From assembly GCA_011109175.1 (NCBI GenBank), contig RDEW01000011.1, positions 180,193 to 244,192 on the forward strand: DNA of 64,000 nucleotides. Direction: 5' to 3'. Shown one piece after another: positions 1 through 64,000 of the stretch; the first letter of the stretch is position 1; the number at the start of each line of letters is the position of its first letter. Made by a program: the position numbers and the translations under genes. The notes below the pieces were generated by a model. It was not told the origin of the DNA, made no database searches, and saw only the letters and a list, made by a program, of their open reading frames with translations. This DNA is from Dicyema japonicum (Eukaryota; Dicyemida; Rhombozoa; Dicyemidae).

Positions 1-2150
1 CGCTCGATTTTGGACAGCTAATTATATTAATCATCGAATAAAGCTTAGTTTTGATCCAAAAAGTAGCCCACGTGTGATGATTTGACTATTTAATTACCTT
101 GGACATTCATCCCTGCAATTAGACATCGCCTAAGTCTGCAGGATGCGCATTGGTTTCTGTTGGACTTGTTAAAGAGACAGTCTTGAGAATTCGTCCTGCA
201 GTAATATACGGATTTTTTACGGACAGAACGCTTAAATCATGATTTTTTGTAATACCTTAAAGAATCCGGCACATCTTAAAAATATTAAATAAAAGTACCC
301 GTCACAGCTGTGGATTCCGTAATGCTTTCCGGAGGAGTTGTCTCCGCAAACCCTACAAAACACATTTTGATGAATTCTGCCTATGATTTAGATTTAGAGA
401 AAAACTCCAACTTGATCTACTTTTAGCCATGTCTTGTGATATTGCGATGAACCAAAAATTATATCCTAAACGTCGTTTTGATTCCAATAATTCGCGTGAA
501 TTAATGATGGACATTTTACTGACAAAAATCCATAAAAGCACTCAAACTAGAAAATATCAAAAATTTCCATCGATTCTTGTGTCTTATTTCTTAGCTCAAA
601 TATTTCCATCGATTCTTGTGTGGTTTGAACTAAAATAAAGTTTAAATCGATATGACTACATATTTTAAAAATTTGAAATATTTGAACTAATTCCTATTAC
701 CCTAAAATTAATAGGAACTCGATTCCTCTTAATCAATTTGTGAGGGCTCACCATTGAATGGGGAAAGGGGGAGGTGATTGGAGAAGGGAAGAGCGATTTG
801 AGATGATAAATAATAAGATAAGTAATGAATGACGTATATGAGTCAGTTTATAGAACGTTTATTACGGATTATCATAATCGGAATGTTTAATGAATGTGAC
901 AGAATTGACTAGGTGGTTTTCAAAAATCTAACTAATTTTTGAAATTTTCATATTTTAGCACATCCATTTTGTCGGAATGAGTCATTTTAGAAAAAAAGTT
1001 TCAAAAAGGAAGACACGCGATTTGGATGAATATGTCAGTTCATTTTTAATTAGTCTGAAGGTCGAGGTGGTGACGTACCTCCATTGCACTAAATGTCCCC
1101 TTGAACAAATCCTCTGGTGAAGATTATATTATGAAACCTCTTCCGCCTAAGAATGAATTGCGACGGTAGGACGTTTGATGAAAATGGAAGAGGACGAACC
1201 TACTTCTCCCTTTCCCTTCGGAAATGGAGCACTGGCAAGTGTCTGGAATTGTGAACTTTTAAGTTTTAAAAGTAATTTAATTTTTGAGCTAAGGAATGAA
1301 ATTTCCAGGTACGATCCTCATAAAGAGTCAAGAAATTTGATGATCGGGCCCATCTTAGTCTTTTCTTCATATTAATCGTCACGTGGTGATTTACAAGACT
1401 TAAGTATTCAGTCTCACGTGGCCATATGTGGTGCTATGTGGCTAGTTGGTCAAAAATTTATTTTCCCTCCCTCAGATGTCGTCATTGGATCCACCTTACT
1501 GAGAAGACGCCCAATGCCTGGCCAGCATCAAAAGGATCCAACTAAAAAATTAATTTTAAGTAATTTCAAGAGGAAATGAATAAACCGGAAGAAATAGAAA
1601 TTAGACCCTTTTATTGGCAATAAATCTTAAAATAGAAGAATTAACACCGTTTATAGAATACAGTGAAATGCTATATTCAAGCACGTGTCACGATATCCTC
1701 CTAATCTTCAGTTTGTCTCATCCGGCGACTTTTTGTTCAAGTAATTGAAGGATACACCTTCACCTCTCATTTTTATTAGTTCTATCGTTTTTGGAGTTTG
1801 AACGTTCACAAGTTAGTAAATCAAGTTATTAAAAAATTTAAGTTTCAACGCCGCGTCATGTGGTTTAAGTTCTATGTCCTGGGGCGCCCATAGGGCACCT
1901 AATGCGCCTCAAAGGCACTCCACTCAATCAGGAGGCATTCCCCCTTCCTGGCTACGCGTTCCAAACTATATCTCAACACCCCGAATCACTGCTGCTAAGT
2001 ATCGGAATCACGAGATTAATTTGTTTTATCTTATGCAGAATTTTTCAATTTTTGTGGGTAATAAAATTACATTTAGATTTTGATTTTTGAAATCTTGACT
2101 CTGAAACTGAGTTAAGAATCACGCTTATTGCACGATAAATATGAATTTAT
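1..2150. other. AT-rich stretch without a recognisable gene
   Basis: No open frame here carries a motif I recognise. The segment around 1381-1550 contains a dispersed repeat rich in CACGTG and CATGTGG with a GGATCC-bearing core. The same core recurs inverted at about 26260-26430 and direct near 19860-19960. Around 1850-1950 there is a related CATGTGG/GGCGCC block. Otherwise I see only simple AT-rich sequence. Confidence 0.4.
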
Positions 2151-2189
2151 TATCTCATTATACAATCTTTTTTAGCACATTCGCGTTAC

Positions 2190-2480
2190 CAGTAGACACT
2201 GTGGTTTCGCCTGTTCGCAGAACACACACTTTATTTTAAGCAGAGAACAGTTATCATAGCTAATCGATGAGGGAGAACCAAGGATGCTCTTCACTTCTTT
2301 GTTTTCCTTTTTTGGGTGTATGTCCTATATAGACGATCCGGTTCCGCAGTAAATGTTCACTGATTACGGCGTCACTCGTCAAGCCAAAGCATATTGATGC
2401 GTGGAACCTTCAACCGAACTGTACAGTATCGGGAATCGGACTAGCGAGCTTCAGGCCTCTAGTCCGGCAAACGTCACACT
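2190..2480 (-). repeat. tRNA-derived SINE copy, degraded
   Basis: This segment aligns by eye with the better copies at 59563-59875 and 63435-63765. Shared blocks are the 'aagaacagtt' box, the 'agaaccaagga' box followed by a T-rich tract, the 'ccggttccgcagt' box and the 'cgtcactcgtcaagcc' box. The element reads on the minus strand. Its tRNA-like head would lie at the right end, where it is poorly preserved. Confidence 0.65.
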
Positions 2481-2959
2481 GCGCCATAGCACGATCTGTG
2501 GGATCATAATTAAGGTCATAATCACACACGTGTCAAAACCAAGGACAAGTTGGCGATTATTTTACCTGATAGCATCAAATTGTCTAAAACAAATAAACCG
2601 GATATTACCTAATTATTTGAGGAAATTCAATTTTCAAATTTTCGATTAGAATTCTCAATTCCACGTGGTTTTGGTTCATCAAAAACTACTTTAAATTTAT
2701 AGGACAGAATATTTAAGAGAATATGGTGTCCAAAACTCATGAATTGCGAGATTTGCATGAATATTTTCGTTGCTCCAGTTTTGAAACCCTCTTCGAATTT
2801 TAAAAAGTCATTTAGGCGACCACGTGGATTTTCTATAAAATTGTATTTTCTTATAAAGAAAAGTGGAGAAGTATGGAAACTACTGCATAGAAGTATCTAA
2901 ATGCGTGCGGAATGTCTAATGGTTACTTTCAGATATATTCAGCACTTGGTATGACGATA

Positions 2960-3920
2960 TGTTAGCCACGTGATATAACCGCATTTTTATTTATTTTAAA
3001 AACCCAAGACCACTGTAAAACCAAACTAATTATCACGTGATCTCGATGCGTTCCATTATTTCCCGGTGTTTCTCTCGTGCCCTCGCATGATCGTACAAGA
3101 CGGCTCACTGAATTCACGAGCCCGAATTCCCGCATTCTGGAATCTAGTCTCACAAGGGCCCCCAGAGGCGTCGGTCTGGTTCGATGTTCTCCACAAAAAC
3201 AACGCTCCGTTACCCTTAAAGTCCTCAGAAGTGAGATGGATTTCAGTCCTCTGGGGGATACATGTCCCCTTCGTCCATTTAGGAAGTTGGTGATCCAAAG
3301 CTTGAGCTTCCCTGGGATCTCTGATTGAAAAATTTTTCTCGATGGTATCTTCCTCGAGACTGAGTCCGCTTTGCGTATGTCGATCGAGTAGAGCACTTTT
3401 TTTAAGTGTCTCGGCTTTTTTGCAAATCCATCACGAATGAAGTTGTCAATGTTTGTAAGTTTTTGAATCCTTGCTGAAAAGGCCTATCTGGTTGAGATCT
3501 TTTATTCTCTGGAGCACAAGACTCTCCAGGATTTTTGAAATTGAAGTGACCCCGGTTTAAAAGACGCTGACTCACTCTTGGTCTTCCATGTTTTAATATA
3601 TCGAACAGAACCCCGAGCCCCACAAAAATAGGAAATTCCTCAAAGTCATTCAGCCTTGAACACAAATCCACTGAGTTTATTGCCTTTGAAGGTGACAATC
3701 ACGTTGAGGTTACTTCCATCCTTGGATTGACTGATATCGAGTCTCGAGAATTTGAATAGGTCGACAAAAATATCAGCAGAATTCTTACGGACAGCTACAT
3801 CCACTTGCAACCGGCAAACAAAGACTTTATCTACCAAGAAATAAATTTTGGAAGAGGCCTCGAGTCTGTCAGTAACAAAGCAGAACAAATGCTCCTCCGA
3901 TTTTATGGTGACTTGGAACA
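2960..3920 (-). mobile_element. non-LTR retrotransposon (LINE) RT remnant
   Basis: On the minus strand, several frames carry reverse-transcriptase pieces in the right order: a finger segment like 'SISKILESLVLQRI' (about 3450-3560), then a degenerate palm segment 'DIRKADSVSRK' followed by 'LKLWITNFLNGR' (about 3260-3390). The 3' part (2990-3060) reads 'RDHVIISLVL', matching the end of another fragment near 24720. Frameshifts and stops make it a dead copy. Confidence 0.7.
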
Positions 3921-4274
3921 TAAGGCAAATTATTGCCTAAGAAGAGCGGGAATACTACGGGTCATTAATTCAAAGAAAACACACATGGGCACTATCGTAG
4001 AATTCATTTCCCGAAAGTACAACATTGAAAATGTGAAGGAATTGTCGAAATCACTCCCCTATAACCGAGGGAAGGCTGTGTCTACTTTAGGATCGTAATA
4101 TATTTTTTGATAACGGAGAAACTAATTGCGGACATTGTAACTTACCAAAGAAGACCTCCAACTAGGTGTGGAAGAATTCTGAATGGATTGTATCACAGGT
4201 GGCACAACAAAGTGGTCAGATGTTTAACCTACACCTCTGCCGTCAATATGGAATAAGAAAAACAAAGAAACCCT

Positions 4275-4900
4275 TCAGCAGTCTATGCATGCCCATACTT
4301 GAGGGAAGTTCTGTCCAGGGAAAACCCCTCTGGATGGATGTCGACTAATGATCCTTTTTTGAATATAATTTAAAACTAATAGGGTTGTGGTAAATCTTAC
4401 ATACAAGTTAAATAGGGCGGGTGATAAAGAAGAACCTTGTGGAACACCATTTGGTAGTAATCTTGAAACTGATTTGGTCCCATCCATATATAATCGGGCC
4501 CTTCTTTCATTGAGTTAGCAAGCCAGAGTTTTATATTGGTGTTGAAGGAGAAGCCTAATAATTTTTGGATAGAATTTTCTCGGAGACAGAGTCGAAGGCC
4601 TTTTGTAAGTCGACCGAGCAAACGACGGTTTTGAGGTCGCGTGTTAAAGCCTTCAAGGATGAATTGGTCGAGGGCAATGAGGTGGGTAGAGGTTGAATAA
4701 CCCCTTCTGAATCCATGTGTTAGGATGAAAAAGGAAGGGACGGAACCCAAAAAAGGAATCCGATCGCTTCTACGAATCACCGATAGAAGCTGCAGATACA
4801 CGTAAATTAGAGAAAAAAGCACGCCTCTCATATTCTCATGATTGAGGAACGTCTTGGATTTCGAAAAGCTATGGGTTCTATGCAGGAGCACATCAAAAAG
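4275..4900 (-). mobile_element. LINE RT remnant
   Basis: Minus-strand frames show 'HGFRRGYSTSTHL', a finger/palm motif of jockey/CR1-like reverse transcriptases, then a segment in another frame resembling 'VDLQKAFDSVS' (palm A), then 'NGVPQGSSLSPALFNLY' (motif B). The fragments lie in the normal RT order but need frame changes. No endonuclease domain was found beside them. Confidence 0.75.
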
Positions 4901-5499
4901 CTCTCTATCCTATTAAAATCTACCTGGATCACTTAATTAGATGTTTAACTCCTTTCATGGTGTTTTCTTTTTCGGTGTTAGTCAATACATGGGAAGAATT
5001 CATCCTCTTTGACTAACTAACCGTGAAGTGCATTGATCAATTTTTAAATTCAAAATAGTATTTGTTATGTCTGTGTTTATTTCTTAAAGTTCACATTATA
5101 GAGTTTTCAGATCAATACAAGATTTGTAGCGATCAATACAGACATTCCAGTCAAGCTCATTTTGACGTCTAATTTTTTGATATTTTTTTAAATACTCTCA
5201 AAGTTTCAAATGAGGTCGACTATGAGAGACACGTACGATTTCTTACTTTAAGATCCTCAGCAACACGAATGGCAGGTCAGAAAACGTTGATAACTTCACT
5301 AGGCCTGATTAGCATAAAAATCAGTTTTTTACGTAGTCTCTGATCCATCTAGTGCTTATGATTATTAATCCTGGTACCAGTTGGGCAAGTAGTCAATTGG
5401 TAGAAAAGTTGAGGTGACTACGCTCCTTTATTGCAAAAAATCTTATTTATTTTCATAAGTGAAAACCTCCGTCTTCCTTCTTTTTTGAGCATTATCAGA

Positions 5500-7450
5500 A
5501 GGTGACGAGTTAGAAGTTCTGAACATGGAAGTGTCGGATGCACGTAGGATCTGGGTTCGAATTAAAAGAACTCAGAGGATCATCTCTTGGCACTTATTCT
5601 ACAGGATAAGTCCAAAGAGTTCAGGTTCTCACTGCTTAATGTCCACAATTCGAATTACCTGTTATTATGCGGTCCCCCGAATGCAAAGCATTCAATATGT
5701 CTCAAGAACCAGCTGGGAGATGTCAGAGGAAACCAATTATTACCAAATTTTGATAACCTAGTAGTTTAAACAACTCTATGTTCAATACAAGAACTCCTTA
5801 CAGAGTAAAAGACAGGATCTCCTCTCATGACCTTAAGCTTGCTTTCCCGAAAATCGCCACACTCTCCAATTGGGTAGTGACCATAACCCTATACTTATCA
5901 CGTTTAAAGGAAGAGTGCCCACTAAAAGGAAAGCCATATTATTCACTAACTACAAAAATGTCGACTGGAGAAAGTATTATGACTTGGTCGACTATTACGG
6001 CCCGACTGATTTCAAGTCCCTTGATAATTCATTTTAGTGTAGTGAGGGGTGAGAATTTTCATTAAAAGAAAACCAATCCGTTTCACGAAGAAACTGTCCC
6101 TGCAACTGACTCAATTACCAAGGATAGAAATTACTTAAAAAGCCTCCAGAATCAATCTTGGGAAACTAGGGAGAGAGTCCGGATAATGAGATCAGAAACA
6201 ATGCCAAGAAAAAGCGGGATAGGGTCTGGAATAACCTCATGTCCACCTTAAGTAAGCAGAGCAACCTCACTAGGATGTGGAATACACCTTGGGGCTTCAC
6301 CAACTCTGAGAGGACTCTCTCTTACGACAATTTGGAGAACAAAAACTTTTAAAAAAATCATAAAATTTTATTCCCCGTGAGTTTTTTCACACAAGAAACT
6401 TGAGGGCCCTTCACTTTCATCCAACAAATCTGAGTGTACCGCCACCACAATTGTTCTCTCAGTGGAAAATGTGGTCAAAACAATTCAAAATAAAATCCCA
6501 ACAAGTATACTGGAAAAATGGGCCCTTATGCTATCGTGACCCTCACCCGAATTTTCAAATTTTTTATCCATAGGAACTCTCTCCCATTCATATGGAAGTT
6601 ATCTAAGTTAAGACCGATTTTGAAACTCAGACGTCCAAAGGACTCATTTAAACAGATATTTCTCTTGTGCGCCTCCTAAAAATCTAGCAAAGCTCAATAA
6701 ACCTTACCTTCCCAGGTATCTTTACAACACGGGTTTGAGAAGGGTCACTTCACAACAACTCATCTAACAAAATTTATCAATGATAGCCTACGATGAAAAC
6801 CTCGGCATCAAAAGCCTATAATATGCTCCATTGACATACAACAGGTTTTTAACTCGCAAGGAAATTACTTATAAAAAAGATCTTTGTCTCAGGCATTTCA
6901 AACAAATTAAAAATTTGGATTGCAAACTTACTTAAATGGACGGAGAGAAAGATAGTACGTTCCACGGAATCTGTCACTAAATTTCTGCCAAACGGAGTTC
7001 CACAAGATCCCCTCTGACATTCATTTTGTTCGACCTTTACCTGAACGATGTCCCCTTCGTATCAGCGAGGATACGCACTATAATTTTTACTTCAATAGAA
7101 GACTAACTCGGTACCACTCTTGACACTTAATGGAGAATTAATCTCCTCCACCAACTCTGTCAAGTTATTGGGTATCGCGTGCGATCTTTTCATGACATTC
7201 GGTGAACACTTAACAACGTCATATCCTCGTCCCAACGTAATCTGAACTTTGTAAAAACACTCTTTCGAAGCACTCGTGAGGAGAACAGGAGCCCTATTGA
7301 CACATACAAAGTTCTCAAAAATAACACATGCATACATGAAGTGCGTCGAATATCTTTCAGACGAAGGTGAGATGGCTTATTGAGGTAGTCGGGATCATCG
7401 GACGATTACGTATTCCATCTAATCTGTCAACGATTCTTGGTTTTAAAATA
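5500..7450 (+). mobile_element. LINE RT remnant, plus strand
   Basis: Plus-strand frames give 'LQHGFEKGHFTTTHLTKFI' (about 6720), 'ICSIDIQQVFNS' (palm A, about 6825), 'FLPNGVPQ' (about 6985) and, further on, 'NSVKLLGIACDLFMTFGEHL' (about 7150-7215), a segment typical of the RT C-terminal side. Many stops and frame changes. The N-terminal part (5500-6300) is open in places but carries no clear motif. Confidence 0.7.
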
Positions 7451-7880
7451 AAACAAATGAGATTGGATTCAATGATCACCAGAATTGAGCTTGTTGAAAG
7501 TGATTTTTGTAAGTTTCAGCAAAATCATCCTTAGAGCAGATTCCAGCAATTTATTGTATTCATTAGAATAACAGACATAGGGTTTTTGATCGAGGTTTTT
7601 TGTGGGGTTTCTGAACAGGAATCAGAATTCCTTGTCCCAGCGGAAGCTTCCTCTTATATCTATACACGTGGTTCGGAATTTTGGCAATATTTAAAAGTAC
7701 CGTCTTGAGTCCATTTGGACCAGGACTCTTGTCATTCACAAGTCGTATAAGTGCCAGTTGAACTTCTTGAGGGTTATTGTCTCCTATAGATCTAGCCTTT
7801 CAGAAATAAATGCTATCCGATGTAAATAGCTTCTTAAAACGGTCTGCTATGATTTCCACTGGCTCATTTTGATCAGTCAT
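7440..7880 (-). mobile_element. LINE RT N-terminal remnant
   Basis: On the minus strand the translation contains 'LVNDKSPGPNGL' preceded by a segment like 'FKKLFTSDS' and followed by 'LGQGILIPVQKP'. This is the linker and first RT block of a LINE ORF2. The piece abuts the preceding LINE head to head, so two independent insertions met here. Confidence 0.7.
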
Positions 7881-8739
7881 CGAGAGTTAATGGAGGCCTA
7901 TACAAGCTACCATGGAGTAGCCGTCCAAACCTTATTTCAAAGTAATTCGCTGGATCTTACGCTTGTAATGCCGAGGATCTTAAAAGTAAGAAATCATACT
8001 TTTTTCCAGCCGATCTTAGTTGAAACCTTGAAAGTCTCACACAAACGAGAATCGGAAAAATTGGAGATTATTCGGGAACGCGAGAAGGAAAGTCAGAATT
8101 AGCTTTTCCAGAATATCAGCCTTGAAATATTGAGGGGCAACTTAAATTTATTTTGTAGGAGATGGTTCATTGAACGTATTTTCAAATCGTCAAGGGGAAT
8201 GCGGTCTCAACTACGAGAACATCCAGTATTTGTTAGTTTTTTAATTTATTTTGGCTTAAAAATTTATTTTGTTATGTAATAATGTTATAATAACATTTGC
8301 GGTCACAATTCAGCAATTATTTAAATTGCGGTTTTGAAAAGCCTAAATTATTAATTTAATGTTTTTTGTGAAAATCTAATGTTTTTTCATTACAAGCGAT
8401 ATAATACTTAATGAAGAGATCAAGGACATTTACTGTAGGCTACAATGATAATTACATGAGGATAGCACAAGAGGCCACTACTTTGTTTGAAATTTAAGTA
8501 CAAGGACGGAATGAACAATAATGTAAGGGTCTAACCTCGTATTTGCCAGAAAAAAACGAATCCTAAAGAAAATATTTTGTGTAAGCATGAAAGAAGACCC
8601 TTCCAGGAAACGGTGGAGAGATGAAAGATCATTTGGATACTTTGTTTTTTCATGGTAACCCTGGAGTTTTTAATAAAAATGATTTTATACTAATGGTCGG
8701 AACCTGATTAGGGAGGCTACTGGTGTTACATTTACTCTC

Positions 8740-9005
8740 CGAAAAAATTTGTAGCTTCAGGCTCGGAAGAGGCAAGCTTCAAGAAAGCTGAGGATCAGAA
8801 GAGAAGAGAGTACCGAAGTTTTTCGAAGAATCATTTGTTTGTTAATTTTGCTGCTGAGACGTCAGGAATCTTTGGTCCACAGGTGGACAACTTACTCCAT
8901 CGGATCGGCTCAATCACCCAAAGGGTCACCAAGGATCTACGTTAGACTGGATGGCTTCGAGAGTGTATCTTAATAGCTAGTATAGGAGGAAACAGCCTGG
9001 CCATT
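8740..9005 (+). mobile_element. C-terminal fragment of the nuclease-type LINE family
   Basis: Translation resembles the end of the long element at 51130-53810: an alanine/lysine-rich helix ('KKAEDQKRREY'), 'HLFVNFAAETSGIFGPQ', 'VTKDLR', then a segment ending 'GGNSLAI'. One in-frame stop is present. It is one of at least eight pieces of this family in the window. Confidence 0.7.
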
Positions 9006-9499
9006 AGATTAAAATTTATTTTGTTGTTTTGACTCTCATAAATTGATTTGTTAATTTTCTAGTCATTTTTTGCTTATTTTTGAAGCCAATTTTAATAAAA
9101 AACATAATCTGAAATGTTTGATTATCAAAACAATTTTTTGATAAACATTTATACATTTTATTGATTTAATGTTATTTTTCAATTTTGCAAAGAAATTATA
9201 CCACAAGTCCCCAACCTCTTATTCAGAGAGTTCATCTAACGACAACTTCACTTAAATAACAAAATCAAGAAATTTGAACAAAATTTGAAAAAAACTTCCG
9301 CCATGTGGTTTGGATGTCTACTCATGTTTGTTTGAACTGTTAGTTGTTATTCAGAAAATTGTGATTAAAACCACCTGCACTTGAAAGCACTAGGTCTTTG
9401 AAAACCGAAGTATAAGGGAAAGGCCCCATCTTGTACATTTTGGTAATTTGTAAAAGTGACTCCACCCAATTTGAACACCACAACCGCAATCGATTATAG

Positions 9500-9507
9500 T
9501 ATAAATA
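9500..9507 (+). promoter_or_regulatory. TATA box candidate
   Basis: TATAAATA lies about 75 nt upstream of the ATG of the small ORF at 9581. The distance suits a TATA box plus a short 5' leader. The sequence context is otherwise AT-rich, so chance occurrence is possible. Confidence 0.4.
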
Positions 9508-9580
9508 CACTTCATTAACGAAATCATTGATCGGAAAGTCGTAGCAACTTTAAAGTATCAATTTATACAATTTCAGAACA

Positions 9581-9745
9581 ATGAAGAGAAGGTCGACATG
9601 TTCACTTGATGAAGCTTATATGGAAGCAATGTTATATTGCACAAATAACACGGGGATCATCAACGCAAACGACCAAGACGAAACGTTGACCAAATCGACG
9701 ATTCAAACGAGAGATAATTCGTCGGGGGATTCTAAGCAGGGCTAA
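9581..9745 (+). CDS. small hydrophilic protein of 54 residues, unknown
   Basis: An uninterrupted ATG-to-TAA frame encodes a small, polar protein beginning MKRRSTCSLDEAYMEA and ending GDSKQG. It has no membrane segment or signal peptide and is rich in Asn, Asp, Thr and Ser. A TATAAATA lies upstream, and the ORF points towards the 3' end of AMT, whose stop is only about 85 bp away on the other strand. Such tight convergent spacing is normal for a compact genome. I recognise no family. It could also be the last exon of a longer gene, because 'tttacaatttcag' just before the ATG resembles a 3' splice site. Confidence 0.45.
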   Translation: MKRRSTCSLDEAYMEAMLYCTNNTGIINANDQDETLTKSTIQTRDNSSGDSKQG

Positions 9746-9830
9746 CTAATTCTCTAATCTCTGTAACCATAGAACGTTAAAACTAATAAGTCGTTATTAT
9801 GTGAGATAGTAAATAGTTAAATCAAATAAC

Positions 9831-11206
9831 CTATCTGTAATACTTCGTGCGGATGAAAGGGAGTTTGGTGATTTTGGCCTCATAGTAACTCCCCCGCACG
9901 TTGAACTGCACCAAACTTTCATTTCTTGACTGAAAGTTTACGTAAGCCATAGCCAGGTTCCCCTTCACTTGTACTCCAACACAGGAACTTGTCACGTGGC
10001 CAATTTGAGTTCCGTTCATGTCGAAGATTTTAGTCCCAGCTAAAAAGATTATCAATGGAAGTACCCCTCATCTGCGGAGTCCTAGTATCACTGATGAGTC
10101 CCACGCGAGCCGATTTGTTTTGACTCACGAGAACCTCCTTCATCTTTTCGTACCCTTTAAAGTACCCTTCGGAGACTTTTTTCTTGCCTAGCGAGAAATA
10201 TAAGCCAAAATCAAACTCAACACCCACAAGAGATAAGCATCTCTAATGTTGATTGATTTGTTCAGCTCATTCCCGTACAAACAAAGACCTGCTTCGATCC
10301 GAAGTGAGTCACGTGCTGATAAGCCAGACAGAAGTCCTTTAGAGCCTCCCTTCGAGAAATTGAGGATTTGTGTAGCCACAAACTCGGCACAGTCATTAGG
10401 GACCATTAACTAACTGAAAACACAAAAAAACTTCAAATCCGTCTTCTCCTGTGTATCCCACTCGGGAGATCCTACAGTTTGGTACCCCGAATGCCTTGAC
10501 CGGAAAAATGGAATTCATGAAATTCAACTTATCCAATTTTAGGTCAAATCCTCTTTGGAGACATTCCATGGACATCGGTCCTTCAATAAAGGGTGGAAGG
10601 TACCCTGAATAGCCAACAGAGTCATGTTGAGAGGTTCCAAGGTAACATTCCAGTTAAATTGGTCAATCATGGTCTAACACGTGCTCTGAAAAGCCAAACC
10701 CGTAAGTGGGTAATGTCTTCATTAGCCTGACTGCAGTTAAGGACCACGTAGAAGGAATCCTCGGAGTCTCGGGTTATTACCAAATCATCAATAATCCCAG
10801 CATCGTCATTCAACATGACAGAATAAAGGCAGGCACCTGGTTTCATCTCCTTGATATTTCCCAGAGTAGCATGATCTAAGAGTCTAAGTTAACTAAAGGC
10901 AATACTCAACGACGTTATCTCCCTTTAGGATTACTTGCTTCATGTGGGTGACATCAAAGAGACCGAAAAACGATCGGACACTTTGATGTTCATTTAAAGG
11001 TGAGGAATACAGAAGTGGCATGCTCCACCCACAAAAATTGAACATCTTAGCGTTATTTCTCAAGTGAAATTCATGTAAACTACTACGGTGTAACTCAGTC
11101 TATAAATTAGCAAACTCAGCACATTTGTTGTAGAGCAGATCGTGCTAAAAGGTCTGATAAAATTAAAAGCTCGGAAAATTGAAGGATATATCTTAGAAGC
11201 AATCAT
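9831..11206 (-). CDS. AMT: aminomethyltransferase, glycine cleavage T-protein (mitochondrial)
   Basis: T-protein of the glycine cleavage system: it takes the aminomethyl group from H-protein lipoate, releases ammonia and makes 5,10-methylene-THF in the mitochondrial matrix. Seven GT-AG introns (11100-11122, 10884-10905, 10674-10699, 10581-10603, 10410-10431, 10188-10216, 10040-10064; 22-29 nt) give an exact 401-codon frame, the usual length of animal AMT. Residues 1-28 (MIASKIYPSIFRAFNFIRPF...) form an arginine-bearing amphipathic presequence. Then come 'KMFNFCGWSMP', 'LFDVTHMKQ', 'AGIIDDLV' (about residues 120-127, holding the conserved catalytic Asp region), 'LLAIQGP', 'GYTGEDGFE', 'RIEAGLCLYGNEL' and the C-terminal barrel ending 'KLPFIRTKYY'. 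The 10188-10216 junction is the least certain, because the usual 'GK' there reads 'SK'. The ATG at 11206 was chosen because it gives the presequence. Confidence 0.95.
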
Positions 11207-11467
11207 ACATTAATTCCAATCTGACAACTAACAATTAATTTTAATGTGCTAATGGTAAACCACATTAAATTTTCATAAATTTATCTAATTTTAAATTTAT
11301 ATTAGTTATTTAACTAAAATACAGTTTAATTGATCCCAAATTTACTAGCAACAATATTTAACTGCAGGGATTTAGGAATCGCTGCATTTTCCTACATATA
11401 AGCAGTTCGCTTAAAGCTTCAAACTAGAATTTGATTACTTCCTGTTCGAGAAAGGAGAGAATTCAAC
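11207..11467. promoter_or_regulatory. intergenic region between AMT and a possible divergent gene
   Basis: This AT-rich gap separates the AMT start (11206, minus) from a possible plus-strand start at 11468-11476, so it may be a shared promoter. No CpG-rich block is visible. 'tacatataag' near 11393 is a weak TATA-like match for the rightward gene. No binding site could be assigned. Confidence 0.3.
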
Positions 11468-11475
11468 ATGAACGC

Positions 11476-11745
11476 ATGCCGACTCTAAGAATTGTCAGTT
11501 CGGTTTGCTAAGTTTACCGATGGCGTCGGAGATGCGTTAGTCAACAGCAAAGAAGATTTTGCTAAACTGAAAGGCAAAACTTTAAGGCACCGTGCTGTGA
11601 TGTGCTGCCTGGATTAAAAGAAAGGTTAACTAAAGGAGCTATAATGAATTTTATACAGTTCACAGAAATGTCGAAAATGCCAGAAATGCCAAGTCTAGCG
11701 CCAAGAGAAACTCAATGTGGTTTCCATGGAGATGATTGTTGTTGA
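11476..11745 (+). CDS. possible small two- or three-exon gene, unknown
   Basis: An ATG at 11476 (MPTLRI) followed by a 19-nt GT-AG candidate intron (11494-11512) leads into an open segment beginning FTDGVGDAL. A second segment in another frame (about 11590-11745, APCCDVLPGLKERL ... GFHGDDCC, TGA at 11743) is also coding-like and cysteine-rich. A 47-nt candidate intron from 11543 would join them in phase, but it is longer than any other intron placed here, so the model is weak. The gene would be divergent from AMT. No family recognised. Confidence 0.3.
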
Positions 11746-11799
11746 TTTAATTAATCTTTGAAAAATTAATTTGTTAACTTCAGGTTGGTTAACATGTAG

Positions 11800-13190
11800 G
11801 ACCCGACTCATCCGGCTCACTGTCGTTGGGTTTCCACAAACAAAAGGAGAATCATACCACTGTGACATAGTTCACAATCTTCAAATTATCCACGCTCAGA
11901 GTGCTTTCAGTCACGCTTAAAAATGATCCACGACTGGGTTTCCACGAATGGCATCAGAAGTCTTGGTACCAACAAGGTTCTGGGACACCTCCCATTGAAT
12001 ATTGACGGAAGCGGAGTTTTCCTACCGTGGGAAGTTCATGTCCACTTAGCTTACATCCATTGTGATCACCGCATGGATTTACGTTCCTATCTCAACAGAA
12101 CCGAACAATCGACCTCTCCATTTTCTCATCCTAGTTTCTTAACAACCAGAATACTGGCCACCTCTTTCCTTGTCTGGATCCACCTCCGAGTTCTGAACAG
12201 CACCAAATTATTGTATCATTAACCCCGGATACACCAAGGAAGAAGTTAACAGTTAACAACTAATTAAGTGAATCCTCTTCTCACTTCCACAGACACAGAG
12301 TCCTTCCAATGCCATACAAGTCTATCCAAAACCAACATAAAAGGTAGAAGTCCGTTTCTTTCAGTTGTGAGAACCACTTCAGTGGAGTGGGGGAGAGAAA
12401 ATTATCCTTTTTTGTATCACCCTGGCAATGGGCGCATGACGCCACTTTATTGGAAAAGTAAGAGAAGGAACTGAAGAAAAAAACAGAAATCTTCAATAAA
12501 ATAGCCACATGGCATCACACTTGGGAATTTCTGGGATCGTCCGCTCTTGGCTGTGACTTTCTTGCCGACCACCGGTTTCCGGAAATAAATAACATATAGG
12601 AAGCTAGCGTCTATTAGAAAGGGCTCCGACAAGACAGGTCGTTCACAGAGATCCTCCACTTTTACTACGATTACGGTGGTTCACGATAAGCAAAGAAGTC
12701 CCGAACTTTTCTTCCATACAGAGTTGGACTATGGCCACATCCAAGACCAAAAAATTAGTAAGAAAACCTTTTCTTTGATAATGAGTAGATTTACTTGCAT
12801 ACCAAGGAACTGATGGTAACACTTGTAGACTCTGAAGGCCCTCGGAAGCAACGATTCTAAAGTACTGGTCTCAGGAGGCCTTCCCCCATTTTTTGTTGTT
12901 TTCAAGCTCTCATATGATACGGGTGTGCACGAAGTTGTTATTTATTATTAACCACGGAAACACCGAGAAAGAATCATGAGCAGAAAATCCTAATACAGTG
13001 CTAGTGGAAAAAATCCGGTTTTGCAGTTACAATTTTTGGCGTATAGCTTTTAATTTTTCAACGCAAATCAAAAAGCTGTCTCTATTTTGGCATATTTTTT
13101 GTTTATTACAAAATATTTTATATCATCGAAAATTTTTAATATTTATTTTTAGAGTGAAAATAAAAAACCGGTTTAAACAAAATTAACAGT
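11800..13190. repeat. repeat-rich region without a clear gene
   Basis: 12219-12410 matches 26484-26640 block by block ('ttaaccccggatacac', 'aactaattaagtg', 'cagtggagtgggggag'), so it is a dispersed repeat read inverted relative to the LINE tails elsewhere. A minus-strand frame at 12447-12660 and weak open pieces up to 12930 look partly coding, but I could not join them into a convincing gene. Confidence 0.4.
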
Positions 13191-13199
13191 TAGTAACTT

Positions 13200-14110
13200 G
13201 TGTGGTATCATCGATTAATTAATAACGCTCTACTCACAGTACATCGAACCATGCATTTATATGCGTGTATTTCATGGGGACCACTGGCATCTTATACGAA
13301 CGTCCAGAAAATCTTCGCAACCCAGAAAAGGGCCTTCAAGCTAACTGAGAGATGGTATACAGGAAAAAACATTAAATCACTGACGCCCATAGAGACACAA
13401 ATCGAAAAAAACAAAAATGGACACCAATGCCAAAAAGGAAGTGCTCGCCGGCAACGAACTTGTGTAGGCTCAAAGGATCAACACCAGACAAAGATGAGAG
13501 CTTTCATCCAATTCGTCGGGATCACTTAGTTAGTTTTTTCGGTTTAACAGTGGTCTTTGGAATTAATTTCTGAATGTTTTCAGCTGGCAATTCGTTCCAA
13601 AGAGGAATGTATCACTGAAACTTCGTGTCAGACTTACGACACGTTTATCAAGCCAATACTGATATACAATTCCGGAACATGGGGAACCTCAAAAAAACGA
13701 TTTAAAGAGGCTAGATACTTTCCACAGAAGCCAACTGCGCATACTGACTCGAATCTTCTGGCCGAGAAAAATCTCAAACGAGAAACTATATGTTCTATGT
13801 GAATCTAAACCAGTTAGCATTGACGTTATTCTATCTATATGGCAACTATTTGGACATATTCTTAGACTGGACCCGACTACGCCGTGTAAAAGAATAATGG
13901 AAAATACTTCTTCTGCGCCGGAGGCCACGGATTTCGAGGTAGACCAATAAATAAACTTCCAATTTGCTTAAAAGATGATTACGAGACAATCGGTCGTGGT
14001 GACAGCAGACGACCTGGATGATGTTCGAATGAGGACCAGAAACAAGATGGCGAGGAGGATAGTTGTAACGCATCGCTCAAGCGAAACCCTTTTAGGGCTA
14101 CACGAAGGAG
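13200..14110 (+). mobile_element. LINE ORF2 3' fragments, two families abutting
   Basis: 13260-13360 encodes 'SWGPLASYTNVQKIFATQKRAF', a C-terminal LINE segment, ending in the 'gggatcacttagttag' tail signature near 13517. From 13600 a second family starts: 'YDTFIKPILIYNSGTWGTSK', then 'LWQLFGHILRLDP'-like sequence near 13840, as in the copies at 34400, 34990 and 49380. Stops and frame changes throughout. Confidence 0.7.
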
Positions 14111-14189
14111 CTTTCAACTAACTAATTTGTTCCAAATTTTGATTAATTTGACTTGGAGATCAAGTTTATTTTTGCAGGGTCTAATGAAC

Positions 14190-14420
14190 ATTTTTGCTTC
14201 ATCATGCTCCAAACATGTTCCATTGGGTTCATGTTTGGAGATTGCGGCGCCCAGTCAAGAATTGGGATGTTATTTTCATCACACAAAAGTCAATCCAGAA
14301 ACAACGAAAAAAGTCCAGTCCTTTCAGTTGTGAGAACCCCCTTATTGGAGTGGGAGAGAGCAAATTCCTCTTTTACGTAACCTGGTACTTGAAGCCACTC
14401 TAGAAAAACACCACATGAAA
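14190..14420. repeat. dispersed repeat fragment
   Basis: The block 'ctttcagttgtgagaacc...ggagtggga' here repeats 12360-12400 and 26605-26640. No coding sequence recognised. Confidence 0.45.
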
Positions 14421-14849
14421 GATTCACAATTAAATCAAACTATTTATTTTTATTTATCCCCGGTCCCTTCGAGTGAAAGAAATGGTGGCTAACAAAAACG
14501 TTACAGCAAGAGCAAACGCTCCTAGAGATACGACAAGTATATTTTATTCTGTGCAGAACTCGGAGTTGGACGGACAAAATAAGAAATAACCTGTCTTCTG
14601 GTTGTCCAAAAGCATGATGGAGCATATTGGAGAGGACGATTATCCAATCCTGTACAGATACGAATGTAAATCATGGAGACATGAGATGGATATTCGTAGA
14701 ATCGAAATTTGTACACCGATTCAAACTATTTATGACCCGATCTATTATCTAATTTTATTCTTAAATAAAAATATTTTTAGCATTCGTATAATTATTTTTA
14801 TAACGGTAAACCTGACAATATTAAAAAAATAGATAATGCATCCATAAGT

Positions 14850-15410
14850 ATGGTATTAACTGGATCACCTAAATGTTCTGTATGCGACCAAAGCGTCGAA
14901 TTTTCTGACAAAATTGTTGTTTTTGGGAACGATTGTCACAAAAAATGTATTAAATGCAGTAAAATTTAACTGAAATGTAAAAAGGTAAATGCAACAAGCT
15001 TGTTGATGCAACCTCAATAAAGAAAGACGCCGATAGTTTATACTGCCCAGATTGTTTCCGTAGCTTGAAAAAAGGAAGTATGCCTCAAAAAAATTCAATC
15101 ACAATAAAGTAAAGAAATGTTAAAATGATAGTGTAAAATCAAAAAAATGTAAAATCTGCGGGAAAACAGTCTACGATGCAGAAAGGGTCAATGCAATCGG
15201 CTTTGTAGGCGTTTTAGTAATTTGCTAGGACATCCACAAGACCTGTTTTAAATGCCGGAGATGCGCTTGTACACTGCAGATGGGACAATACAGTGCTCAC
15301 GATGGGGATATTTTCTGCAACAGTGAGAATGTGATAATTATTTAGAATGCCATTATTCCCAATTCGGGATTAAAGGAATTGGCTATGGAGGATCTTTGAG
15401 TTTGGAATAA
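14850..15410 (+). CDS. CSRP: cysteine/glycine-rich LIM protein (CSRP/MLP type, two LIM domains)
   Basis: LIM-only adaptor of the CRP/muscle-LIM family, which binds actin-associated partners and shuttles to the nucleus. Four introns of 26, 23, 24 and 23 nt (14959-14984, 15109-15131, 15205-15228, 15323-15345) give 154 codons. LIM1 (about residues 9-60) has CSVC, then HKKCIKC with the next cysteine of KCNKL created across the first splice, ending YCPDC. LIM2 (about 83-135) has CKICGKTVYDAERV, HKTCFKCRRC and, across the fourth splice, FCNKCH. The final residues GIKGIGYGG match the glycine-rich motif that follows LIM domains in CRPs. Both zinc-finger junctions are wrong without splicing, which strongly supports the model. 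At 154 residues it is a little shorter than vertebrate CRPs (about 193). Confidence 0.92.
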
Positions 15411-15900
15411 TAATTAATGACGTTATGCGGAATTAAATAATCTTACTTAATTTCATTAAATGATCTGTATAATATATCTTGTGGTAATCTAAGCTATAAT
15501 ATGTCCGCCCTAATAGAGATTGTTTTTCACTATTAAGGGATTTTTTATGTATAGCTCAAAGGAATAAAGAATTCCATACGGACGTATATCTGGACATTTC
15601 GAAGACCTTGTTTGTCATGATGGGTTGCTACAGACTCTATCTAATTTTATGTTGGAAGTACGGCACTTTTATGGATGAAGGATTTTCTTTCTGGAAGAGA
15701 ATCTTGTGTAGGCATTGGAAATCAACTATCGAAGAACATTTTGTTAAAAAAGGGTTCCACGGGGTCTGTCTTGAGTCCACTCTTATTTAATTGTGCAACG
15801 TGACATTCTAAAGGCGGAACACTCAAACACAAAAAATATTAATTTATGCAGAAAATATACTTCTGTTAGATCTGAGTATGAATAAATCTACTTTTGGAAA
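15411..15900 (+). mobile_element. short LINE RT remnant
   Basis: 15590-15860 on the plus strand gives 'LDISKTLF' and then 'GFHGVCLESTLI*LCNV', a decayed palm A and 'GVPQGSVLSPLLFN' block with the sequence between them largely lost. Confidence 0.5.
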
Positions 15901-16162
15901 AGAATTTCAAATCATATTGAAAAAATGAAGTTGGTGATAAAGGTTTTTTGTAAATGCATTAGCCAACATGTCACGTGCTATATTAATTTGAAAAGAACAG
16001 CTGGTAAATTTGTTGAGGTGGTGACGTATTTCTATAGCACGAGATATCCACCTTTTCAAGATGAACTCAGGATACATTGGATATACTTAGTTTCGGGAGA
16101 ACCGAAAAAGCCAAATCCCCAGCTTATCTCATCTAATCCCAAAAAAAATAACAAAAAGTATA

Positions 16163-17448
16163 TTAAGTGTTCATATAGTCATATATTCTGTCATAATAGT
16201 CCACCTTGATAGAACGATCCTCATTCAGATTCAGATCCACTTTGGTACCCCTAGAATATTTTGGAACGGTAAGAAGCTGAGCCACTTTATGGACAACCTC
16301 CGGGTTACAAGCTGTTTTTGATTCATCCAAGAACGGAAAGGGGTCACTTGCCCACATCAAATTTTGACTGGCCTTTGGGGGAGTTCTCCCATTGATAAAC
16401 ATGGCCGAAAGGGAATTGAGTTGGAAACACGCAAAGACAAGAGACTGTCCATCGGAGACCATGCATTGAGTCACGACGGGCTGAGGAATGTCCTGTTTGT
16501 AGAAAGGCCAGTAATCCTTGAAATGGGAGGTCGAAACCGCTTGTGCAAAATTCATAAGAAGAGCCTTATAAACAGGCCAGGATCCCCCGTTGTAAAATGC
16601 TAATAAGGAGTTATTAAAAGGGTCCCCAAGTCTGAACCCCGGCAATATCTCTGGAATCAACGACTTTCTGCAAATTCCATATCTCGGTGGGGGAAGCTCT
16701 AGGCTGGGAAACAAAGCCTGTCTGCATAAATCGTCGTCATCATCCAAGTACGACCTGATCCCACGTGTAGAGCGAATTTGTCGCAAGCACGTCCCTTCAA
16801 TTAAGAAGTTACAAAGTCCATATGCAGACCTTCCGGCACAATCTCCATTAATCGGACGGGTAAAGAAGCTCTTTAAATTTGTGAAGTCATCAAACTGCCA
16901 GAAATCATCAAACTTGAGGTCCTCACGGGCCTTTCTCAATTTTTCGGCGGTAAAATAATCAAAAACTGTCCGGAAAATGACTGAGGGTACATCTATCGAC
17001 TTTGGGTAACCCGAAAAGATCCTCAACTTTGTAAAAATTAAGTAGAAACTCCAATTTAGAGTTGACGGACTCAACCAATTTGTCTAATCCTTCATTGAGT
17101 TCCACGTGACCTTTTCGGGGAATCCTTTGATGATATGAGTCCTTGTAAGGTATTTGAGGACATCAAGATCACTTTCATCCGTACATTTTTGTTTGATAAT
17201 CCAAAAAACACGTTTTTGGAGGCCAGCATAGTAAATGAGGCGTTTTTGAAGAGTCGATCTTTTAGAAATCCTCATCTTGAAATCATGAAGGTTCCAAGCT
17301 CCCAATTCCGACAGTTGATCCCATTCACCTTATTTCGTTAAGATTTTGGCAAACCAGGAGGGAAACGCGGAGTAACTTTTGGATATAAGGATTCAACACG
17401 CTTTAGAGAAGAAAATAGTCTTCTGCTTGAATTAAGCAAAGAACACAT
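16163..17448 (-). CDS. mitochondrial ribosomal protein, mL37/mL65 (PDCD9) family
   Basis: Large-subunit mitoribosome protein. Introns at 17329-17354 (26 nt), 17142-17161 (20 nt) and 16966-16990 (25 nt) give exactly 404 codons; mL37 and mL65 are about 420-440 in humans. The N-terminus MCSLLNSSRRLFSSLKRVES is a good mitochondrial presequence, followed by 'LYPKVTPRFPPGEWDQL'. The C-terminal third carries the family signature: 'PQPVVTQCMVSDGQ' then 'FACFQLNSL', a short gap, 'NLMWASDP' and 'VVHKVAQLL'. The middle frame (HQRIPRKGHVELNEGLDKL) is open only if the 20- and 25-nt introns are used. I cannot decide between mL37 and mL65 by eye. It stands alone between LINE fragments. Confidence 0.78.
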
Positions 17449-17529
17449 GAGACATGCTTTATTTTAATTTAATTTATTAATAAAAATATTTTAAATTATT
17501 AAAATTAATAAAGACTTTCTTAGAAAAAA

Positions 17530-17880
17530 CTGGGAGGCTTGCCACAGTTTATGAACAATTTATCCGACCCACAATGACGTATTCAAGTCCTTTGTGGGCA
17601 ATGCAGATTTCGCAGCTGCAAGTTAATGGACCGGAGCACAAAATTCAGCCCATTGAAAGCTTCTAATCGAATTACAACAGAAACTTTTATAGGCGGCTAG
17701 TCTTCCTTATTGCTTTCTGTTCCATACACTATTAAAATATCTATAATCTTACTGAGAAGAGCTGTACAGGATTCTCGACCCCCCGGACTCGTCCTCTCCC
17801 GTGTCGGCCTGAGATCACTTAGTTGAGAACTTTTATTTCTTTCTCTTTGACCCAGTGATCCTGGGGTAATATGGATCAAA
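17530..17880 (+). mobile_element. LINE 3' fragment
   Basis: 17535-17690 is a degraded duplicate of 33215-33440 ('gggagccttgcca...tttatgaacaatttatc...acccac'), and 17800-17870 ends in the recurrent 'gatcacttag ... cagtgatcctgggg' tail hairpin. No intact frame. Confidence 0.6.
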
Positions 17881-17999
17881 TGCATCAAAGATCTTCCTCC
17901 TTCGATTGGTCTTAAATCTTAAAATCCAATTTTCAATGAGTACCACCTTAACTTGACGAAAATTTGATCTGTTTCACTTTAGCAATTAAAAGAATAGTA

Positions 18000-19080
18000 A
18001 TTAGCCACCAATCAACATGTTCTCCAATCTCAGGGAAGTTGGACTCGATGGTGACGGTTATTAGAAGGCGTGAAGCTGTCTCTCCCAAAGATTGGATAGG
18101 CTCCTCCTAATCCTTGCTTGGGGCATCGAACAAAACTACTAAGTGTCTGCCGTGAACGACCAAATTCAGACATGGGACGGTTTACTAACCTTTATCCACA
18201 AGTGCATCCCTTTCCGCGATACTTCCACTCGAACGAACACTCTGATTGAAGGTGTCAGTCACTTCCATTTTTGTCAAAATAAATCTCACATTGTAAATTT
18301 TTACATCTTAACCCCGGTCCCTGCATGAAAAATTATTCCCCCAAAGTGGCTGAATTACAAACGAATCGAAATGCCACAATCTGCGGGCCCAATCGCCAAA
18401 GACCCGCTTTGACTAACTGCTCAAAAGGGTAGTGAGAGATGGTTTCAGATCCTTTCTCAATTTGAACAATTTTTCATCCCCAATGACAAAAACTATCGCA
18501 TTCCAACAGCTTCCAGACATGACACTCCAATACTTCTCATGACCTCACTTTATGTTTCCCGTCATAATATCAATAATTGTTACTGTATTCGCATCAAACC
18601 ACTGCCTAAATTCTCAACAATTTTTTGATAATCACTTCCCGCCACGAAAACATCTCAAAATACTTGGAGACATATTCACCAAATACTGAAGTTCTCTAAC
18701 ATTTGTAGGAACAATGAACAAGACCTCGGAAAGCTGTGTCAGGTTATTACTTCGGTCAAAGCAAAGTGGGTCTAACCATCATAAATGAACAATTTATTCG
18801 GACCACAATTAACTATGCAAGCCTTATTGGTCGACTGCCTCCCTCACTTCTATCTACAAACTAAAAAAATCCTAAACATAAGCTCAGAACAATTACAGCA
18901 AATCAGAATCCTCTCTTCCGAAGAACATCCGGGTAAACCTAGATCAAGCAAATCAGAATCCTCTCTTCCGAAGGACATCCGGGTAAAGCTGGATCGTCTA
19001 TGATGAGGATACCACCATCTCTTCCGACTTCGTAAGCTGGATTATGTAAAAGATGTCCTGTGTTCCTTTTAACATCTCCC
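18000..19080 (+). mobile_element. LINE C-terminal remnant, related to 39180-40170
   Basis: 18650-18830 parallels 39460-39660: 'aaaatacttggag', 'agctgtgtcaggt', 'ctaaccatcataaa' and 'ttaactatgcaagcc' occur in both in the same order. This copy is full of stops. It also contains a 50-bp tandem duplication (18898-18947 and 18948-18997). Confidence 0.65.
18898..18997 (+). repeat. 50-bp tandem duplication inside a LINE
   Basis: 'gcaaatcagaatcctctc' begins at 18898 and again at 18948, and the following 30 bases match with a few changes. The corresponding part of the 39.2-kb copy has only one unit, so the duplication arose in this copy. Confidence 0.8.
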
Positions 19081-19206
19081 AGTTGACAGCAAATCAAATT
19101 TTTGAATGTCCAGAACTATTACGCTGTTCGTCCCTCACGCCAACGTTGACCGTTTCTATGGGAGAGACTGACATTTGCTACGTCCTATTTAATAGTTGAT
19201 GATCTC

Positions 19207-19413
19207 CTACAAATGAGTGAGGCCGGGGTTAGTATATTTGGCAGACTTACAAATATAATCAACTTCACCACCAGGGATGTATTCAAAGACTCGACCATTT
19301 TGGGAAAGTCTCATCGGTTTTCCGTGATGTAATCCATCATTGACAGATTTAGGCGTGTTCAGTATCTGCAAGGTGGGGATTCTTTTGAAAATCTCATAAA
19401 CGATTCTAAGGAT
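19207..19413 (-). other. unassigned exon-like open frame
   Basis: After a TTTTAG on the minus strand, a 68-codon frame runs to TAG with a protein-like composition, including 'TPKSVNDGLHHGKPMRL' and 'GRVFEYIPGGEVDYI'. I do not recognise it and could not place flanking exons. It might be a gene remnant or part of an uncharacterised mobile element; the CACGTG repeat lies directly upstream. Confidence 0.3.
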
Positions 19414-20159
19414 CTAAAATTCTAACCAGGAACTCGTGAACTATGCCACGTGACGCCAAAGTTAGTGTGGTGATATGTGGCTACATGAATTGAAGATTAT
19501 TTGTTTGATTCTTCTGTTCCTCCTCTTCCCTTTGGGAGCTTGATTTGGTAGCGTGCGTCATGTGGTTCATCTTCTCTGGTGGCGCTAGACATAATCCTAA
19601 ATTACATCCAAAAAGATCATTACTCAACAACCATCCAGAGGAGTTCCCCTGGAAGGCACTTCCCTTCAAGTTTGAGCATGTGAAGACTGCTGAGAGAGGC
19701 CGGGATCACCTGATTTTTTTCATTCTGGCTATGACGGTGTTTTCTGGTTCAATAAATTTAAATTAAATATAAGGAAGTTCATCACAAATACTGTTGAAAG
19801 ACGTATTTTTACAGAAAAACTGGGAACTAGGAAAGAAAAATGTATAATCATTTTATCCGAGTTGCCATGTGGCTAATGGTTGAAGATTTTCCTTCCCACT
19901 GATGCCGTCATTGGATCCATCTTACTCAGGAGGCCCGGCCGGCAAGTAAAAGGATCCATCTATTCATTCTACCACGGGAAATTTCGTTCCCTAACGACGA
20001 GTTCTGAAATTGACCTCAGCTCCTCAGACAACGTTCTCTGGATTACTGTTCTTGAGTGAAGGTTCTGCTGGAACGCGTCAGGATCAGGTAATTAGCTAGT
20101 TATAAAAAACAGTGTTTTCAGCAAAAATCTCTACATTCAATAATTATTTTCCAATATGT

Positions 20160-20440
20160 GAATAAGTGGTCATATAGGGCTTCCCTAACTGCGTGGCTAT
20201 TCTATCTCAGGATGGCGAGCGAGATTCGCTCAAATAACCAGCAGCGCTCACGAGGGTCTCCTGATCGTGTAGTGATCCGATTTCCTAGACGACTCAAGAA
20301 TTCCAGTGTCGCAGGCGCAAGGGTACCAGACGTGAATAAGTTATTGAATTCATTTATGCTAATAATATCTGAATATTGTAAATATTCTTCAAGGTTTCTT
20401 GTACAAAGACAACCTCTTCTATTGTTCTTGTACACCTGAT
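20160..20440 (-). mobile_element. C-terminal fragment of the nuclease-type LINE family
   Basis: The minus strand reads 'ATLEFLSRLGNRITTRSGDPRE' then 'LFERISLAILR', matching 'RETGWFRERISLAIVRG' of the element at 51.1 kb. Only the last 80 or so codons remain. Confidence 0.65.
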
Positions 20441-20559
20441 CTATCTGACTGATCTCTGAGAGCGTCCGCTTTGAGCTGTTATTTTCCCGTCAATCACCGG
20501 TCTTCTTCACTTAAAAGGACAAGGGTAGATGATATTTTGATTTTAAGGAAACGAAAAAA

Positions 20560-20840
20560 AAACTGTTTTTGTCGAGTTAGTGAAGCAACTCAATTGCACG
20601 AAGTCTTAATCATATATGAGGCTATCAGACGATTTTACCGTTCTATATGTCAGAGGCTTTCCGAATCTTATGCCAGGACTTGAATACCTACAGTGGCAAT
20701 ATTGGATGTTTTCAAGAGACGAAAGTCAACTGTGGACTAGATTAGCTACATCTCATCACTATCGGCATTCGATCTACAAATTTTATTGTGTGAGCGACCG
20801 GATGATGTAGGAACTTAATTAGCATATTTGGCACGACATG
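20560..20840 (+). mobile_element. LINE endonuclease fragment
   Basis: A plus-strand frame reads 'LNTYSGNIGCFQETKV', like the 'IDIACLQETKW' block of apurinic-type LINE endonucleases. It continues into a decayed segment. No RT follows. Confidence 0.45.
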
Positions 20841-21312
20841 TGAAAACTCAATTAGTATATTAGTTCCTATGATGGTGTAAATAATATAAGAAAACTGCGA
20901 GCTGCCATTCATAATTTGAGGTAGATATGCCGAATATTTTGCATAGGCTACCTTTGGAAACTTCTCAGATATCAAACCGTAACTATATAATTGTCCCCTG
21001 TAAAACTTAAACTTTCGAAATAAACCAGTTACGAATCTAGCAGTGTGTATTGGAATAAAATATAATTACATCTTAGTGCCCAAATGATTTAGTTTGGACT
21101 CTAACTTAGGCCGGTTGCCTTCAGGCATTCAGCTGATAGTGCTGAGGGCTCCCACAAGTCCCTTAATGTCATTGATGGTCCTAGTCAGGAGAGGATTTGA
21201 CTGATGATGTCTCCAAGCAGATCAAGTGAGGTGATTATCACAAAAACAGGTAGTAAGTAGCGATCTCAAAAATTAACTAATAATGCCTGATAATACAAAA
21301 AACACTCAATAA

Positions 21313-22564
21313 TTATAATTTAGTACAATTTCGATCAATAAACCGTTCTTTGGCATAAAGAAGACAATCTGAGAACTCCCTAATCAAATCCCTCTCGCAA
21401 TAATCAGTCTCCATTCTCGCAGTCAAACACTCCCTTATTCTTTCAATCACAGAGTCATCCAGTATTTCATTATACGAACTAATGTCACCCAAACCACCAC
21501 CAGCCATTCCAGAAGGGGTCAGCACATGTGGCCAGGTTAGACAGAGCCACATCGTTTTTGAGGACCTGAGCCCGCAGATTCAATCGAGGGAAATCCAGAG
21601 GATTAGCAGAAAACTTCCTCAACAACTTAAATTCAGAGTTCCTACAGTCATCACAGCTACAATAGGCGGAACAGGACATTCCATCCTAAAAGTAAGTAAC
21701 CCCCAAACATACGGCATAACACTCACAGTAGTTCTTCAGACAGCTCGAACGCTTGCAAGTGCAGCCACGCTTTAGTTTGGACTCTTCCTTAGAGACGGTC
21801 TCTTTTGGTTTGAACGCCAGGGGATTTCTCGCCAGTAAAGATTGTATGGCCTGAGACCGTTCACTGTCGTAGTTCTCGTTGTTGTGGCAACCTGTGCAGT
21901 TGCAATTCTGGCAGTACATTCCGTTGGCGTAGCACTCACAATATCTAGGTAACTACAAGCGCTCACAGTTTCAGACATCGGGATTTTGTGCAGTTGCATG
22001 GCCTTCGAATGCGGTCGGTCGACCTAAATATCGTTGAGAGACTACATTGTGGCGACATCATTCTTGTCGTTAGAGAAAAGGGACGAACTCACGTGAGCGA
22101 GGGAGGACTGGAGTAAAGCAATCACTACCTTCTGAGGAGCCACTATGGAGTGGAAGGAGTTGTGCATGTTCAAACTGGCAGAGATCTAATAAAATAGCCA
22201 GGACTGACAGGTTTGGAAGAAATCTTGACGATCCTCTGTTTGGGTGGGACTGCCGGGGTGGTGTGCTTGACTTTGATCGAATTTGGCTGAAATATAAAAC
22301 TGGCAATACTGTGGCACGTGCTTGAGAATCGACCAACCTGTCCACTCTGAAGGATGGCATTTGAACGTTCGCAAAGTCATTAAGGGAGTACTTAGGGGCC
22401 ACTGACTCACTAACACTAGTTTTTCGTTTTATCGAATCCGCAGGAGTAACTGTCAGTTTGCTAGGAACAGCCCGTATGTTGACAGGCCCATGTGACTGGA
22501 ATTTGCTAGTGCTAATGACAGTCTTGAAAGCTGGCTTAACGTCTATATCCTTATCCTGGGGCAT
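21313..22564 (-). CDS. LIN54: LIN54/tesmin-like CXC (CRC) domain protein
   Basis: DNA-binding protein of the tesmin/TSO1 family; animal LIN54 reads cell-cycle gene homology elements within the MuvB/DREAM complex. Introns required by frame: 22309-22337 (29), 22186-22208 (23), 22024-22045 (22), 21945-21966 (22), 21686-21712 (27), 21479-21500 (22). Two more at 22108-22128 (21) and 22063-22092 (30) are multiples of three and optional; with them the protein is 351 residues. CXC1 (about 145-185) reads RRPCNCTKSRCLKL, then YCECYANGMYCQNCNC across a splice. It is joined by the conserved linker 'LLARNPLAFKPK' to CXC2 (about 215-260), GCTCKRSSCLKNYCECYADG, again completed by splicing. The C-terminal 'REFSDCLL' matches the end of LIN54. 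It is about half the length of human LIN54. It starts 142 bp below the FKBP6 stop, in the same orientation. Confidence 0.9.
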
Positions 22565-22706
22565 CCACCAGACACAAACTAAAATAGGCGGTCTATTTAT
22601 TAATTAATTAAAAAATAAAACTAATAAAAAAGAAAAACTATAATTCAAAAACAAAAATTCAAAGCAATCATTTTTTCTTCAAAACTTTAATAGAATTCTC
22701 GATCTA
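22565..22706. other. short AT-rich spacer between FKBP6 and LIN54
   Basis: Only 142 bp separate the FKBP6 stop (22707) from the LIN54 ATG (22564) on the same strand. It must hold the FKBP6 3' end and the LIN54 promoter, unless the two are co-transcribed. It is almost pure A/T with no recognisable site. Confidence 0.5.
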
Positions 22707-24169
22707 TCAATTAACAACACACACAACCCTTTCCGTCTCTAAATTCAGTTCTTTTGCCTTCTCATATACAAAGTACTTCTCCTGAGGGCTGAAGGAATCC
22801 CCAAAGACCACATCTTCACTTCCTTCATCTCCCAACTGACCCAGAATCTCCACAACGTACTCCCTGAAATCAGAATCCACAGTCAATTCAAGTTCTTTGA
22901 TAGACACGTCGTTTTTGGCCGAATTTTCCTGCCCAAACGCCTTCCTGAAAAATGCCCTCTCCTCATCTCTTATTGCCTTCGCCTCATTCTCCAGCGCTAT
23001 CATATCATAGCCAATCTGGGAGTTATTTGGCTCCAGTTCAAATGCTTTCTTCATGTATTTGACCGCTTTCTCCGCCTTCCCCTTCCCAGAGAACGCCTAG
23101 GTTTCACCCAACCTTACTTTCGACAGCCTGTATAGGGCCTTCACACATTTGGGATCAACATCGAGGCACTCCTTGCAGCATCGCACACACTCGCTAAAAT
23201 CCTTCTGTTTGAGGTAGCACATGGCCATGTTGGAAAAGATCTCCACTGTCATTCGGTTCTTCAGGATATCCTCATACTGGTTCTGAGGATGTCGTTCATT
23301 GAGAACCCGCAAGCACTACTATAAGGAAATCACTACTCTCTCGTAGCACTTAAGTGCTATCCTGTACTTCTTGAAAGAATAGGACTTGTTCCCCTCCTAA
23401 AATTGAGGTACCAAATACCTGTTTCTCATCCATGATCACCCTCTGGATCTCTTCAAAGGCCATATTTCGTCTATTCTCCTACAATAACTATCCTTCAAAC
23501 GTAAGGGGTATCGTAGTAAAAGTCGACTGGACTGGGAACAGCAAAATGCAGCATCTCTATGCGAAAGAGGACTACAATCACAACCCAGGGGACCATATGA
23601 GTTCTGTGGGACAACTGGGTAAATTCCCTTGCTCCCATAGGCGACGTCAGGATGCAAAAGGAACAAGGAGATCTCGTCAAACACCATAGACTTAATCGCC
23701 ACCTCAAGGCCGAATAAGATCGAGTCTAAAGGTCACTTTCCGAGTCAAACTAGAATCCAGTCGCATTCTTTTCGTCTGTATGTCATATGGGGTTGTGTTG
23801 CCTTCTAGGAACGCCTCGTACTTGACTGTAGTGACTTAAAAGAGTAACCTCTGACCACAAAGTGGTCTCCGGGAGTGGACTTACCAGAACCTGGCTGGAT
23901 CACTGCTTTCCAAATCATGGAGTTCCACATATCAGACATCTCAGTCTTCAGATCCTCAAAGTTGGAGATATCGAATGGCATAGATTCCAGGATAAGGACT
24001 GGGAGAAATGGCCGTCACCTGAGTAAGGAATATCGTCTCCGAATATGTCTTCATCATGTGGATCAACATCTGCCATGACGTCATCTACGTTGAATATTAC
24101 TCCTTTGTCAGACTTAAATATAACCAATTGTATAACCAAAGCTGCATCCACAAGGGTTTTTTCGTCCAT
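22707..24169 (-). CDS. FKBP6: FKBP6-like co-chaperone (FKBP domain plus TPRs)
   Basis: Immunophilin-like co-chaperone. Animal FKBP6 (Shutdown in flies) binds HSP90 and is needed for piRNA loading in the germline. Frame-required introns: 23999-24018 (20), 23826-23848 (23), 23726-23750 (25), 23572-23593 (22), 23479-23500 (22), 23397-23418 (22), 23316-23336 (21), 23097-23117 (21). An optional 24-nt intron lies at 24113-24136. The product is 420-428 residues. The FKBP domain (about 75-190) has 'KYEAFLEGNTTPYD', 'MRLDSNSILFGLEVAIKSM' (the FKBP6 LG-D-LWGME-SM pattern), 'AYGSKG' and 'VPQNSYVLFRIEML'. The prolyl-isomerase active-site aromatics are not evident, as in other FKBP6 proteins. TPRs (about 225-345) include 'MAMCYLKQKDFSECVRCC' and 'AVKYMKKAFELEPNN'. 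The acidic N-terminus includes 'PHDEDIFGDD'. Next downstream gene is LIN54. Confidence 0.87.
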
Positions 24170-24460
24170 TAAACTATAAAAAAATTTTTTATTTTGAATT
24201 ATATCAAATATTTTTAAATAAAAAATAACTCATTCTATTTAAATTTAATGCCACATGTGGCACTAATTGTGAAAATAAACCTAAAGAAAATAGAAGACTT
24301 TCAATCAACAGTCACCAAAGTACATCCCTTCCAACAGATGTCAAAGGATCTTGGGCGTGACACTTTATATGCATCTTTGTATATCACTACACATTGAAAA
24401 TATTCATGTGAAGTGTGAAAAAAACTGAACAATCTAAAAAGTTTATCGGGAATATGGAAG
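24170..24460. other. AT-rich spacer upstream of FKBP6
   Basis: No coding sequence. Probably contains the FKBP6 promoter. A palindrome 'gccacatgtggc' (CACATGTG core) sits at about 24250-24261, roughly 85 bp upstream of the ATG, and could be an E-box-like site. Confidence 0.3.
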
Positions 24461-24469
24461 ATTGGTACT

Positions 24470-25220
24470 TTCCCGGTTCTGATGAATGTGTAGACAGAAC
24501 ATCGAGCCAGGTCTAGGAAATTCAAAAGAGGGCTTTTAGAGTGACGAAGCGCTGGATTTGTGGCGAATATCGAACCGGACCGACGCCATTGGAGGACCAT
24601 TATGAGACTAGAATACGGGAATGTGACCCCGTAAATTCAGTCAGCCGTCCTGTACGATATGCGCGGGAATGAGGGAGGAACTCCGGGGAAAGATGAGGTC
24701 ACTAATGGAATGCATTGGGATCACGTGATAATTAGTTTGGTTTTACCGTAGTCTTGGGATGCTAAATGAATAATAAATAATATTCTGAGGAAGTTTTCCG
24801 TCTACGTGACGGATTTAACTATTTTTGAGGCTCTTGTCAGGAAAAATGTACACTGCGTATCTCAGTCATTGTCTGCGTGTAACACAAGAATACAGAGTGT
24901 GTGGGATCTCGAAAGGAACACAGAGAGATGAGAAACTATTGAGAGTTCTCCTAATCGCTGCGATTATCTCTTAATGTTGTGCTGATTCTTAATTTTTAAA
25001 CTAATAATGAATTAAGTTTTTTTTTTATTTTAGGACATCAGACACGAACTCAGCCTCTTTCGCACTGTAGTGGGAACAATGGGAGACCACTGAGGTTGGA
25101 TGGCTCGTTTGATTGTGGGAACTGGGATTACCTAACTGTGTTACGTTTTTTCTGTCTTTCTCGGTGATCCCGGAATTCTAAATAAATAACTCAGCAATAT
25201 CCTCCACGTGAAGATCCCGT
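24470..25220 (+). mobile_element. LINE 3' ends (two copies)
   Basis: 24480-24770 encodes a decayed C-terminus ending 'WDHVIISLVLP', the same ending as the minus-strand copy at 2990-3060. 25050-25200 is a second tail with 'gtgggaactgggattacctaact' and the closing 'ggtgatcccgg ... aaataaata', also seen at 35660-35800 and 58330-58410. Confidence 0.6.
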
Positions 25221-26002
25221 TAAAGATAGAGACCTAACTACTCTCTCTTTTCCCCTATATTACTGATCATTACTAGGGAGGTCCCACAACTGTTGTTATA
25301 GATGGACTTGTTTCTCAGCATCTGCGACCACGGGGACTGGATACACTTAATTAGTTTTAATTTATGATTTCTTTCTTTTTATAGTTTTGATTTGTTCGTG
25401 ACATTCCTGCGTTAATTAGACCTGTTAACTTAACCAATCCAAAAGAAGACGATAATGATAAAGGTCCTTGCACATTCTTCGGTATTTTCTTTCCTTTTTT
25501 ATTAAATTTCCCACAGACACTACGTTTTACAGAGCATCGTACACCCAAATTAGAGCTGATACATAATCACCCTCTCAGAGTCTTAGTGTGGAACATGTGT
25601 TGTTCTGGTTATGTGTCTGATGAATCGACAGTGAGACATCATCTTCAGAGTATCCCTTCATATCAAAAACGTTTGCATCAAACATTGCATTTAATCACCG
25701 ACAGATTAAAAGGGAATACGTGGTCATCAGGTAATCTCGAAGTCCTTAAGTAGTCTTCTCATTTATTCTCGATGTTCGTCCAGAGAACCGACACACTTTC
25801 TATAAACTTTTTTGGAATATCGGAGATGTCAAAAAGGCTCGCGTTTTCCTCACAAGTTCCACGAAAGGAGTTGGCATTAGCGACAAAGAGGAGAACCTTT
25901 GTAGGGACTGGGAGACTGTTGATTAATCTTCTTCAAGTTCGTAGCGGACAGGTTTGTCCCTCATGAACCACATATTGTTGGTTGTATGTATTGCGTATAG
26001 AG
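25220..26002. other. region without a recognised gene; target of the hAT insertion
   Basis: Plus-strand frames are open for short stretches (for example 25620-25750 and 25772-25966) but show no motif I know. The segment continues at 27446 on the far side of the hAT element, so any feature here was split by that insertion. Confidence 0.3.
25995..26002 (+). repeat. left 8-bp target-site duplication of the hAT element
   Basis: GTATAGAG immediately precedes the element terminus CAGGGGTGTC and is repeated exactly at 27438-27445. Confidence 0.9.
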
Positions 26003-26230
26003 CAGGGGTGTCAAACATGCGGCCCTCAGTGTACCTTAAATTAAAATAATTCCAAAGACCAAGGGTAACCAAACTAATTCAGGGGTGTCAAACATGCGGC
26101 CCTTAGCGTACCTTAAATTAAAATAATTCCAAAGACCAAGGGTAACCAAACTAATCAGGGGTGTCAAACATGCGGCCCTCAGCGTACCTTAAATTAAAAT
26201 AATTCCAAAGACCAAGGGTAACAAACTAAC
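26003..26230 (+). repeat. three tandem copies of the hAT left terminus
   Basis: Copies start at 26003, 26080 and 26156 with 'caggggtgtcaaacatgcggcc' and end with 'ccaagggtaac'. The copies are almost identical. The array duplicates the terminal binding region of the element. Confidence 0.9.
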
Positions 26231-26640
26231 TAGCTCCTTGATCCTGACTCGTTCCAGCGTTCCAGAACTTGTCTCAAGGTACAACATTGTCTTCGAGGGA
26301 GAATAGCTGGATCTTCTTGATGCCGGCCAGACATTGGGCGTCTCCTCAGTAAGGTGGATCCATTGACGCCATTGGAAGGAAAATAATTATGACCAACTAG
26401 CCACATAGCACCACATGGCGCCACGCGGCCAAAACCTTGACAAGCATAAGTGCGGCCAGATTAATGGCTATTAATTTAATTTATTAACCCCGGATACACA
26501 GAGAAAGAAGTTAAAGTAAACAACTAATTAAGTGTATCCAGTTTCCACTTCTACGAAAACAGAGTCCATCTGAATCAACATAAAGGGTAAAAGACGTCCA
26601 TACTTGCCGTTGTGGAAACCCCTCCAGTGGAGTGGGGGAG
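26231..26640. repeat. repeat nested inside the hAT element
   Basis: 26260-26430 is an inverted copy of the GGATCC/CATGTGG repeat at 1440-1550. 26484-26640 repeats 12219-12410. The block interrupts the sequence between the hAT terminus and its transposase remnant, so it inserted later. Confidence 0.6.
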
Positions 26641-26676
26641 TATAGCTCAAGGGTAGAGCGTTTGACTGCAGATCGA
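26634..26676 (+). tRNA. 5' half of a tRNA-Cys (GCA) sequence, truncated
   Basis: 'tatagctcaagggtagagcg' followed by 'tttgactgcagatc' reproduces the D arm and anticodon arm of metazoan tRNA-Cys, with the GCA anticodon in the 7-nt loop. A G-run that would start the acceptor stem precedes it. After the anticodon stem the match stops at 'gaatgac', and no T arm or 3' acceptor strand follows. It is a pseudogene or the head of a tRNA-derived element, not a functional tRNA. Confidence 0.75.
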
Positions 26677-26755
26677 ATGACTATAAAACACAAAAAATCA
26701 TTTTGTTATTTTTTAAATTTAATTAAAATTTTTTAATAGTTTTTGTAAATCGTGT

Positions 26756-27019
26756 TTGTCAATGTCACGTGCTTGTTCTGGAACTAAGAAACGGTGTTTG
26801 AACGATGAACGTAGATTGATTCAAGATAAATGGGAACTTGTCTATTTTTGCAAAAGACTTGATGGAAAAATACATTTATTTATATGTAACCAGTTTATCA
26901 CTATACAGAAAGAATACAACCTTAAAAGGCATACCAATTTACTCATCGATCATACAATAATTTCAAAAGTATTAAGTTGCTTATTAACCAAGATGGTTCA
27001 ATGCGTGTTTCAAAGCTAA
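26756..27019 (+). pseudogene. hAT transposase N-terminal (BED-finger) remnant
   Basis: The frame includes 'QDKWELVYFCKRLDGKIHLFI', 'CNQFITIQKEYNLKRH' and a later His. This is the arrangement of BED-finger hAT transposases of the GTF2IRD2/ZBED type (W..Y, C-x2-C, LKRH). The first zinc cysteine is replaced ('LFIC'), so the finger is probably dead. Later transposase pieces in 27080-27340 are interrupted by stops. Confidence 0.75.
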
Positions 27020-27437
27020 ATGAATTGCAAAAGATCTGACTGTGTTACAGACTCATTTCGTAAGAAAAATCATAATCAAAGTAATGCATAGTTACTGCAA
27101 ACTAGGAAATCAGCAGAATACTTGCAATGGATGGAAAATCATATCGCGATGGTGACTTCATCAAGCAACATTATGTAAAAACAGCAAAAATTATTTATAG
27201 ATATTTCATTAACCAAAAATACTGTTGCCGAACACATTAATGAAATGTCTTTGAATTTGAAAAACTAATTAAAGTCTGAAATGTTAAAATTTGACTATTT
27301 TTCAACAGCGATCGATGAAACAGGCGAGCTTTTTTTATTAATGAAATTATCAAAACTGCTTAAAGAGCAATCTTCCTTGATTTTTTATAAATGCGGCCTT
27401 GAAGCGCCCTTGAAGCGAAATGAGTTTGACACCCCTG

Positions 27438-27445
27438 GTATAGAG
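27438..27445 (+). repeat. right 8-bp target-site duplication of the hAT element
   Basis: GTATAGAG directly follows the right terminus 'ttgacacccctg' and equals the left copy at 25995-26002. Confidence 0.9.
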
Positions 27446-28060
27446 TGAGCTTAACGTTGAGTAGAAACAGATTTTGTAGTATCCAAGAAGTTTAGTTTTC
27501 GAAGGGAAGAGAATATGAAGTTGCCATCATGTCTCCTGAATGTCATGAGGGGGTCTTACGTGATACCCAATACCTTGATAGAGTTTGTAGAGTGGATTAG
27601 AACTCCATTGAGGGTTAAAGAGGTTCAAAGTTTGTTATCCTTCTATTTGAAGTAAAAATTCATAGTACATGAATTTTCAGGGATTGTGTATAATAGGTTC
27701 TTTATAAGCCAACTGCTCAGGTTGTCCAGTAAATCATATAAGCGGGTAACCGCAGTGTGAACACTGCTCTATCGAATGGCGTTTCGTGACATTGATTGAC
27801 ACACGATTGGTTGCTCGTAGTGCATGGTTGCTAAAATAAGATAAAAGTAATTTTTATAAAGTTTATTCATTTAAATGCCTACTTTATAGATGCTATTTTT
27901 ATTTTGAACGTGTTGTTACAACGTGTTGTTCTGGTGTTTATACATTCTCTGAAACTTATTCCAATATAAGAGCTGTTGTTGGGGAAAGACCTAGCAACCT
28001 ACCCTGTATTTAAATGCCAAGAAAATCTTATGAGCAAACTCTCCTACGATCTAATTGGAT
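27446..28060. other. region without a recognised gene
   Basis: Continuation of the sequence split by the hAT insertion. Short open stretches only. No motif, tRNA or repeat match was found. Confidence 0.3.
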
Positions 28061-28069
28061 GCAACGTTA

Positions 28070-30384
28070 CTGCAAAACATCAAATATCGAGTCTTCGTCA
28101 TACAGAATCTCACTTTTCGCAACATGGAACGTAAAAGGCAAGAGACGGAGTGGCCTTCATTGCTTCAAAGAAAATTGCACCTGCTATTGAAAGTCATAGA
28201 ATATTTAATGATCGGATAATGCTAATCCACGTCCGTGGACGACCATTGAATATTGCGGTCATGCAAGTGTATGCCCCAACATCTATTGCCAAGGATGACG
28301 AAATTGACCAATTTTATTATGAATTTCAAGAGGCACTAAAACTAATACCCAAAAAGGACATAACCTACATAATGGGGGATTTCAATTCAAAAGTTGGGTG
28401 TATGCCACATACGGATATTGTGGGAAGTTTTGGTTTGGGGAAAAGAAATGATGCTGGGGATCGACTGGTCCAATTCTGTCAGGAAAATGGATTTCAGATA
28501 ACTAACACATGGTTCAAACAGCACAAACGACGATTATACACTTGGACGTCGCCTAATGGAATGTCTAGGAACCAAATTGATTATATTTTGTGCGCCAAAC
28601 GTTGGAAAAGCTCTATAACAGCCGTCAAAACATATCCAGGGGCAGACTGTGGAACAGACCATCAGCTACTTGTTGCAAAAATTAGGACGAAATTCAGTAA
28701 CACTTGGAATACCCCCGAGTAAAAAAATTCGATGTCTCAAACATACCACCAGAATACGCAATGGAAGTTAAGCACAATATTGGATTACTGGATTTGAACG
28801 GAAGGATGCCTGATGAATTATGGAATGATATGCAGTTGGTTATCAGGAACGCTGCAATAAAACATGTCAAATACAAAACGCCGGCCAAGTGCACTGAGTG
28901 GCTCTCTGCCAACACCCTAAACATTGCTGAGGCTCGTAAAGCTGCTAAAGTCTCTGGGAATATAGACGAAACAAGAAAACTTAACTCTGGATTCAAAAAG
29001 GCAACCAGGAAGAATAAAGAAGACTACTGGAAGTTACGCTGCAAAAAATGGAAGATGACTATAAGAGAGGTCACACTAGGATTGCGTATTTACAACTAAA
29101 AAGATTACGAACCCCCTTTACAAAAATGATCGGCAAAATCAAGGACAAGAATGGTGTAGAATTGCTAAGCCAACAGAACATCCGAAATCTTTGGAGAGAA
29201 TATACGGAACGACTATATTCAGAAACTGTGTGCCCACCCATATATGTTGATGAAGCAAAGTTGGGTGAGGGGCATAAAATCTTTGAGGAGGAATGCGTGT
29301 GGGCTACACGGCAATTAACGGGGAACAAGGCACCAGAGATTGACAATATCTCAAGCGAATTGTTGAAGGCTATACCGGTGACAGCTATCACCAGTCTAGT
29401 CAAAAAATTTGGGAAACTGGTATTTGGCCACGCGAGTGGAAAAGATCTATATTTATACTAATACCGAAAAAAAAGGATAGCAAGGACTGTTCAAACTATC
29501 GTACAATAGCCTTAATTCCCCACGTGAGCAAAATACTTATAAAGATAATACAACATCGTCTAATAACGGGATTAAAATTGGAGGCAGGAACATCAATAAT
29601 TTGCGCTATGCTGACGATACAACCTTACTGGCTGAAACAGAGGATGGCATCAGGGAGTTGATTCTAAGATTCAGAGAAGAGAGCGCGTCTTTGGTTTATT
29701 GCTAAATATCAAGAAGACCAAAATTATGACTACTGCTAATAATGGAACTAAAAATTGGGAATGAGAAAATAGAGAGTTGCGATAATGTTGTCTTTCTGGG
29801 ATGTCTAATTAATCTGAATGGTGACGGAGGCTTGGAAATCAAGAGGCGAATTGCCATGGGACGAGACACCTTCCAGAGAATGAATAGAATTTGGAAAAAC
29901 AAAGATATTTTATTAAGACCAAATGCAGATTAGTTAATGCAATCGTATTCCCGGTTTTTTTATACGGCGCAGAATCATGGACATTGAAAAAGGCGGATAG
30001 GCGAAGAATTAATGCTTTTGAGCTGTGGTGCTGGAGGAGGTTACTAAGAATCCCTTGGACCTCCAAAGTAACAACCATCAATGTACTCAAACGGGTAGAG
30101 ACTGACATTTCACTAGAGGGAAGAATCGTAAAACACAGATTGGCGTTCTTTGGGAATGTTGTCCGCTCTGATTCACTGGAAAGAACCATTATGCTGAGCA
30201 ATATTACTGGGAAGAGAAGACCTGGCCGACCAAGGACTCGGTGGCTATCCACGGTGGAAGACGTCACGGGAATGCCTATATCAAAGCTACTCCAAATTGC
30301 AACGGATCGGGGAGAGTGGAGGAAACTTGTTCATGAGATCTCCAAGGGTCAGACACGACTATATTGGACAACAAAATAATTTTA
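28070..30384 (+). mobile_element. RTE-like LINE with endonuclease and internally deleted RT
   Basis: 28100-28720 encodes an apurinic-type endonuclease: 'ISLFATWNVKG', then 'VMQVYAPTS', 'IMGDFNSKVG', 'RNQIDYIL' and 'GTDHQLLVAKI', holding the catalytic Asp/Asn, Asp and His. The RT starts near 29280 ('GNKAPEIDN', 'WKRSIFILIPKKKDSKDCSNYRTIALI'-like pieces) but loses its palm. 'LRYADDTTLLAETEDG' resumes at about 29600. The C-terminal region (29740-30379, 'VVFLGCLINLNGDG', 'YGAESWTLKKADRR', 'GKRRPGRPRTRW') is nearly clean. Three breaks interrupt the ORF: an N-terminal deletion near 28140, the RT deletion near 29580 and a frame change near 29930. The endonuclease and C-terminal regions are otherwise well preserved, so the copy is fairly young. 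Confidence 0.88.
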
Positions 30385-30802
30385 TGAAAACATGTACAAG
30401 TTAAGCGACTATAGACTGCGCAATTACTTGGCTAGGTGACCGCCCGAAAATTAATTGTTTACAATTTTTATTTTATTTAGATCAAACACCATATCATCAT
30501 TAAACTGAATCACCAGTTTCTTGTTTACTATCTTTAATTTCCCATAGAAGACTCTTCAGCAAGAACATCATATTTATTTTTTTATTTTTATTACCTGATG
30601 TAATTTAATCATCATCGCTGTGTCATTAATATTTCGTCTCTCAGAGTTGTAACATCGACTAAACGGTGGGTGATAATTTTTATGGAGCCGTACATTCTAC
30701 GCAAATGCGAACAACTGGATTCTATCTGTATTTTACTCACTAAATTCTACTCCAACACGTAACCATTTTGTCGAATAACTTAATTTGACTTAACAAATTT
30801 CC
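30385..30802. other. AT-rich spacer
   Basis: No gene recognised between the RTE element and its extra 3' fragment. Confidence 0.4.
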
Positions 30803-30940
30803 GTGGAAGACGTCACGGGAATGCCTATATCAAAGCTACTCCAAATTGCAACGGATCGGGGAGAGTGGAGGAAACTTGTTCATGAGATCTCCAAGGGTCA
30901 GACACGACTAAATTGGATAACATAACATAATTTTATTTTT
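30803..30940 (+). mobile_element. 5'-truncated second copy of the RTE 3' end
   Basis: 30803-30910 is identical by eye over about 108 bp to 30254-30361 of the RTE element, then the two diverge slightly in the A/T-rich 3' tail. It covers the last 40 or so codons and the tail. A very short 5'-truncated insertion or a local duplication would both produce this. Confidence 0.85.
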
Positions 30941-31082
30941 AAATGCTATAAAAAATAAATGCTATTTTAAGTGCTAAAACTAATTTATATTTTTAATTTT
31001 TATTTTTGAGTGTAACCATAAATAATAATAGAATTAATTCCTGAATTTTTTAGTATTTAGTTGTAATAAAATTTCAGCCTTA

Positions 31083-31420
31083 ATGACCGCATCAAACAAC
31101 CAGGAAAATGAAAGAAACAATCGCCAGGAAAGGCGTAAAATCTCAGATGAAGTCAGAGAGCTCGTTATTAACCACGCTAAGAATAATCTTGGCAATACTG
31201 AGATCTCCCGGGTTATGGGTCTTCCTCGTACAACTGTATGTACAATTGTTTCTTCATATCTGAAGGATGGAAAGACCAAATGTGGCAAGCGTGGCGGGGA
31301 TCATAGAACAATCTTGACTGCTGACCAGAAAAATTTAGTACGGCAGTGGGTTGATGAAGATGCAACAATGACCTTGGGGGCGTGAAAATAAAATTGTGCG
31401 AGAGACGAAATATCCGTAAG
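31083..31420 (+). mobile_element. Tc1/mariner-like transposase N-terminal remnant
   Basis: A 100-codon frame gives a helix-turn-helix ('AKNNLGNTEISRVMGLPRTTV') and a linker ('KRGGDHRTILTADQKNLVRQWVDE') as in Tc1/IS630-superfamily transposases. After a frame change the translation continues 'KIKLCERRNIRKLQ'. No DDE catalytic domain and no terminal inverted repeats were found, so only the DNA-binding part remains. Confidence 0.65.
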
Positions 31421-31614
31421 TTACAAGCACCATCAGGCGCTGCTTAGATGGAGAAGGATTAAAGGATACGTTGTGAGAGCAGTTAATAGTGAGATTAATG
31501 AATAAATGAATGTAAATAAATTTTGTGTTTAAAATTTTATGCTGTTCCACCATAGGTGTTGAACTAGTATATTAATAATTGTGTATTCAAAAGGTTTAGA
31601 TATATAAAAATTAA

Positions 31615-31725
31615 TTTTCTGTCATTATTGATTGACTGTTGTCGTTATTGATTGACCACATGTCATTATTGATTGCCCAAGTATCCCTGTTGATTGGTTA
31701 TTGTCGTTATTGATTGATTTAAGCA
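31615..31725 (+). repeat. short tandem motif array (tgtcgttattgattga)
   Basis: 'tgtcattattgattga', 'tgtcgttattgattga' and variants recur four to five times in 100 bp with spacers of 2-10 bases. Two more units occur at 33640-33680, beyond the LINE copy that lies between, so the array may have been split by that LINE. Confidence 0.6.
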
Positions 31726-31739
31726 AAGTGGTTTCGAAA

Positions 31740-33630
31740 TGTCATGTGGCTCACCGACGACGTGGTGGCATTTAGAAGACCCACACTTTCTCACCAGTTG
31801 ACCAATAAGAAAGGCCTGCTCCGTCTCGGAGACGTTGAGGCCACTCCTGGACCAGCCAGAATAGTACAACTCAAATAAATGTAATCAAGAACAAGGTACT
31901 CGAACTTCGGACGTTTTTGAAAGAACATCACATCAACTTGTTGTTAATTTAAGAACCTTGTTAATTCAAAGTCCGATTTCCAAGATTTTCAATAATATTA
32001 ATCAACGCAAATCTCCCATCTTTGAGCTTTTCCTGTGCTCCAGATGACTTGAGCTCCCAGATTGACTCCTCTCACGTTACTGAAGGATGTGATTATCTGT
32101 GGTGACTTCAATTCGAAGCACCCATTGTGGTTAACAGGACACCCCATGAGAAAAAGGGGAAGATGCTAATGGAGGACCTTCACAGTCTCTGCATACTCAA
32201 CGATCCGGCTTTCCATACAAGAACGCCTACTCGACGTAACAATAAACTATCATCCATTGACATCTCATAGTCATCTCCGTCCTTGGCTCCTTTTATCGAC
32301 TGGTCAGTGAAATATGACACTAGGAGTGATCACAATCCAATATTTTTGGAGGTCAAAACGAAGTCTACAAACCAGACACTCTGATAAAATATTATACGTC
32401 TATCTCCTAAGGAGTTTTTAAAAGAACACCCCCTGAAAAAGATTGAACATAAACGCTCCGATGACTGGATCCTCTTTACTAGCCAGGATAACCGCAGAGC
32501 CATATCCAAAGCCAACAACTCAGAGGCCATAAGACCAGACAATATAACCACATGTGAACTGAAGCACCTAGCCCATCGAGCCCTGGAACTATTAACTCCC
32601 CAAAAGTTAACTCCCCCAAACCCCATCAGAGGACATTACTTATATCCGTGGACATCACAAATGCGTTCGACTCAGTCCCCAGGAAACTCCTTACAAAGAA
32701 GATATTTGAAACCAACATCCACCCGAACTTGAAACTTTGGCTTGAAACTTCTTGGAAGACAAGTACAAGTACTCTGCAACATCATCAAATCAAGATCTCT
32801 CTACTTTCCAAATGGAGTTCCTCAAGGCTCAATCTCTATATAAACGACATACCACAAACCTGTAATGAAAACTGCATAATCCTCTCATATACCGACGATA
32901 TCATTCTTGCTTCCAAGAACTGAAGCATTCTCAGTCCGCTCAACAAATGCTTGACAAGCTGGAACTATGGCTCTCGACGCAGAGGTTCGACACATCAGCA
33001 ACTAAGCCCTCTGTCACGTTGTTTACCACTTACAAAAGACAGCTTTGTAGATCCAAAAATCCTTATGAAGAACGAGGCTATTCCTATTAACAAAACACCG
33101 AAGATTCTGAAGTTACCTTTGATCAGGGACTCTTCTTTATCCGACATGTTGAGAATAAAGTAACTTCTGCTCTGAAGAAAATGAGAATTTTAAAAGTGCT
33201 CTCAAAAACACTTAGAGGACAAACTGGGAGCCTTGCCACGATTTATGACAAATTTATCTGACCCACGATGTTGTATACAAGTCCTTCGTGGCCAATGCAG
33301 ATTTCACGATCCACGTCATTAAAACTGTCCGAAATCGAGGAAACTGCAGTAAAGTTGATTGGACCAGAAAATAAGATACAACCAATAATTGACTTACAAC
33401 AAAAATTCTTAAAGGCGGCCACTCTACCGAGCTGCCCCCTGTTTCATATATTATCAAAATATCTACAAACATTTAAAAGTTTGAGCCGATGTCATGTCTA
33501 ATGAAAAGAGCTGTACAGGATTCTTGACCCGTTGGACTCGTCCTCTTCCTTGTCGGTCTGGGATCACTTAGTTAGTTGAGAACTTTTACTTCTTTCTCGT
33601 GACTCAGTGATCCTGGAGGCAATAATAATA
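31740..33630 (+). mobile_element. LINE with endonuclease and RT pieces
   Basis: 31885-31990 reads 'RNKVLELRTFLKEHHINLLLI' (endonuclease N-terminus). 32095 gives 'VIICGDFNSKHPLW'. 32645-32920 gives palm A 'VDITNAFDSVPRKLL' and 'INDIPQTC', then 'LSYTDDIILASKN' (the YxDD block as YTDD). 33215-33480 is the C-terminal region shared with 17.5 kb, and the tail ends at about 33615 in the 'gggatcacttagttag ... cagtgatcctgg' hairpin. Several frame changes. Confidence 0.75.
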
Positions 33631-33879
33631 GACTGACCATGTGTCGTTATTGATTGTGCAAGTGTCGTTGTTGATTGAATAACCATATATTTATCGCATT
33701 AGTTTAAATTCTTTTTTTAAACCAAAGAGTTCAATGTTAAGAAAAGCTAGAAGAATAGTCTATTGATTCTCACCGTTCAACCCCAAAACATCAAACGAAT
33801 TTAAGTATAATAATGTCGATATAAATTTTTTGAAAGACGTTGTCGATGAAGACAGTCTGCGCATGATACATATGCTATT

Positions 33880-34870
33880 ATCTGAAACTGAACTACTCGT
33901 CATAGTTGGCTTCTAAGGAGTCTAGACCTTTTTCTACCAATGTCTGAACCTCACAGGGAGACACTCTGCATTATTTATCATCTACCTGGAGGCAGCTTTA
34001 AGAGATCTAAGAGAACAAATTGGATGTCCGGATAACCACTTTATTAAACTCATTTACGCGGATGACGTCGATTTCGTTGCAGAAGATCGGGAATTTATAG
34101 ACGTTATTATGGAGAAAGCGAAAACAATTTTGAGTAAATGGTCCCTCAAAGTCAATGAAGACAAAACTGAAATAACCACCATTGAAAGAACGCCAACCCG
34201 CGTTGAGGAGAAGTGGAGGAACAGCCGAAAACTAGGATCGTTACTTGGCGATTCAGAAGATATCACACGACGAAAAATATCGGCCACAGTAGCACTTAAA
34301 AATTATAATCCATTCTGATGAAAAAAAATCAAATTCCTACTAAGATCGATTACTTGCTTATACAATGGATTTGTCCGACTATTCCTCATGTATAACGCAG
34401 GTACTTGGAAAACATCAAAGAAAGATATGGAACAACTCGACTCGTTTCACAGAGGTCAACTAAGAAAACTCCTTGAATACTCTTGGCCAAAGAAAATCTT
34501 AAACAATAAATTATACTGACTGATTGTGGGCCAATAAGTCTTAACGTACTTGAAGCCCGCTGGCGCCTTTTTGGACATATTCTACGGATGGGTGAACAGA
34601 CACCATGCAATGTTGCCATGGAATAAATTTTCGGCCACACTGTATCTCCTGCATTCAGAAAACGTCCAAGAAGTTGTCTTCCAAGGACACTTGTGAGGGA
34701 TTACGCAGTGATCGGGGCTGAATGATGGATGCAGATGATCAGGACGAAATCAGGAAAAGAACACGAAAGTGAAAAGGATGGAAAAGACTAACGGAAAGGA
34801 TAATCGAAAAACATGGCACAAGCGAAACCATAAACAGTGTTTACTGGTAACGCGGATTTGCTTTAACTAA
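33880..34870 (+). mobile_element. LINE RT fragment of the 'GTWGTSK' family
   Basis: 34030-34310 encodes 'HFIKLIYADDVDFVAED' (catalytic YADD), then 'LSKWSLKVNEDKTEI'. 34390-34620 gives the C-terminal 'YNAGTWKTSKKDME' and a piece equivalent to 'RLFGHILRM'. Homologous to 13.6, 35.0 and 49.3 kb. Frame changes and stops are frequent in the second half. Confidence 0.75.
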
Positions 34871-34969
34871 CTAACAATTTAGATAACCAAGGTAAATTAG
34901 AAAAAAACCATATTACTGAAACAACTGAACTACTTCGGTTAAAACCAGAACCTATAAACTATCTGTAAA

Positions 34970-35220
34970 TCTGAAAGCTTCGGGACCACTATAAGGCACA
35001 CTTGATGGGGACTATTTGGACATATCTTAAAAATGGATCCTGCTGCTCCGGCAAATGACATCATCGAATCGTATTTCCTAAGTACCGGCCCATTTCGTGT
35101 CAGACCACGGACAACCCTTCTACTGACAAAAACATTGACCTAAAAAATGTCAAAATACGACTGGAAAATGCTGATGACTTGTTTAAAAAATTCAATGTCA
35201 ACATTCCTTCTTTAATCGCT
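34970..35220 (+). mobile_element. LINE C-terminal fragment of the same family
   Basis: 'LFGHILKMDPAAPANDIIESYF' on the plus strand equals the corresponding part of the 49.3-kb copy. Only the final 80 or so codons remain. Confidence 0.6.
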
Positions 35221-35224
35221 TGAA

Positions 35225-35345
35225 GAAGTCGAATCATCTTATTTTGTAATGAATCTCTTTTTTAACTCTTTTTAGAATTGTTAATTTTCTAAGGGATCGA
35301 TCTCTTGAAGAGGTTGAATCATCTTATTTTGCAATTATCTTAGGC
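35225..35345 (+). repeat. imperfect direct repeat
   Basis: 'agaagtcgaatcatcttattttgtaat' at about 35225 returns as 'agaggttgaatcatcttattttgcaat' at about 35308. It lies between LINE pieces and has no coding role that I can see. Confidence 0.6.
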
Positions 35346-35519
35346 ATATTTTAGCTATATAAGTGCGTACGGACAGACAACTTATTCTTTTATTATACAA
35401 TAAATAATATCCTTTAATTTTATATTTTGTAGTGCTAGTTTTATCGTTTTAAATGTTTTTTTCTTAAAATGCTTGATTTAGTGCTAATGGAACAAAAATA
35501 CCTCCCCTGCTGACGGAAT

Positions 35520-35800
35520 CTACAACTCGTAGATGTGGTTCCGGATTTCTCCGCATTTGCGAGGAAGATGGACACCCACTAAGCCTCTAACTGTTCCACG
35601 CAAAAGAAAATCGGTTGGCTAAGAAATTTCCTTCACCAATCGGCTTCTTCTGCAAGAATTAAAGAAAGCATTTCCGTTCGACAGTGGGAACAATGGAGTC
35701 ACACAGATGGCACGTTTGGTTGCGGGAACTGGGATCACCTAACTAGTTGACTTTACTTTGTCTTTCTTTCTCGGTGATCCCGGGGTTAATAAATGTGACC
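35520..35800 (+). mobile_element. LINE 3' tail
   Basis: 'cagtgggaacaatgg' and 'gggaactgggatcacctaactag' lead into 'tttctttctcggtgatcccggggttaataaat'. GGGATCACC and GGTGATCCC are exact reverse complements about 40 nt apart, so the transcript end could fold into a hairpin. The same ends occur at 25050-25200 and 58330-58410. Confidence 0.65.
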
Positions 35801-35949
35801 GATTCAGAATGAGATACGGTTGAATACGAGCCGTTAAATATCGATTTTAAATGTACCGATTTAAACAGCCAATCAAACAAAATGGCAATCGTCCCTAGAC
35901 AAGACAAATTTATGCAATCGTCCCAAATCAAATCAAATTTATTCCAAAG

Positions 35950-37530
35950 TAAGTAAGGAGTTAGTTAAAGGGATTTTAATCGTGTCCGCCTGGACACTTC
36001 ACACGTATCCCATCTCCATTATAGTCGTCCATTTAGTACGTATTGTAAAGCTAGTTACCCAACCTTACTTCGATATCTATTTTTACCGGCCTGACAAGGC
36101 TATTCACTTCCTCGGAGAGGCTTTCATGTAATTTCCTCCTCAGAGATATTTTTATCGCCGCTCGCCTTGTTTTCTCCAGGCGAGCGAGAATCCTTTCTCT
36201 CGAGGGAGTATAAAACCATCCCTCGCATCCGTATATCAGTCTTGGGAGACACACAATTCGGAAGATATAGAGCATTGTATAGGCCAGCATTAGTTTTCTG
36301 GAGCAGAACATCGCTTAAACGGCCTTCTTCCTCCGCTTATCGATGTCCTTCCGATATGATACTCTTCCATCCACTGCAATCCCCAGGTATTTCAGGCTAG
36401 AGACTGTAGGTATCCGTAGCGTATAGGACTCTCTCTGGTGACGACCCAGCCTGTATATTCGCAAGTAACTGGATTTTTCTGTGGATTAAATCATCCCTCT
36501 CCTTTCGCACCAAACCTGAACTCTGTCGAGAAAAGCCCCGATTCGTCGCTCAGAGATGTATGCCTTCAGAGATGAGTCTAGGATTAAGATGTCATCCGCA
36601 TATCATCAGCTTGGTCCTAATATCTTGTGGAGAAGAAAAGTCTTCAATAAATGTGTTGAATAATAGAGGGCTTAGAATAGACCACTGCGGCACTCCTCTT
36701 TTATACAATATATCTTCGGAATATCTTCCACCAACTACCACGTTTGATACCCTCCCAGTCGACAGGTTCTTCAGCCATAGGAAAATTAGTCTTGAAATTT
36801 TTGATCGAACCATTTGACAGTATAAGGCCTCGTGCCAAACACTGTCGAAAGCCTTAGAGATGTCAAGGCAGACAAGGCTCAACTGGCTCCGTCTCTCAAA
36901 AGCATTTGCAATCTCAAAGTTTAGAGAGTGAATGCAATTTACGCACGATCTTCCTGGCCGAAAAACCCATTGGTAACACTGTAGAACATTAATCTTTTCT
37001 ATATATTGATTCAATTTCTTGAAAATCATCCGTTCCATTATCTTCGATGAAGAAAAGATAAGGCTTATACGCCTATAACTAAAAGGATATTTCCTCGACT
37101 TTCCAGGTTTAAAGATCATCTTTACAATTGATGCTTCCATAGTGAAGGGGAATGTCCGAGCTTGAAACTAGCGTTATTCATCTTTTGTAGAACAGATAGC
37201 AATTCATCGGATCCTTCTTTAATCATATTCATCGGAATGCTATCAAATCGAGGAGCCTTGTTTTTGCACTCCCGTATAGCAGTCTTTACCGCAGCCAAGG
37301 TGATTACCTCTACCATACTATTCAGATCGTTTATGGAGTAAACCATAGAAGTAGATATATCTTCTGAGAATTTTTCAGATATAATACTAACTGGGTCTAC
37401 TCCCTGTATGTTTTCTAATTGTTTCCTGAATACTGACGGTACTCTTTCCAGGGGAATTGTTCTTCCATCTTAATCCGCCAGTACAATGTTCATTGCTCTC
37501 AAATTTTTGTTGGTCAGTCTGGAGTCAATT
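35950..37530 (-). mobile_element. LINE ORF2 remnant, minus strand
   Basis: Read on the minus strand: 'ECKNKAPRFDSIPMNMI', 'SYRRISLIFSSSKIMERMIF' (fingers), 'CLDISKAFDSVWHEAL' (palm A), 'RGVPQWSILSPLLFN' (motif B, with the usual Gly after GVPQ replaced by Trp), a 'YADDILI' block in another frame at about 36603, and the C-terminal 'SSLKYLGIAVDGR' and 'LPRLIYGCEGW'. Domain order is complete from the linker to the C-terminus, with frame changes at about 37150, 36610 and 36320. Confidence 0.8.
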
Positions 37531-37599
37531 TCCAAAAGCAAGGATTCTTCCAGTGCACTTTCGAGGCTGCTTTCCTTATAATAACTGTTTTTATTAGAA

Positions 37600-38930
37600 A
37601 AAATTGAGAAATTTATAATGTAAAATTATTCTAGCTTTGCTAAGTCTCTGCTATTTTCTTGAATCGCACTTCCATCTTCTCCTAAATCAATCATTCCTGT
37701 ATCAGATATTCCTTTAACATGATATATGAATGTGTTCGTTTAAGCCACTTTTTCGTGTTTTTTTATTATTATCAAGATAGACCCTTCTAACAACGCGATC
37801 ACCGATGTTAAAGATAAAAATATCATTCTTCCACCTTCTTTTAGTTAACATTTTTCTTTCAGCAATGTTTGAATTTAAAATTGCTTTTGTTCTCAAAGTT
37901 TCATTTGATGACCAAAACCATGCAAGATATTCAGTTGCTTCAGTTTGTGTTTCTTCATTCCATAAATCAATTTGGTTGAATATTTCATTCATTTCCTCTT
38001 CTGAGTAATGATTATTGGCAGAAGCTCCGAACATCAATTTAAAAGGAGCGTGCAACGTTGTTGAATGCTGTAAAAAATTATAGGAACTTGTAATTTCTTC
38101 AATTATGTTTATCCATTTGAAATTCAAAATCTTTGAAAAGCAGGTTGAAGAAATCAAATTTCAATGTCTGATTCAGACGCTCGACTTGTCCCTGCACCCA
38201 AGGACGTCCCCTGACGTGTTTTATACCAAATGTTGAGCATAACTCGAACATTTTTTCATTTACAAACTCCTTGCCATTGTCCGTGTGCAAAATAGTTGAT
38301 TTTCCAAACATTAAAATTATGCTCTTTATTGCACTTGACACCTCCGTAGCCGATTTACTCTTTAGAGGTCTTGTCCAGCAAAATTTGGAAAAGAAATCAA
38401 TTTTCATTAAAATTTGAATAGTGTCGTAGATCAACCAAATCAAAAATATACCTGAAATTAGAATATTTAACTAGTACCTTTTTCTCACTGTATATGCTCT
38501 GATAGGTGTTATAGTTGGTCGAGTGTTCATGAGCCGTCTTGCCAGACATTGTGAACAAGACTTGAGAACAACCATAACTTCATCTCTGCAAGATCCATAG
38601 ACTAGATTCTTTAGAAGAGAAAGAAGTCTATCACGACCAGGATGTCCATTTTTGAGGTGAACATTTTCAATAAATATCCTCTTCTGTTCATCTTCTTCCA
38701 CAGCGAACACGTGCAATAAAATTCCACTTGTTTTGAAAAAAAATAGTTGAGCCGGCAATGAGTCTTTTAGTCTGAATAATGACGCAGTTCTTATGAAATT
38801 TCGTTTCTCCTTCAGCAAATTGGATGGTAAAATTTGGTATCTCAGATAGGTTATTATTTCTTGCTTTTGTAGCAGAGTAAAGTAGACAACCTTCATAACA
38901 AAAAACAAAAACAAGCGTGAGCAAAAATCT
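37600..38930 (-). mobile_element. integrase-bearing element or gene with a micro-intron
   Basis: Minus strand: a zinc-binding region with 'HLKNGHPGRDRLLSLL' and 'CSQCLARR' (H-C-C), then the integrase core 'FGKSTILHTDNGKEF' and 'GRPWVQGQVERLNQTLKF' (second Asp and Glu regions), then 'HSTTLHAPFKLMFG' and 'FNIGDRVVRR'. A 26-nt GT-AG intron (38452-38477) cleanly joins 'TVRKR' to 'YIFDLVDLRHYSNF'. A small deletion with a frame change just after it, and a one-base frame change near 38110, suggest a dead copy. Chromovirus, Ginger or KRBA2-like origin cannot be separated by eye. Confidence 0.75.
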
Positions 38931-39179
38931 ATTACTATTCTATCTGATGTTAGCCGTTAAAAAATGAAAATTTGTGAGAAATTTAAATTATTAAAAATTA
39001 CTAATCATTATAAAGATAGGAATTAATTAATTCATTGATTTATTTTTCATTAAAAAAAATTATTGATTTCTAACGGCTTTAACGCCACGTATAACGCCTT
39101 TAACGGCTCGTATTCAACCTGGGCTCGTATTCAACCGGTCACAATAAATAAATAGCGCTAATAATTTTTCTAACAAACT

Positions 39180-40170
39180 AGATCATCCCCCATTTTTAGT
39201 TGCTATTCAACCTGCTTCACATTGTTTTCTATCACTGATGATAAGGCTATGTAACATGATTGTTGCCTCTAAAGACATAGACGTTAACGAAGCAACGAAA
39301 AATGTTCAGATCCACTTGAACACTCTTGAAGAGTGGCTTGGAGCAATCCACCTATCCTCCTCTCCATCGAAATCCACCGTCACTGTATTCACGTCCAACC
39401 GCCGCCAACTAAATTGTCAACCAATTTTAACAATTCATGGACAACCACTCACCGTTACGAAACATCCCAAAATACTTGGAGTTATTTATGACCAACTACT
39501 AACTTTCTCTAAACATGTGGAGAACAGTGTACAAAGGCTTCTCACAAGATCAACATACTTAAAGCTGTGTCAGGTCATGGCAAAGAAAAGAAGCCCTAAC
39601 CATCATAAACAATTCATTCGAACAACTATTAACTATGCAAGCCCTTGCTGGTCAACCTCTGCCTCTCTTACTTCTATTGACAAACTACAAAAAGTACAAA
39701 ACACCGCGCTCAGGATAATTACTGGATGTCTCAGATCAACTCTTGTCGATCATCTACATTAGGAGTCAAAGATCCTCTTAATTGGAGACCATCTGGAAAT
39801 GAGAGCCCTGCAGTTCTTCTCCCAAGCCTACAGTCTAGAACATCCCTGCCACTCCCTATGCAAGCAGCAAAACAAAAAGAAAATTATTATGACAACCAGT
39901 GACCTGTCTCGAATGTTATCATCCATTCCTTCCATCCCCAATGACAGGAGTCGTCTGAAACAGATACAAGATTCTATTTCTACGAGAAGCATCCGAAGAC
40001 TCGGAGACAATAAAATATTACAGCGACCCCCTCCTCCAATAGACCAATTAGAATCCTCTCTTTCAAGGGACGTGCGAGTAAACCTGGCTCGTCTACAATG
40101 TGGGCACCACCCATATCTACCAGCTTATGATGTACTCGGCCCCGCTTCACGATATGTGACATGATGCAAG
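39180..40170 (+). mobile_element. LINE C-terminal region
   Basis: A fairly clean frame (39238-39762) gives 'IHLNTLEEWLGAIHLSSSPSK', 'HPKILGVIYDQLLTFSKHV' and 'TTINYASPCWSTSA', typical of LINE ORF2 after the YADD box. After one stop the rest (39799-40164) reads 'LEMRALQFFSQAY' to 'VRVNLARLQCGHHPYLPAY'. The 5' RT part is missing. The copy at 18-19 kb is a more decayed relative. Confidence 0.8.
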
Positions 40171-40399
40171 AACAGGGCTCCATGACATTACTATGTGATA
40201 ATTAAATTGTTTATTTGAAGCTCTTCAAAACTTGTTTGAAGCGAGCCTGAAATTTGATTACCTTAAAACCAAAGAAAAAGCCATCGTGTTAATGTGTCAC
40301 ATGGGCCAAGCGATACCTATGGGCTGCCTGTTACATTAACCTTGAACCATGATTAACTTCAATTAATTTTATGAATGATTTATTAACCACAAAAAATTA

Positions 40400-41480
40400 A
40401 ATTTAAGTAACTTTTTTTAGTTTACTCATTAATACAGTCGATATTTCTCCTTTCGAATTTTTTATCTATCAAATTAAACTATTTAAAGCTACCTCCATGC
40501 GATTATTCGATAAAAAATTTATTATTTCTGCAACTAGATAATACTGAGACTCAAACTTATCCAGTCGCAATGAGGGATTTGTTTTAAAGTCCTTTTTAGC
40601 CCGAACCTATTTATTAATGTTTTTAATTCATACTTTATCTCCCATGTTAAAAGTATATTTACTATTATGAACATTCATTTTCCTGTTCATAGCTTTGTAA
40701 TAATTCGAATTTTCTTCAATCGATTTAATTTCGAAATTGAATCTCTTCGCATTCAGACACAAATTATCCGACTGGGAATTATCTAGATATAAATTTTTTA
40801 AATCAAACTACGTGAATTTTCAATAGATTCTCGAACAATTAACCAAATCGTCAATTTGTTCTGGAATCGCACACTCATCACTTAAATTATCTAAGTCATA
40901 ATGTTAAATATAACCATTAATTATTGAATTTATTTCCTTAATTCCTCGATATCTTTCGAAAGGACTTTCGTTAGAAAATGAATGGACCGATATGTTATAA
41001 CTGTAAACAGCACTTTCTAATTTACCAAACCACTTTTTTTCACTGTCATCCAGCATTTTTGACAACTTCCTCGTGATCGTCTGATTAAATCTTTCGACAA
41101 TTCCTTGTGGTCGTGGATTGTTAGGCCTTCTGTGAATTTGCTTAATGTTAAAATCTTCGCAGAGGTTTGTTATTCCTTGATTTTTAAATTCAGAACCATT
41201 GTCCGACTGAAGAAATTTACATGGCCCAATCAGGCGGAACAAAGATCTTAAGTTTTCACATACTTCTTTACCAGACTTATTATAGAGTGGTCGTACAAAA
41301 GCGAATCTATAAATTTAAAAAAACCAACCTACTATATATTTATCATGCAAAACATCTTTTAAAGTTTGATATTCAACGCAATCTTTCACAAAACCCTTGT
41401 AAGAAGCCATTGCAAACAAAATAATCTTCCATGCTATAAATCACGCTAGAAATCTAGGTTTACCTCTATAAAAAATAAAC
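40400..41480 (-). mobile_element. integrase core and C-terminal remnant
   Basis: 'PCKFLQSDNGSEFKNQ' and 'RPNNPRPQGIVERFNQTI' followed by 'YSYNISVHSFSNESPFERY' (40904-41242, minus) are the Asp/Glu part of a retroviral-type integrase core. Downstream pieces include 'FNMGDKV' and 'KTNPSLRLDKFESQYY' (about 40560-40680). Related to, but distinct from, the integrase at 37.6-38.9 kb. A piece of the same gene family lies at 59930-60150. Confidence 0.75.
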
Positions 41481-42250
41481 TTTTTATAATCAAAACATTT
41501 ATGGATAAAAAACTAATTTAACAGGATTAAATTACGATATAAATCGGATATACAAAATTAAATGTCGGATATTCAAAAGACCTTTTCAAGGTCGAAAAAA
41601 TGTAACATGCTGCCCATGCGTTACGACATAATGAACTAGTTGTCCAGGATAACGGGACGGATAATTTTCAAGAGACTATGTTAGCATGTCGAATCTAAAA
41701 ACCTCCGAAGTTGCAATCATTTAGCTTTCGTCCGGGCACCGCCTTTACTATCCAACTTTGATGAAGTTAAAGCGCATGATTTTGGATTCTATATGCAAGG
41801 GCAGTGAGTGATTTGATTTCTTTAAAAATGCGAAGGGTGGTTTTTCACTCCGAGAAAAAAGAACGATCATTCTGCTACTAGAAAAATCAAGGAGACTAAG
41901 TTGGACTCTAACTGAACCTGATACAAAACTGAGTATGGACCAAGAGGCGTCATTGAAAATCATTAGAGACTCTTTCTTAAGCTCTCCCTAAATTGCCTGT
42001 GATGTGCCATCATATCTATAGCTTACTATGAACTAACTAGTTGAGGAAGGATCTCAATGAAGAGTCCAAGTCCTCCAAGGGAGGACCAATGGTATTTCAA
42101 TTTTCTCTCACGTTTAACCCTATTTAATTTTTGTGTTAATTAAAAATTTATTCATTCAAACCGGTAGCTAACAAGAACGTAAAAGAAAAGACCGACGCTC
42201 CCCAAAATTTAATTTATTAATCCTTGAAACCTCAAAAAAAAGGATGAGTT
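41481..42250. other. region without a recognised gene
   Basis: A plus-strand open stretch at 41760-41990 (beginning MKLKRMILDSICKGS, one stop) has protein-like composition but no family I know. The rest is non-coding and AT-rich. Confidence 0.3.
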
Positions 42251-42259
42251 TTCGCAATC

Positions 42260-42970
42260 CAATTACCTTCATTTGTTTATTCGAGAACCCGAAGATCACC
42301 AAGAATGATGTTAAAAAAAACTAATTAAGTGATCCCTGCTTCCATTAATTCCGAACTCTTCTTTCGTGGTCTTCCAACTGTATAACGGGGTAAAGCATAC
42401 CTACGAAGGAACTCGATTAGGTTGTCCTTCTTTAGGACCGATCGACTTCCTCTGGGTTAGGAATATTATCGCCCAATGGATATCCTGGTTCTTTGTAGAA
42501 AAACAGGAAAAGGCCATGGTTTCTTGTGGATTCCCTTGAGAGGAGAATGGGAAGTGTGGTAAGCAAACGTGTAGTATTCTGTCTGATTGAATTTAGTTAG
42601 TCAACCTCCATGCGGGAGAGGCGAATTCGATTGTTGTAACGGAATGACCTGATCATACAGTCAGTATATGGAGTAAGCAGAGGGAGGGGGATCTTTTTTT
42701 ATAATTGCCTTCCAAACATTCAACTTCCGGAGTCCCTTGTCAAGACTTCTTCAGCATGATGAGAGGAGGTCATTAAGTCGTAATTCACCCCTAGAATCTT
42801 CTGTTTACTGGATATCGGAATAGGGGCGTCCCCAATGTGCATTTCGATCCCACATTCGGACTTCGTGAATATGTATTTTTCCACAGACACCGTAAGAAAA
42901 TGAATACCAAACTAATCATGCACTTGGACAGCGGCAGCCATGAGGGATAGGGATCTGTTCCTAAAGGTGA
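42260..42970 (-). mobile_element. LINE 3' half remnant
   Basis: The minus strand includes 'ILGVNYDLMTSSHHAEE' (42730-42790), the segment after the YADD box, and extends to the tail equivalent to 45230-45480 ('gtccttcttt(c)agga', 'ctggttctttgcagaaa'). Several stops. Confidence 0.55.
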
Positions 42971-43043
42971 AATTAAGCCCTTGGAGAATTACACTCATAT
43001 ACTTAAATTGATGTAAAATGATATTTTTTTTTATAGATTTTTA

Positions 43044-44562
43044 TTATTTTATAAAAAATATTTTTAAAGAGTCAATAAATTCACTAAGACCCGTGACGTT
43101 GTACAAAAATTCCTTTAAAGTTGGGTTTTCTGAATCGTAAATGCTCGTCTCTGATTTTTTGGGAACAAATTCATTAAATTTGTATTTCTCTAATCCTTCA
43201 ATTGTCATGCAAATTCCATCAGAATTCAGTTTGGTACCAAAAGGACAATCACAAACGTACGATCCATTTGTATTTCTGCATATCTTGTCACGTGGGCAGT
43301 TATGCAAGCCCGTGGAGCATTCATCCAAATCAGTACAATCGTGAATCTATAGTGAGACATAACTGTACATTTTTGTTCCATCTTTTTCCTTCTCCGCAGT
43401 CACAAAAATATGTAAATTTATTATTAACAACTTCCTTAAATTGTTTTTTTTCATAAAATAGGCGGCAAATTTTGTTCATTTTAATTTCGGAAAATTTTTC
43501 CCTCTCATTAATGTCTGATCTTTTGGCGTATTCGTTAGTCCCACACATGTCGTTATCCAGAGATAGCACATGATCTTCATCTTCTAGCTCATGGGGTTCA
43601 ATGGATCCGTAGCAGAGATCAGGACAGAACCACCGCTCGGCACAGTAGAATTCATTGTTCTCCTTCAATCTGAAGTCGTCCACCTCAATAAATTCATCTC
43701 CTGCGAATATTAGCTTGCAAATGTCGGAGACCAATCGCATATTCTGGTTTCTCGAAATTGTGTACCAACACAGGTAATAGCGAGCCCTCACTTTTAGCTA
43801 CCATGACTTTAATGAGTACCTTAAATTCCTCTGTTTGAGATAAACTCACAAACTTGAGGGAAGAATCGAGGAAAATTAAATTTTGGAAATTAAAAAAATC
43901 CTTAAAATCGGCTTTCTCAACGAGGTTGTTGGTCAAGTTATGAAATCGACTTAAAGTGGAATAATTATCGAACTCCTGTCCGTTCTTTAAAGAAATCAAA
44001 CTCGAGACAAAGTAGAGACAATTTTTTACTGAATTTTTGCACATTTCCTCGAGCTAGAATGAATTTTGTAAGAATACAATGCTATTTATGGCTCCAACTG
44101 AATTGGCGGGAAATGAAGTTCTAACATTCGGGCATTCGTCGAACTTTAGGCGGGAAAAATACCACAGAGCTGCTTTTTTGGACATTTTCCCTGCAAAAAG
44201 TCCTATCTTGTAAGTCAAGGAGCTTTCAATCCATCCCTTTGACTTTTTCGCAGCTGGTCTTTTGTCGATCTGTTCAAGAATCAAATTCTTGAGATTTTGT
44301 GATGAATTTGTTATTATTTTTGACACGTTCTTGACTAAATTGATTCCGTCATCAACACGTGGGTCATATGGATCAAATTTTTGCTGAGCTAATGAGATTA
44401 ACACCAAAACAAACCCAAATAAGGACCAACATACATTAAATGTAGAATAATCGACTGTTTTGGGGGAATATTCAAAGATTCTACTTTTTCTTTGTAGTTG
44501 TCGAATTGCTGTTCTATTTTGAGTTTACTAGTTTTGTCATTTTGGAGTTGACACAACTCCAT
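43044..44562 (-). CDS. large protein with a calcium-binding EGF module, family unknown
   Basis: Five exons joined by introns 44389-44426 (38), 44054-44077 (24), 43798-43819 (22) and 43347-43368 (22) give 470 codons. An optional 24-nt intron (43985-44008) would shorten this to 462. The ATG at 44562 opens 'MELCQLQNDKTSKLKIEQQF', and the 38-nt first intron is the least certain. Residues 50-350 have no motif I recognise; they include 'CAERWFCPDLCYGS' and 'YFCDCGEGKRWNKN'. From about residue 373 comes DCTDLDECSTG...C...CRNTNGSYVCDCPFG...DGIC, a calcium-binding EGF domain (D-x-D-E-C, N-T-x-G-S-Y). This implies secretion or the extracellular face, yet the modelled N-terminus has no clear signal peptide, so a 5' exon may be missing. 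Alone on its strand. Confidence 0.75.
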
Positions 44563-44865
44563 ATGGTTATCAATAAAGATAATTTAAACATTACTATATT
44601 TTGTTTTGTCGTGTTTTATTAATAAATTTTAACGGTGTAAACTTCTAAATTTATATATTAAAATTTAAATTTCTAAAAAAAGATAATTTATATTAATTTC
44701 ATTCAAATTTTATTTTTTAAATTAAAATGTAAATTCAAAAACGAATTAAGTTTTGTGGTATTCTCAGATCTTCTAAACCTTCTTCCTTTCGGACACTTGT
44801 GAAAGATTCCAGACAAAGTCGGAACAGAGGGAGGTGCACTGACACCGGGGTCAATTAATTTAGAC
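44563..44865. other. AT-rich spacer upstream of the EGF-module gene
   Basis: No coding sequence. Presumably includes its promoter and possibly an unrecognised 5' exon. Confidence 0.3.
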
Positions 44866-44869
44866 GATA

Positions 44870-45190
44870 TCTTTTTCTCCTCTCATGTGTTCCTGTGGTT
44901 ATAATAATAATTCACATAGGTTCCGATAGCTATCGAGATCAACTGGGGGAGCAACTGGGTTTCGAGGATATTATGACTTCTTAGTGTATTCGAATGTCCC
45001 AGATTCTTGTTAAAGGAAAAATATTTCCTTCTTATCGCTCCAGTTTCCTCGACAGAAGTCACACGGAATGTGAACCAGTCGAGAAACCCTTGGTATTTCA
45101 CTCCGTTATATATCTCTGCAGCGAATGGTGCCTCTACTGCACTCCCAATGATGTTAGCAGAAGATAGAGAGTCGACCTATTTATTTAGGA
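44870..45190 (-). mobile_element. C-terminal fragment of the nuclease-type LINE family
   Basis: The minus strand carries 'VKYQGFLDWFTFRVTSVEETG' and 'RSHNILETQLLPQLISIAIG', parallel to 62600-62690, preceded by 'VDSLSSANIIGSAVEAPFAAE', which equals the segment after the WD-x-T box of the 54.8-kb copy. Confidence 0.6.
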
Positions 45191-45199
45191 TACCCCAGA

Positions 45200-45480
45200 T
45201 CAGCAAGAAAGATTTCAAAGCCAATTAAGTGATCCCAGGGACTCTCCTCTATTGGTCATTCAGCTATTTTACTTCCTTACGGAAGTTTCTTCTTGAATTT
45301 ATGCATAGGAAGTTGACCAGGATGTCCTTCTTCAGGACTGATCGGGATTTCCGTTTCCTCAAAATTATTTTCCTGGTTCTCTGCAGAAACGACAAAACTC
45401 TCAGCCATAGTTTCTGGTCTTTTGAAAGGAGAGTAGAAATTTATGTTTTCACATGTGAAGGAACACAATAACAAAACTCT
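45200..45480 (-). mobile_element. LINE 3' tail, minus orientation
   Basis: 'aattaagtgatccc' and the blocks after it parallel 42330-42540 and represent an inverted LINE 3' end. No intact frame. Confidence 0.5.
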
Positions 45481-45806
45481 TCAGCACATTGACATATTCC
45501 AAGTTATGGAGACATAGGAAAATGGGTTATCTTTCGGTGGTACCTAATTAGGCAATGAACTTGTCCACACTAAGAAAGTGTCCAAATTTAAGTCTGGAAC
45601 TTTGGTCTACATTGATTCACAAAGAATGAGCTAGTTTTTTGTGAGTGATCACAGCATCGTGGTTATTAGTTTGTTCACTTATGTGGACTTGCGAGAGGTC
45701 CACTTGTGCCTATAATTAACTCGAATTAGTTTCGATATTTTTAATTAAGGAAACTTAGAGATGATACAGAGTCTTCAACCGGGTCTTCTTCAAGGCAACT
45801 TGTTTT

Positions 45807-46158
45807 TTAATACAAGGGAGCAGTGATTTGAAGTTCCTGAACGAGGATAAATGAAGAGATCTTATTGACTTTCAAAATCACTGCTCCCTTGTCGATTGAA
45901 AAAACTTTCCATGGCGAAACGCTACGCACGTGCTGAACCTACCTAGTTCACCTTCAAATAATTTTTGACTTTTGTAGAATACCATGACACATTAAGAGGT
46001 CTTTTGAGTCTCAACAAAATCGGATTATGATAGCTTGAGAAATCATGTCGAACATTCCCAGAAAAATACTCTGCAAGTACAGTTGGCTCAAAAAGTGTTG
46101 TCAACTCTTGTATTGTTTTTGCTTTTTTTCGTCGAAGATTAAGATCCATCAAATACAT
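45807..46158 (-). CDS. small unknown protein, 71 or 110 residues
   Basis: From an ATG in an A/T-rich context (46158) a clean frame reads MYLMDLNLRRKKAKTIQEL ... 'NPILLRLKRPLNVSWYSTK' and stops at 45943. Splicing out a 19-nt GT-AG segment (45933-45951) would extend it in phase by 41 residues to a TAA at 45807. The short version is basic and has no membrane segment or signal. I do not recognise a family. The extension runs through a perfect 17-bp inverted repeat, so it may be an artefact of non-coding sequence. Confidence 0.42.
45812..45892. ncRNA. strong hairpin, possible small-RNA precursor
   Basis: CAAGGGAGCAGTGATTT at 45813-45829 is exactly complementary to 45875-45891. Pairing continues for several more bases with one bulge, giving a stem of about 22 bp around a loop of about 35 nt. 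Size and shape fit a pre-miRNA, or a tiny inverted-repeat element. No other copy was noticed in the window. Confidence 0.35.
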
Positions 46159-46159
46159 T

Positions 46160-46400
46160 TTGAATAAAATAAATTAAAATTTGAAAAAGAAAAGATCACT
46201 TAATGCCAGTGTTTTTCTCTTAATAAATAGTGGTGATTCTTTGCAGTGGTGATTCTTTGTTTTTGGCTATAAAAAATTAAAATACCGCAAACGATGACGT
46301 TATTCTAGTACAAAATATTACATTGACTGTTAATTGTTTGTGCATTATCATTAATTGGCTATGAATAATACTCCGCTTTAAGCAGAACCGTATTACCACC
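46160..46400. other. AT-rich spacer
   Basis: No gene recognised. Contains the short duplication 'tagtggtgattctttgcagtggtgattctttg' near 46230. Confidence 0.3.
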
Positions 46401-46419
46401 CAAGCAGGACATATTTAAT

Positions 46420-46610
46420 TTAAGTAAGAACAGTTTTGTCGATGGGAGTCCTTTATAACGATCCGGTTCTTCTGTGAAATGTTCACTGAGGACTGCGTCA
46501 CTCGTCAAGCTAAAGTATCATAGATTCGTGGAACCTTTAGTCTGAATATATAGCAACCAGATTCGAACTGGGGACATAAGGCCTTTTGCCAGGCACTCGT
46601 TAAAAGATTT
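46420..46610 (-). repeat. SINE copy, degraded
   Basis: 'aagaacagtt', 'cgatccggttct', 'tgttcactgaggactgcgtcactcgtcaag' and 'gtggaaccttt' follow the order of the SINE at 59.6 and 63.4 kb. The right end ('cagattcgaactgggg') corresponds to the B-box region of the tRNA-like head. Confidence 0.65.
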
Positions 46611-46729
46611 GATAAAATAATTGATTAAGCAACTAATGAGAATAGGCATTTCAATTAGGAAAGAATCTAAAACTAAATATACCAGAATTCGCTCGAAATG
46701 GTACCAAGTAATTATTTAGTCTAAAGTTG

Positions 46730-46915
46730 TGAATATTTCTGGTGCGGCCGGAAGTATTACAGCCTCTTTCCTAAAGGAAATCGGGGGAAATTGGCCCACC
46801 GCAAGAAAGACGTGCGGGAAGCGGTCTGGCTGAGGCAACTAATTGGCATCGCAGTTGTCCGCGGAAACGCTTACTCCGTGATGTCAGCTTTCCCCCATAG
46901 TTACTAAATAATATT
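46730..46915 (+). mobile_element. last 55 codons of a nuclease-type LINE
   Basis: Plus-strand mirror image of 53940-54110, nearly identical by eye: 'GAAGSITASFLKEIG', 'ARKTCGKRSG'-like frame, ending 'VRGNAYSVMSAF'. It is a recent, very short, 3'-end-only copy. Confidence 0.75.
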
Positions 46916-47573
46916 TTATTGTTAATAAATTTTTTTAATATTAAAAAAATAAGGAAAATTAGAATGTCTAGTTCACTAAGTTACTACTTTAAAATGGTTC
47001 ACGATTAAATAAATTAAATATGACATGCTTAGGTATGCATTTGGATATTAATCCTGCTTTAATGGAGAATACCAGTGTGAATGAATATCAATGATGCCTT
47101 AATGAAGGATACCAATGCTTCTTCAATACAGAACTTGTTCTTTAAACAAAAGACTTGAAACCACAAATGTTTAAAATTAAACTTACTGAAGCTGATTTTA
47201 ACCGGTTACCTAAGTCGTTATAAGGTTGAGTTCTGGTGGGATAGCGTTGCTCCACTACGATAAATTTGTTTATCTTATAAATTTGGACATAATTTCTTGT
47301 GCCCCTTTCCAAATAAACTTGGAGATCGGAAACAAGTACTTTGAATAACCCATGTCTGGTTGAAATCCATTCCAGGCCACTTGGATAAGTCTACTGAGAG
47401 GTAACAAAGGAATTATTAGTTTTTTTGTCAAATGTTCTTAATAATTGAAACCACAAAGTTAAATCGTAAAATTTACAGAAATACAAGAATAAGCAAAATT
47501 TTCCTTAAAACCATTAATTTGTGCATTACGTGTCTCATTCATTATTTAATGTAATATTCTAAAATTAATTCAA
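46916..47573. other. spacer upstream of the zinc transporter
   Basis: No coding sequence recognised. Contains an imperfect duplication 'taatggagaataccagtg / taatgaaggataccaatg' near 47060 and 47100. Probably holds the SLC30A promoter. Confidence 0.35.
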
Positions 47574-48760
47574 ATGTATGAAGATAATGGTAATTTCTGA
47601 TTTAATGATATTTTTAAAGAAACTGACTCAGTCAGCAATAATTGCCATTGCCACAGTGAGAGATCTTCCGACGCAGCCTCGAAAAAAGCAAAAAAAAGTT
47701 GCTAATTGCCTTCATCATTTCCGGTATTTTTATGTTGTTGGAGTTCATTGGTAACGTTATTTTGCCATTTAGGTGGATTTTTATCAAACAGTATCTCAGT
47801 CATGACGGACTCTGCTCACATGCTGGTAGACGTCATTAGCATCTTTGTCGGTTATCTTTCTCTTGTGGTCCTTACTAAGCCATCGACCAAAAAATTCAGT
47901 TTTGGTTGGCACAGGATTGGTTTATGACTTTATAATTTGAAGAGGTTCTCGCCTCTCTTTTCTCTATGATTATGCTCCTCATTTTGACTGTCATCTTTGA
48001 CTACGCCGCAGTTAACAGAATCATAAGCAACGACTATCAAATTGATTCGAAGACCATGCTGATTGTCTCTGCATGTGGAGTGGTATTCAACATTATGTTG
48101 GTCGTTTTAACATTTCAGACTGGTTTCAGTTCTCCACCAAGGACACAACCATTCCCACCAGAAAGCAAACGAACTGTTTATAGACCCAGGTTGAAAGATC
48201 ATCAAGTGAATCATTTCAGACCCTGCAGCCTTCATTCACGTTTTAGGAGATTTGATTCAGAGCGTCGGAGTACTTATAGCGGCCATTATCATCTACTTCA
48301 AAGTACTTAAATGATTTACCTCAGCCGAACTTAATAATCGTTGACCCAATATGCACCTTTATCTTTTCCATTTTGGTCATCATCAGTACATATAAGGTTA
48401 TGAAGGATATTTTTTATGTTCTAATGGAAGGTATGTTTGAAATATTTCTGTTAGCTGTACCTGTCGGAGTTGACTACAACGTTCTTTGGAGTTGTCTGAC
48501 AGCTATCCCTGGAGTTATAGCTGTTCATAACGTCCGAGCATGGTCTATTACACATTCCAAGCTCGTAATTGCAGCTCACATAGCTGTTGGTTTGCCTTTT
48601 ATGTTACTGATTAGAAAGAGACAGAAATTACACCAAAATTTTGAATGATTGCTCAGACAAGCTCAAATTGGACTTTAACTTTTCAGAAATATATCTTCAA
48701 GTGGAAGAATATCACCAAAAAATGAGGAATTGTTCCGTATGCATTGGCCCTTCAAAATAA
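47574..48760 (+). CDS. SLC30A: vesicular zinc transporter, SLC30A2/3/8 (ZnT) type
   Basis: Cation diffusion facilitator that moves Zn2+ out of the cytosol into vesicles in exchange for protons. Introns: 47590-47619 (30), 47751-47772 (22), 47920-47942 (23), 48123-48141 (19), 48190-48219 (30), 48303-48324 (22), 48431-48454 (24), 48590-48614 (25). The model gives 330 residues, but one extra base is needed in the A8 run at 47690-47697; without it the frame breaks after 'SKKAKKS'. The N-terminus has 'NNCHCHSE', as in ZnT2/3/8. Both transport-site HxxxD pairs are present ('SAHMLVD' and 'HVLGD'). 'HNHSHQ' is the histidine-rich loop. The cytosolic domain reads 'VDYNVLWSCL ... VHNVRAWSI' and ends 'LQVEEYHQKMRNCSVCIGPS', as in vertebrate ZnT2/3. 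The 19-nt intron is the shortest in the window. Confidence 0.92.
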
Positions 48761-48813
48761 TGATCATTTTTTACTTTCAATTTTTATTATTAAAAGAAAA
48801 GTTTACAGGATAA

Positions 48814-49027
48814 CTAAGTTTTTCTCCTCTTGGAGAAGGAGTCGTTGACCTGAAACTCATCCGTTTCCTCCTCACCCGGGTTTCCTGGCATGCCATCGTA
48901 CTGATTTGCTAATTCCACCTGGCATGTCATCGACTGGGTGATTGGTTGCTGTAACCAAATCATCCTCGATAGTGCGCACTCCATATTTATACTCCACCAA
49001 CTTGCTCTCCAACGTCTTCTTGAGGAC
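48814..49027 (-). CDS. 3' end of an unknown gene (two exons)
   Basis: Minus strand: after a TTGTAG acceptor, 24 codons (VLKKTLESKLVEYKYGVRTI...) are joined by a 22-nt GT-AG intron (48934-48955) to 'SMTCQVELANQYDGMPG', ending in an acidic then basic tail 'VNDSFSKRRKT'. The join is in phase and removes an in-frame stop. No 5' exon was found; a dispersed repeat (also at 59446-59565) lies just upstream, so the gene is either truncated or continues past it. The tail could be a nuclear localisation signal. Family not recognised. Confidence 0.5.
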
Positions 49028-49079
49028 CTACAAGATTACGGATTTTTTAGATCAAATAATTTTCAAAGATGTTAGGTTT

Positions 49080-49245
49080 ACAAGGTCATCAGTAGGGCGA
49101 TTTTTATTTTGACTTTATAAAAAAATTGACTTTATGATAAATGTATCTACAAAAAAATTTTTAAAAAACTAATCAAAATCTTTATTAAAATACAGAATAA
49201 TGTAATTCAAAACGTTTTCGGGTTTAAAATTTTGGTCTTGATAGT
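49080..49245. repeat. dispersed AT-rich repeat
   Basis: 'gactttatgataaatgtatcta' to 'aatgtaattcaaaacgtttt' matches 59446-59565. It abuts the LINE at 49.3 kb, and both copies are followed by 'aaaattttggtctt' or 'aaaatctcggtctt'. Confidence 0.6.
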
Positions 49246-49269
49246 AATTTTTCCAATAAAGAAAAAATT

Positions 49270-49850
49270 ATCTCAACAAATAATGATTTTGCCAGAAGGA
49301 AGACCCTCGCTTGGGTAACGATGAACAAGTTGAAGAAAGAGTGGATTGGCAGACGACGATCCTGCACATCATTTCGTGTGAGACTGTATGAAGCCTTTGT
49401 CAAGCCGATCCTAATGTACAATTCATCGACCTGGGGAACGTCCAAAACCGAACAACTTGGACTAGACTTTTTCAATCGAAGACAACTTAGATCCCTACTA
49501 GAACTGAATCGGCCAGCAAGAATAAAAAAGGAATCGCTGTACAAGAGATGTTGCACGGGTCCACTGAGTCTCGAAATTGCTGATATGCGCTGGAGGCTAT
49601 TTGGACATATCTTGCGTATGATATTAGGCTCTTAGGCGCTCCAGCAAACAGCAATGGAGGACTACTTCATGAGACAGGGACCGTTCATTCGTAAACGCCG
49701 GCGTATTACGCTACCTGAAACACTCGACGAAGATCTAAAGCTTGTGAACAAACGTCTAAGAAGTGGGGACGACCTCAACGAGTTGAGGAAACTCTCTTAC
49801 GATCGAGGAGGTTGGAAGAGGTCGGTTCGGAGGATTTTTTGAATGCTGCA
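49270..49850 (+). mobile_element. LINE ORF2 C-terminal region, well preserved
   Basis: Frame 49321-49635 encodes 'SFRVRLYEAFVKPILMYNSST' (WGTSK follows), 'NRRQLRSLLELNRPARI' and 'RWRLFGHILRM'. After one stop the rest reads 'PETLDEDLKLVNKRLRSGDD' to the end. It is the best copy of the family also seen at 13.6, 34.4 and 35.0 kb. The RT core is absent (5' truncation). Confidence 0.8.
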
Positions 49851-51125
49851 CGAGTGAAATTATAACTATTATGATTTTACGAATGTTGCTTATAATAATA
49901 ATAAATAATGATGTGGAAGGACACTTTTTCAGATAGTTGTATATATATGTATAAATATGTTGTTTATCTACTTTTGTGGTAGAAAGCATTTGATTAACAA
50001 TTAATCTTGATTCCAGTACTTCCTGATTCCACATAAATCGTCCCCGAAATGCAATTTCTGAATGTGTCCAACAGCGTCTTGCGATCTATTGCAAAATAGA
50101 TTTGAACATTGTCTTACAGACAATCAAAGAGTTAGCCGCAGAAGACAATGGGCGACAAGATATTAAAAATATTTTCTTGGGATCAGAAATTCTTCCAATA
50201 AGTGTATTGACTTATTTCTGTCGCCGGATCTCAGTTTTGTCAACCAAAAAAAATTTTTTTTCAGATCGATAATAAATGACAATAAAACCTCAAAAATAGC
50301 TTAATTCTGTCAAAAAAATTCTGTCAAGTTGTTTCTGGCATAAATTTTCTACACTTTTTCGGCAAGCGTTAGTAGAAGGAAGATTATTCCAATACCCTCA
50401 AACAAGTCTCGTAAGCTTTAACTGTTCAACTTATGCGAAGGAATATCGGATTCAAAAAAAGCCTTGCAATTTTCTGGTTGCTTTAATTATAACTGTTCTT
50501 TGCTTAAAATAAAGTGTGTGTTCTGCCTGTGAAGAGCGACCCATGTGTCGGCTGATGGGACGAGAAAATCAATGGGTTTTATAATACTGAAACCTGTAAA
50601 ATAGTAATAAAAATAATAAACTTGCTAATTTGATATGCTTCTTAGACGATTATGCGATTCAATAAAAATGCTTTTTTGCAGGTATAAATGTCCTACACAA
50701 ATTTCAAAAAAGATTTCCTAGCGAGTTGATAGAAAATTCATCATGATATTTTCTAACAACTGACTGAATATTTTCAGTGTCATTCTTGATTGAACGCAGG
50801 ATCACAGTGAATGATGATAATTGATTCCACGCTACTCGAAAATTAAAAAATCAAAATCAATAAAAATTTTGACCTTTTTTGACATTACCCAAAATGTTGA
50901 CTTTTTTGACTTTATAACTTTTGATTAATATAATATTTTTGAGTAAATACTACATTTTTATAAGTTTTAAACAATTTAAAAAAAACAGATCAATTTTTGA
51001 CTTTATTGACAAAAATCGCCATAGTCATCAGTTAATGGTCGCACTTTCCGAACAGCTTAATCTTTTCAGTGTCATTCTTGATTGAACGCAGCATCACATT
51101 TATTTATTTTTTTTTATATAAAAAA
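49851..51125. other. AT-rich region without a gene
   Basis: No coding motif. 'cagtgtcattcttgattgaacgca' occurs at about 50777 and again at about 51067, bracketing about 290 bp, so one flank is duplicated. 50515-50540 contains a SINE tail scrap ('aagtgtgtgttctgcct'). Confidence 0.4.
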
Positions 51126-51129
51126 ATAA

Positions 51130-53810
51130 TTAATTCAAAAATTAAATTAAGGCATCTGGATGGCCATGCTATTTCCCCTAACAATAGCCAACGAGATACG
51201 TTCTCGGAACCAACCAGTCTCTCGCGGATCCTTGGTCACAGCTTGAATCATGGAGCCGATCTTACGAACCAACTCATCTGCTTGGGAGCCAAGGATTCCT
51301 GACGTTTCCACCGCGAATGGAACAAAAAGATACTCCTTCGAAATTCTCTGGTACTTCCTTCTCTTTCGTTCCTCGGCCTGCTTTGAAGCATGTCCTGGGT
51401 CTGAAGCAGAAGCAAACAAATTAGACGGGGAATAAGTATCAACACACGTCGCGTCTCAGATCAGGTTTCGTCCGTTGGCGAATGGAAAAGTCGTCATCCC
51501 ATCAGGGCACAAAAACAAATAGGACTTTTGCTTATCACAATTGACCGGAGCATTCAGGTACAAATTCATCCGTTCATCCCAAGCTCCCGACGGCGTCAGC
51601 GGTACGTTTAGTCCGGAAGTAGAGTGAAGGACCGTATCCACTAAACGCCTTGACGAGCCGAACGAAGATAAATAGGCGCCCAAAGCAACGTCCGAAGGAA
51701 GAGAAAGACCCAAACCACCGCAGGCTACAGGGAGTGAGGCCTGTAACCATCCGAAATCATCAAAACGAACATTAAGAATGGACCCCATCGTCGACCGGAT
51801 ATCCATATCAATTAACGATAGAAGGTCTTTTTCGGCGTAACATGGGGATCCCCGTAGAATAAAAAGGAATTTTGGAGAAGGAGACAATTCTTCAGCATAA
51901 AAAAGGCGACATGACGGTCCAAAAAACTCATCCTGTCGGCATACTGACGTAAATTAGTCCTCTTGCCTTCCAATAACTCCCTCACCCGGTTTACCAAAAT
52001 CCCACACCCAAGGAAGTCGAGAGAATCAATATGAGTCTCCCTAACCCCTGGGATGATTCGCAGAGTTTTCTATGAAAAAGGTAGAATGAATCGGAACTCA
52101 AATTCAGATTAATTGCTTCGCACTTTTCATTGTTAAATTCCAGACCGATTTTTTTACACAAACGTCTGATCGATGCAACTTTGGAGAGAATATCATCGGG
52201 ACTTCCACCGAGAATACGATCGTCCAGATACCAGACGTTCAGTGGAGTGCAACGGTCCTGGGCAATATGGAAGATAGAATAGAAGAGGACCGAGTGGGTC
52301 CCCCTGTTGAACTCCGGATCCGGACGAAATAATTCCACTGCCAAAAACAAGAGGGGATGGATCCGAATACGCGAGATACACAAAGGGATAAATCTGAGGA
52401 ATCCTCCTCCTACAGGTATCAAGGACGGTGTCCCTTCTGACTGAATTGAAGGCATTCCGGAGGTCCAATTTGAATAAAACTCTGTCCTCAACATTCAATT
52501 CAGCTGATTGTGACGCAAATTCTCTCACTGCGTGGATCCCAGCTTCACAGCCGCCATTGATTCCGACACCAAGCTGCGAAGGACAAAATTCGGCTGAAAT
52601 TCGGGAGATAACAAAACGACAAGCCATTTTTGCGGATAAACGTCGAAATACGTTTCCAATTGCAATGGGGCGAATACCACCATCTTTCTTTCCAAGGCCC
52701 GTTAGATTCGCCGAAAAGAGGAGATTCCGACCAAAATCGGAAACGTTTCCGGAAAGCATGCGAGCTACGAGATCCCGGGTTCGCTCCAAGAGTAGCGATC
52801 CAGGCCTGCCGACAGAATGGGACACCAAGTCTGACAGATGGCCAGGTTTGAGACCGTCAACTCCTCCACTGCTACTTCTTCGGAAAGAACAAAGAGCGTT
52901 GTAAATGGCTGAAGTGGAAATATCATGCATAGATTGTTCTGGACGAACAGGTTTACAAAAGTCTTCTGGTTCTGGAGGATGTTTCTGTCCCAATATACAG
53001 AGTGTCTCCTGAGTGGCTTTCACCGGGTCAGAATCCGTACAAACAGTTCGAACTGCAGCAGTAAGATCGCCCTCCATCAATTTCCTCCTGACACGAGAGC
53101 GAAGCCTCTCAGGAGCCATACTGGATTGTTTGGAATTGGACTTTGGGAAGTAATCAACTGGGGAAACAAATAATTCTTCAGCCAGGGACTCCCATGAATC
53201 CATAAAGGCACTCACGCGCTTCTTCAGGACATGGGATAGAGAGGGTTTCCGAGAAGATGGGGCAGGCTTACGCTCTAACCCCATAGCCAGGACAGGGAAA
53301 GAGAAAAGAACCATCCAATCCTTTTTCGAGCCATTGGACACAGCTTTCTCAATGCAAGAAGAAAGGGCAGAAGCAATTGAGATCAGGGAAGCCTTGGGAA
53401 TTTTGACAGGGATAATCTTCCTTTGTCGCGTGTTTGATAATAAAACCAGAAAATCCTCCGGAGACATGGCTTCCAGAAGATCTGATACAGATGATGATGA
53501 CACAAAATGATCATGAGGTTCAATTTTAGTGAGTTCCAGACGGCACGACCGACCACGAGGGAAGTGATCGAGCAATTTTCTTGGATAGTTTTTCACAACC
53601 TATGTGGTAGTAACCAACACATACAGAACATCGAATCCCGCACTTGCGAGAATTGGATACTCTGCACCCTTTGCATGAGGTGTCTTCGTGTAGTACATCA
53701 TAAAAAACAGACATGAATAGATAATAGGAGAGAGAACTGTATATATTAACGACGACATTTATTTTAAGCAAAGAACAGTCATAATTAGGGCAACCAGAAA
53801 ATTGCAATTT
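51130..53810 (-). mobile_element. long LINE with PHD-like finger, RT and R2-like nuclease domain
   Basis: Minus strand, N to C. A PHD-like finger 'CKGCRVSNSRKCGIRCSVC' ... 'YYHIGCEKLSKKIARSL' lies at 53560-53680. A 330-codon clean stretch carries 'SSSGGVDGLKPGHL', 'GGIRPIAIGNVFRRLSAKM', 'CPSQLGVGINGGCEAGIHAV', palm A 'LFKLDLRNAFNSVRRD' and motif B 'GVQQGDPLGPLLF'. After a frame change come 'VWYLDDRILGG' (YLDD catalytic box) and 'LEFNNEKCEAI'. The C-terminal 'CGGLGLSLPSDVALGAYLSS' follows, and the final 'KEYLFVPFAVETSG' ... 'FRERISLAIVRGNSM'. The nuclease segment between 'NGRNLI' and 'FASASDPGH' is deleted here but present in the 54.7- and 62.9-kb fragments. A 4-bp duplication (GTCGGTCG near 53555) breaks the frame after 'LPSWS'. 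Confidence 0.85.
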
Positions 53811-53929
53811 TTATTTTGAAAATTGCAAATAAAAATTTTTTAATTGTAAAAGATTGCATTACGGAAAAATTCCGAAATTATTTTTATTTTTTTCTGGAAT
53901 TAATAAAAATCTATTAACAATAAAATATT

Positions 53930-54560
53930 ATTTAATAACTATGGGGAGAGCGGCTGCTGACATCACGGAGTAGGCGTTTCCGCGGACAACTTGGATACCA
54001 ATTCTTTGCCTCAGTCAGACCGCTTCCCGCACGTCTTTCTTGTGGTGGGCCAATTTTTCCCCGATTTCCTTGAGGAAAGAGGCTGTAATACTTCCGGCCG
54101 CACCAGACGTCTCGATTACTACCGGTACAAAACGGTAGCGGTCTCCAATTTCGCCATATTTTTTAATCTTGATCGGCTGCCGATCCAGCAGACTGCGTCG
54201 AGCTGAGTATAATCGAGTTCGAGATAGAATCCACAACAGTGCAGTCCCATACGAGCGATTTTCCCTCAGTGAACGGAAAGATAGTTAACCCATCCATCTC
54301 CGCGGTCCAATCCCACAGGCTCCAGTACTGCCGGGAAGCCTGCCGCTTCAAGAGCTCGCATGACAATGTTGTTCATATCAGCATGGCGGGGTGCTCTTCC
54401 CACACTCCTTTTGCACGAGAGCGGGTGCAGCCCTTTGGCATCGACGATCCCTTCACAGCGACATTGGTGTCCGACGCAAACATCAGCTCCCAGGCGTTGT
54501 GCGATCCCAATCCGAATACAGTCATCGTCCAAAAGGGTCCTCAGGGATGAACACGGGAGT
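53930..54560 (-). mobile_element. nuclease-domain fragment of the same LINE family
   Basis: Minus strand: 'LLDDDCIRIGIAQRLGADVC' then 'GHQCRCEGIVDAKGLHPLSC' (CCHC-like), 'RHADMNNIVMRALEAAGFP', 'LEPVGLDRGDG', a short gap, then 'DRYRFVPVVIETSGAAGS' and the C-terminus 'VRGNAYSVMSAA'. Frame changes at about 54300 and 54200. Confidence 0.8.
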
Positions 54561-54649
54561 GCATCCAGCCACGCTCCGCTCCAATGGTTGGAAATTATTT
54601 ATTTATCTAATTTTATTTAGAACAACAAATAAATTAATTTAGACAATAA

Positions 54650-55140
54650 TTAGGACGACAGAATGGCGAAAACGTTACCTCTGATAATCGCCATTTCGAG
54701 CCTCTGCCTCAACCAGAGTCCCTCTTGTGGCTCGCACCTTTTTGAGGCGAGTTTGCTTCTAATGCTGTGGAGAAAAGCGTCCGTCTTCGCGCCTACAGTT
54801 CCAGTTGTCTCCACAGCAATAAAGGCGAAATGGTAATGGTCTCCGAGGAATTCGTACTTATGGATCTTCTTGACCTCCGCATGGTCGGCTGCGTCTCCAG
54901 AAAAGTGCGTTGCCGTCAGCAATCTGGCTCCTGAGAAGGTGTCCACACACGTTGCGTCCCAGACGAGTGATTTTCCGTGGGAGTATGGGAATAACGTTAT
55001 TCCATCCGGCCTTTTTCCGTCGCCTCTGTCTAAGTCCAATGGTTCCAATTGGGTCGGAAATCCCGCAGCCTTGAGGGCTCGAAGAATGATGTCATTGAGG
55101 GCTGCGTGGCTCGACCAGCACTTCGTCGGCAAGAGAGTGG
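54650..55140 (-). mobile_element. intact nuclease domain of the same LINE family
   Basis: A clean 160-codon frame: 'HAALNDIILRALKAAGFPTQ', 'LEPLDLDRGDGKRPDGITLF', 'HGKSLVWDATCVDTFSG', 'HYHFAFIAVETTGTVG', 'LWLRQRLEMAIIRGN'. The RPD-x15-D spacing with the following 'AVETTG' resembles the PD-(D/E)xK restriction-like endonuclease of R2-type LINEs. It is the best-preserved example in the window. Confidence 0.8.
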
Positions 55141-55189
55141 ATGTAATAGCCTCGAACTTTCATTAAATTATATATAATTGCAATTTATT

Positions 55190-55300
55190 GTCCTAGTTAT
55201 ATTAGCTAATCGAGGAGGATCAAGGAATACTCTTCACTTTTTTGTTTTCTTTTTCTTGGGTGTATATCCTTTTAGTCTATTGTTTCTCAAACTGGGGTAC
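55190..55300 (-). repeat. SINE fragment
   Basis: 'gctaatcgaggaggatcaaggaatactcttcac' plus T-rich tract and 'tgggtgtatatcc' match the middle of the SINE copies. Both ends are missing. Confidence 0.55.
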
Positions 55301-55659
55301 GCGGTACTTTTTGGACCAATAACCATAATTATATAGTGACGTACCTGTATTTCACAGCTTTTTGACGAAGAGAATTAAATGAAAAATTACAAATACCACG
55401 GTAACACACGACTAACTACTTACGTGATCCCGGCACGCTCCAAGAGACTTCAACTTGGGATGATACTTCCCCTTGAGCCCGCGAAACTCGTATCGACCAT
55501 ACAACGAGCCCTAATACCTGTTTAATGAGTCATTGAGGACGAAGCACTGAATTTTATTATATTTACCATTAGTTTTCAAAAATGCTTAAATTCACCTAAA
55601 ATATAACATTAGAAGTCATAACCTAAAAAAGATCGAAACTTACGATCCATAGCTACCAA

Positions 55660-55926
55660 AACATTAGGGATTTTGCACCATTCCAATGTCTATTTTTACC
55701 AATTAATTACCCTGAACTTTAAAGCATAAATCCATCAAATGAGGATGAGGTTTAGTCTGGGATATTAAATCTCTAAAGCAAACCATAGTGATNAACATTA
55801 GGGATTTTGCAACATTCCAATGTCTATTTTTACCAATTAATTACCCTGAACCTTAAAGCATAAATCCATCAAATGAGGATGAGGTTTAGTCTGGGATATT
55901 AAATCTCTAAAGCAAACCATAGTGAT
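55660..55926. repeat. 133-bp direct repeat flanking an undetermined base
   Basis: 55660-55792 and 55794-55926 are near identical (two differences noticed), separated by the only N in the window (55793). A join between two contigs that both contained the same sequence would look like this, so the duplication may be an assembly artefact. Confidence 0.9.
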
Positions 55927-56050
55927 GAGATCTACGTCACCACATCAACATTCCGACCAATCAACAACAAAGCCAATTAAAGAAAAATATTTTTTAAAAT
56001 CATAAAATTTTCATATTCAGTGTCTTCTTAAAAAAAAGAATTTAAAAAAA

Positions 56051-56942
56051 TTAAGAACTTCTAAAATCTGTTGACATTAAAAACAGTTGAACTTTTTGAT
56101 ACCATCCACGTGGCCTCTCAATATATCTTCCTACCCTTTCAGTGGTAACATCGGAAAGTTCAGATGCTTTGACAAAACTCGTTACTCCGTTCTGTTCAGT
56201 AACCAATTTTGGATTTCTACAAGTAGTCCTCATTGATCCTATGGAGGAATATCTATGGGTGTGAACCAAGCCGACCCCATTTCATATAAAATGCACTGGG
56301 GGATGTTATAATGGTCTATGAAACTCCAAACCTGGCTGTAATTCCAGTCAGAAATGGGATTAATACGCATTAATTGAGGCCAGCCTTCATCACAAGGCAT
56401 CATTGGGAGGACTGGATAAGAAGCTGGACTAACACCATCAAAATTACAGTCATCCTTTCGCATTCCCATGATAATAGCTTTAATTTCCTTGTTCTGCTTA
56501 CTGAATTCGAATAGGGCTGATTTGTACTCCCCTCTGTATTCCACGTGTCGAAGATCAAGTCTAAGCTATCTCAAATTCCAACCTATTCACAACTCTTTTG
56601 ATAAAATCAGTTATTTCTGGGAAGTTTTCCTCTTTCGATATGAACAGAGTCATCACCCGCAGATTCTCTGCGTTGAAAGAACTAAAATCGACCAAAAATG
56701 TAAACCTTTGCTTCAAGGCAGAAATAAACAAATAAAGGACAATCATTGACTCCTTCCCGCCTCCGAAAGCGACACAAAATTCGGTATGACTAAATAATTC
56801 CCAAATCTAACTTGTAAAGTGTCAAAGCATATTTTAGTAGAACCAGCGATTTTTTAACAAACGCAAAATGTTCTTTTTCTGCTTCAAATATGATCGAAGA
56901 GAAAATATCTTCTAAGTTAATTTATAAACAACTACCATCCAT
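56051..56942 (-). CDS. FLAD1: FAD synthase (FMN adenylyltransferase, PAPS-reductase-like fold)
   Basis: Adenylates FMN to FAD. Introns 56912-56935 (24), 56790-56811 (22), 56566-56590 (25; a 28-nt alternative also fits) and 56253-56275 (23) give 265 codons from ATG 56942. This is the length of a single-domain FAD synthase like yeast FAD1, without the MoCF domain of human FLAD1. The P-loop-like 'TEFCVAFGGGKESM' is about residues 48-61 (the usual SGGKD is GGGKE). Then come 'LRVMTLFISKEENFPEI', 'IKAIIMGMRKDD', 'DEGWPQLMRINPISDWNYSQ' and 'CILYEMGYSSIGSMRTT', where the GY-S-IGS motif is completed only by the last splice. The end reads 'ELSDVTTERVGR'. Part of the last exon is duplicated at 57435-57745. 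Confidence 0.92.
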
Positions 56943-57119
56943 GTTGTTTTCCATATAAATTTATTTATTTAAAACTAAGAAAATTGTTATTTTAAATATT
57001 TTTAAATTATTAAATTTTAATTAAATACTTTTCCTTTTAAAAAAGTTTTCCTTTTTCCTTATAATAAACTATTTGTTAAAAAGTTAATGCATATTATAGT
57101 ATAGGAGATGTTAATGCAA

Positions 57120-57310
57120 CGTGACGTCATGTGGTCCACCTTTTATGGTGGCGCCGAGTGGTTCTATGCACAAAAAAGGACCTGCACTTATCCCCTATCT
57201 GGAGTCATCTTCAGACGACAACCCTGCTGCCCCAGCCTCCTATGGACAGGGAGAGGGTCTGAAGTTGTCCGCTGCTGTGACAAATGAGTATTTCCTCCGT
57301 ATTAGCTGAA
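57120..57310 (+). other. CATGTGG/GGCGCC repeat with a short open frame
   Basis: 'gtcatgtggtccacctttt...ggtggcgcc' parallels 19556-19590 ('gtcatgtggttcatcttct...ggtggcgct'). A 62-codon frame overlaps it, but the shared motif with otherwise different surroundings suggests a dispersed repeat rather than a gene. Confidence 0.35.
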
Positions 57311-57434
57311 TTGACCATGTAATGCCATGGATAAGAAATTGCGTTGAAGCAAATCGGAAAATTCACGTGCCCATCGCCTATGCACGCAATAAGTTGTCAG
57401 GGAAATTACATCCACGCTTAGAAAATGATAATAT

Positions 57435-57745
57435 TTAATCTATCAAAGCAAACCATAGTGATGAGATCTACGTCACCACATAAACATTCCGACCAATTAA
57501 CTACAGAAAATATTTTTAAAAATCATAAAATTTTCATATTCAGTGTCTTCTTAAAAAAGAATTTAAAAAATTAAGAACTTGTAAAATCTGTCAAAATTAA
57601 AAACAGTTGAACTTTTTGATACCATCCACGTGGCCTCTCAATATATCTTCCTACCCTTTCAGTGGTAACATCGGAAAGTTCAGATGCTTTGACAAAACTC
57701 GTTACTCGTTCTGTTCAGTAACCAATTTTGGATTTCTACAAGTGT
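57435..57745 (-). pseudogene. partial duplicate of the FLAD1 3' end
   Basis: 57445-57745 repeats 55915-56232 with small deletions: the downstream flank ('atgagatctacgtcacc'), the stop region and about 55 codons of the last exon up to 'ttggatttctacaagt'. One base is lost in 'ttactccgttctg' (here 'ttactcgttctg'), breaking the frame. The remaining exons are absent, so it is a truncated pseudogene copy. Confidence 0.85.
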
Positions 57746-57960
57746 GTTATTATTATTGGGTTTGACGAGTGACGCAGTCATTAGTGAATACTTCACTGCG
57801 GAACCGGATAGTTACGGGAACCCCCAAATGGTGGGGAGAAATTGATGGTTCTTTTCGTTCCTTTCCGGAATAAGTTTTCGTGTGAGCCACAAGACACCAT
57901 GTTAAGCACATGCTTATTAATATCCGTCGTTTAAAAGAAGATCCAATAATTTTCATTGGT
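57746..57960 (+). repeat. SINE fragment, plus orientation
   Basis: Opens 'gttattattattggg', then 'cttgacgagtgacg'-like sequence ('ttgacgagtgacgcagtc') and 'cactgcggaaccggat', the SINE middle blocks read in the sense direction. It sits exactly at the end of the FLAD1 duplicate. Confidence 0.55.
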
Positions 57961-58239
57961 CCTGTCCAGATACAAGTAACAAGGTCTCCCTCAATTCTTG
58001 ATTAATGTTCGACAGGCTGTTGAATTTCAACTCCCATGCGATGAAAGTCCCCACTAAAGGTCTGTAGAAGTTGAACGTTGTGCGCGCCCTTGTCCGGAGG
58101 AATCCTTCGAATTTGGATCTTCTGTTGTAACACTCTACCGGAAACTATCACCCCTGCTGTAGAGTATGCCTCTGTTGTGAGATTCTCGTATCAGAGACTA
58201 CGCTCCACAGACTCACTTGAATTAAGTGATAAACTATTT

Positions 58240-58590
58240 ATATGATGGGCCCTCATTCTGGATCAATGGTTAATCTCCCACTCACGGAATCTACGACCGG
58301 TAGTCGTGGATCCGGATTCTTCGGTTTGTAAAAAGTTGGAATTACTTAACTGTCTGACGTTATTATCTTTCTTTCTCGGTGATCTCGGGGTTCTAAATAA
58401 ATAACCGGATAGTCTACAAGGATTCACACCAACAAAGAAAGAAAAACATTCCTTGACCCCTTTCAACGATTAATTGCATTACTGTTTTTTGCTCTAATAA
58501 AGTGTGTGTCCTGCCTATGCGGATCTGTAAATATTATGACTCTTGTGAAAGGGATGTTATTATTATTCCTTTTATAAGATCTTATCTATG
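58240..58590 (+). repeat. LINE 3' tail followed by a SINE tail
   Basis: 58330-58410 has 'ttacttaactg ... tttctttctcggtgatctcggggttctaaataaata', the same LINE tail as at 25.1 and 35.7 kb. 58490-58580 has 'aataaagtgtgtgtcctgcctatgcgga' and ends '(g)ttattattatt', the SINE 3' end. Confidence 0.6.
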
Positions 58591-58990
58591 ATTACAGTTG
58601 CTGCACACGATGATCAAAATCCAGGAAGCAGCCAACAGAGTCATCGGTCTTAATTCCGAGTCTGTGACTCTTAAAGCACGTTTACTACAAAGAAAAAGAA
58701 AATTTGTGAGAATTGCAACCTAATGAGCAGTCTTCTCTACAACACTCTTATCAAATATCAAAAACCATCAGAGATACGAGATGATTCCAAGTCTGTTATA
58801 GGGAGCGGTTAAGATACTTATAATGCCAGTTTCGACATTTACCTTGTACCCGCCCACAGAGAAGTTGCGTTGGATCCCAGAAGCGCACGAGGAGAAAATG
58901 AGAAATTTGATAGAGGCCTTCGAGATCACTTGATTAATTTATTAATTAAATTAACTATTGATGTTCTTGGGTTAATAATAATAAACACCT
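58590..58990 (+). mobile_element. LINE 3' fragment
   Basis: Plus frame 'KIQEAANRVIGLNSESVTLK' and 'LLQRKRKFV', later 'LIEAFEIT*' directly followed by a 'gatcacttgattaattt ... gggttaataataataa' tail, the same architecture as other LINE ends here. Confidence 0.5.
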
Positions 58991-59445
58991 TCAAGAAACT
59001 CGAACATGGATCAGGAACCATGATGACCACTAAATGCGATGATTAATCCAGTTGGTCTCCATAGCGATCATTTAATTCAATTTACTAACCTTGGAATCCG
59101 ATGTCCACATCAGGCTTTCTCCTGTGGTTAGTTTTGAAGTCCTGAATTAATCCCCATAAAGGAGAAGGTTTCTTTTGCATTTCGGGCAGGCGACCAGATA
59201 TAGTTTGACTCCTAGTCCAAAAGGATTTTTAGGAGACTTTGTTATCTTGAGGAAGTCTCGATGGCGTTCCATGATTGGGGAGATGTTTAGTGTTCTCATA
59301 GTAACGATTAGGGTGTCATTTATCTTAAAGAGTGTGAATTTTTCTTTTGTGGATTATGGATAAGATATACTAAAGCCTCCGAAACTATTTCCGTTTTGTT
59401 ATAATTAGAGCGATTTTTTTACTTTAAAATTCCAAAATTTTGACC
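58991..59445. other. LINE-derived or unassigned sequence
   Basis: The minus strand of 59110-59290 gives short open pieces ('LPNHGTPSRLPQDN') of repeat character. No host gene recognised. Confidence 0.3.
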
Positions 59446-59565
59446 TTTTTTTGACTTTATGATAAATTTATCTAGAAAAAAAAATTTTTAAATATGAAAA
59501 AAGCTAATCAAAAATATTATAAAATAATGTAATTCAAAACGTTTTCAGGTCAAAAATCTCGGTCT
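59446..59565. repeat. dispersed AT-rich repeat
   Basis: Second copy of the repeat at 49080-49245, directly abutting the SINE. Confidence 0.6.
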
Positions 59566-59875
59566 TTAATAATAATAACAGCCTTTTCAGGAGAGCCATA
59601 ATATTTATAGCTCCGCATAGGCAACACCCACTTTATTTTAGTAAAGAACAGTTAATTTTAACTAATCGTAGAACCAAGGAATGATTTTCCTATCTTTTTT
59701 CTTTTTCTTGTGTGTGGGTCCTTTCTAGACAATCCAGTTCTGCAGTGAATATCCACTGGTGAAGGTGTCACTCGTCAAGCCCTTTTAGCATCGTAGATGC
59801 GTGGAACCTTCCGAGAATCGAAACCGTAACCTAAGCCACTTTAGCCCGACACCTAACCACTATGCCTTCGGCTCG
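59563..59875 (-). repeat. tRNA-derived SINE, near full length
   Basis: Read on the minus strand it starts with a tRNA-like head: 'ggcatagtggttaggtgtc' (A-box region) and 'ggtttcgattctcg' (B-box GGTTCGANTC with one insertion). The body follows, ending in 'ggctgttattattatt', a (TTA)n tail. About 75% or more identical by eye to 63435-63765. Confidence 0.8.
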
Positions 59876-59929
59876 TTCTTTAGATAATAATTTTATCAGC
59901 CCGTTACATTTTTTGATTATGAAAATGGG

Positions 59930-60200
59930 TCGGAATTCAGAAATCGAGAAATAACAAACTTTGCACTGATTTCAACATCAAGCAAATTAACAGGCCTAAC
60001 AATTTTCTGACACAAGAGATTGTCGAAGGATTCAATCAAACGATAACGAGAAAGTTGTCCAAAATGCTGGATAACAGTGGAAAAAAGTGGCTTGATAAAT
60101 TAGAAAATGCTGTGTACAGTTATAACATATCTGTCCATTAATTTTCTAACGAAAGTTTTTTCGAAAGATGTCCATTAATTTTCTAACGATCGAGCTGTAG
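59930..60200 (+). mobile_element. integrase core fragment
   Basis: 'ENGSEFRNREITN' and, after a frame change, 'EIVEGFNQTITRKLSKMLDN' and 'YSYNISVH' equal the integrase at 40904-41242. The last 20 bases ('tccattaattttctaacga') are duplicated in tandem at the right end. Confidence 0.7.
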
Positions 60201-60544
60201 GAGGGGCTATACTAAAAATAGTTACTTAAATTAATTATTTTTGGTGGTTAATTAATCAATAATGAAATTAAATAAAGTTAATCTTAGTTCAAGGTCAAAA
60301 ATTTGTGCTACGTTATAAATACTGGACTTTTCCTTAATATTTGATATTCCTACATAATTTCTATGCGGTCCTACCAGAGGATTTTCTGTTTTGTCCGCTA
60401 AAGTAGCAATGGCTTGTACGAGAAAATTAACTTGATGAAAGTTTTTCCGCGAAATCTAAGAAACTCCAAAGGCCTGAAAATTTTGTTTTGCCTATGACAA
60501 TGGTTTCTGTCCAATAAATTTAATTCCCAAAGTATAATCATTTA
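60201..60544. other. AT-rich spacer
   Basis: No coding sequence recognised between the integrase fragment and the membrane-protein stop codon. Confidence 0.35.
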
Positions 60545-61552
60545 TTAAAGTAAAGCAGTATACTCCGTCGGCCTTATTTCCCGTCGAAGTTTCGTGCGAA
60601 AACCCCCAATGATCCGCACAACGCCAATAACCGTAAATAACACAACTGCGATTGTAATACAAATTATATAATTTATTGATGTAGAGCCTGCCATCACGAA
60701 ACATTCAGAGTCTAAAATTCACAAAACCTTGTACCTATTTCAGGGAAACTGAAATTCAAGCTGTTTTTAAGAATTAGAGCCCTAAATGATGAAAATCTAA
60801 CGTTTATGAAATCATGGAAATTAGCAGTAAACATTTTGGAGACACAGGAACTTCCAAAATAGACATATCTCTGGTTATGGGGGTACCAAAATCCAATAAA
60901 ATTGTTTTGCCTGATAAATCCAATATGCGAAATATAATATTGACTTTGGGTCACATTAAATATAAATAAAATTATAAAGTTGCTCCCGATTAGAGACAAC
61001 CTAATCCCAGAGTTTATGTATTTAATTTTTGTGATTATATTGCCATCAGAATAAACGGGATCTTTTCTCTACAGAAAAATATTACAATTTACATTTTTAT
61101 CAAAATACATGATTTTAAAATACCCACTTAAAACAGCTTTGACTTGTTTCTCGGAAATAAAATACCAAAATTGAACATCTGAGTCGATGGATTCAACAAA
61201 GGAATTTACTGGCTAAATTAGATTTATACTTTTTCCAGTAAAATATGCACCGGAATATTTTCTGAAATATTGTACCGTCAAGGAATAGATTTCGAGAGAA
61301 AAATAATTTTCAAATCTCTGAGAAATATGCCCACATCTATAATATCCTTCAAATTTGATTCTTGGGAGGACTACAGCCTTGGTCATGTTTACTTTGATGG
61401 TTAAATATAATTTACTGGAATTTATCCCAATTTTTATTGTTATTTTGTAGTATTTTTTTGAAACTTCAACAGAAACGTCTAGCAATAGAATTCCTTTTAC
61501 GATTCTAATAGATTTACCACGTACTCATGTTTATTGTTTACATTAAATGCAT
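60545..61552 (-). CDS. single-pass membrane protein, family unknown
   Basis: Introns 61505-61541 (37), 61209-61229 (21), 61069-61092 (24) and 60712-60734 (23) join five exons into 300 codons from ATG 61552 to TAA 60545. Every junction is in phase, though the 11-nt first exon (MHLI) is tentative. The N-terminus 'IVKGILLLDVSVEV' is mildly hydrophobic. Residues 20-245 look like a beta-rich outer domain ('YYKITIKIGINSSKLYLTIK', 'FEGYYRCGHISQRFENYF') with several NxS/T sites. The last splice creates 'EIDSECFVMAGSTS', followed by a clear transmembrane helix 'YIICITIAVVLFTVIGVV' (about 260-280) and a basic tail 'FRTKLRREIRPTEYTALL'. This is the layout of a type I surface protein. I do not recognise the family. 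Confidence 0.72.
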
Positions 61553-62470
61553 CACTTATCTAATATTATTACTGTAAATACATTTGTTTGCGTATTTGTC
61601 AATATAATGTCTCCATGTAGTAATATATAGGCTTTATCTTGGATTTTCGTGATGAAGGTCATAAATAATAAAAATAACATGAATGTGCTAATAAACACGT
61701 TAGTGCTTATTATGTCGGTCAACTTCTTGATTGATGAATTTATTTTTTTAATTTTTAATCAATTTCAAATTTATATAATTTTAATAAATTGTCCTTTATA
61801 AGATAAAATTAGAAAATTAATTTGAGAGATTGATGATTCACTTTTTCATACCTCAACGTCAGGAGTGCGGTAAACGCATTATACGCCGCAGAAATGGCTA
61901 AGAAGGCTAATTGGCAAAATCAAAAAAGACTCTTGGTTCGGTTAACCATTTCTGCTATTATTTTTGAGACAACTGTAAGCGTAGGGTGAAAGTATTGTCT
62001 TTTCTAAAGAAACTGAGGTCTGGATACAGTCAGAAAAGATGGCTTCGTGAAATCCAGTGGCCAACATAATTCATGAAACATTTTTATGAGTTCTACCCTT
62101 AGCAGTCTGCACTTCACACGTAATCCTTTTTCCTATATATCCTTTTGAATTCATCGATCCTCTCTTCAACCATATAGTTCCTAAAGGTATTTTCTACTTT
62201 TAATTTAGCTCATCTTTTAATGACCCCCTTTTCCCATTCAACATTGTCGGGAGCGCGGTAGACAATCCAGAGGTTTTTTCAAGTTTATCTCTGTATTCAG
62301 AGAATGTGGCCTAGGAAAGAGATCATTTTTATTCATATGTCGAGGATTTATACTACATGTTAGATGTTCGCAAAAGTATTCATTTTCTCAGAAAAAGAAC
62401 TGAAATCAAACAGGTTTATAGCAACAAGTTTTAAGATGAGGTAAATTTATTAAATTAATAAATAATTAAT
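61553..62470. other. region without a recognised host gene
   Basis: 61860-62100 has short frames of LINE-like character (for example 'VLSFLKKLRSGYSQKRWL'). The rest is AT-rich. The first 200 bp presumably hold the promoter of the membrane-protein gene. Confidence 0.3.
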
Positions 62471-62479
62471 TAACAAAGC

Positions 62480-63310
62480 CATCCATCCAAAGTGGACCCC
62501 GCAGAAATAGTCGACGTTGAGTTCCCTCTCGCGGTCGCAACAGAGATCAACTGGAGAACTCACTGAGTCTCACGTGAGTCGTGGCTTTTTAGTGTAGCTA
62601 GGCATCCAATTTTCTTTAGGAAACGAAGCGATTTCCAACTTATTCCTCCAGTTGTCTCAACAACAATAGGTAGAACGTGAATCGATCTCGTACGCTTCGT
62701 ATTTTTCTCTTTGCCCTCATTGTTTTTCCCAGACATATAGTGTATCTACCGCGTTCCCGGCAATGTTGGATGGGCAAAGGGGATCGACACATGTAGCATC
62801 CCATACTAAAGGTTTCTCTTTCTAGAATGGAATAATTGTGATTCAGTCAGGCCGTTTTCCGTCTCCTCTGTCCAAGCCAACAGGTTGGAGAGGTATCCAG
62901 CAGACTCCAGGGCACGCTTAACAATTCCGTTGATCGCCTTATGTCTCGAGAATCGTCCTGCACTTCTTCGAAAAGAAAGGCATGTCCATAACAGTCGACG
63001 GTACCACCACACCGGCATTTGTGAGTCTGGCAAAACTTCTGTTCAAGTCTGATGCAGATACCGGTGCGGACTGTGTCATCATCAAGGTAGCTCCAGACTC
63101 TACCAAAGGGGAGGGAATTGACCCAAGCGCCACTCCATTCGTTTCTTCCACTGACGAGAAATACAAGTTCATTTGGATAGTTCTCTTCCGACAATAAGAA
63201 TTTTTGTTGAATAAATAAGTTTGTCAAAACATATGCAGCAAATAAAACTTTGGAATTAATCAAAAATTTGGAATGAAACCAAATTTCCCAAATCATATTA
63301 CACACTCAAA
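62480..63310 (-). mobile_element. nuclease-domain fragment of the RT-PHD LINE family
   Basis: Minus strand: 'GAWVNSLPFGRVWSYLDDDT', 'RTGICIRLEQKFCQTHKCRC', 'GGTVDCYGH' (CCHC-like zinc site), then in another frame 'RFSRHKAINGIVKRALESAG', a decayed RPD region, 'GNAVDTLYVWEK'-like sequence and 'VVETTGGISWKSL' to 'LISVATARGNSTS'. Several frame changes. Confidence 0.75.
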
Positions 63311-63434
63311 AATAATTGCTTAATAATTTTAGCTTATAAACGATTTTTTAAAATGATTTTTGATTTTTAGAAAATGATATTTTTGTTTTGCACATTATTT
63401 TGTGCTTTTGTTGGTAATTTTCTAACAATTTTAG

Positions 63435-63765
63435 ATAATAATAATAACAGCCTTTTTCACGGAGCCGTGGTATTAGCTCCGCATAGGCAGGACACACAGT
63501 TAATTTTAGTAAAGAACAGTTAATTTTAACTAATCGTAGAACCAAGGAATGATCTTCACTTTTTTTTCTTTTTCTTGTGTGTGGGTTTTTTCTAGACAAT
63601 CCAGTTCCGCAGTGAGAGTCCACTGATGACGGCGTCATTCGTCAAGCCATTTTAGCATCGTAGATGCGAGAACCTTCCACCAGGTGAACAGCAGCGAGAA
63701 TCGAACCCGTAACCTAAGTCACTTTAGCCCGACACTTAACCACTATTAACCACTATGCCACAATT
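63435..63765 (-). repeat. tRNA-derived SINE, near full length
   Basis: On the minus strand: tRNA-like head with 'agtggttaagtgtcgggct' and 'acgggttcgattctcgctgc' (a perfect B box, GGTTCGATTC), then the body blocks 'gtggaaggttctcgcatcta', 'cttgacgaatgacgccgtc', 'ccgcagt', a purine-rich tract, 'taactgttctttac', 'gtgtcctgcctatgcgga', and the end 'ggctgttattattatta'. About 330 bp. The 5' end has a small local duplication ('ttaaccactattaaccacta'). Confidence 0.85.
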
Positions 63766-64000
63766 TTAGATAACAAGCACTTTTTTCGAAATAAACGTTA
63801 TTCTGGTGACAAATTTGTTTTCATTTAATATTTTACATATAGCAAAAAGGTTTCGATTATAATAAAAACCAAATGAGAGAGTACATAAGTAACCTGTTTG
63901 AGTTCTCTCGAAAATTATGCAATTGTTTATGATTCAGTATTTTGGAGCAATCAAAATAGAATCAAAACTTAGAAATTATACTTCATTAGTTACACTACAT
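63766..64000. other. AT-rich end of window
   Basis: No gene or repeat recognised. Confidence 0.3.

Follow-up and report, generated by a model that had tools for sequence, protein, structure and literature searches.

Are the inserts, mostly 20-30 nt long and bounded by GT...AG, that interrupt the coding regions of this dicyemid genome genuine spliceosomal introns, and how could segments of such length be recognized? Dicyemids are tiny parasites of octopus and squid kidneys. For the window analyzed here (the whole 64,000-nt stretch of the Dicyema japonicum contig) we consider it highly probable (about 0.92) that the inserts are spliceosomal introns, which would be removed by the ordinary spliceosome. 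The earlier claim that such introns are the rule is borne out in the DNA examined by alignments that allow any insert boundary, by a length peak in 264 kb, and by the spliceosomal genes. Ultra-short introns as such are an already published dicyemid trait, as stated in three reports (PMC2222250, PMC6543705, PMC6736024).

A self-trained gene finder recovered eight genes in the window (Table 1), and each of the eight spliced products matches the expected Pfam family above the cut-off. Our models of these genes comprise 47 introns with a mean length of 23.3 nt, a median of 23 and a range of 20-30 nt, including one 30-nt intron of SLC30A (48190-48219) that was called by the gene finder only. The commonest length is 22 nt (16/47); the preliminary description gave a mean of about 24 and a mode of 22. 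That description listed 48 introns of 19-38 nt in nine genes, eight of which were found again; the ninth, a "membrane-protein gene" sought with the gene finder at about 57-61.5 kb, was not found: the highest model score in that region is 9.5, and the encoded protein has no recognizable identity. CSRP closes in frame at 154 aa, as previously proposed. The AMT and mL65 genes are confirmed by Pfam (GCV_T and PDCD9, respectively), but the full N-termini initially assigned to them are absent from our models. The dicyemid-type pattern, with a few introns per gene, mostly shorter than 30 nt, was found in the DNA examined. The number of introns differs between gene models of LIN54 (8 or 9), FLAD1 (6 or 7) and the EGF-module gene (4 or 5). 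The homology match of SLC30A reaches 5' beyond position 47732. Relatives of AMT with 34-43% identity, among the best 120 of 7025 matches, are scattered among animals, fungi, bacteria and unnamed proteins. Three protein searches, with AMT and SLC30A among the queries, gave no close match bearing a name among the 120 listed of 7025, 487 and 7999.

Table 1. Predicted genes and introns of the window (positions as in the whole stretch).
Feature	Position	Strand	Evidence and remarks
AMT (glycine cleavage T-protein) coding region	9831..11096	-	Pfam GCV_T 174.5 bits, GCV_T_C 49.4 bits; PDB 1wsr aminomethyltransferase; 5' end provisional
AMT introns	10040-10064, 10188-10216, 10410-10431, 10581-10603, 10674-10699, 10884-10905	-	25, 29, 22, 23, 26, 22 nt
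CSRP, two LIM domains, 154 aa	14850..15410	+	Pfam LIM, two stretches; PDB 1b8t CRP1
CSRP introns	14959-14984, 15109-15131, 15205-15228, 15323-15345	+	2/4 also placed by homology
mL65/PDCD9-like mitoribosomal protein	16163..17229	-	Pfam PDCD9 33.1 bits (cut-off 25); N-terminus provisional
mL65/PDCD9-like introns	16966-16990, 17084-17105	-	ab initio only
LIN54, two CXC domains	21313..22564	-	Pfam TCR, two stretches; PDB 5fd3 lin-54 homolog
LIN54 introns (8-9), e.g.	21479-21500, 21945-21966, 22024-22045, 22108-22128, 22186-22208, 22287-22309	-	one homology-placed
FKBP6 (FKBP + TPR)	22668..24169	-	Pfam FKBP_C and TPR
FKBP6 introns (ten, 20-25 nt)	22704-22727 ... 24113-24136	-	ab initio only
EGF-module gene	43044..44562	-	Pfam EGF_CA
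EGF-module gene introns	43347-43368, 43798-43819, 44054-44077, 44389-44414; 43950-43973 optional	-	ab initio only
SLC30A2/8-like zinc transporter	47732..48760	+	Pfam Cation_efflux 120.5 bits; zinc transporter 8
SLC30A introns	47751-47772, 47920-47942, 48097-48118, 48303-48324, 48431-48454 (24 nt, 3n), 48590-48614	+	gene finder adds 48190-48219
FLAD1 (FAD synthase, PAPS-reductase domain)	56051..56954	-	Pfam PAPS_reduct 89.4 bits; PDB 8ron FAD synthase
FLAD1 introns, e.g.	56253-56275, 56424-56447, 56561-56582, 56682-56705, 56790-56811, 56912-56935	-	gene models

Two tests decide for introns, namely the boundary-free alignment and the GT-AG length peak. In the former, proteins were aligned to the DNA of seven genes (AMT, SLC30A, GLDC, Prp8, FLAD1, LIN54 and CSRP) without any splice-site rule, and inserts of at least 15 nt were considered. 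GT..AG lay no more than 7 nt away from the edge of the alignment in 31 of the 35 inserts (a further insert of 13 nt being excluded from this count), compared to 1.95 expected (p 5e-35); by gene, this holds for 5/6 inserts in AMT, 6/7 in SLC30A and 3/4 in FLAD1. The length is 21-29 nt in 33 of the 35, and two of the four inserts that lack GT..AG measure 41-42 nt. Permitting GT-AG introns increased the alignment score in all seven genes: from 246.5 to 368.0 for AMT, 315.7 to 425.1 for SLC30A, 360.5 to 531.2 for GLDC, 778 to 940 for Prp8, 105 to 147 for FLAD1, 133.5 to 165 for LIN54, and 38.5 to 66.5 for CSRP. In particular, a piece of Prp8 from the same genome, from which five inserts of 22-26 nt have been removed, aligns to the Prp8 of a solved structure, 9r8v_A, without a gap over 401 residues and to hPrp8 (3jcr_A) over an equal span, and its PROCN domain scores 740.9 bits when spliced compared to 559 for the best unspliced match.

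An alternative to splicing is that the inserts are IES-like DNA, present in the germline and eliminated from DNA rather than from RNA in the course of development. Ciliate IESs are similar in that they are short inserts within coding sequences, and their hallmark is the presence of TA direct repeats. Among 23 inserts of AMT, SLC30A and GLDC, such repeats flank only one, compared to 2.1 expected by chance, whereas GT..AG is found in 20. A dicyemid assembly with 24,065 circular contigs, reported in PMC6543705, could be taken to favor DNA elimination. Against it stand the GT...AG ends of most boundary-free inserts, the matches to all five major snRNAs in the genome, and a comparison of genomic DNA and cDNA of Dicyema, in which such inserts were identified as spliceosomal introns (PMC2222250). 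Altogether, we regard elimination at the DNA level as very improbable.

The second test returns to spliceosomal introns and concerns their length. When started from a flat length prior of 15-60 nt, the gene finder converged on 22-23 nt in 264 kb, and among 256 dinucleotide pairs GT-AG exhibits the sharpest length peak, with 79/226 introns inside one 5-nt window, the runners-up reaching 42/172 by share and 60/290 by count; both the convergence and the ranking include retrotransposon-like genes. On the other hand, restoration of the reading frame had to be rejected as proof. In total coding score with the flat length prior, GT-AG is merely 43rd of the 256 pairs, even though the codon table used for this ranking was derived from GT-AG models, and because 42 pairs score higher, frame repair is weak evidence by itself. 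The initial observation that excision of GT...AG segments cures every frameshift or stop but one is weak as a proof, and it is not fully borne out: one or two frameshifts are left in SLC30A after homology alignment, as are two in GLDC (in its GT-AG form). The flat prior also yields a wrong ab initio model of Prp8, with six introns, four of them of 31-53 nt, and it follows that introns called ab initio depend in part on the prior for length. Statistics of length modulo 3 and of stop codons are uninformative with respect to selection, because a stop-free intron of 3n length cannot be called by the gene finder. The notion that sequencing errors or decayed genes have been mended with convenient GT...AG pairs could draw on the low rank of GT-AG and on the fact that some gene models shift from run to run, but it is strongly contradicted by the GT...AG ends of inserts found without a splice-site rule, as well as by the GT-AG-specific peak that emerges from a flat prior and by the gap-free match of Prp8 once its five inserts are removed, which makes it exceedingly improbable.

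The major spliceosome is encoded in the genome: U1, U2, U4, U5, U6, Prp8, SF1 and U2AF65 were all matched, U1 and U2AF65 below the curated cut-offs. U2 is represented by 25 matches, 22 of them above the cut-off (best 155.1 bits), with GUAGUA in 12/12 copies fetched, and U6 by 10 matches, nine above the cut-off; there are 15 matches to U5 and one to U4. U1 has 11 matches, of which the best (69.0 bits) falls just below the Rfam cut-off of 69.5, and the 5' end ACUUACCUG is present in 10 of the 11 copies. The RNAs of the minor spliceosome, U12 and U6atac, were matched as well. Among the proteins, the SF1-HH domain of SF1 scores 80.5 bits, and the U2AF65 family matches along C114:219969-221071, with the best score of 82.6 bits below the whole-protein cut-off of 310.3. 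The U2AF65 family search also gives matches in two of 14 prokaryotic control genomes.

The preliminary description held that introns this short could hardly accommodate a branch point and a polypyrimidine tract as distinct elements. This is half right: the space is indeed small, but part of the introns contain a branch-point-like TNAY motif followed by about three pyrimidines. TNAY with the A at positions -10 to -6 occurs in 54/87 ab initio introns, compared to 24.6 in shuffled sequences (reached by 0/2000 shuffles), and in 20/33 homology-placed introns (34 GT-AG introns minus one of 14 nt), compared to 11.7 (reached by 4/2000). The stricter YTNAY is found in 34/87 ab initio introns (15.0 in shuffles) and 9/33 homology-placed ones (7.4 in shuffles). 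Positions -5 to -3, the approximately three pyrimidine-rich positions 3' of TNAY, are 69-73% C/T. An A at exactly -7 occurs in 56/87 ab initio introns (22.3 in shuffles), and in 72/138 of a larger ab initio set that keeps retrotransposon-like genes, for which the maximum of 5000 shuffles is 60. With these genes dropped by means of a hand-made list (from 24 genes and 138 introns to 17 genes and 115 introns), 59/93 introns of 20-24 nt carry this A, compared to 1201/3761 non-coding and 99/281 exonic GT..AG decoys. However, the homology-placed introns exhibit it in only 10/33 cases (8.6 in shuffles). Because that set does not reproduce it, we have rejected the view that a sharp branch point generally lies at -7 and reduced the claim to the weaker TNAY signal. 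As TNAY and the short pyrimidine run are present in part of the introns, the 3' splicing signals look compressed rather than absent.

We envisage that the inserts would be excised from RNA by the ordinary spliceosome, with U1 defining a weak 5' splice site that offers little past GT and an A/T at +3. The branch adenosine would often lie 6-10 nt upstream of the 3' end, in the TNAY context, and be followed by about three pyrimidines. Each intron would presumably be recognized as a single unit (intron definition), and its near-fixed length may partly substitute for the sequence signals used elsewhere. A tempting, if still doubtful, reading is that splicing has been compressed here into a near-fixed cassette of 22-23 nt whose branch A, as in the 15-nt introns of Stentor, lies close to the 3' end, at about 7 nt. 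With U1, U2, SF1 and U2AF65 canonical, and with U12 and U6atac of the minor spliceosome also kept, an animal intron would then have come down to its physical minimum while the machine was not rebuilt.

The lineages of Paramecium and Bigelowiella are unrelated to dicyemids, and hence the shortening of their introns was independent. According to two reports, introns of 20-35 nt in Paramecium and of 18-21 nt in the Bigelowiella nucleomorph belong to a similar length class and have degenerate splice signals (PMC2222250, PMC2483917). The introns of the ciliate Stentor coeruleus share with those described here the near-fixed length, the intact U2 GUAGUA, an intact U1 (ACUUACCU), and the presence of SF1 and U2AF, and their weakly conserved branch A, six nt upstream of the 3' end, resembles the putative one here; they differ in the far tighter length of 15-16 nt and in the branch at position 10 in about 91% of introns (PMC9505925). 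Among dicyemids, the literature gives a mean of 26.2 nt for 16 introns of Dicyema (PMC2222250) and a median of 27 nt for Dicyema sp., with longer introns (median 57) in orthonectids (PMC6543705). Our introns are likewise very short, fairly uniform and several per conserved gene, although with a mode of 22-23 nt they are slightly shorter. The genome is similarly compact: the assembly is 64.67 Mb, with 37.9% GC and 4.0% N in the 264 kb examined, compared to 67.5 Mb, 36.7% GC and 4.1% gaps in the D. japonicum report (PMC6736024). The mean of 38.2 reported for D. japonicum introns may be caused by a long tail or by the prediction tool. For 41 dicyemid introns PMC2483917 reports the absence of a signature, whereas a partial branch-point-like motif is found here. 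Our search of the open-licence literature found no branch-point report for dicyemids, and the branch-point-like TNAY with its A at -10 to -6, a partial motif predicted from intron sequences, appears to be the part for which we found no printed precedent.

A length of 22 nt leaves little space for the 5' site, the branch point and the 3' site, which are thought to be jointly occupied by U1, U2, SF1 and U2AF. If the rest of the genome is alike, the minimum geometry of splicing could be tested by lariat sequencing and structure determination, as U1, U2, SF1 and U2AF65 are recognizable. Any gene predictor or RNA aligner built on the assumption of longer introns would annotate a genome of this kind wrongly. 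As to other genes, an actin gene was located in the genome at C111:560939-562110, and ARAGORN detected no tRNA and Rfam one.

Two lines of evidence, a peak of intron length and an alignment in which the ends of inserts were left free, give good support to the reality of ultra-short introns in Dicyema japonicum. A gene finder was self-trained on the window, which is C13:180193-244192, together with 200 kb of flanking DNA, starting from codon usage derived from base composition and from a flat prior of 15-60 nt for intron length, and from this flat start it reached a sharp peak, with 57 of 263 introns of 22 nt and 53 of 23 nt in the last round (models resembling retrotransposons counted in). In the window it found again AMT, the mL65/PDCD9-like gene, LIN54, FKBP6, the EGF-module gene, the zinc transporter SLC30A and FLAD1, as well as CSRP under looser settings, and all eight predicted proteins match the expected Pfam families above the cut-offs. 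The preliminary description had put the number of GT...AG introns at 48, spread over nine genes and 19-38 nt long; eight genes with 47 introns of 20-30 nt (mean 23.3, median 23, mode 22 with 16 introns) stand, but the ninth, a "membrane-protein gene", was not confirmed by the gene finder in the window, even under looser settings. The length of 33 of the 47 introns is not a multiple of three. Intron numbers shift with the settings in LIN54 (8 or 9), FLAD1 (6 or 7) and the EGF-module gene (4 or 5).

It had also been argued that excision of GT...AG segments mends the reading frames. We ran every one of the 256 possible boundary dinucleotide pairs under a flat length prior, leaving the codon table unchanged. 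In total coding score GT-AG comes only 43rd, its 1534.1 lying below the best 14 pairs (1590.8-1653.3) and above the middle pair (1443.0); repair of frames is thus cheap, and the argument from frames is weak. The argument from length is strong, since GT-AG stands apart from the other pairs in the concentration of lengths: its 22-26 nt window takes 79 of 226 introns (35%), while after it the highest share in one length window is 24% (42/172) and the highest count 60 of 290.

For the boundary-free test, seven proteins were aligned to the DNA as profiles or as single relatives, and insert ends of any sequence were permitted. AMT and SLC30A were represented by profiles of 20 relatives each, picked by hand among the matches listed, GLDC by 5 relatives, and Prp8, FLAD1, LIN54 and one CRP1 LIM domain by single sequences from solved structures. 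Inserts of 15 nt or more number 35, a count that excludes a 13-nt GLDC insert. With sliding by at most 7 nt, 31 of them are bounded by GT...AG, against 1.95 expected by random placement (p 5e-35); 33 of the 35 are 21-29 nt long and the other two 41-42 nt. Permitting GT-AG introns raised the alignment score in all seven genes. GLDC acquires ten homology-placed GT-AG introns of 21-32 nt, with two frameshifts left over, as compared to none in the free alignment; in SLC30A one is left in the free and two in the GT-AG alignment, so that the frame is not fully mended in a few places. Also in SLC30A, a 14-nt GT-AG piece appears to be artefactual. One 24-nt intron of this gene is a multiple of three in length and, where it was retained, showed up as eight surplus residues relative to ZnT8.

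The cleanest case among these genes is Prp8, in which the trained gene finder and the boundary-free alignment place the same inserts of 26, 22, 24, 24 and 23 nt. The spliced product aligns with the solved Prp8 structure 9r8v_A over 401 residues with zero gaps and with equal spans to hPrp8 (3jcr_A), and the PROCN score rises from 559 bits (best unspliced match) to 740.9 bits. Under the flat length prior the gene finder put these introns in wrong places, which indicates that ab initio models lean on the length prior. At 32% GC the Prp8 piece is richer in AT than the DNA around the window (37.9% GC), and under the codon table trained on the window's contig its coding model scores negatively; composition thus differs among contigs.

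Internal signals were sought in 115 introns from 17 genes, with retrotransposon-like genes removed. The 5' site is nearly bare past GT (0.30 bits at +3, at most 0.11 bits at +4 to +6). Of the 93 introns that are 20-24 nt long, 59 have an A at -7, counting back from the 3' end, versus 1201 of 3761 non-coding (p 9e-10) and 99 of 281 exonic (p 3e-6) GT...AG decoys. Among ab initio introns outside the homology-test genes the count is 56 of 87 (22.3 in shuffles, 0 of 2000 reaching it), and among homology-placed introns 10 of 33 (8.6; 675 of 2000). TNAY placed with its A between -10 and -6 is over-represented in both sets (54/87 with 24.6 expected; 20/33 with 11.7 expected, reached by 4 of 2000 shuffles), and in the homology-placed set without Prp8 it occurs in 15 of 28 (9.1 expected; 31 of 2000). 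For the stricter YTNAY, enrichment is confined to the ab initio set (34/87, 15.0 expected; 9/33 with 7.4 expected in the homology-placed set). About three pyrimidine-rich positions separate TNAY from AG, and together they may be read as a putative compressed, degenerate branch site. The frequency of A at -7 varies from 13 of 15 introns in one coiled-coil gene to 1 of 6 in GLDC, a spread that could reflect two intron classes or chance.

Spliceosome parts are present in the genome. U1 has 11 matches (best 69.0 bits, slightly below the gathering score of 69.5), ten of them with ACUUACCUG; U2 has 25, 22 of them above the cut-off (best 155.1 bits), and GUGUAGUAUCUG occurs in all 12 copies fetched. 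U4 (59.7 bits) is matched once, U5 fifteen times and U6 ten times, nine above the cut-off. Single matches to U12 (85.4 bits) and U6atac (37 bits, cut-off 33) suggest that a minor spliceosome seems to persist alongside the ultra-short introns. Prp8 and the SF1 helix-hairpin are matched as well. A U2AF65-like gene on contig C114 matches its profile piecewise, the best piece (82.6 bits) falling below the whole-protein cut-off of 310.3, and its spliced model contains two RRM_1 stretches; the family also matches 2 of 14 prokaryotic control genomes. U2 is multicopy (loci L022-L033 and 13 other places), and, compared with the Rfam consensus, the copies seen carry an extra base directly 5' of GUGUAGUA.

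The likeliest mechanism is one in which an ordinary U2-type spliceosome takes each intron as a single recognition unit, with strong sequence signals replaced by the narrow spread of lengths and by an AG shortly after the branch A. What we infer here is that the introns are spliced, where their branch point lies and that intron definition applies.

Ultra-short introns of this kind are already in print. Reported values are a mean of 26.2 nt over 16 introns of Dicyema acuticephalum (PMC2222250), a median of 27 nt with about two thirds below 30 nt in a Dicyema sp. genome and a median of 57 nt in orthonectids (both PMC6543705), and a mean of 38.2 nt in D. japonicum, with 67.5 Mb, 36.7% GC and 4.1% gaps (PMC6736024); the present assembly has 64.67 Mb in 191 contigs, and the 264 kb of window and flanks 37.9% GC and 4.0% N. 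The 41 dicyemid introns listed in PMC2483917 are described there as having the weakest 5' signal known and no branch-point signature. In Stentor, whose introns measure 15-16 nt, the branch A is reported to lie at position 10 or 11 and the U1 and U2 elements to be conserved (PMC9505925). As far as our search of the open-licence literature shows, four things are new: the demonstration by boundary-free alignment, a mode of 22-23 nt, an inventory of snRNAs that includes those of the minor spliceosome, and the partial branch-site signal.

Coordinates of features in the window and elsewhere in the assembly
Feature	Location	Remark
Retrotransposon-like stretches between genes (reverse-transcriptase-, endonuclease-, integrase-like)	window 28014-30379, 33872-34318, 36592-39762, 49321-49842, 51147-55163	ORFs and gene finder, named by eye
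Genes with frequent A at -7	window-relative -25126, -56510, 22668	13/15, 8/10, 6/8
GLDC (glycine dehydrogenase, P-protein)	C13:128563-130787 (window-relative -51629)	~50 kb left of window; same contig as AMT (T-protein), ~60 kb from it
Prp8 piece (L051)	C87:1221896-1223223	
U12	C68:163471-163599	
U6atac	C34:237761-237858	
77-bp tandem repeat (three copies) and sole tRNA match of the window	window 26003-26229 and 26636-26714	~400 bp apart; tRNA 33.4 bits
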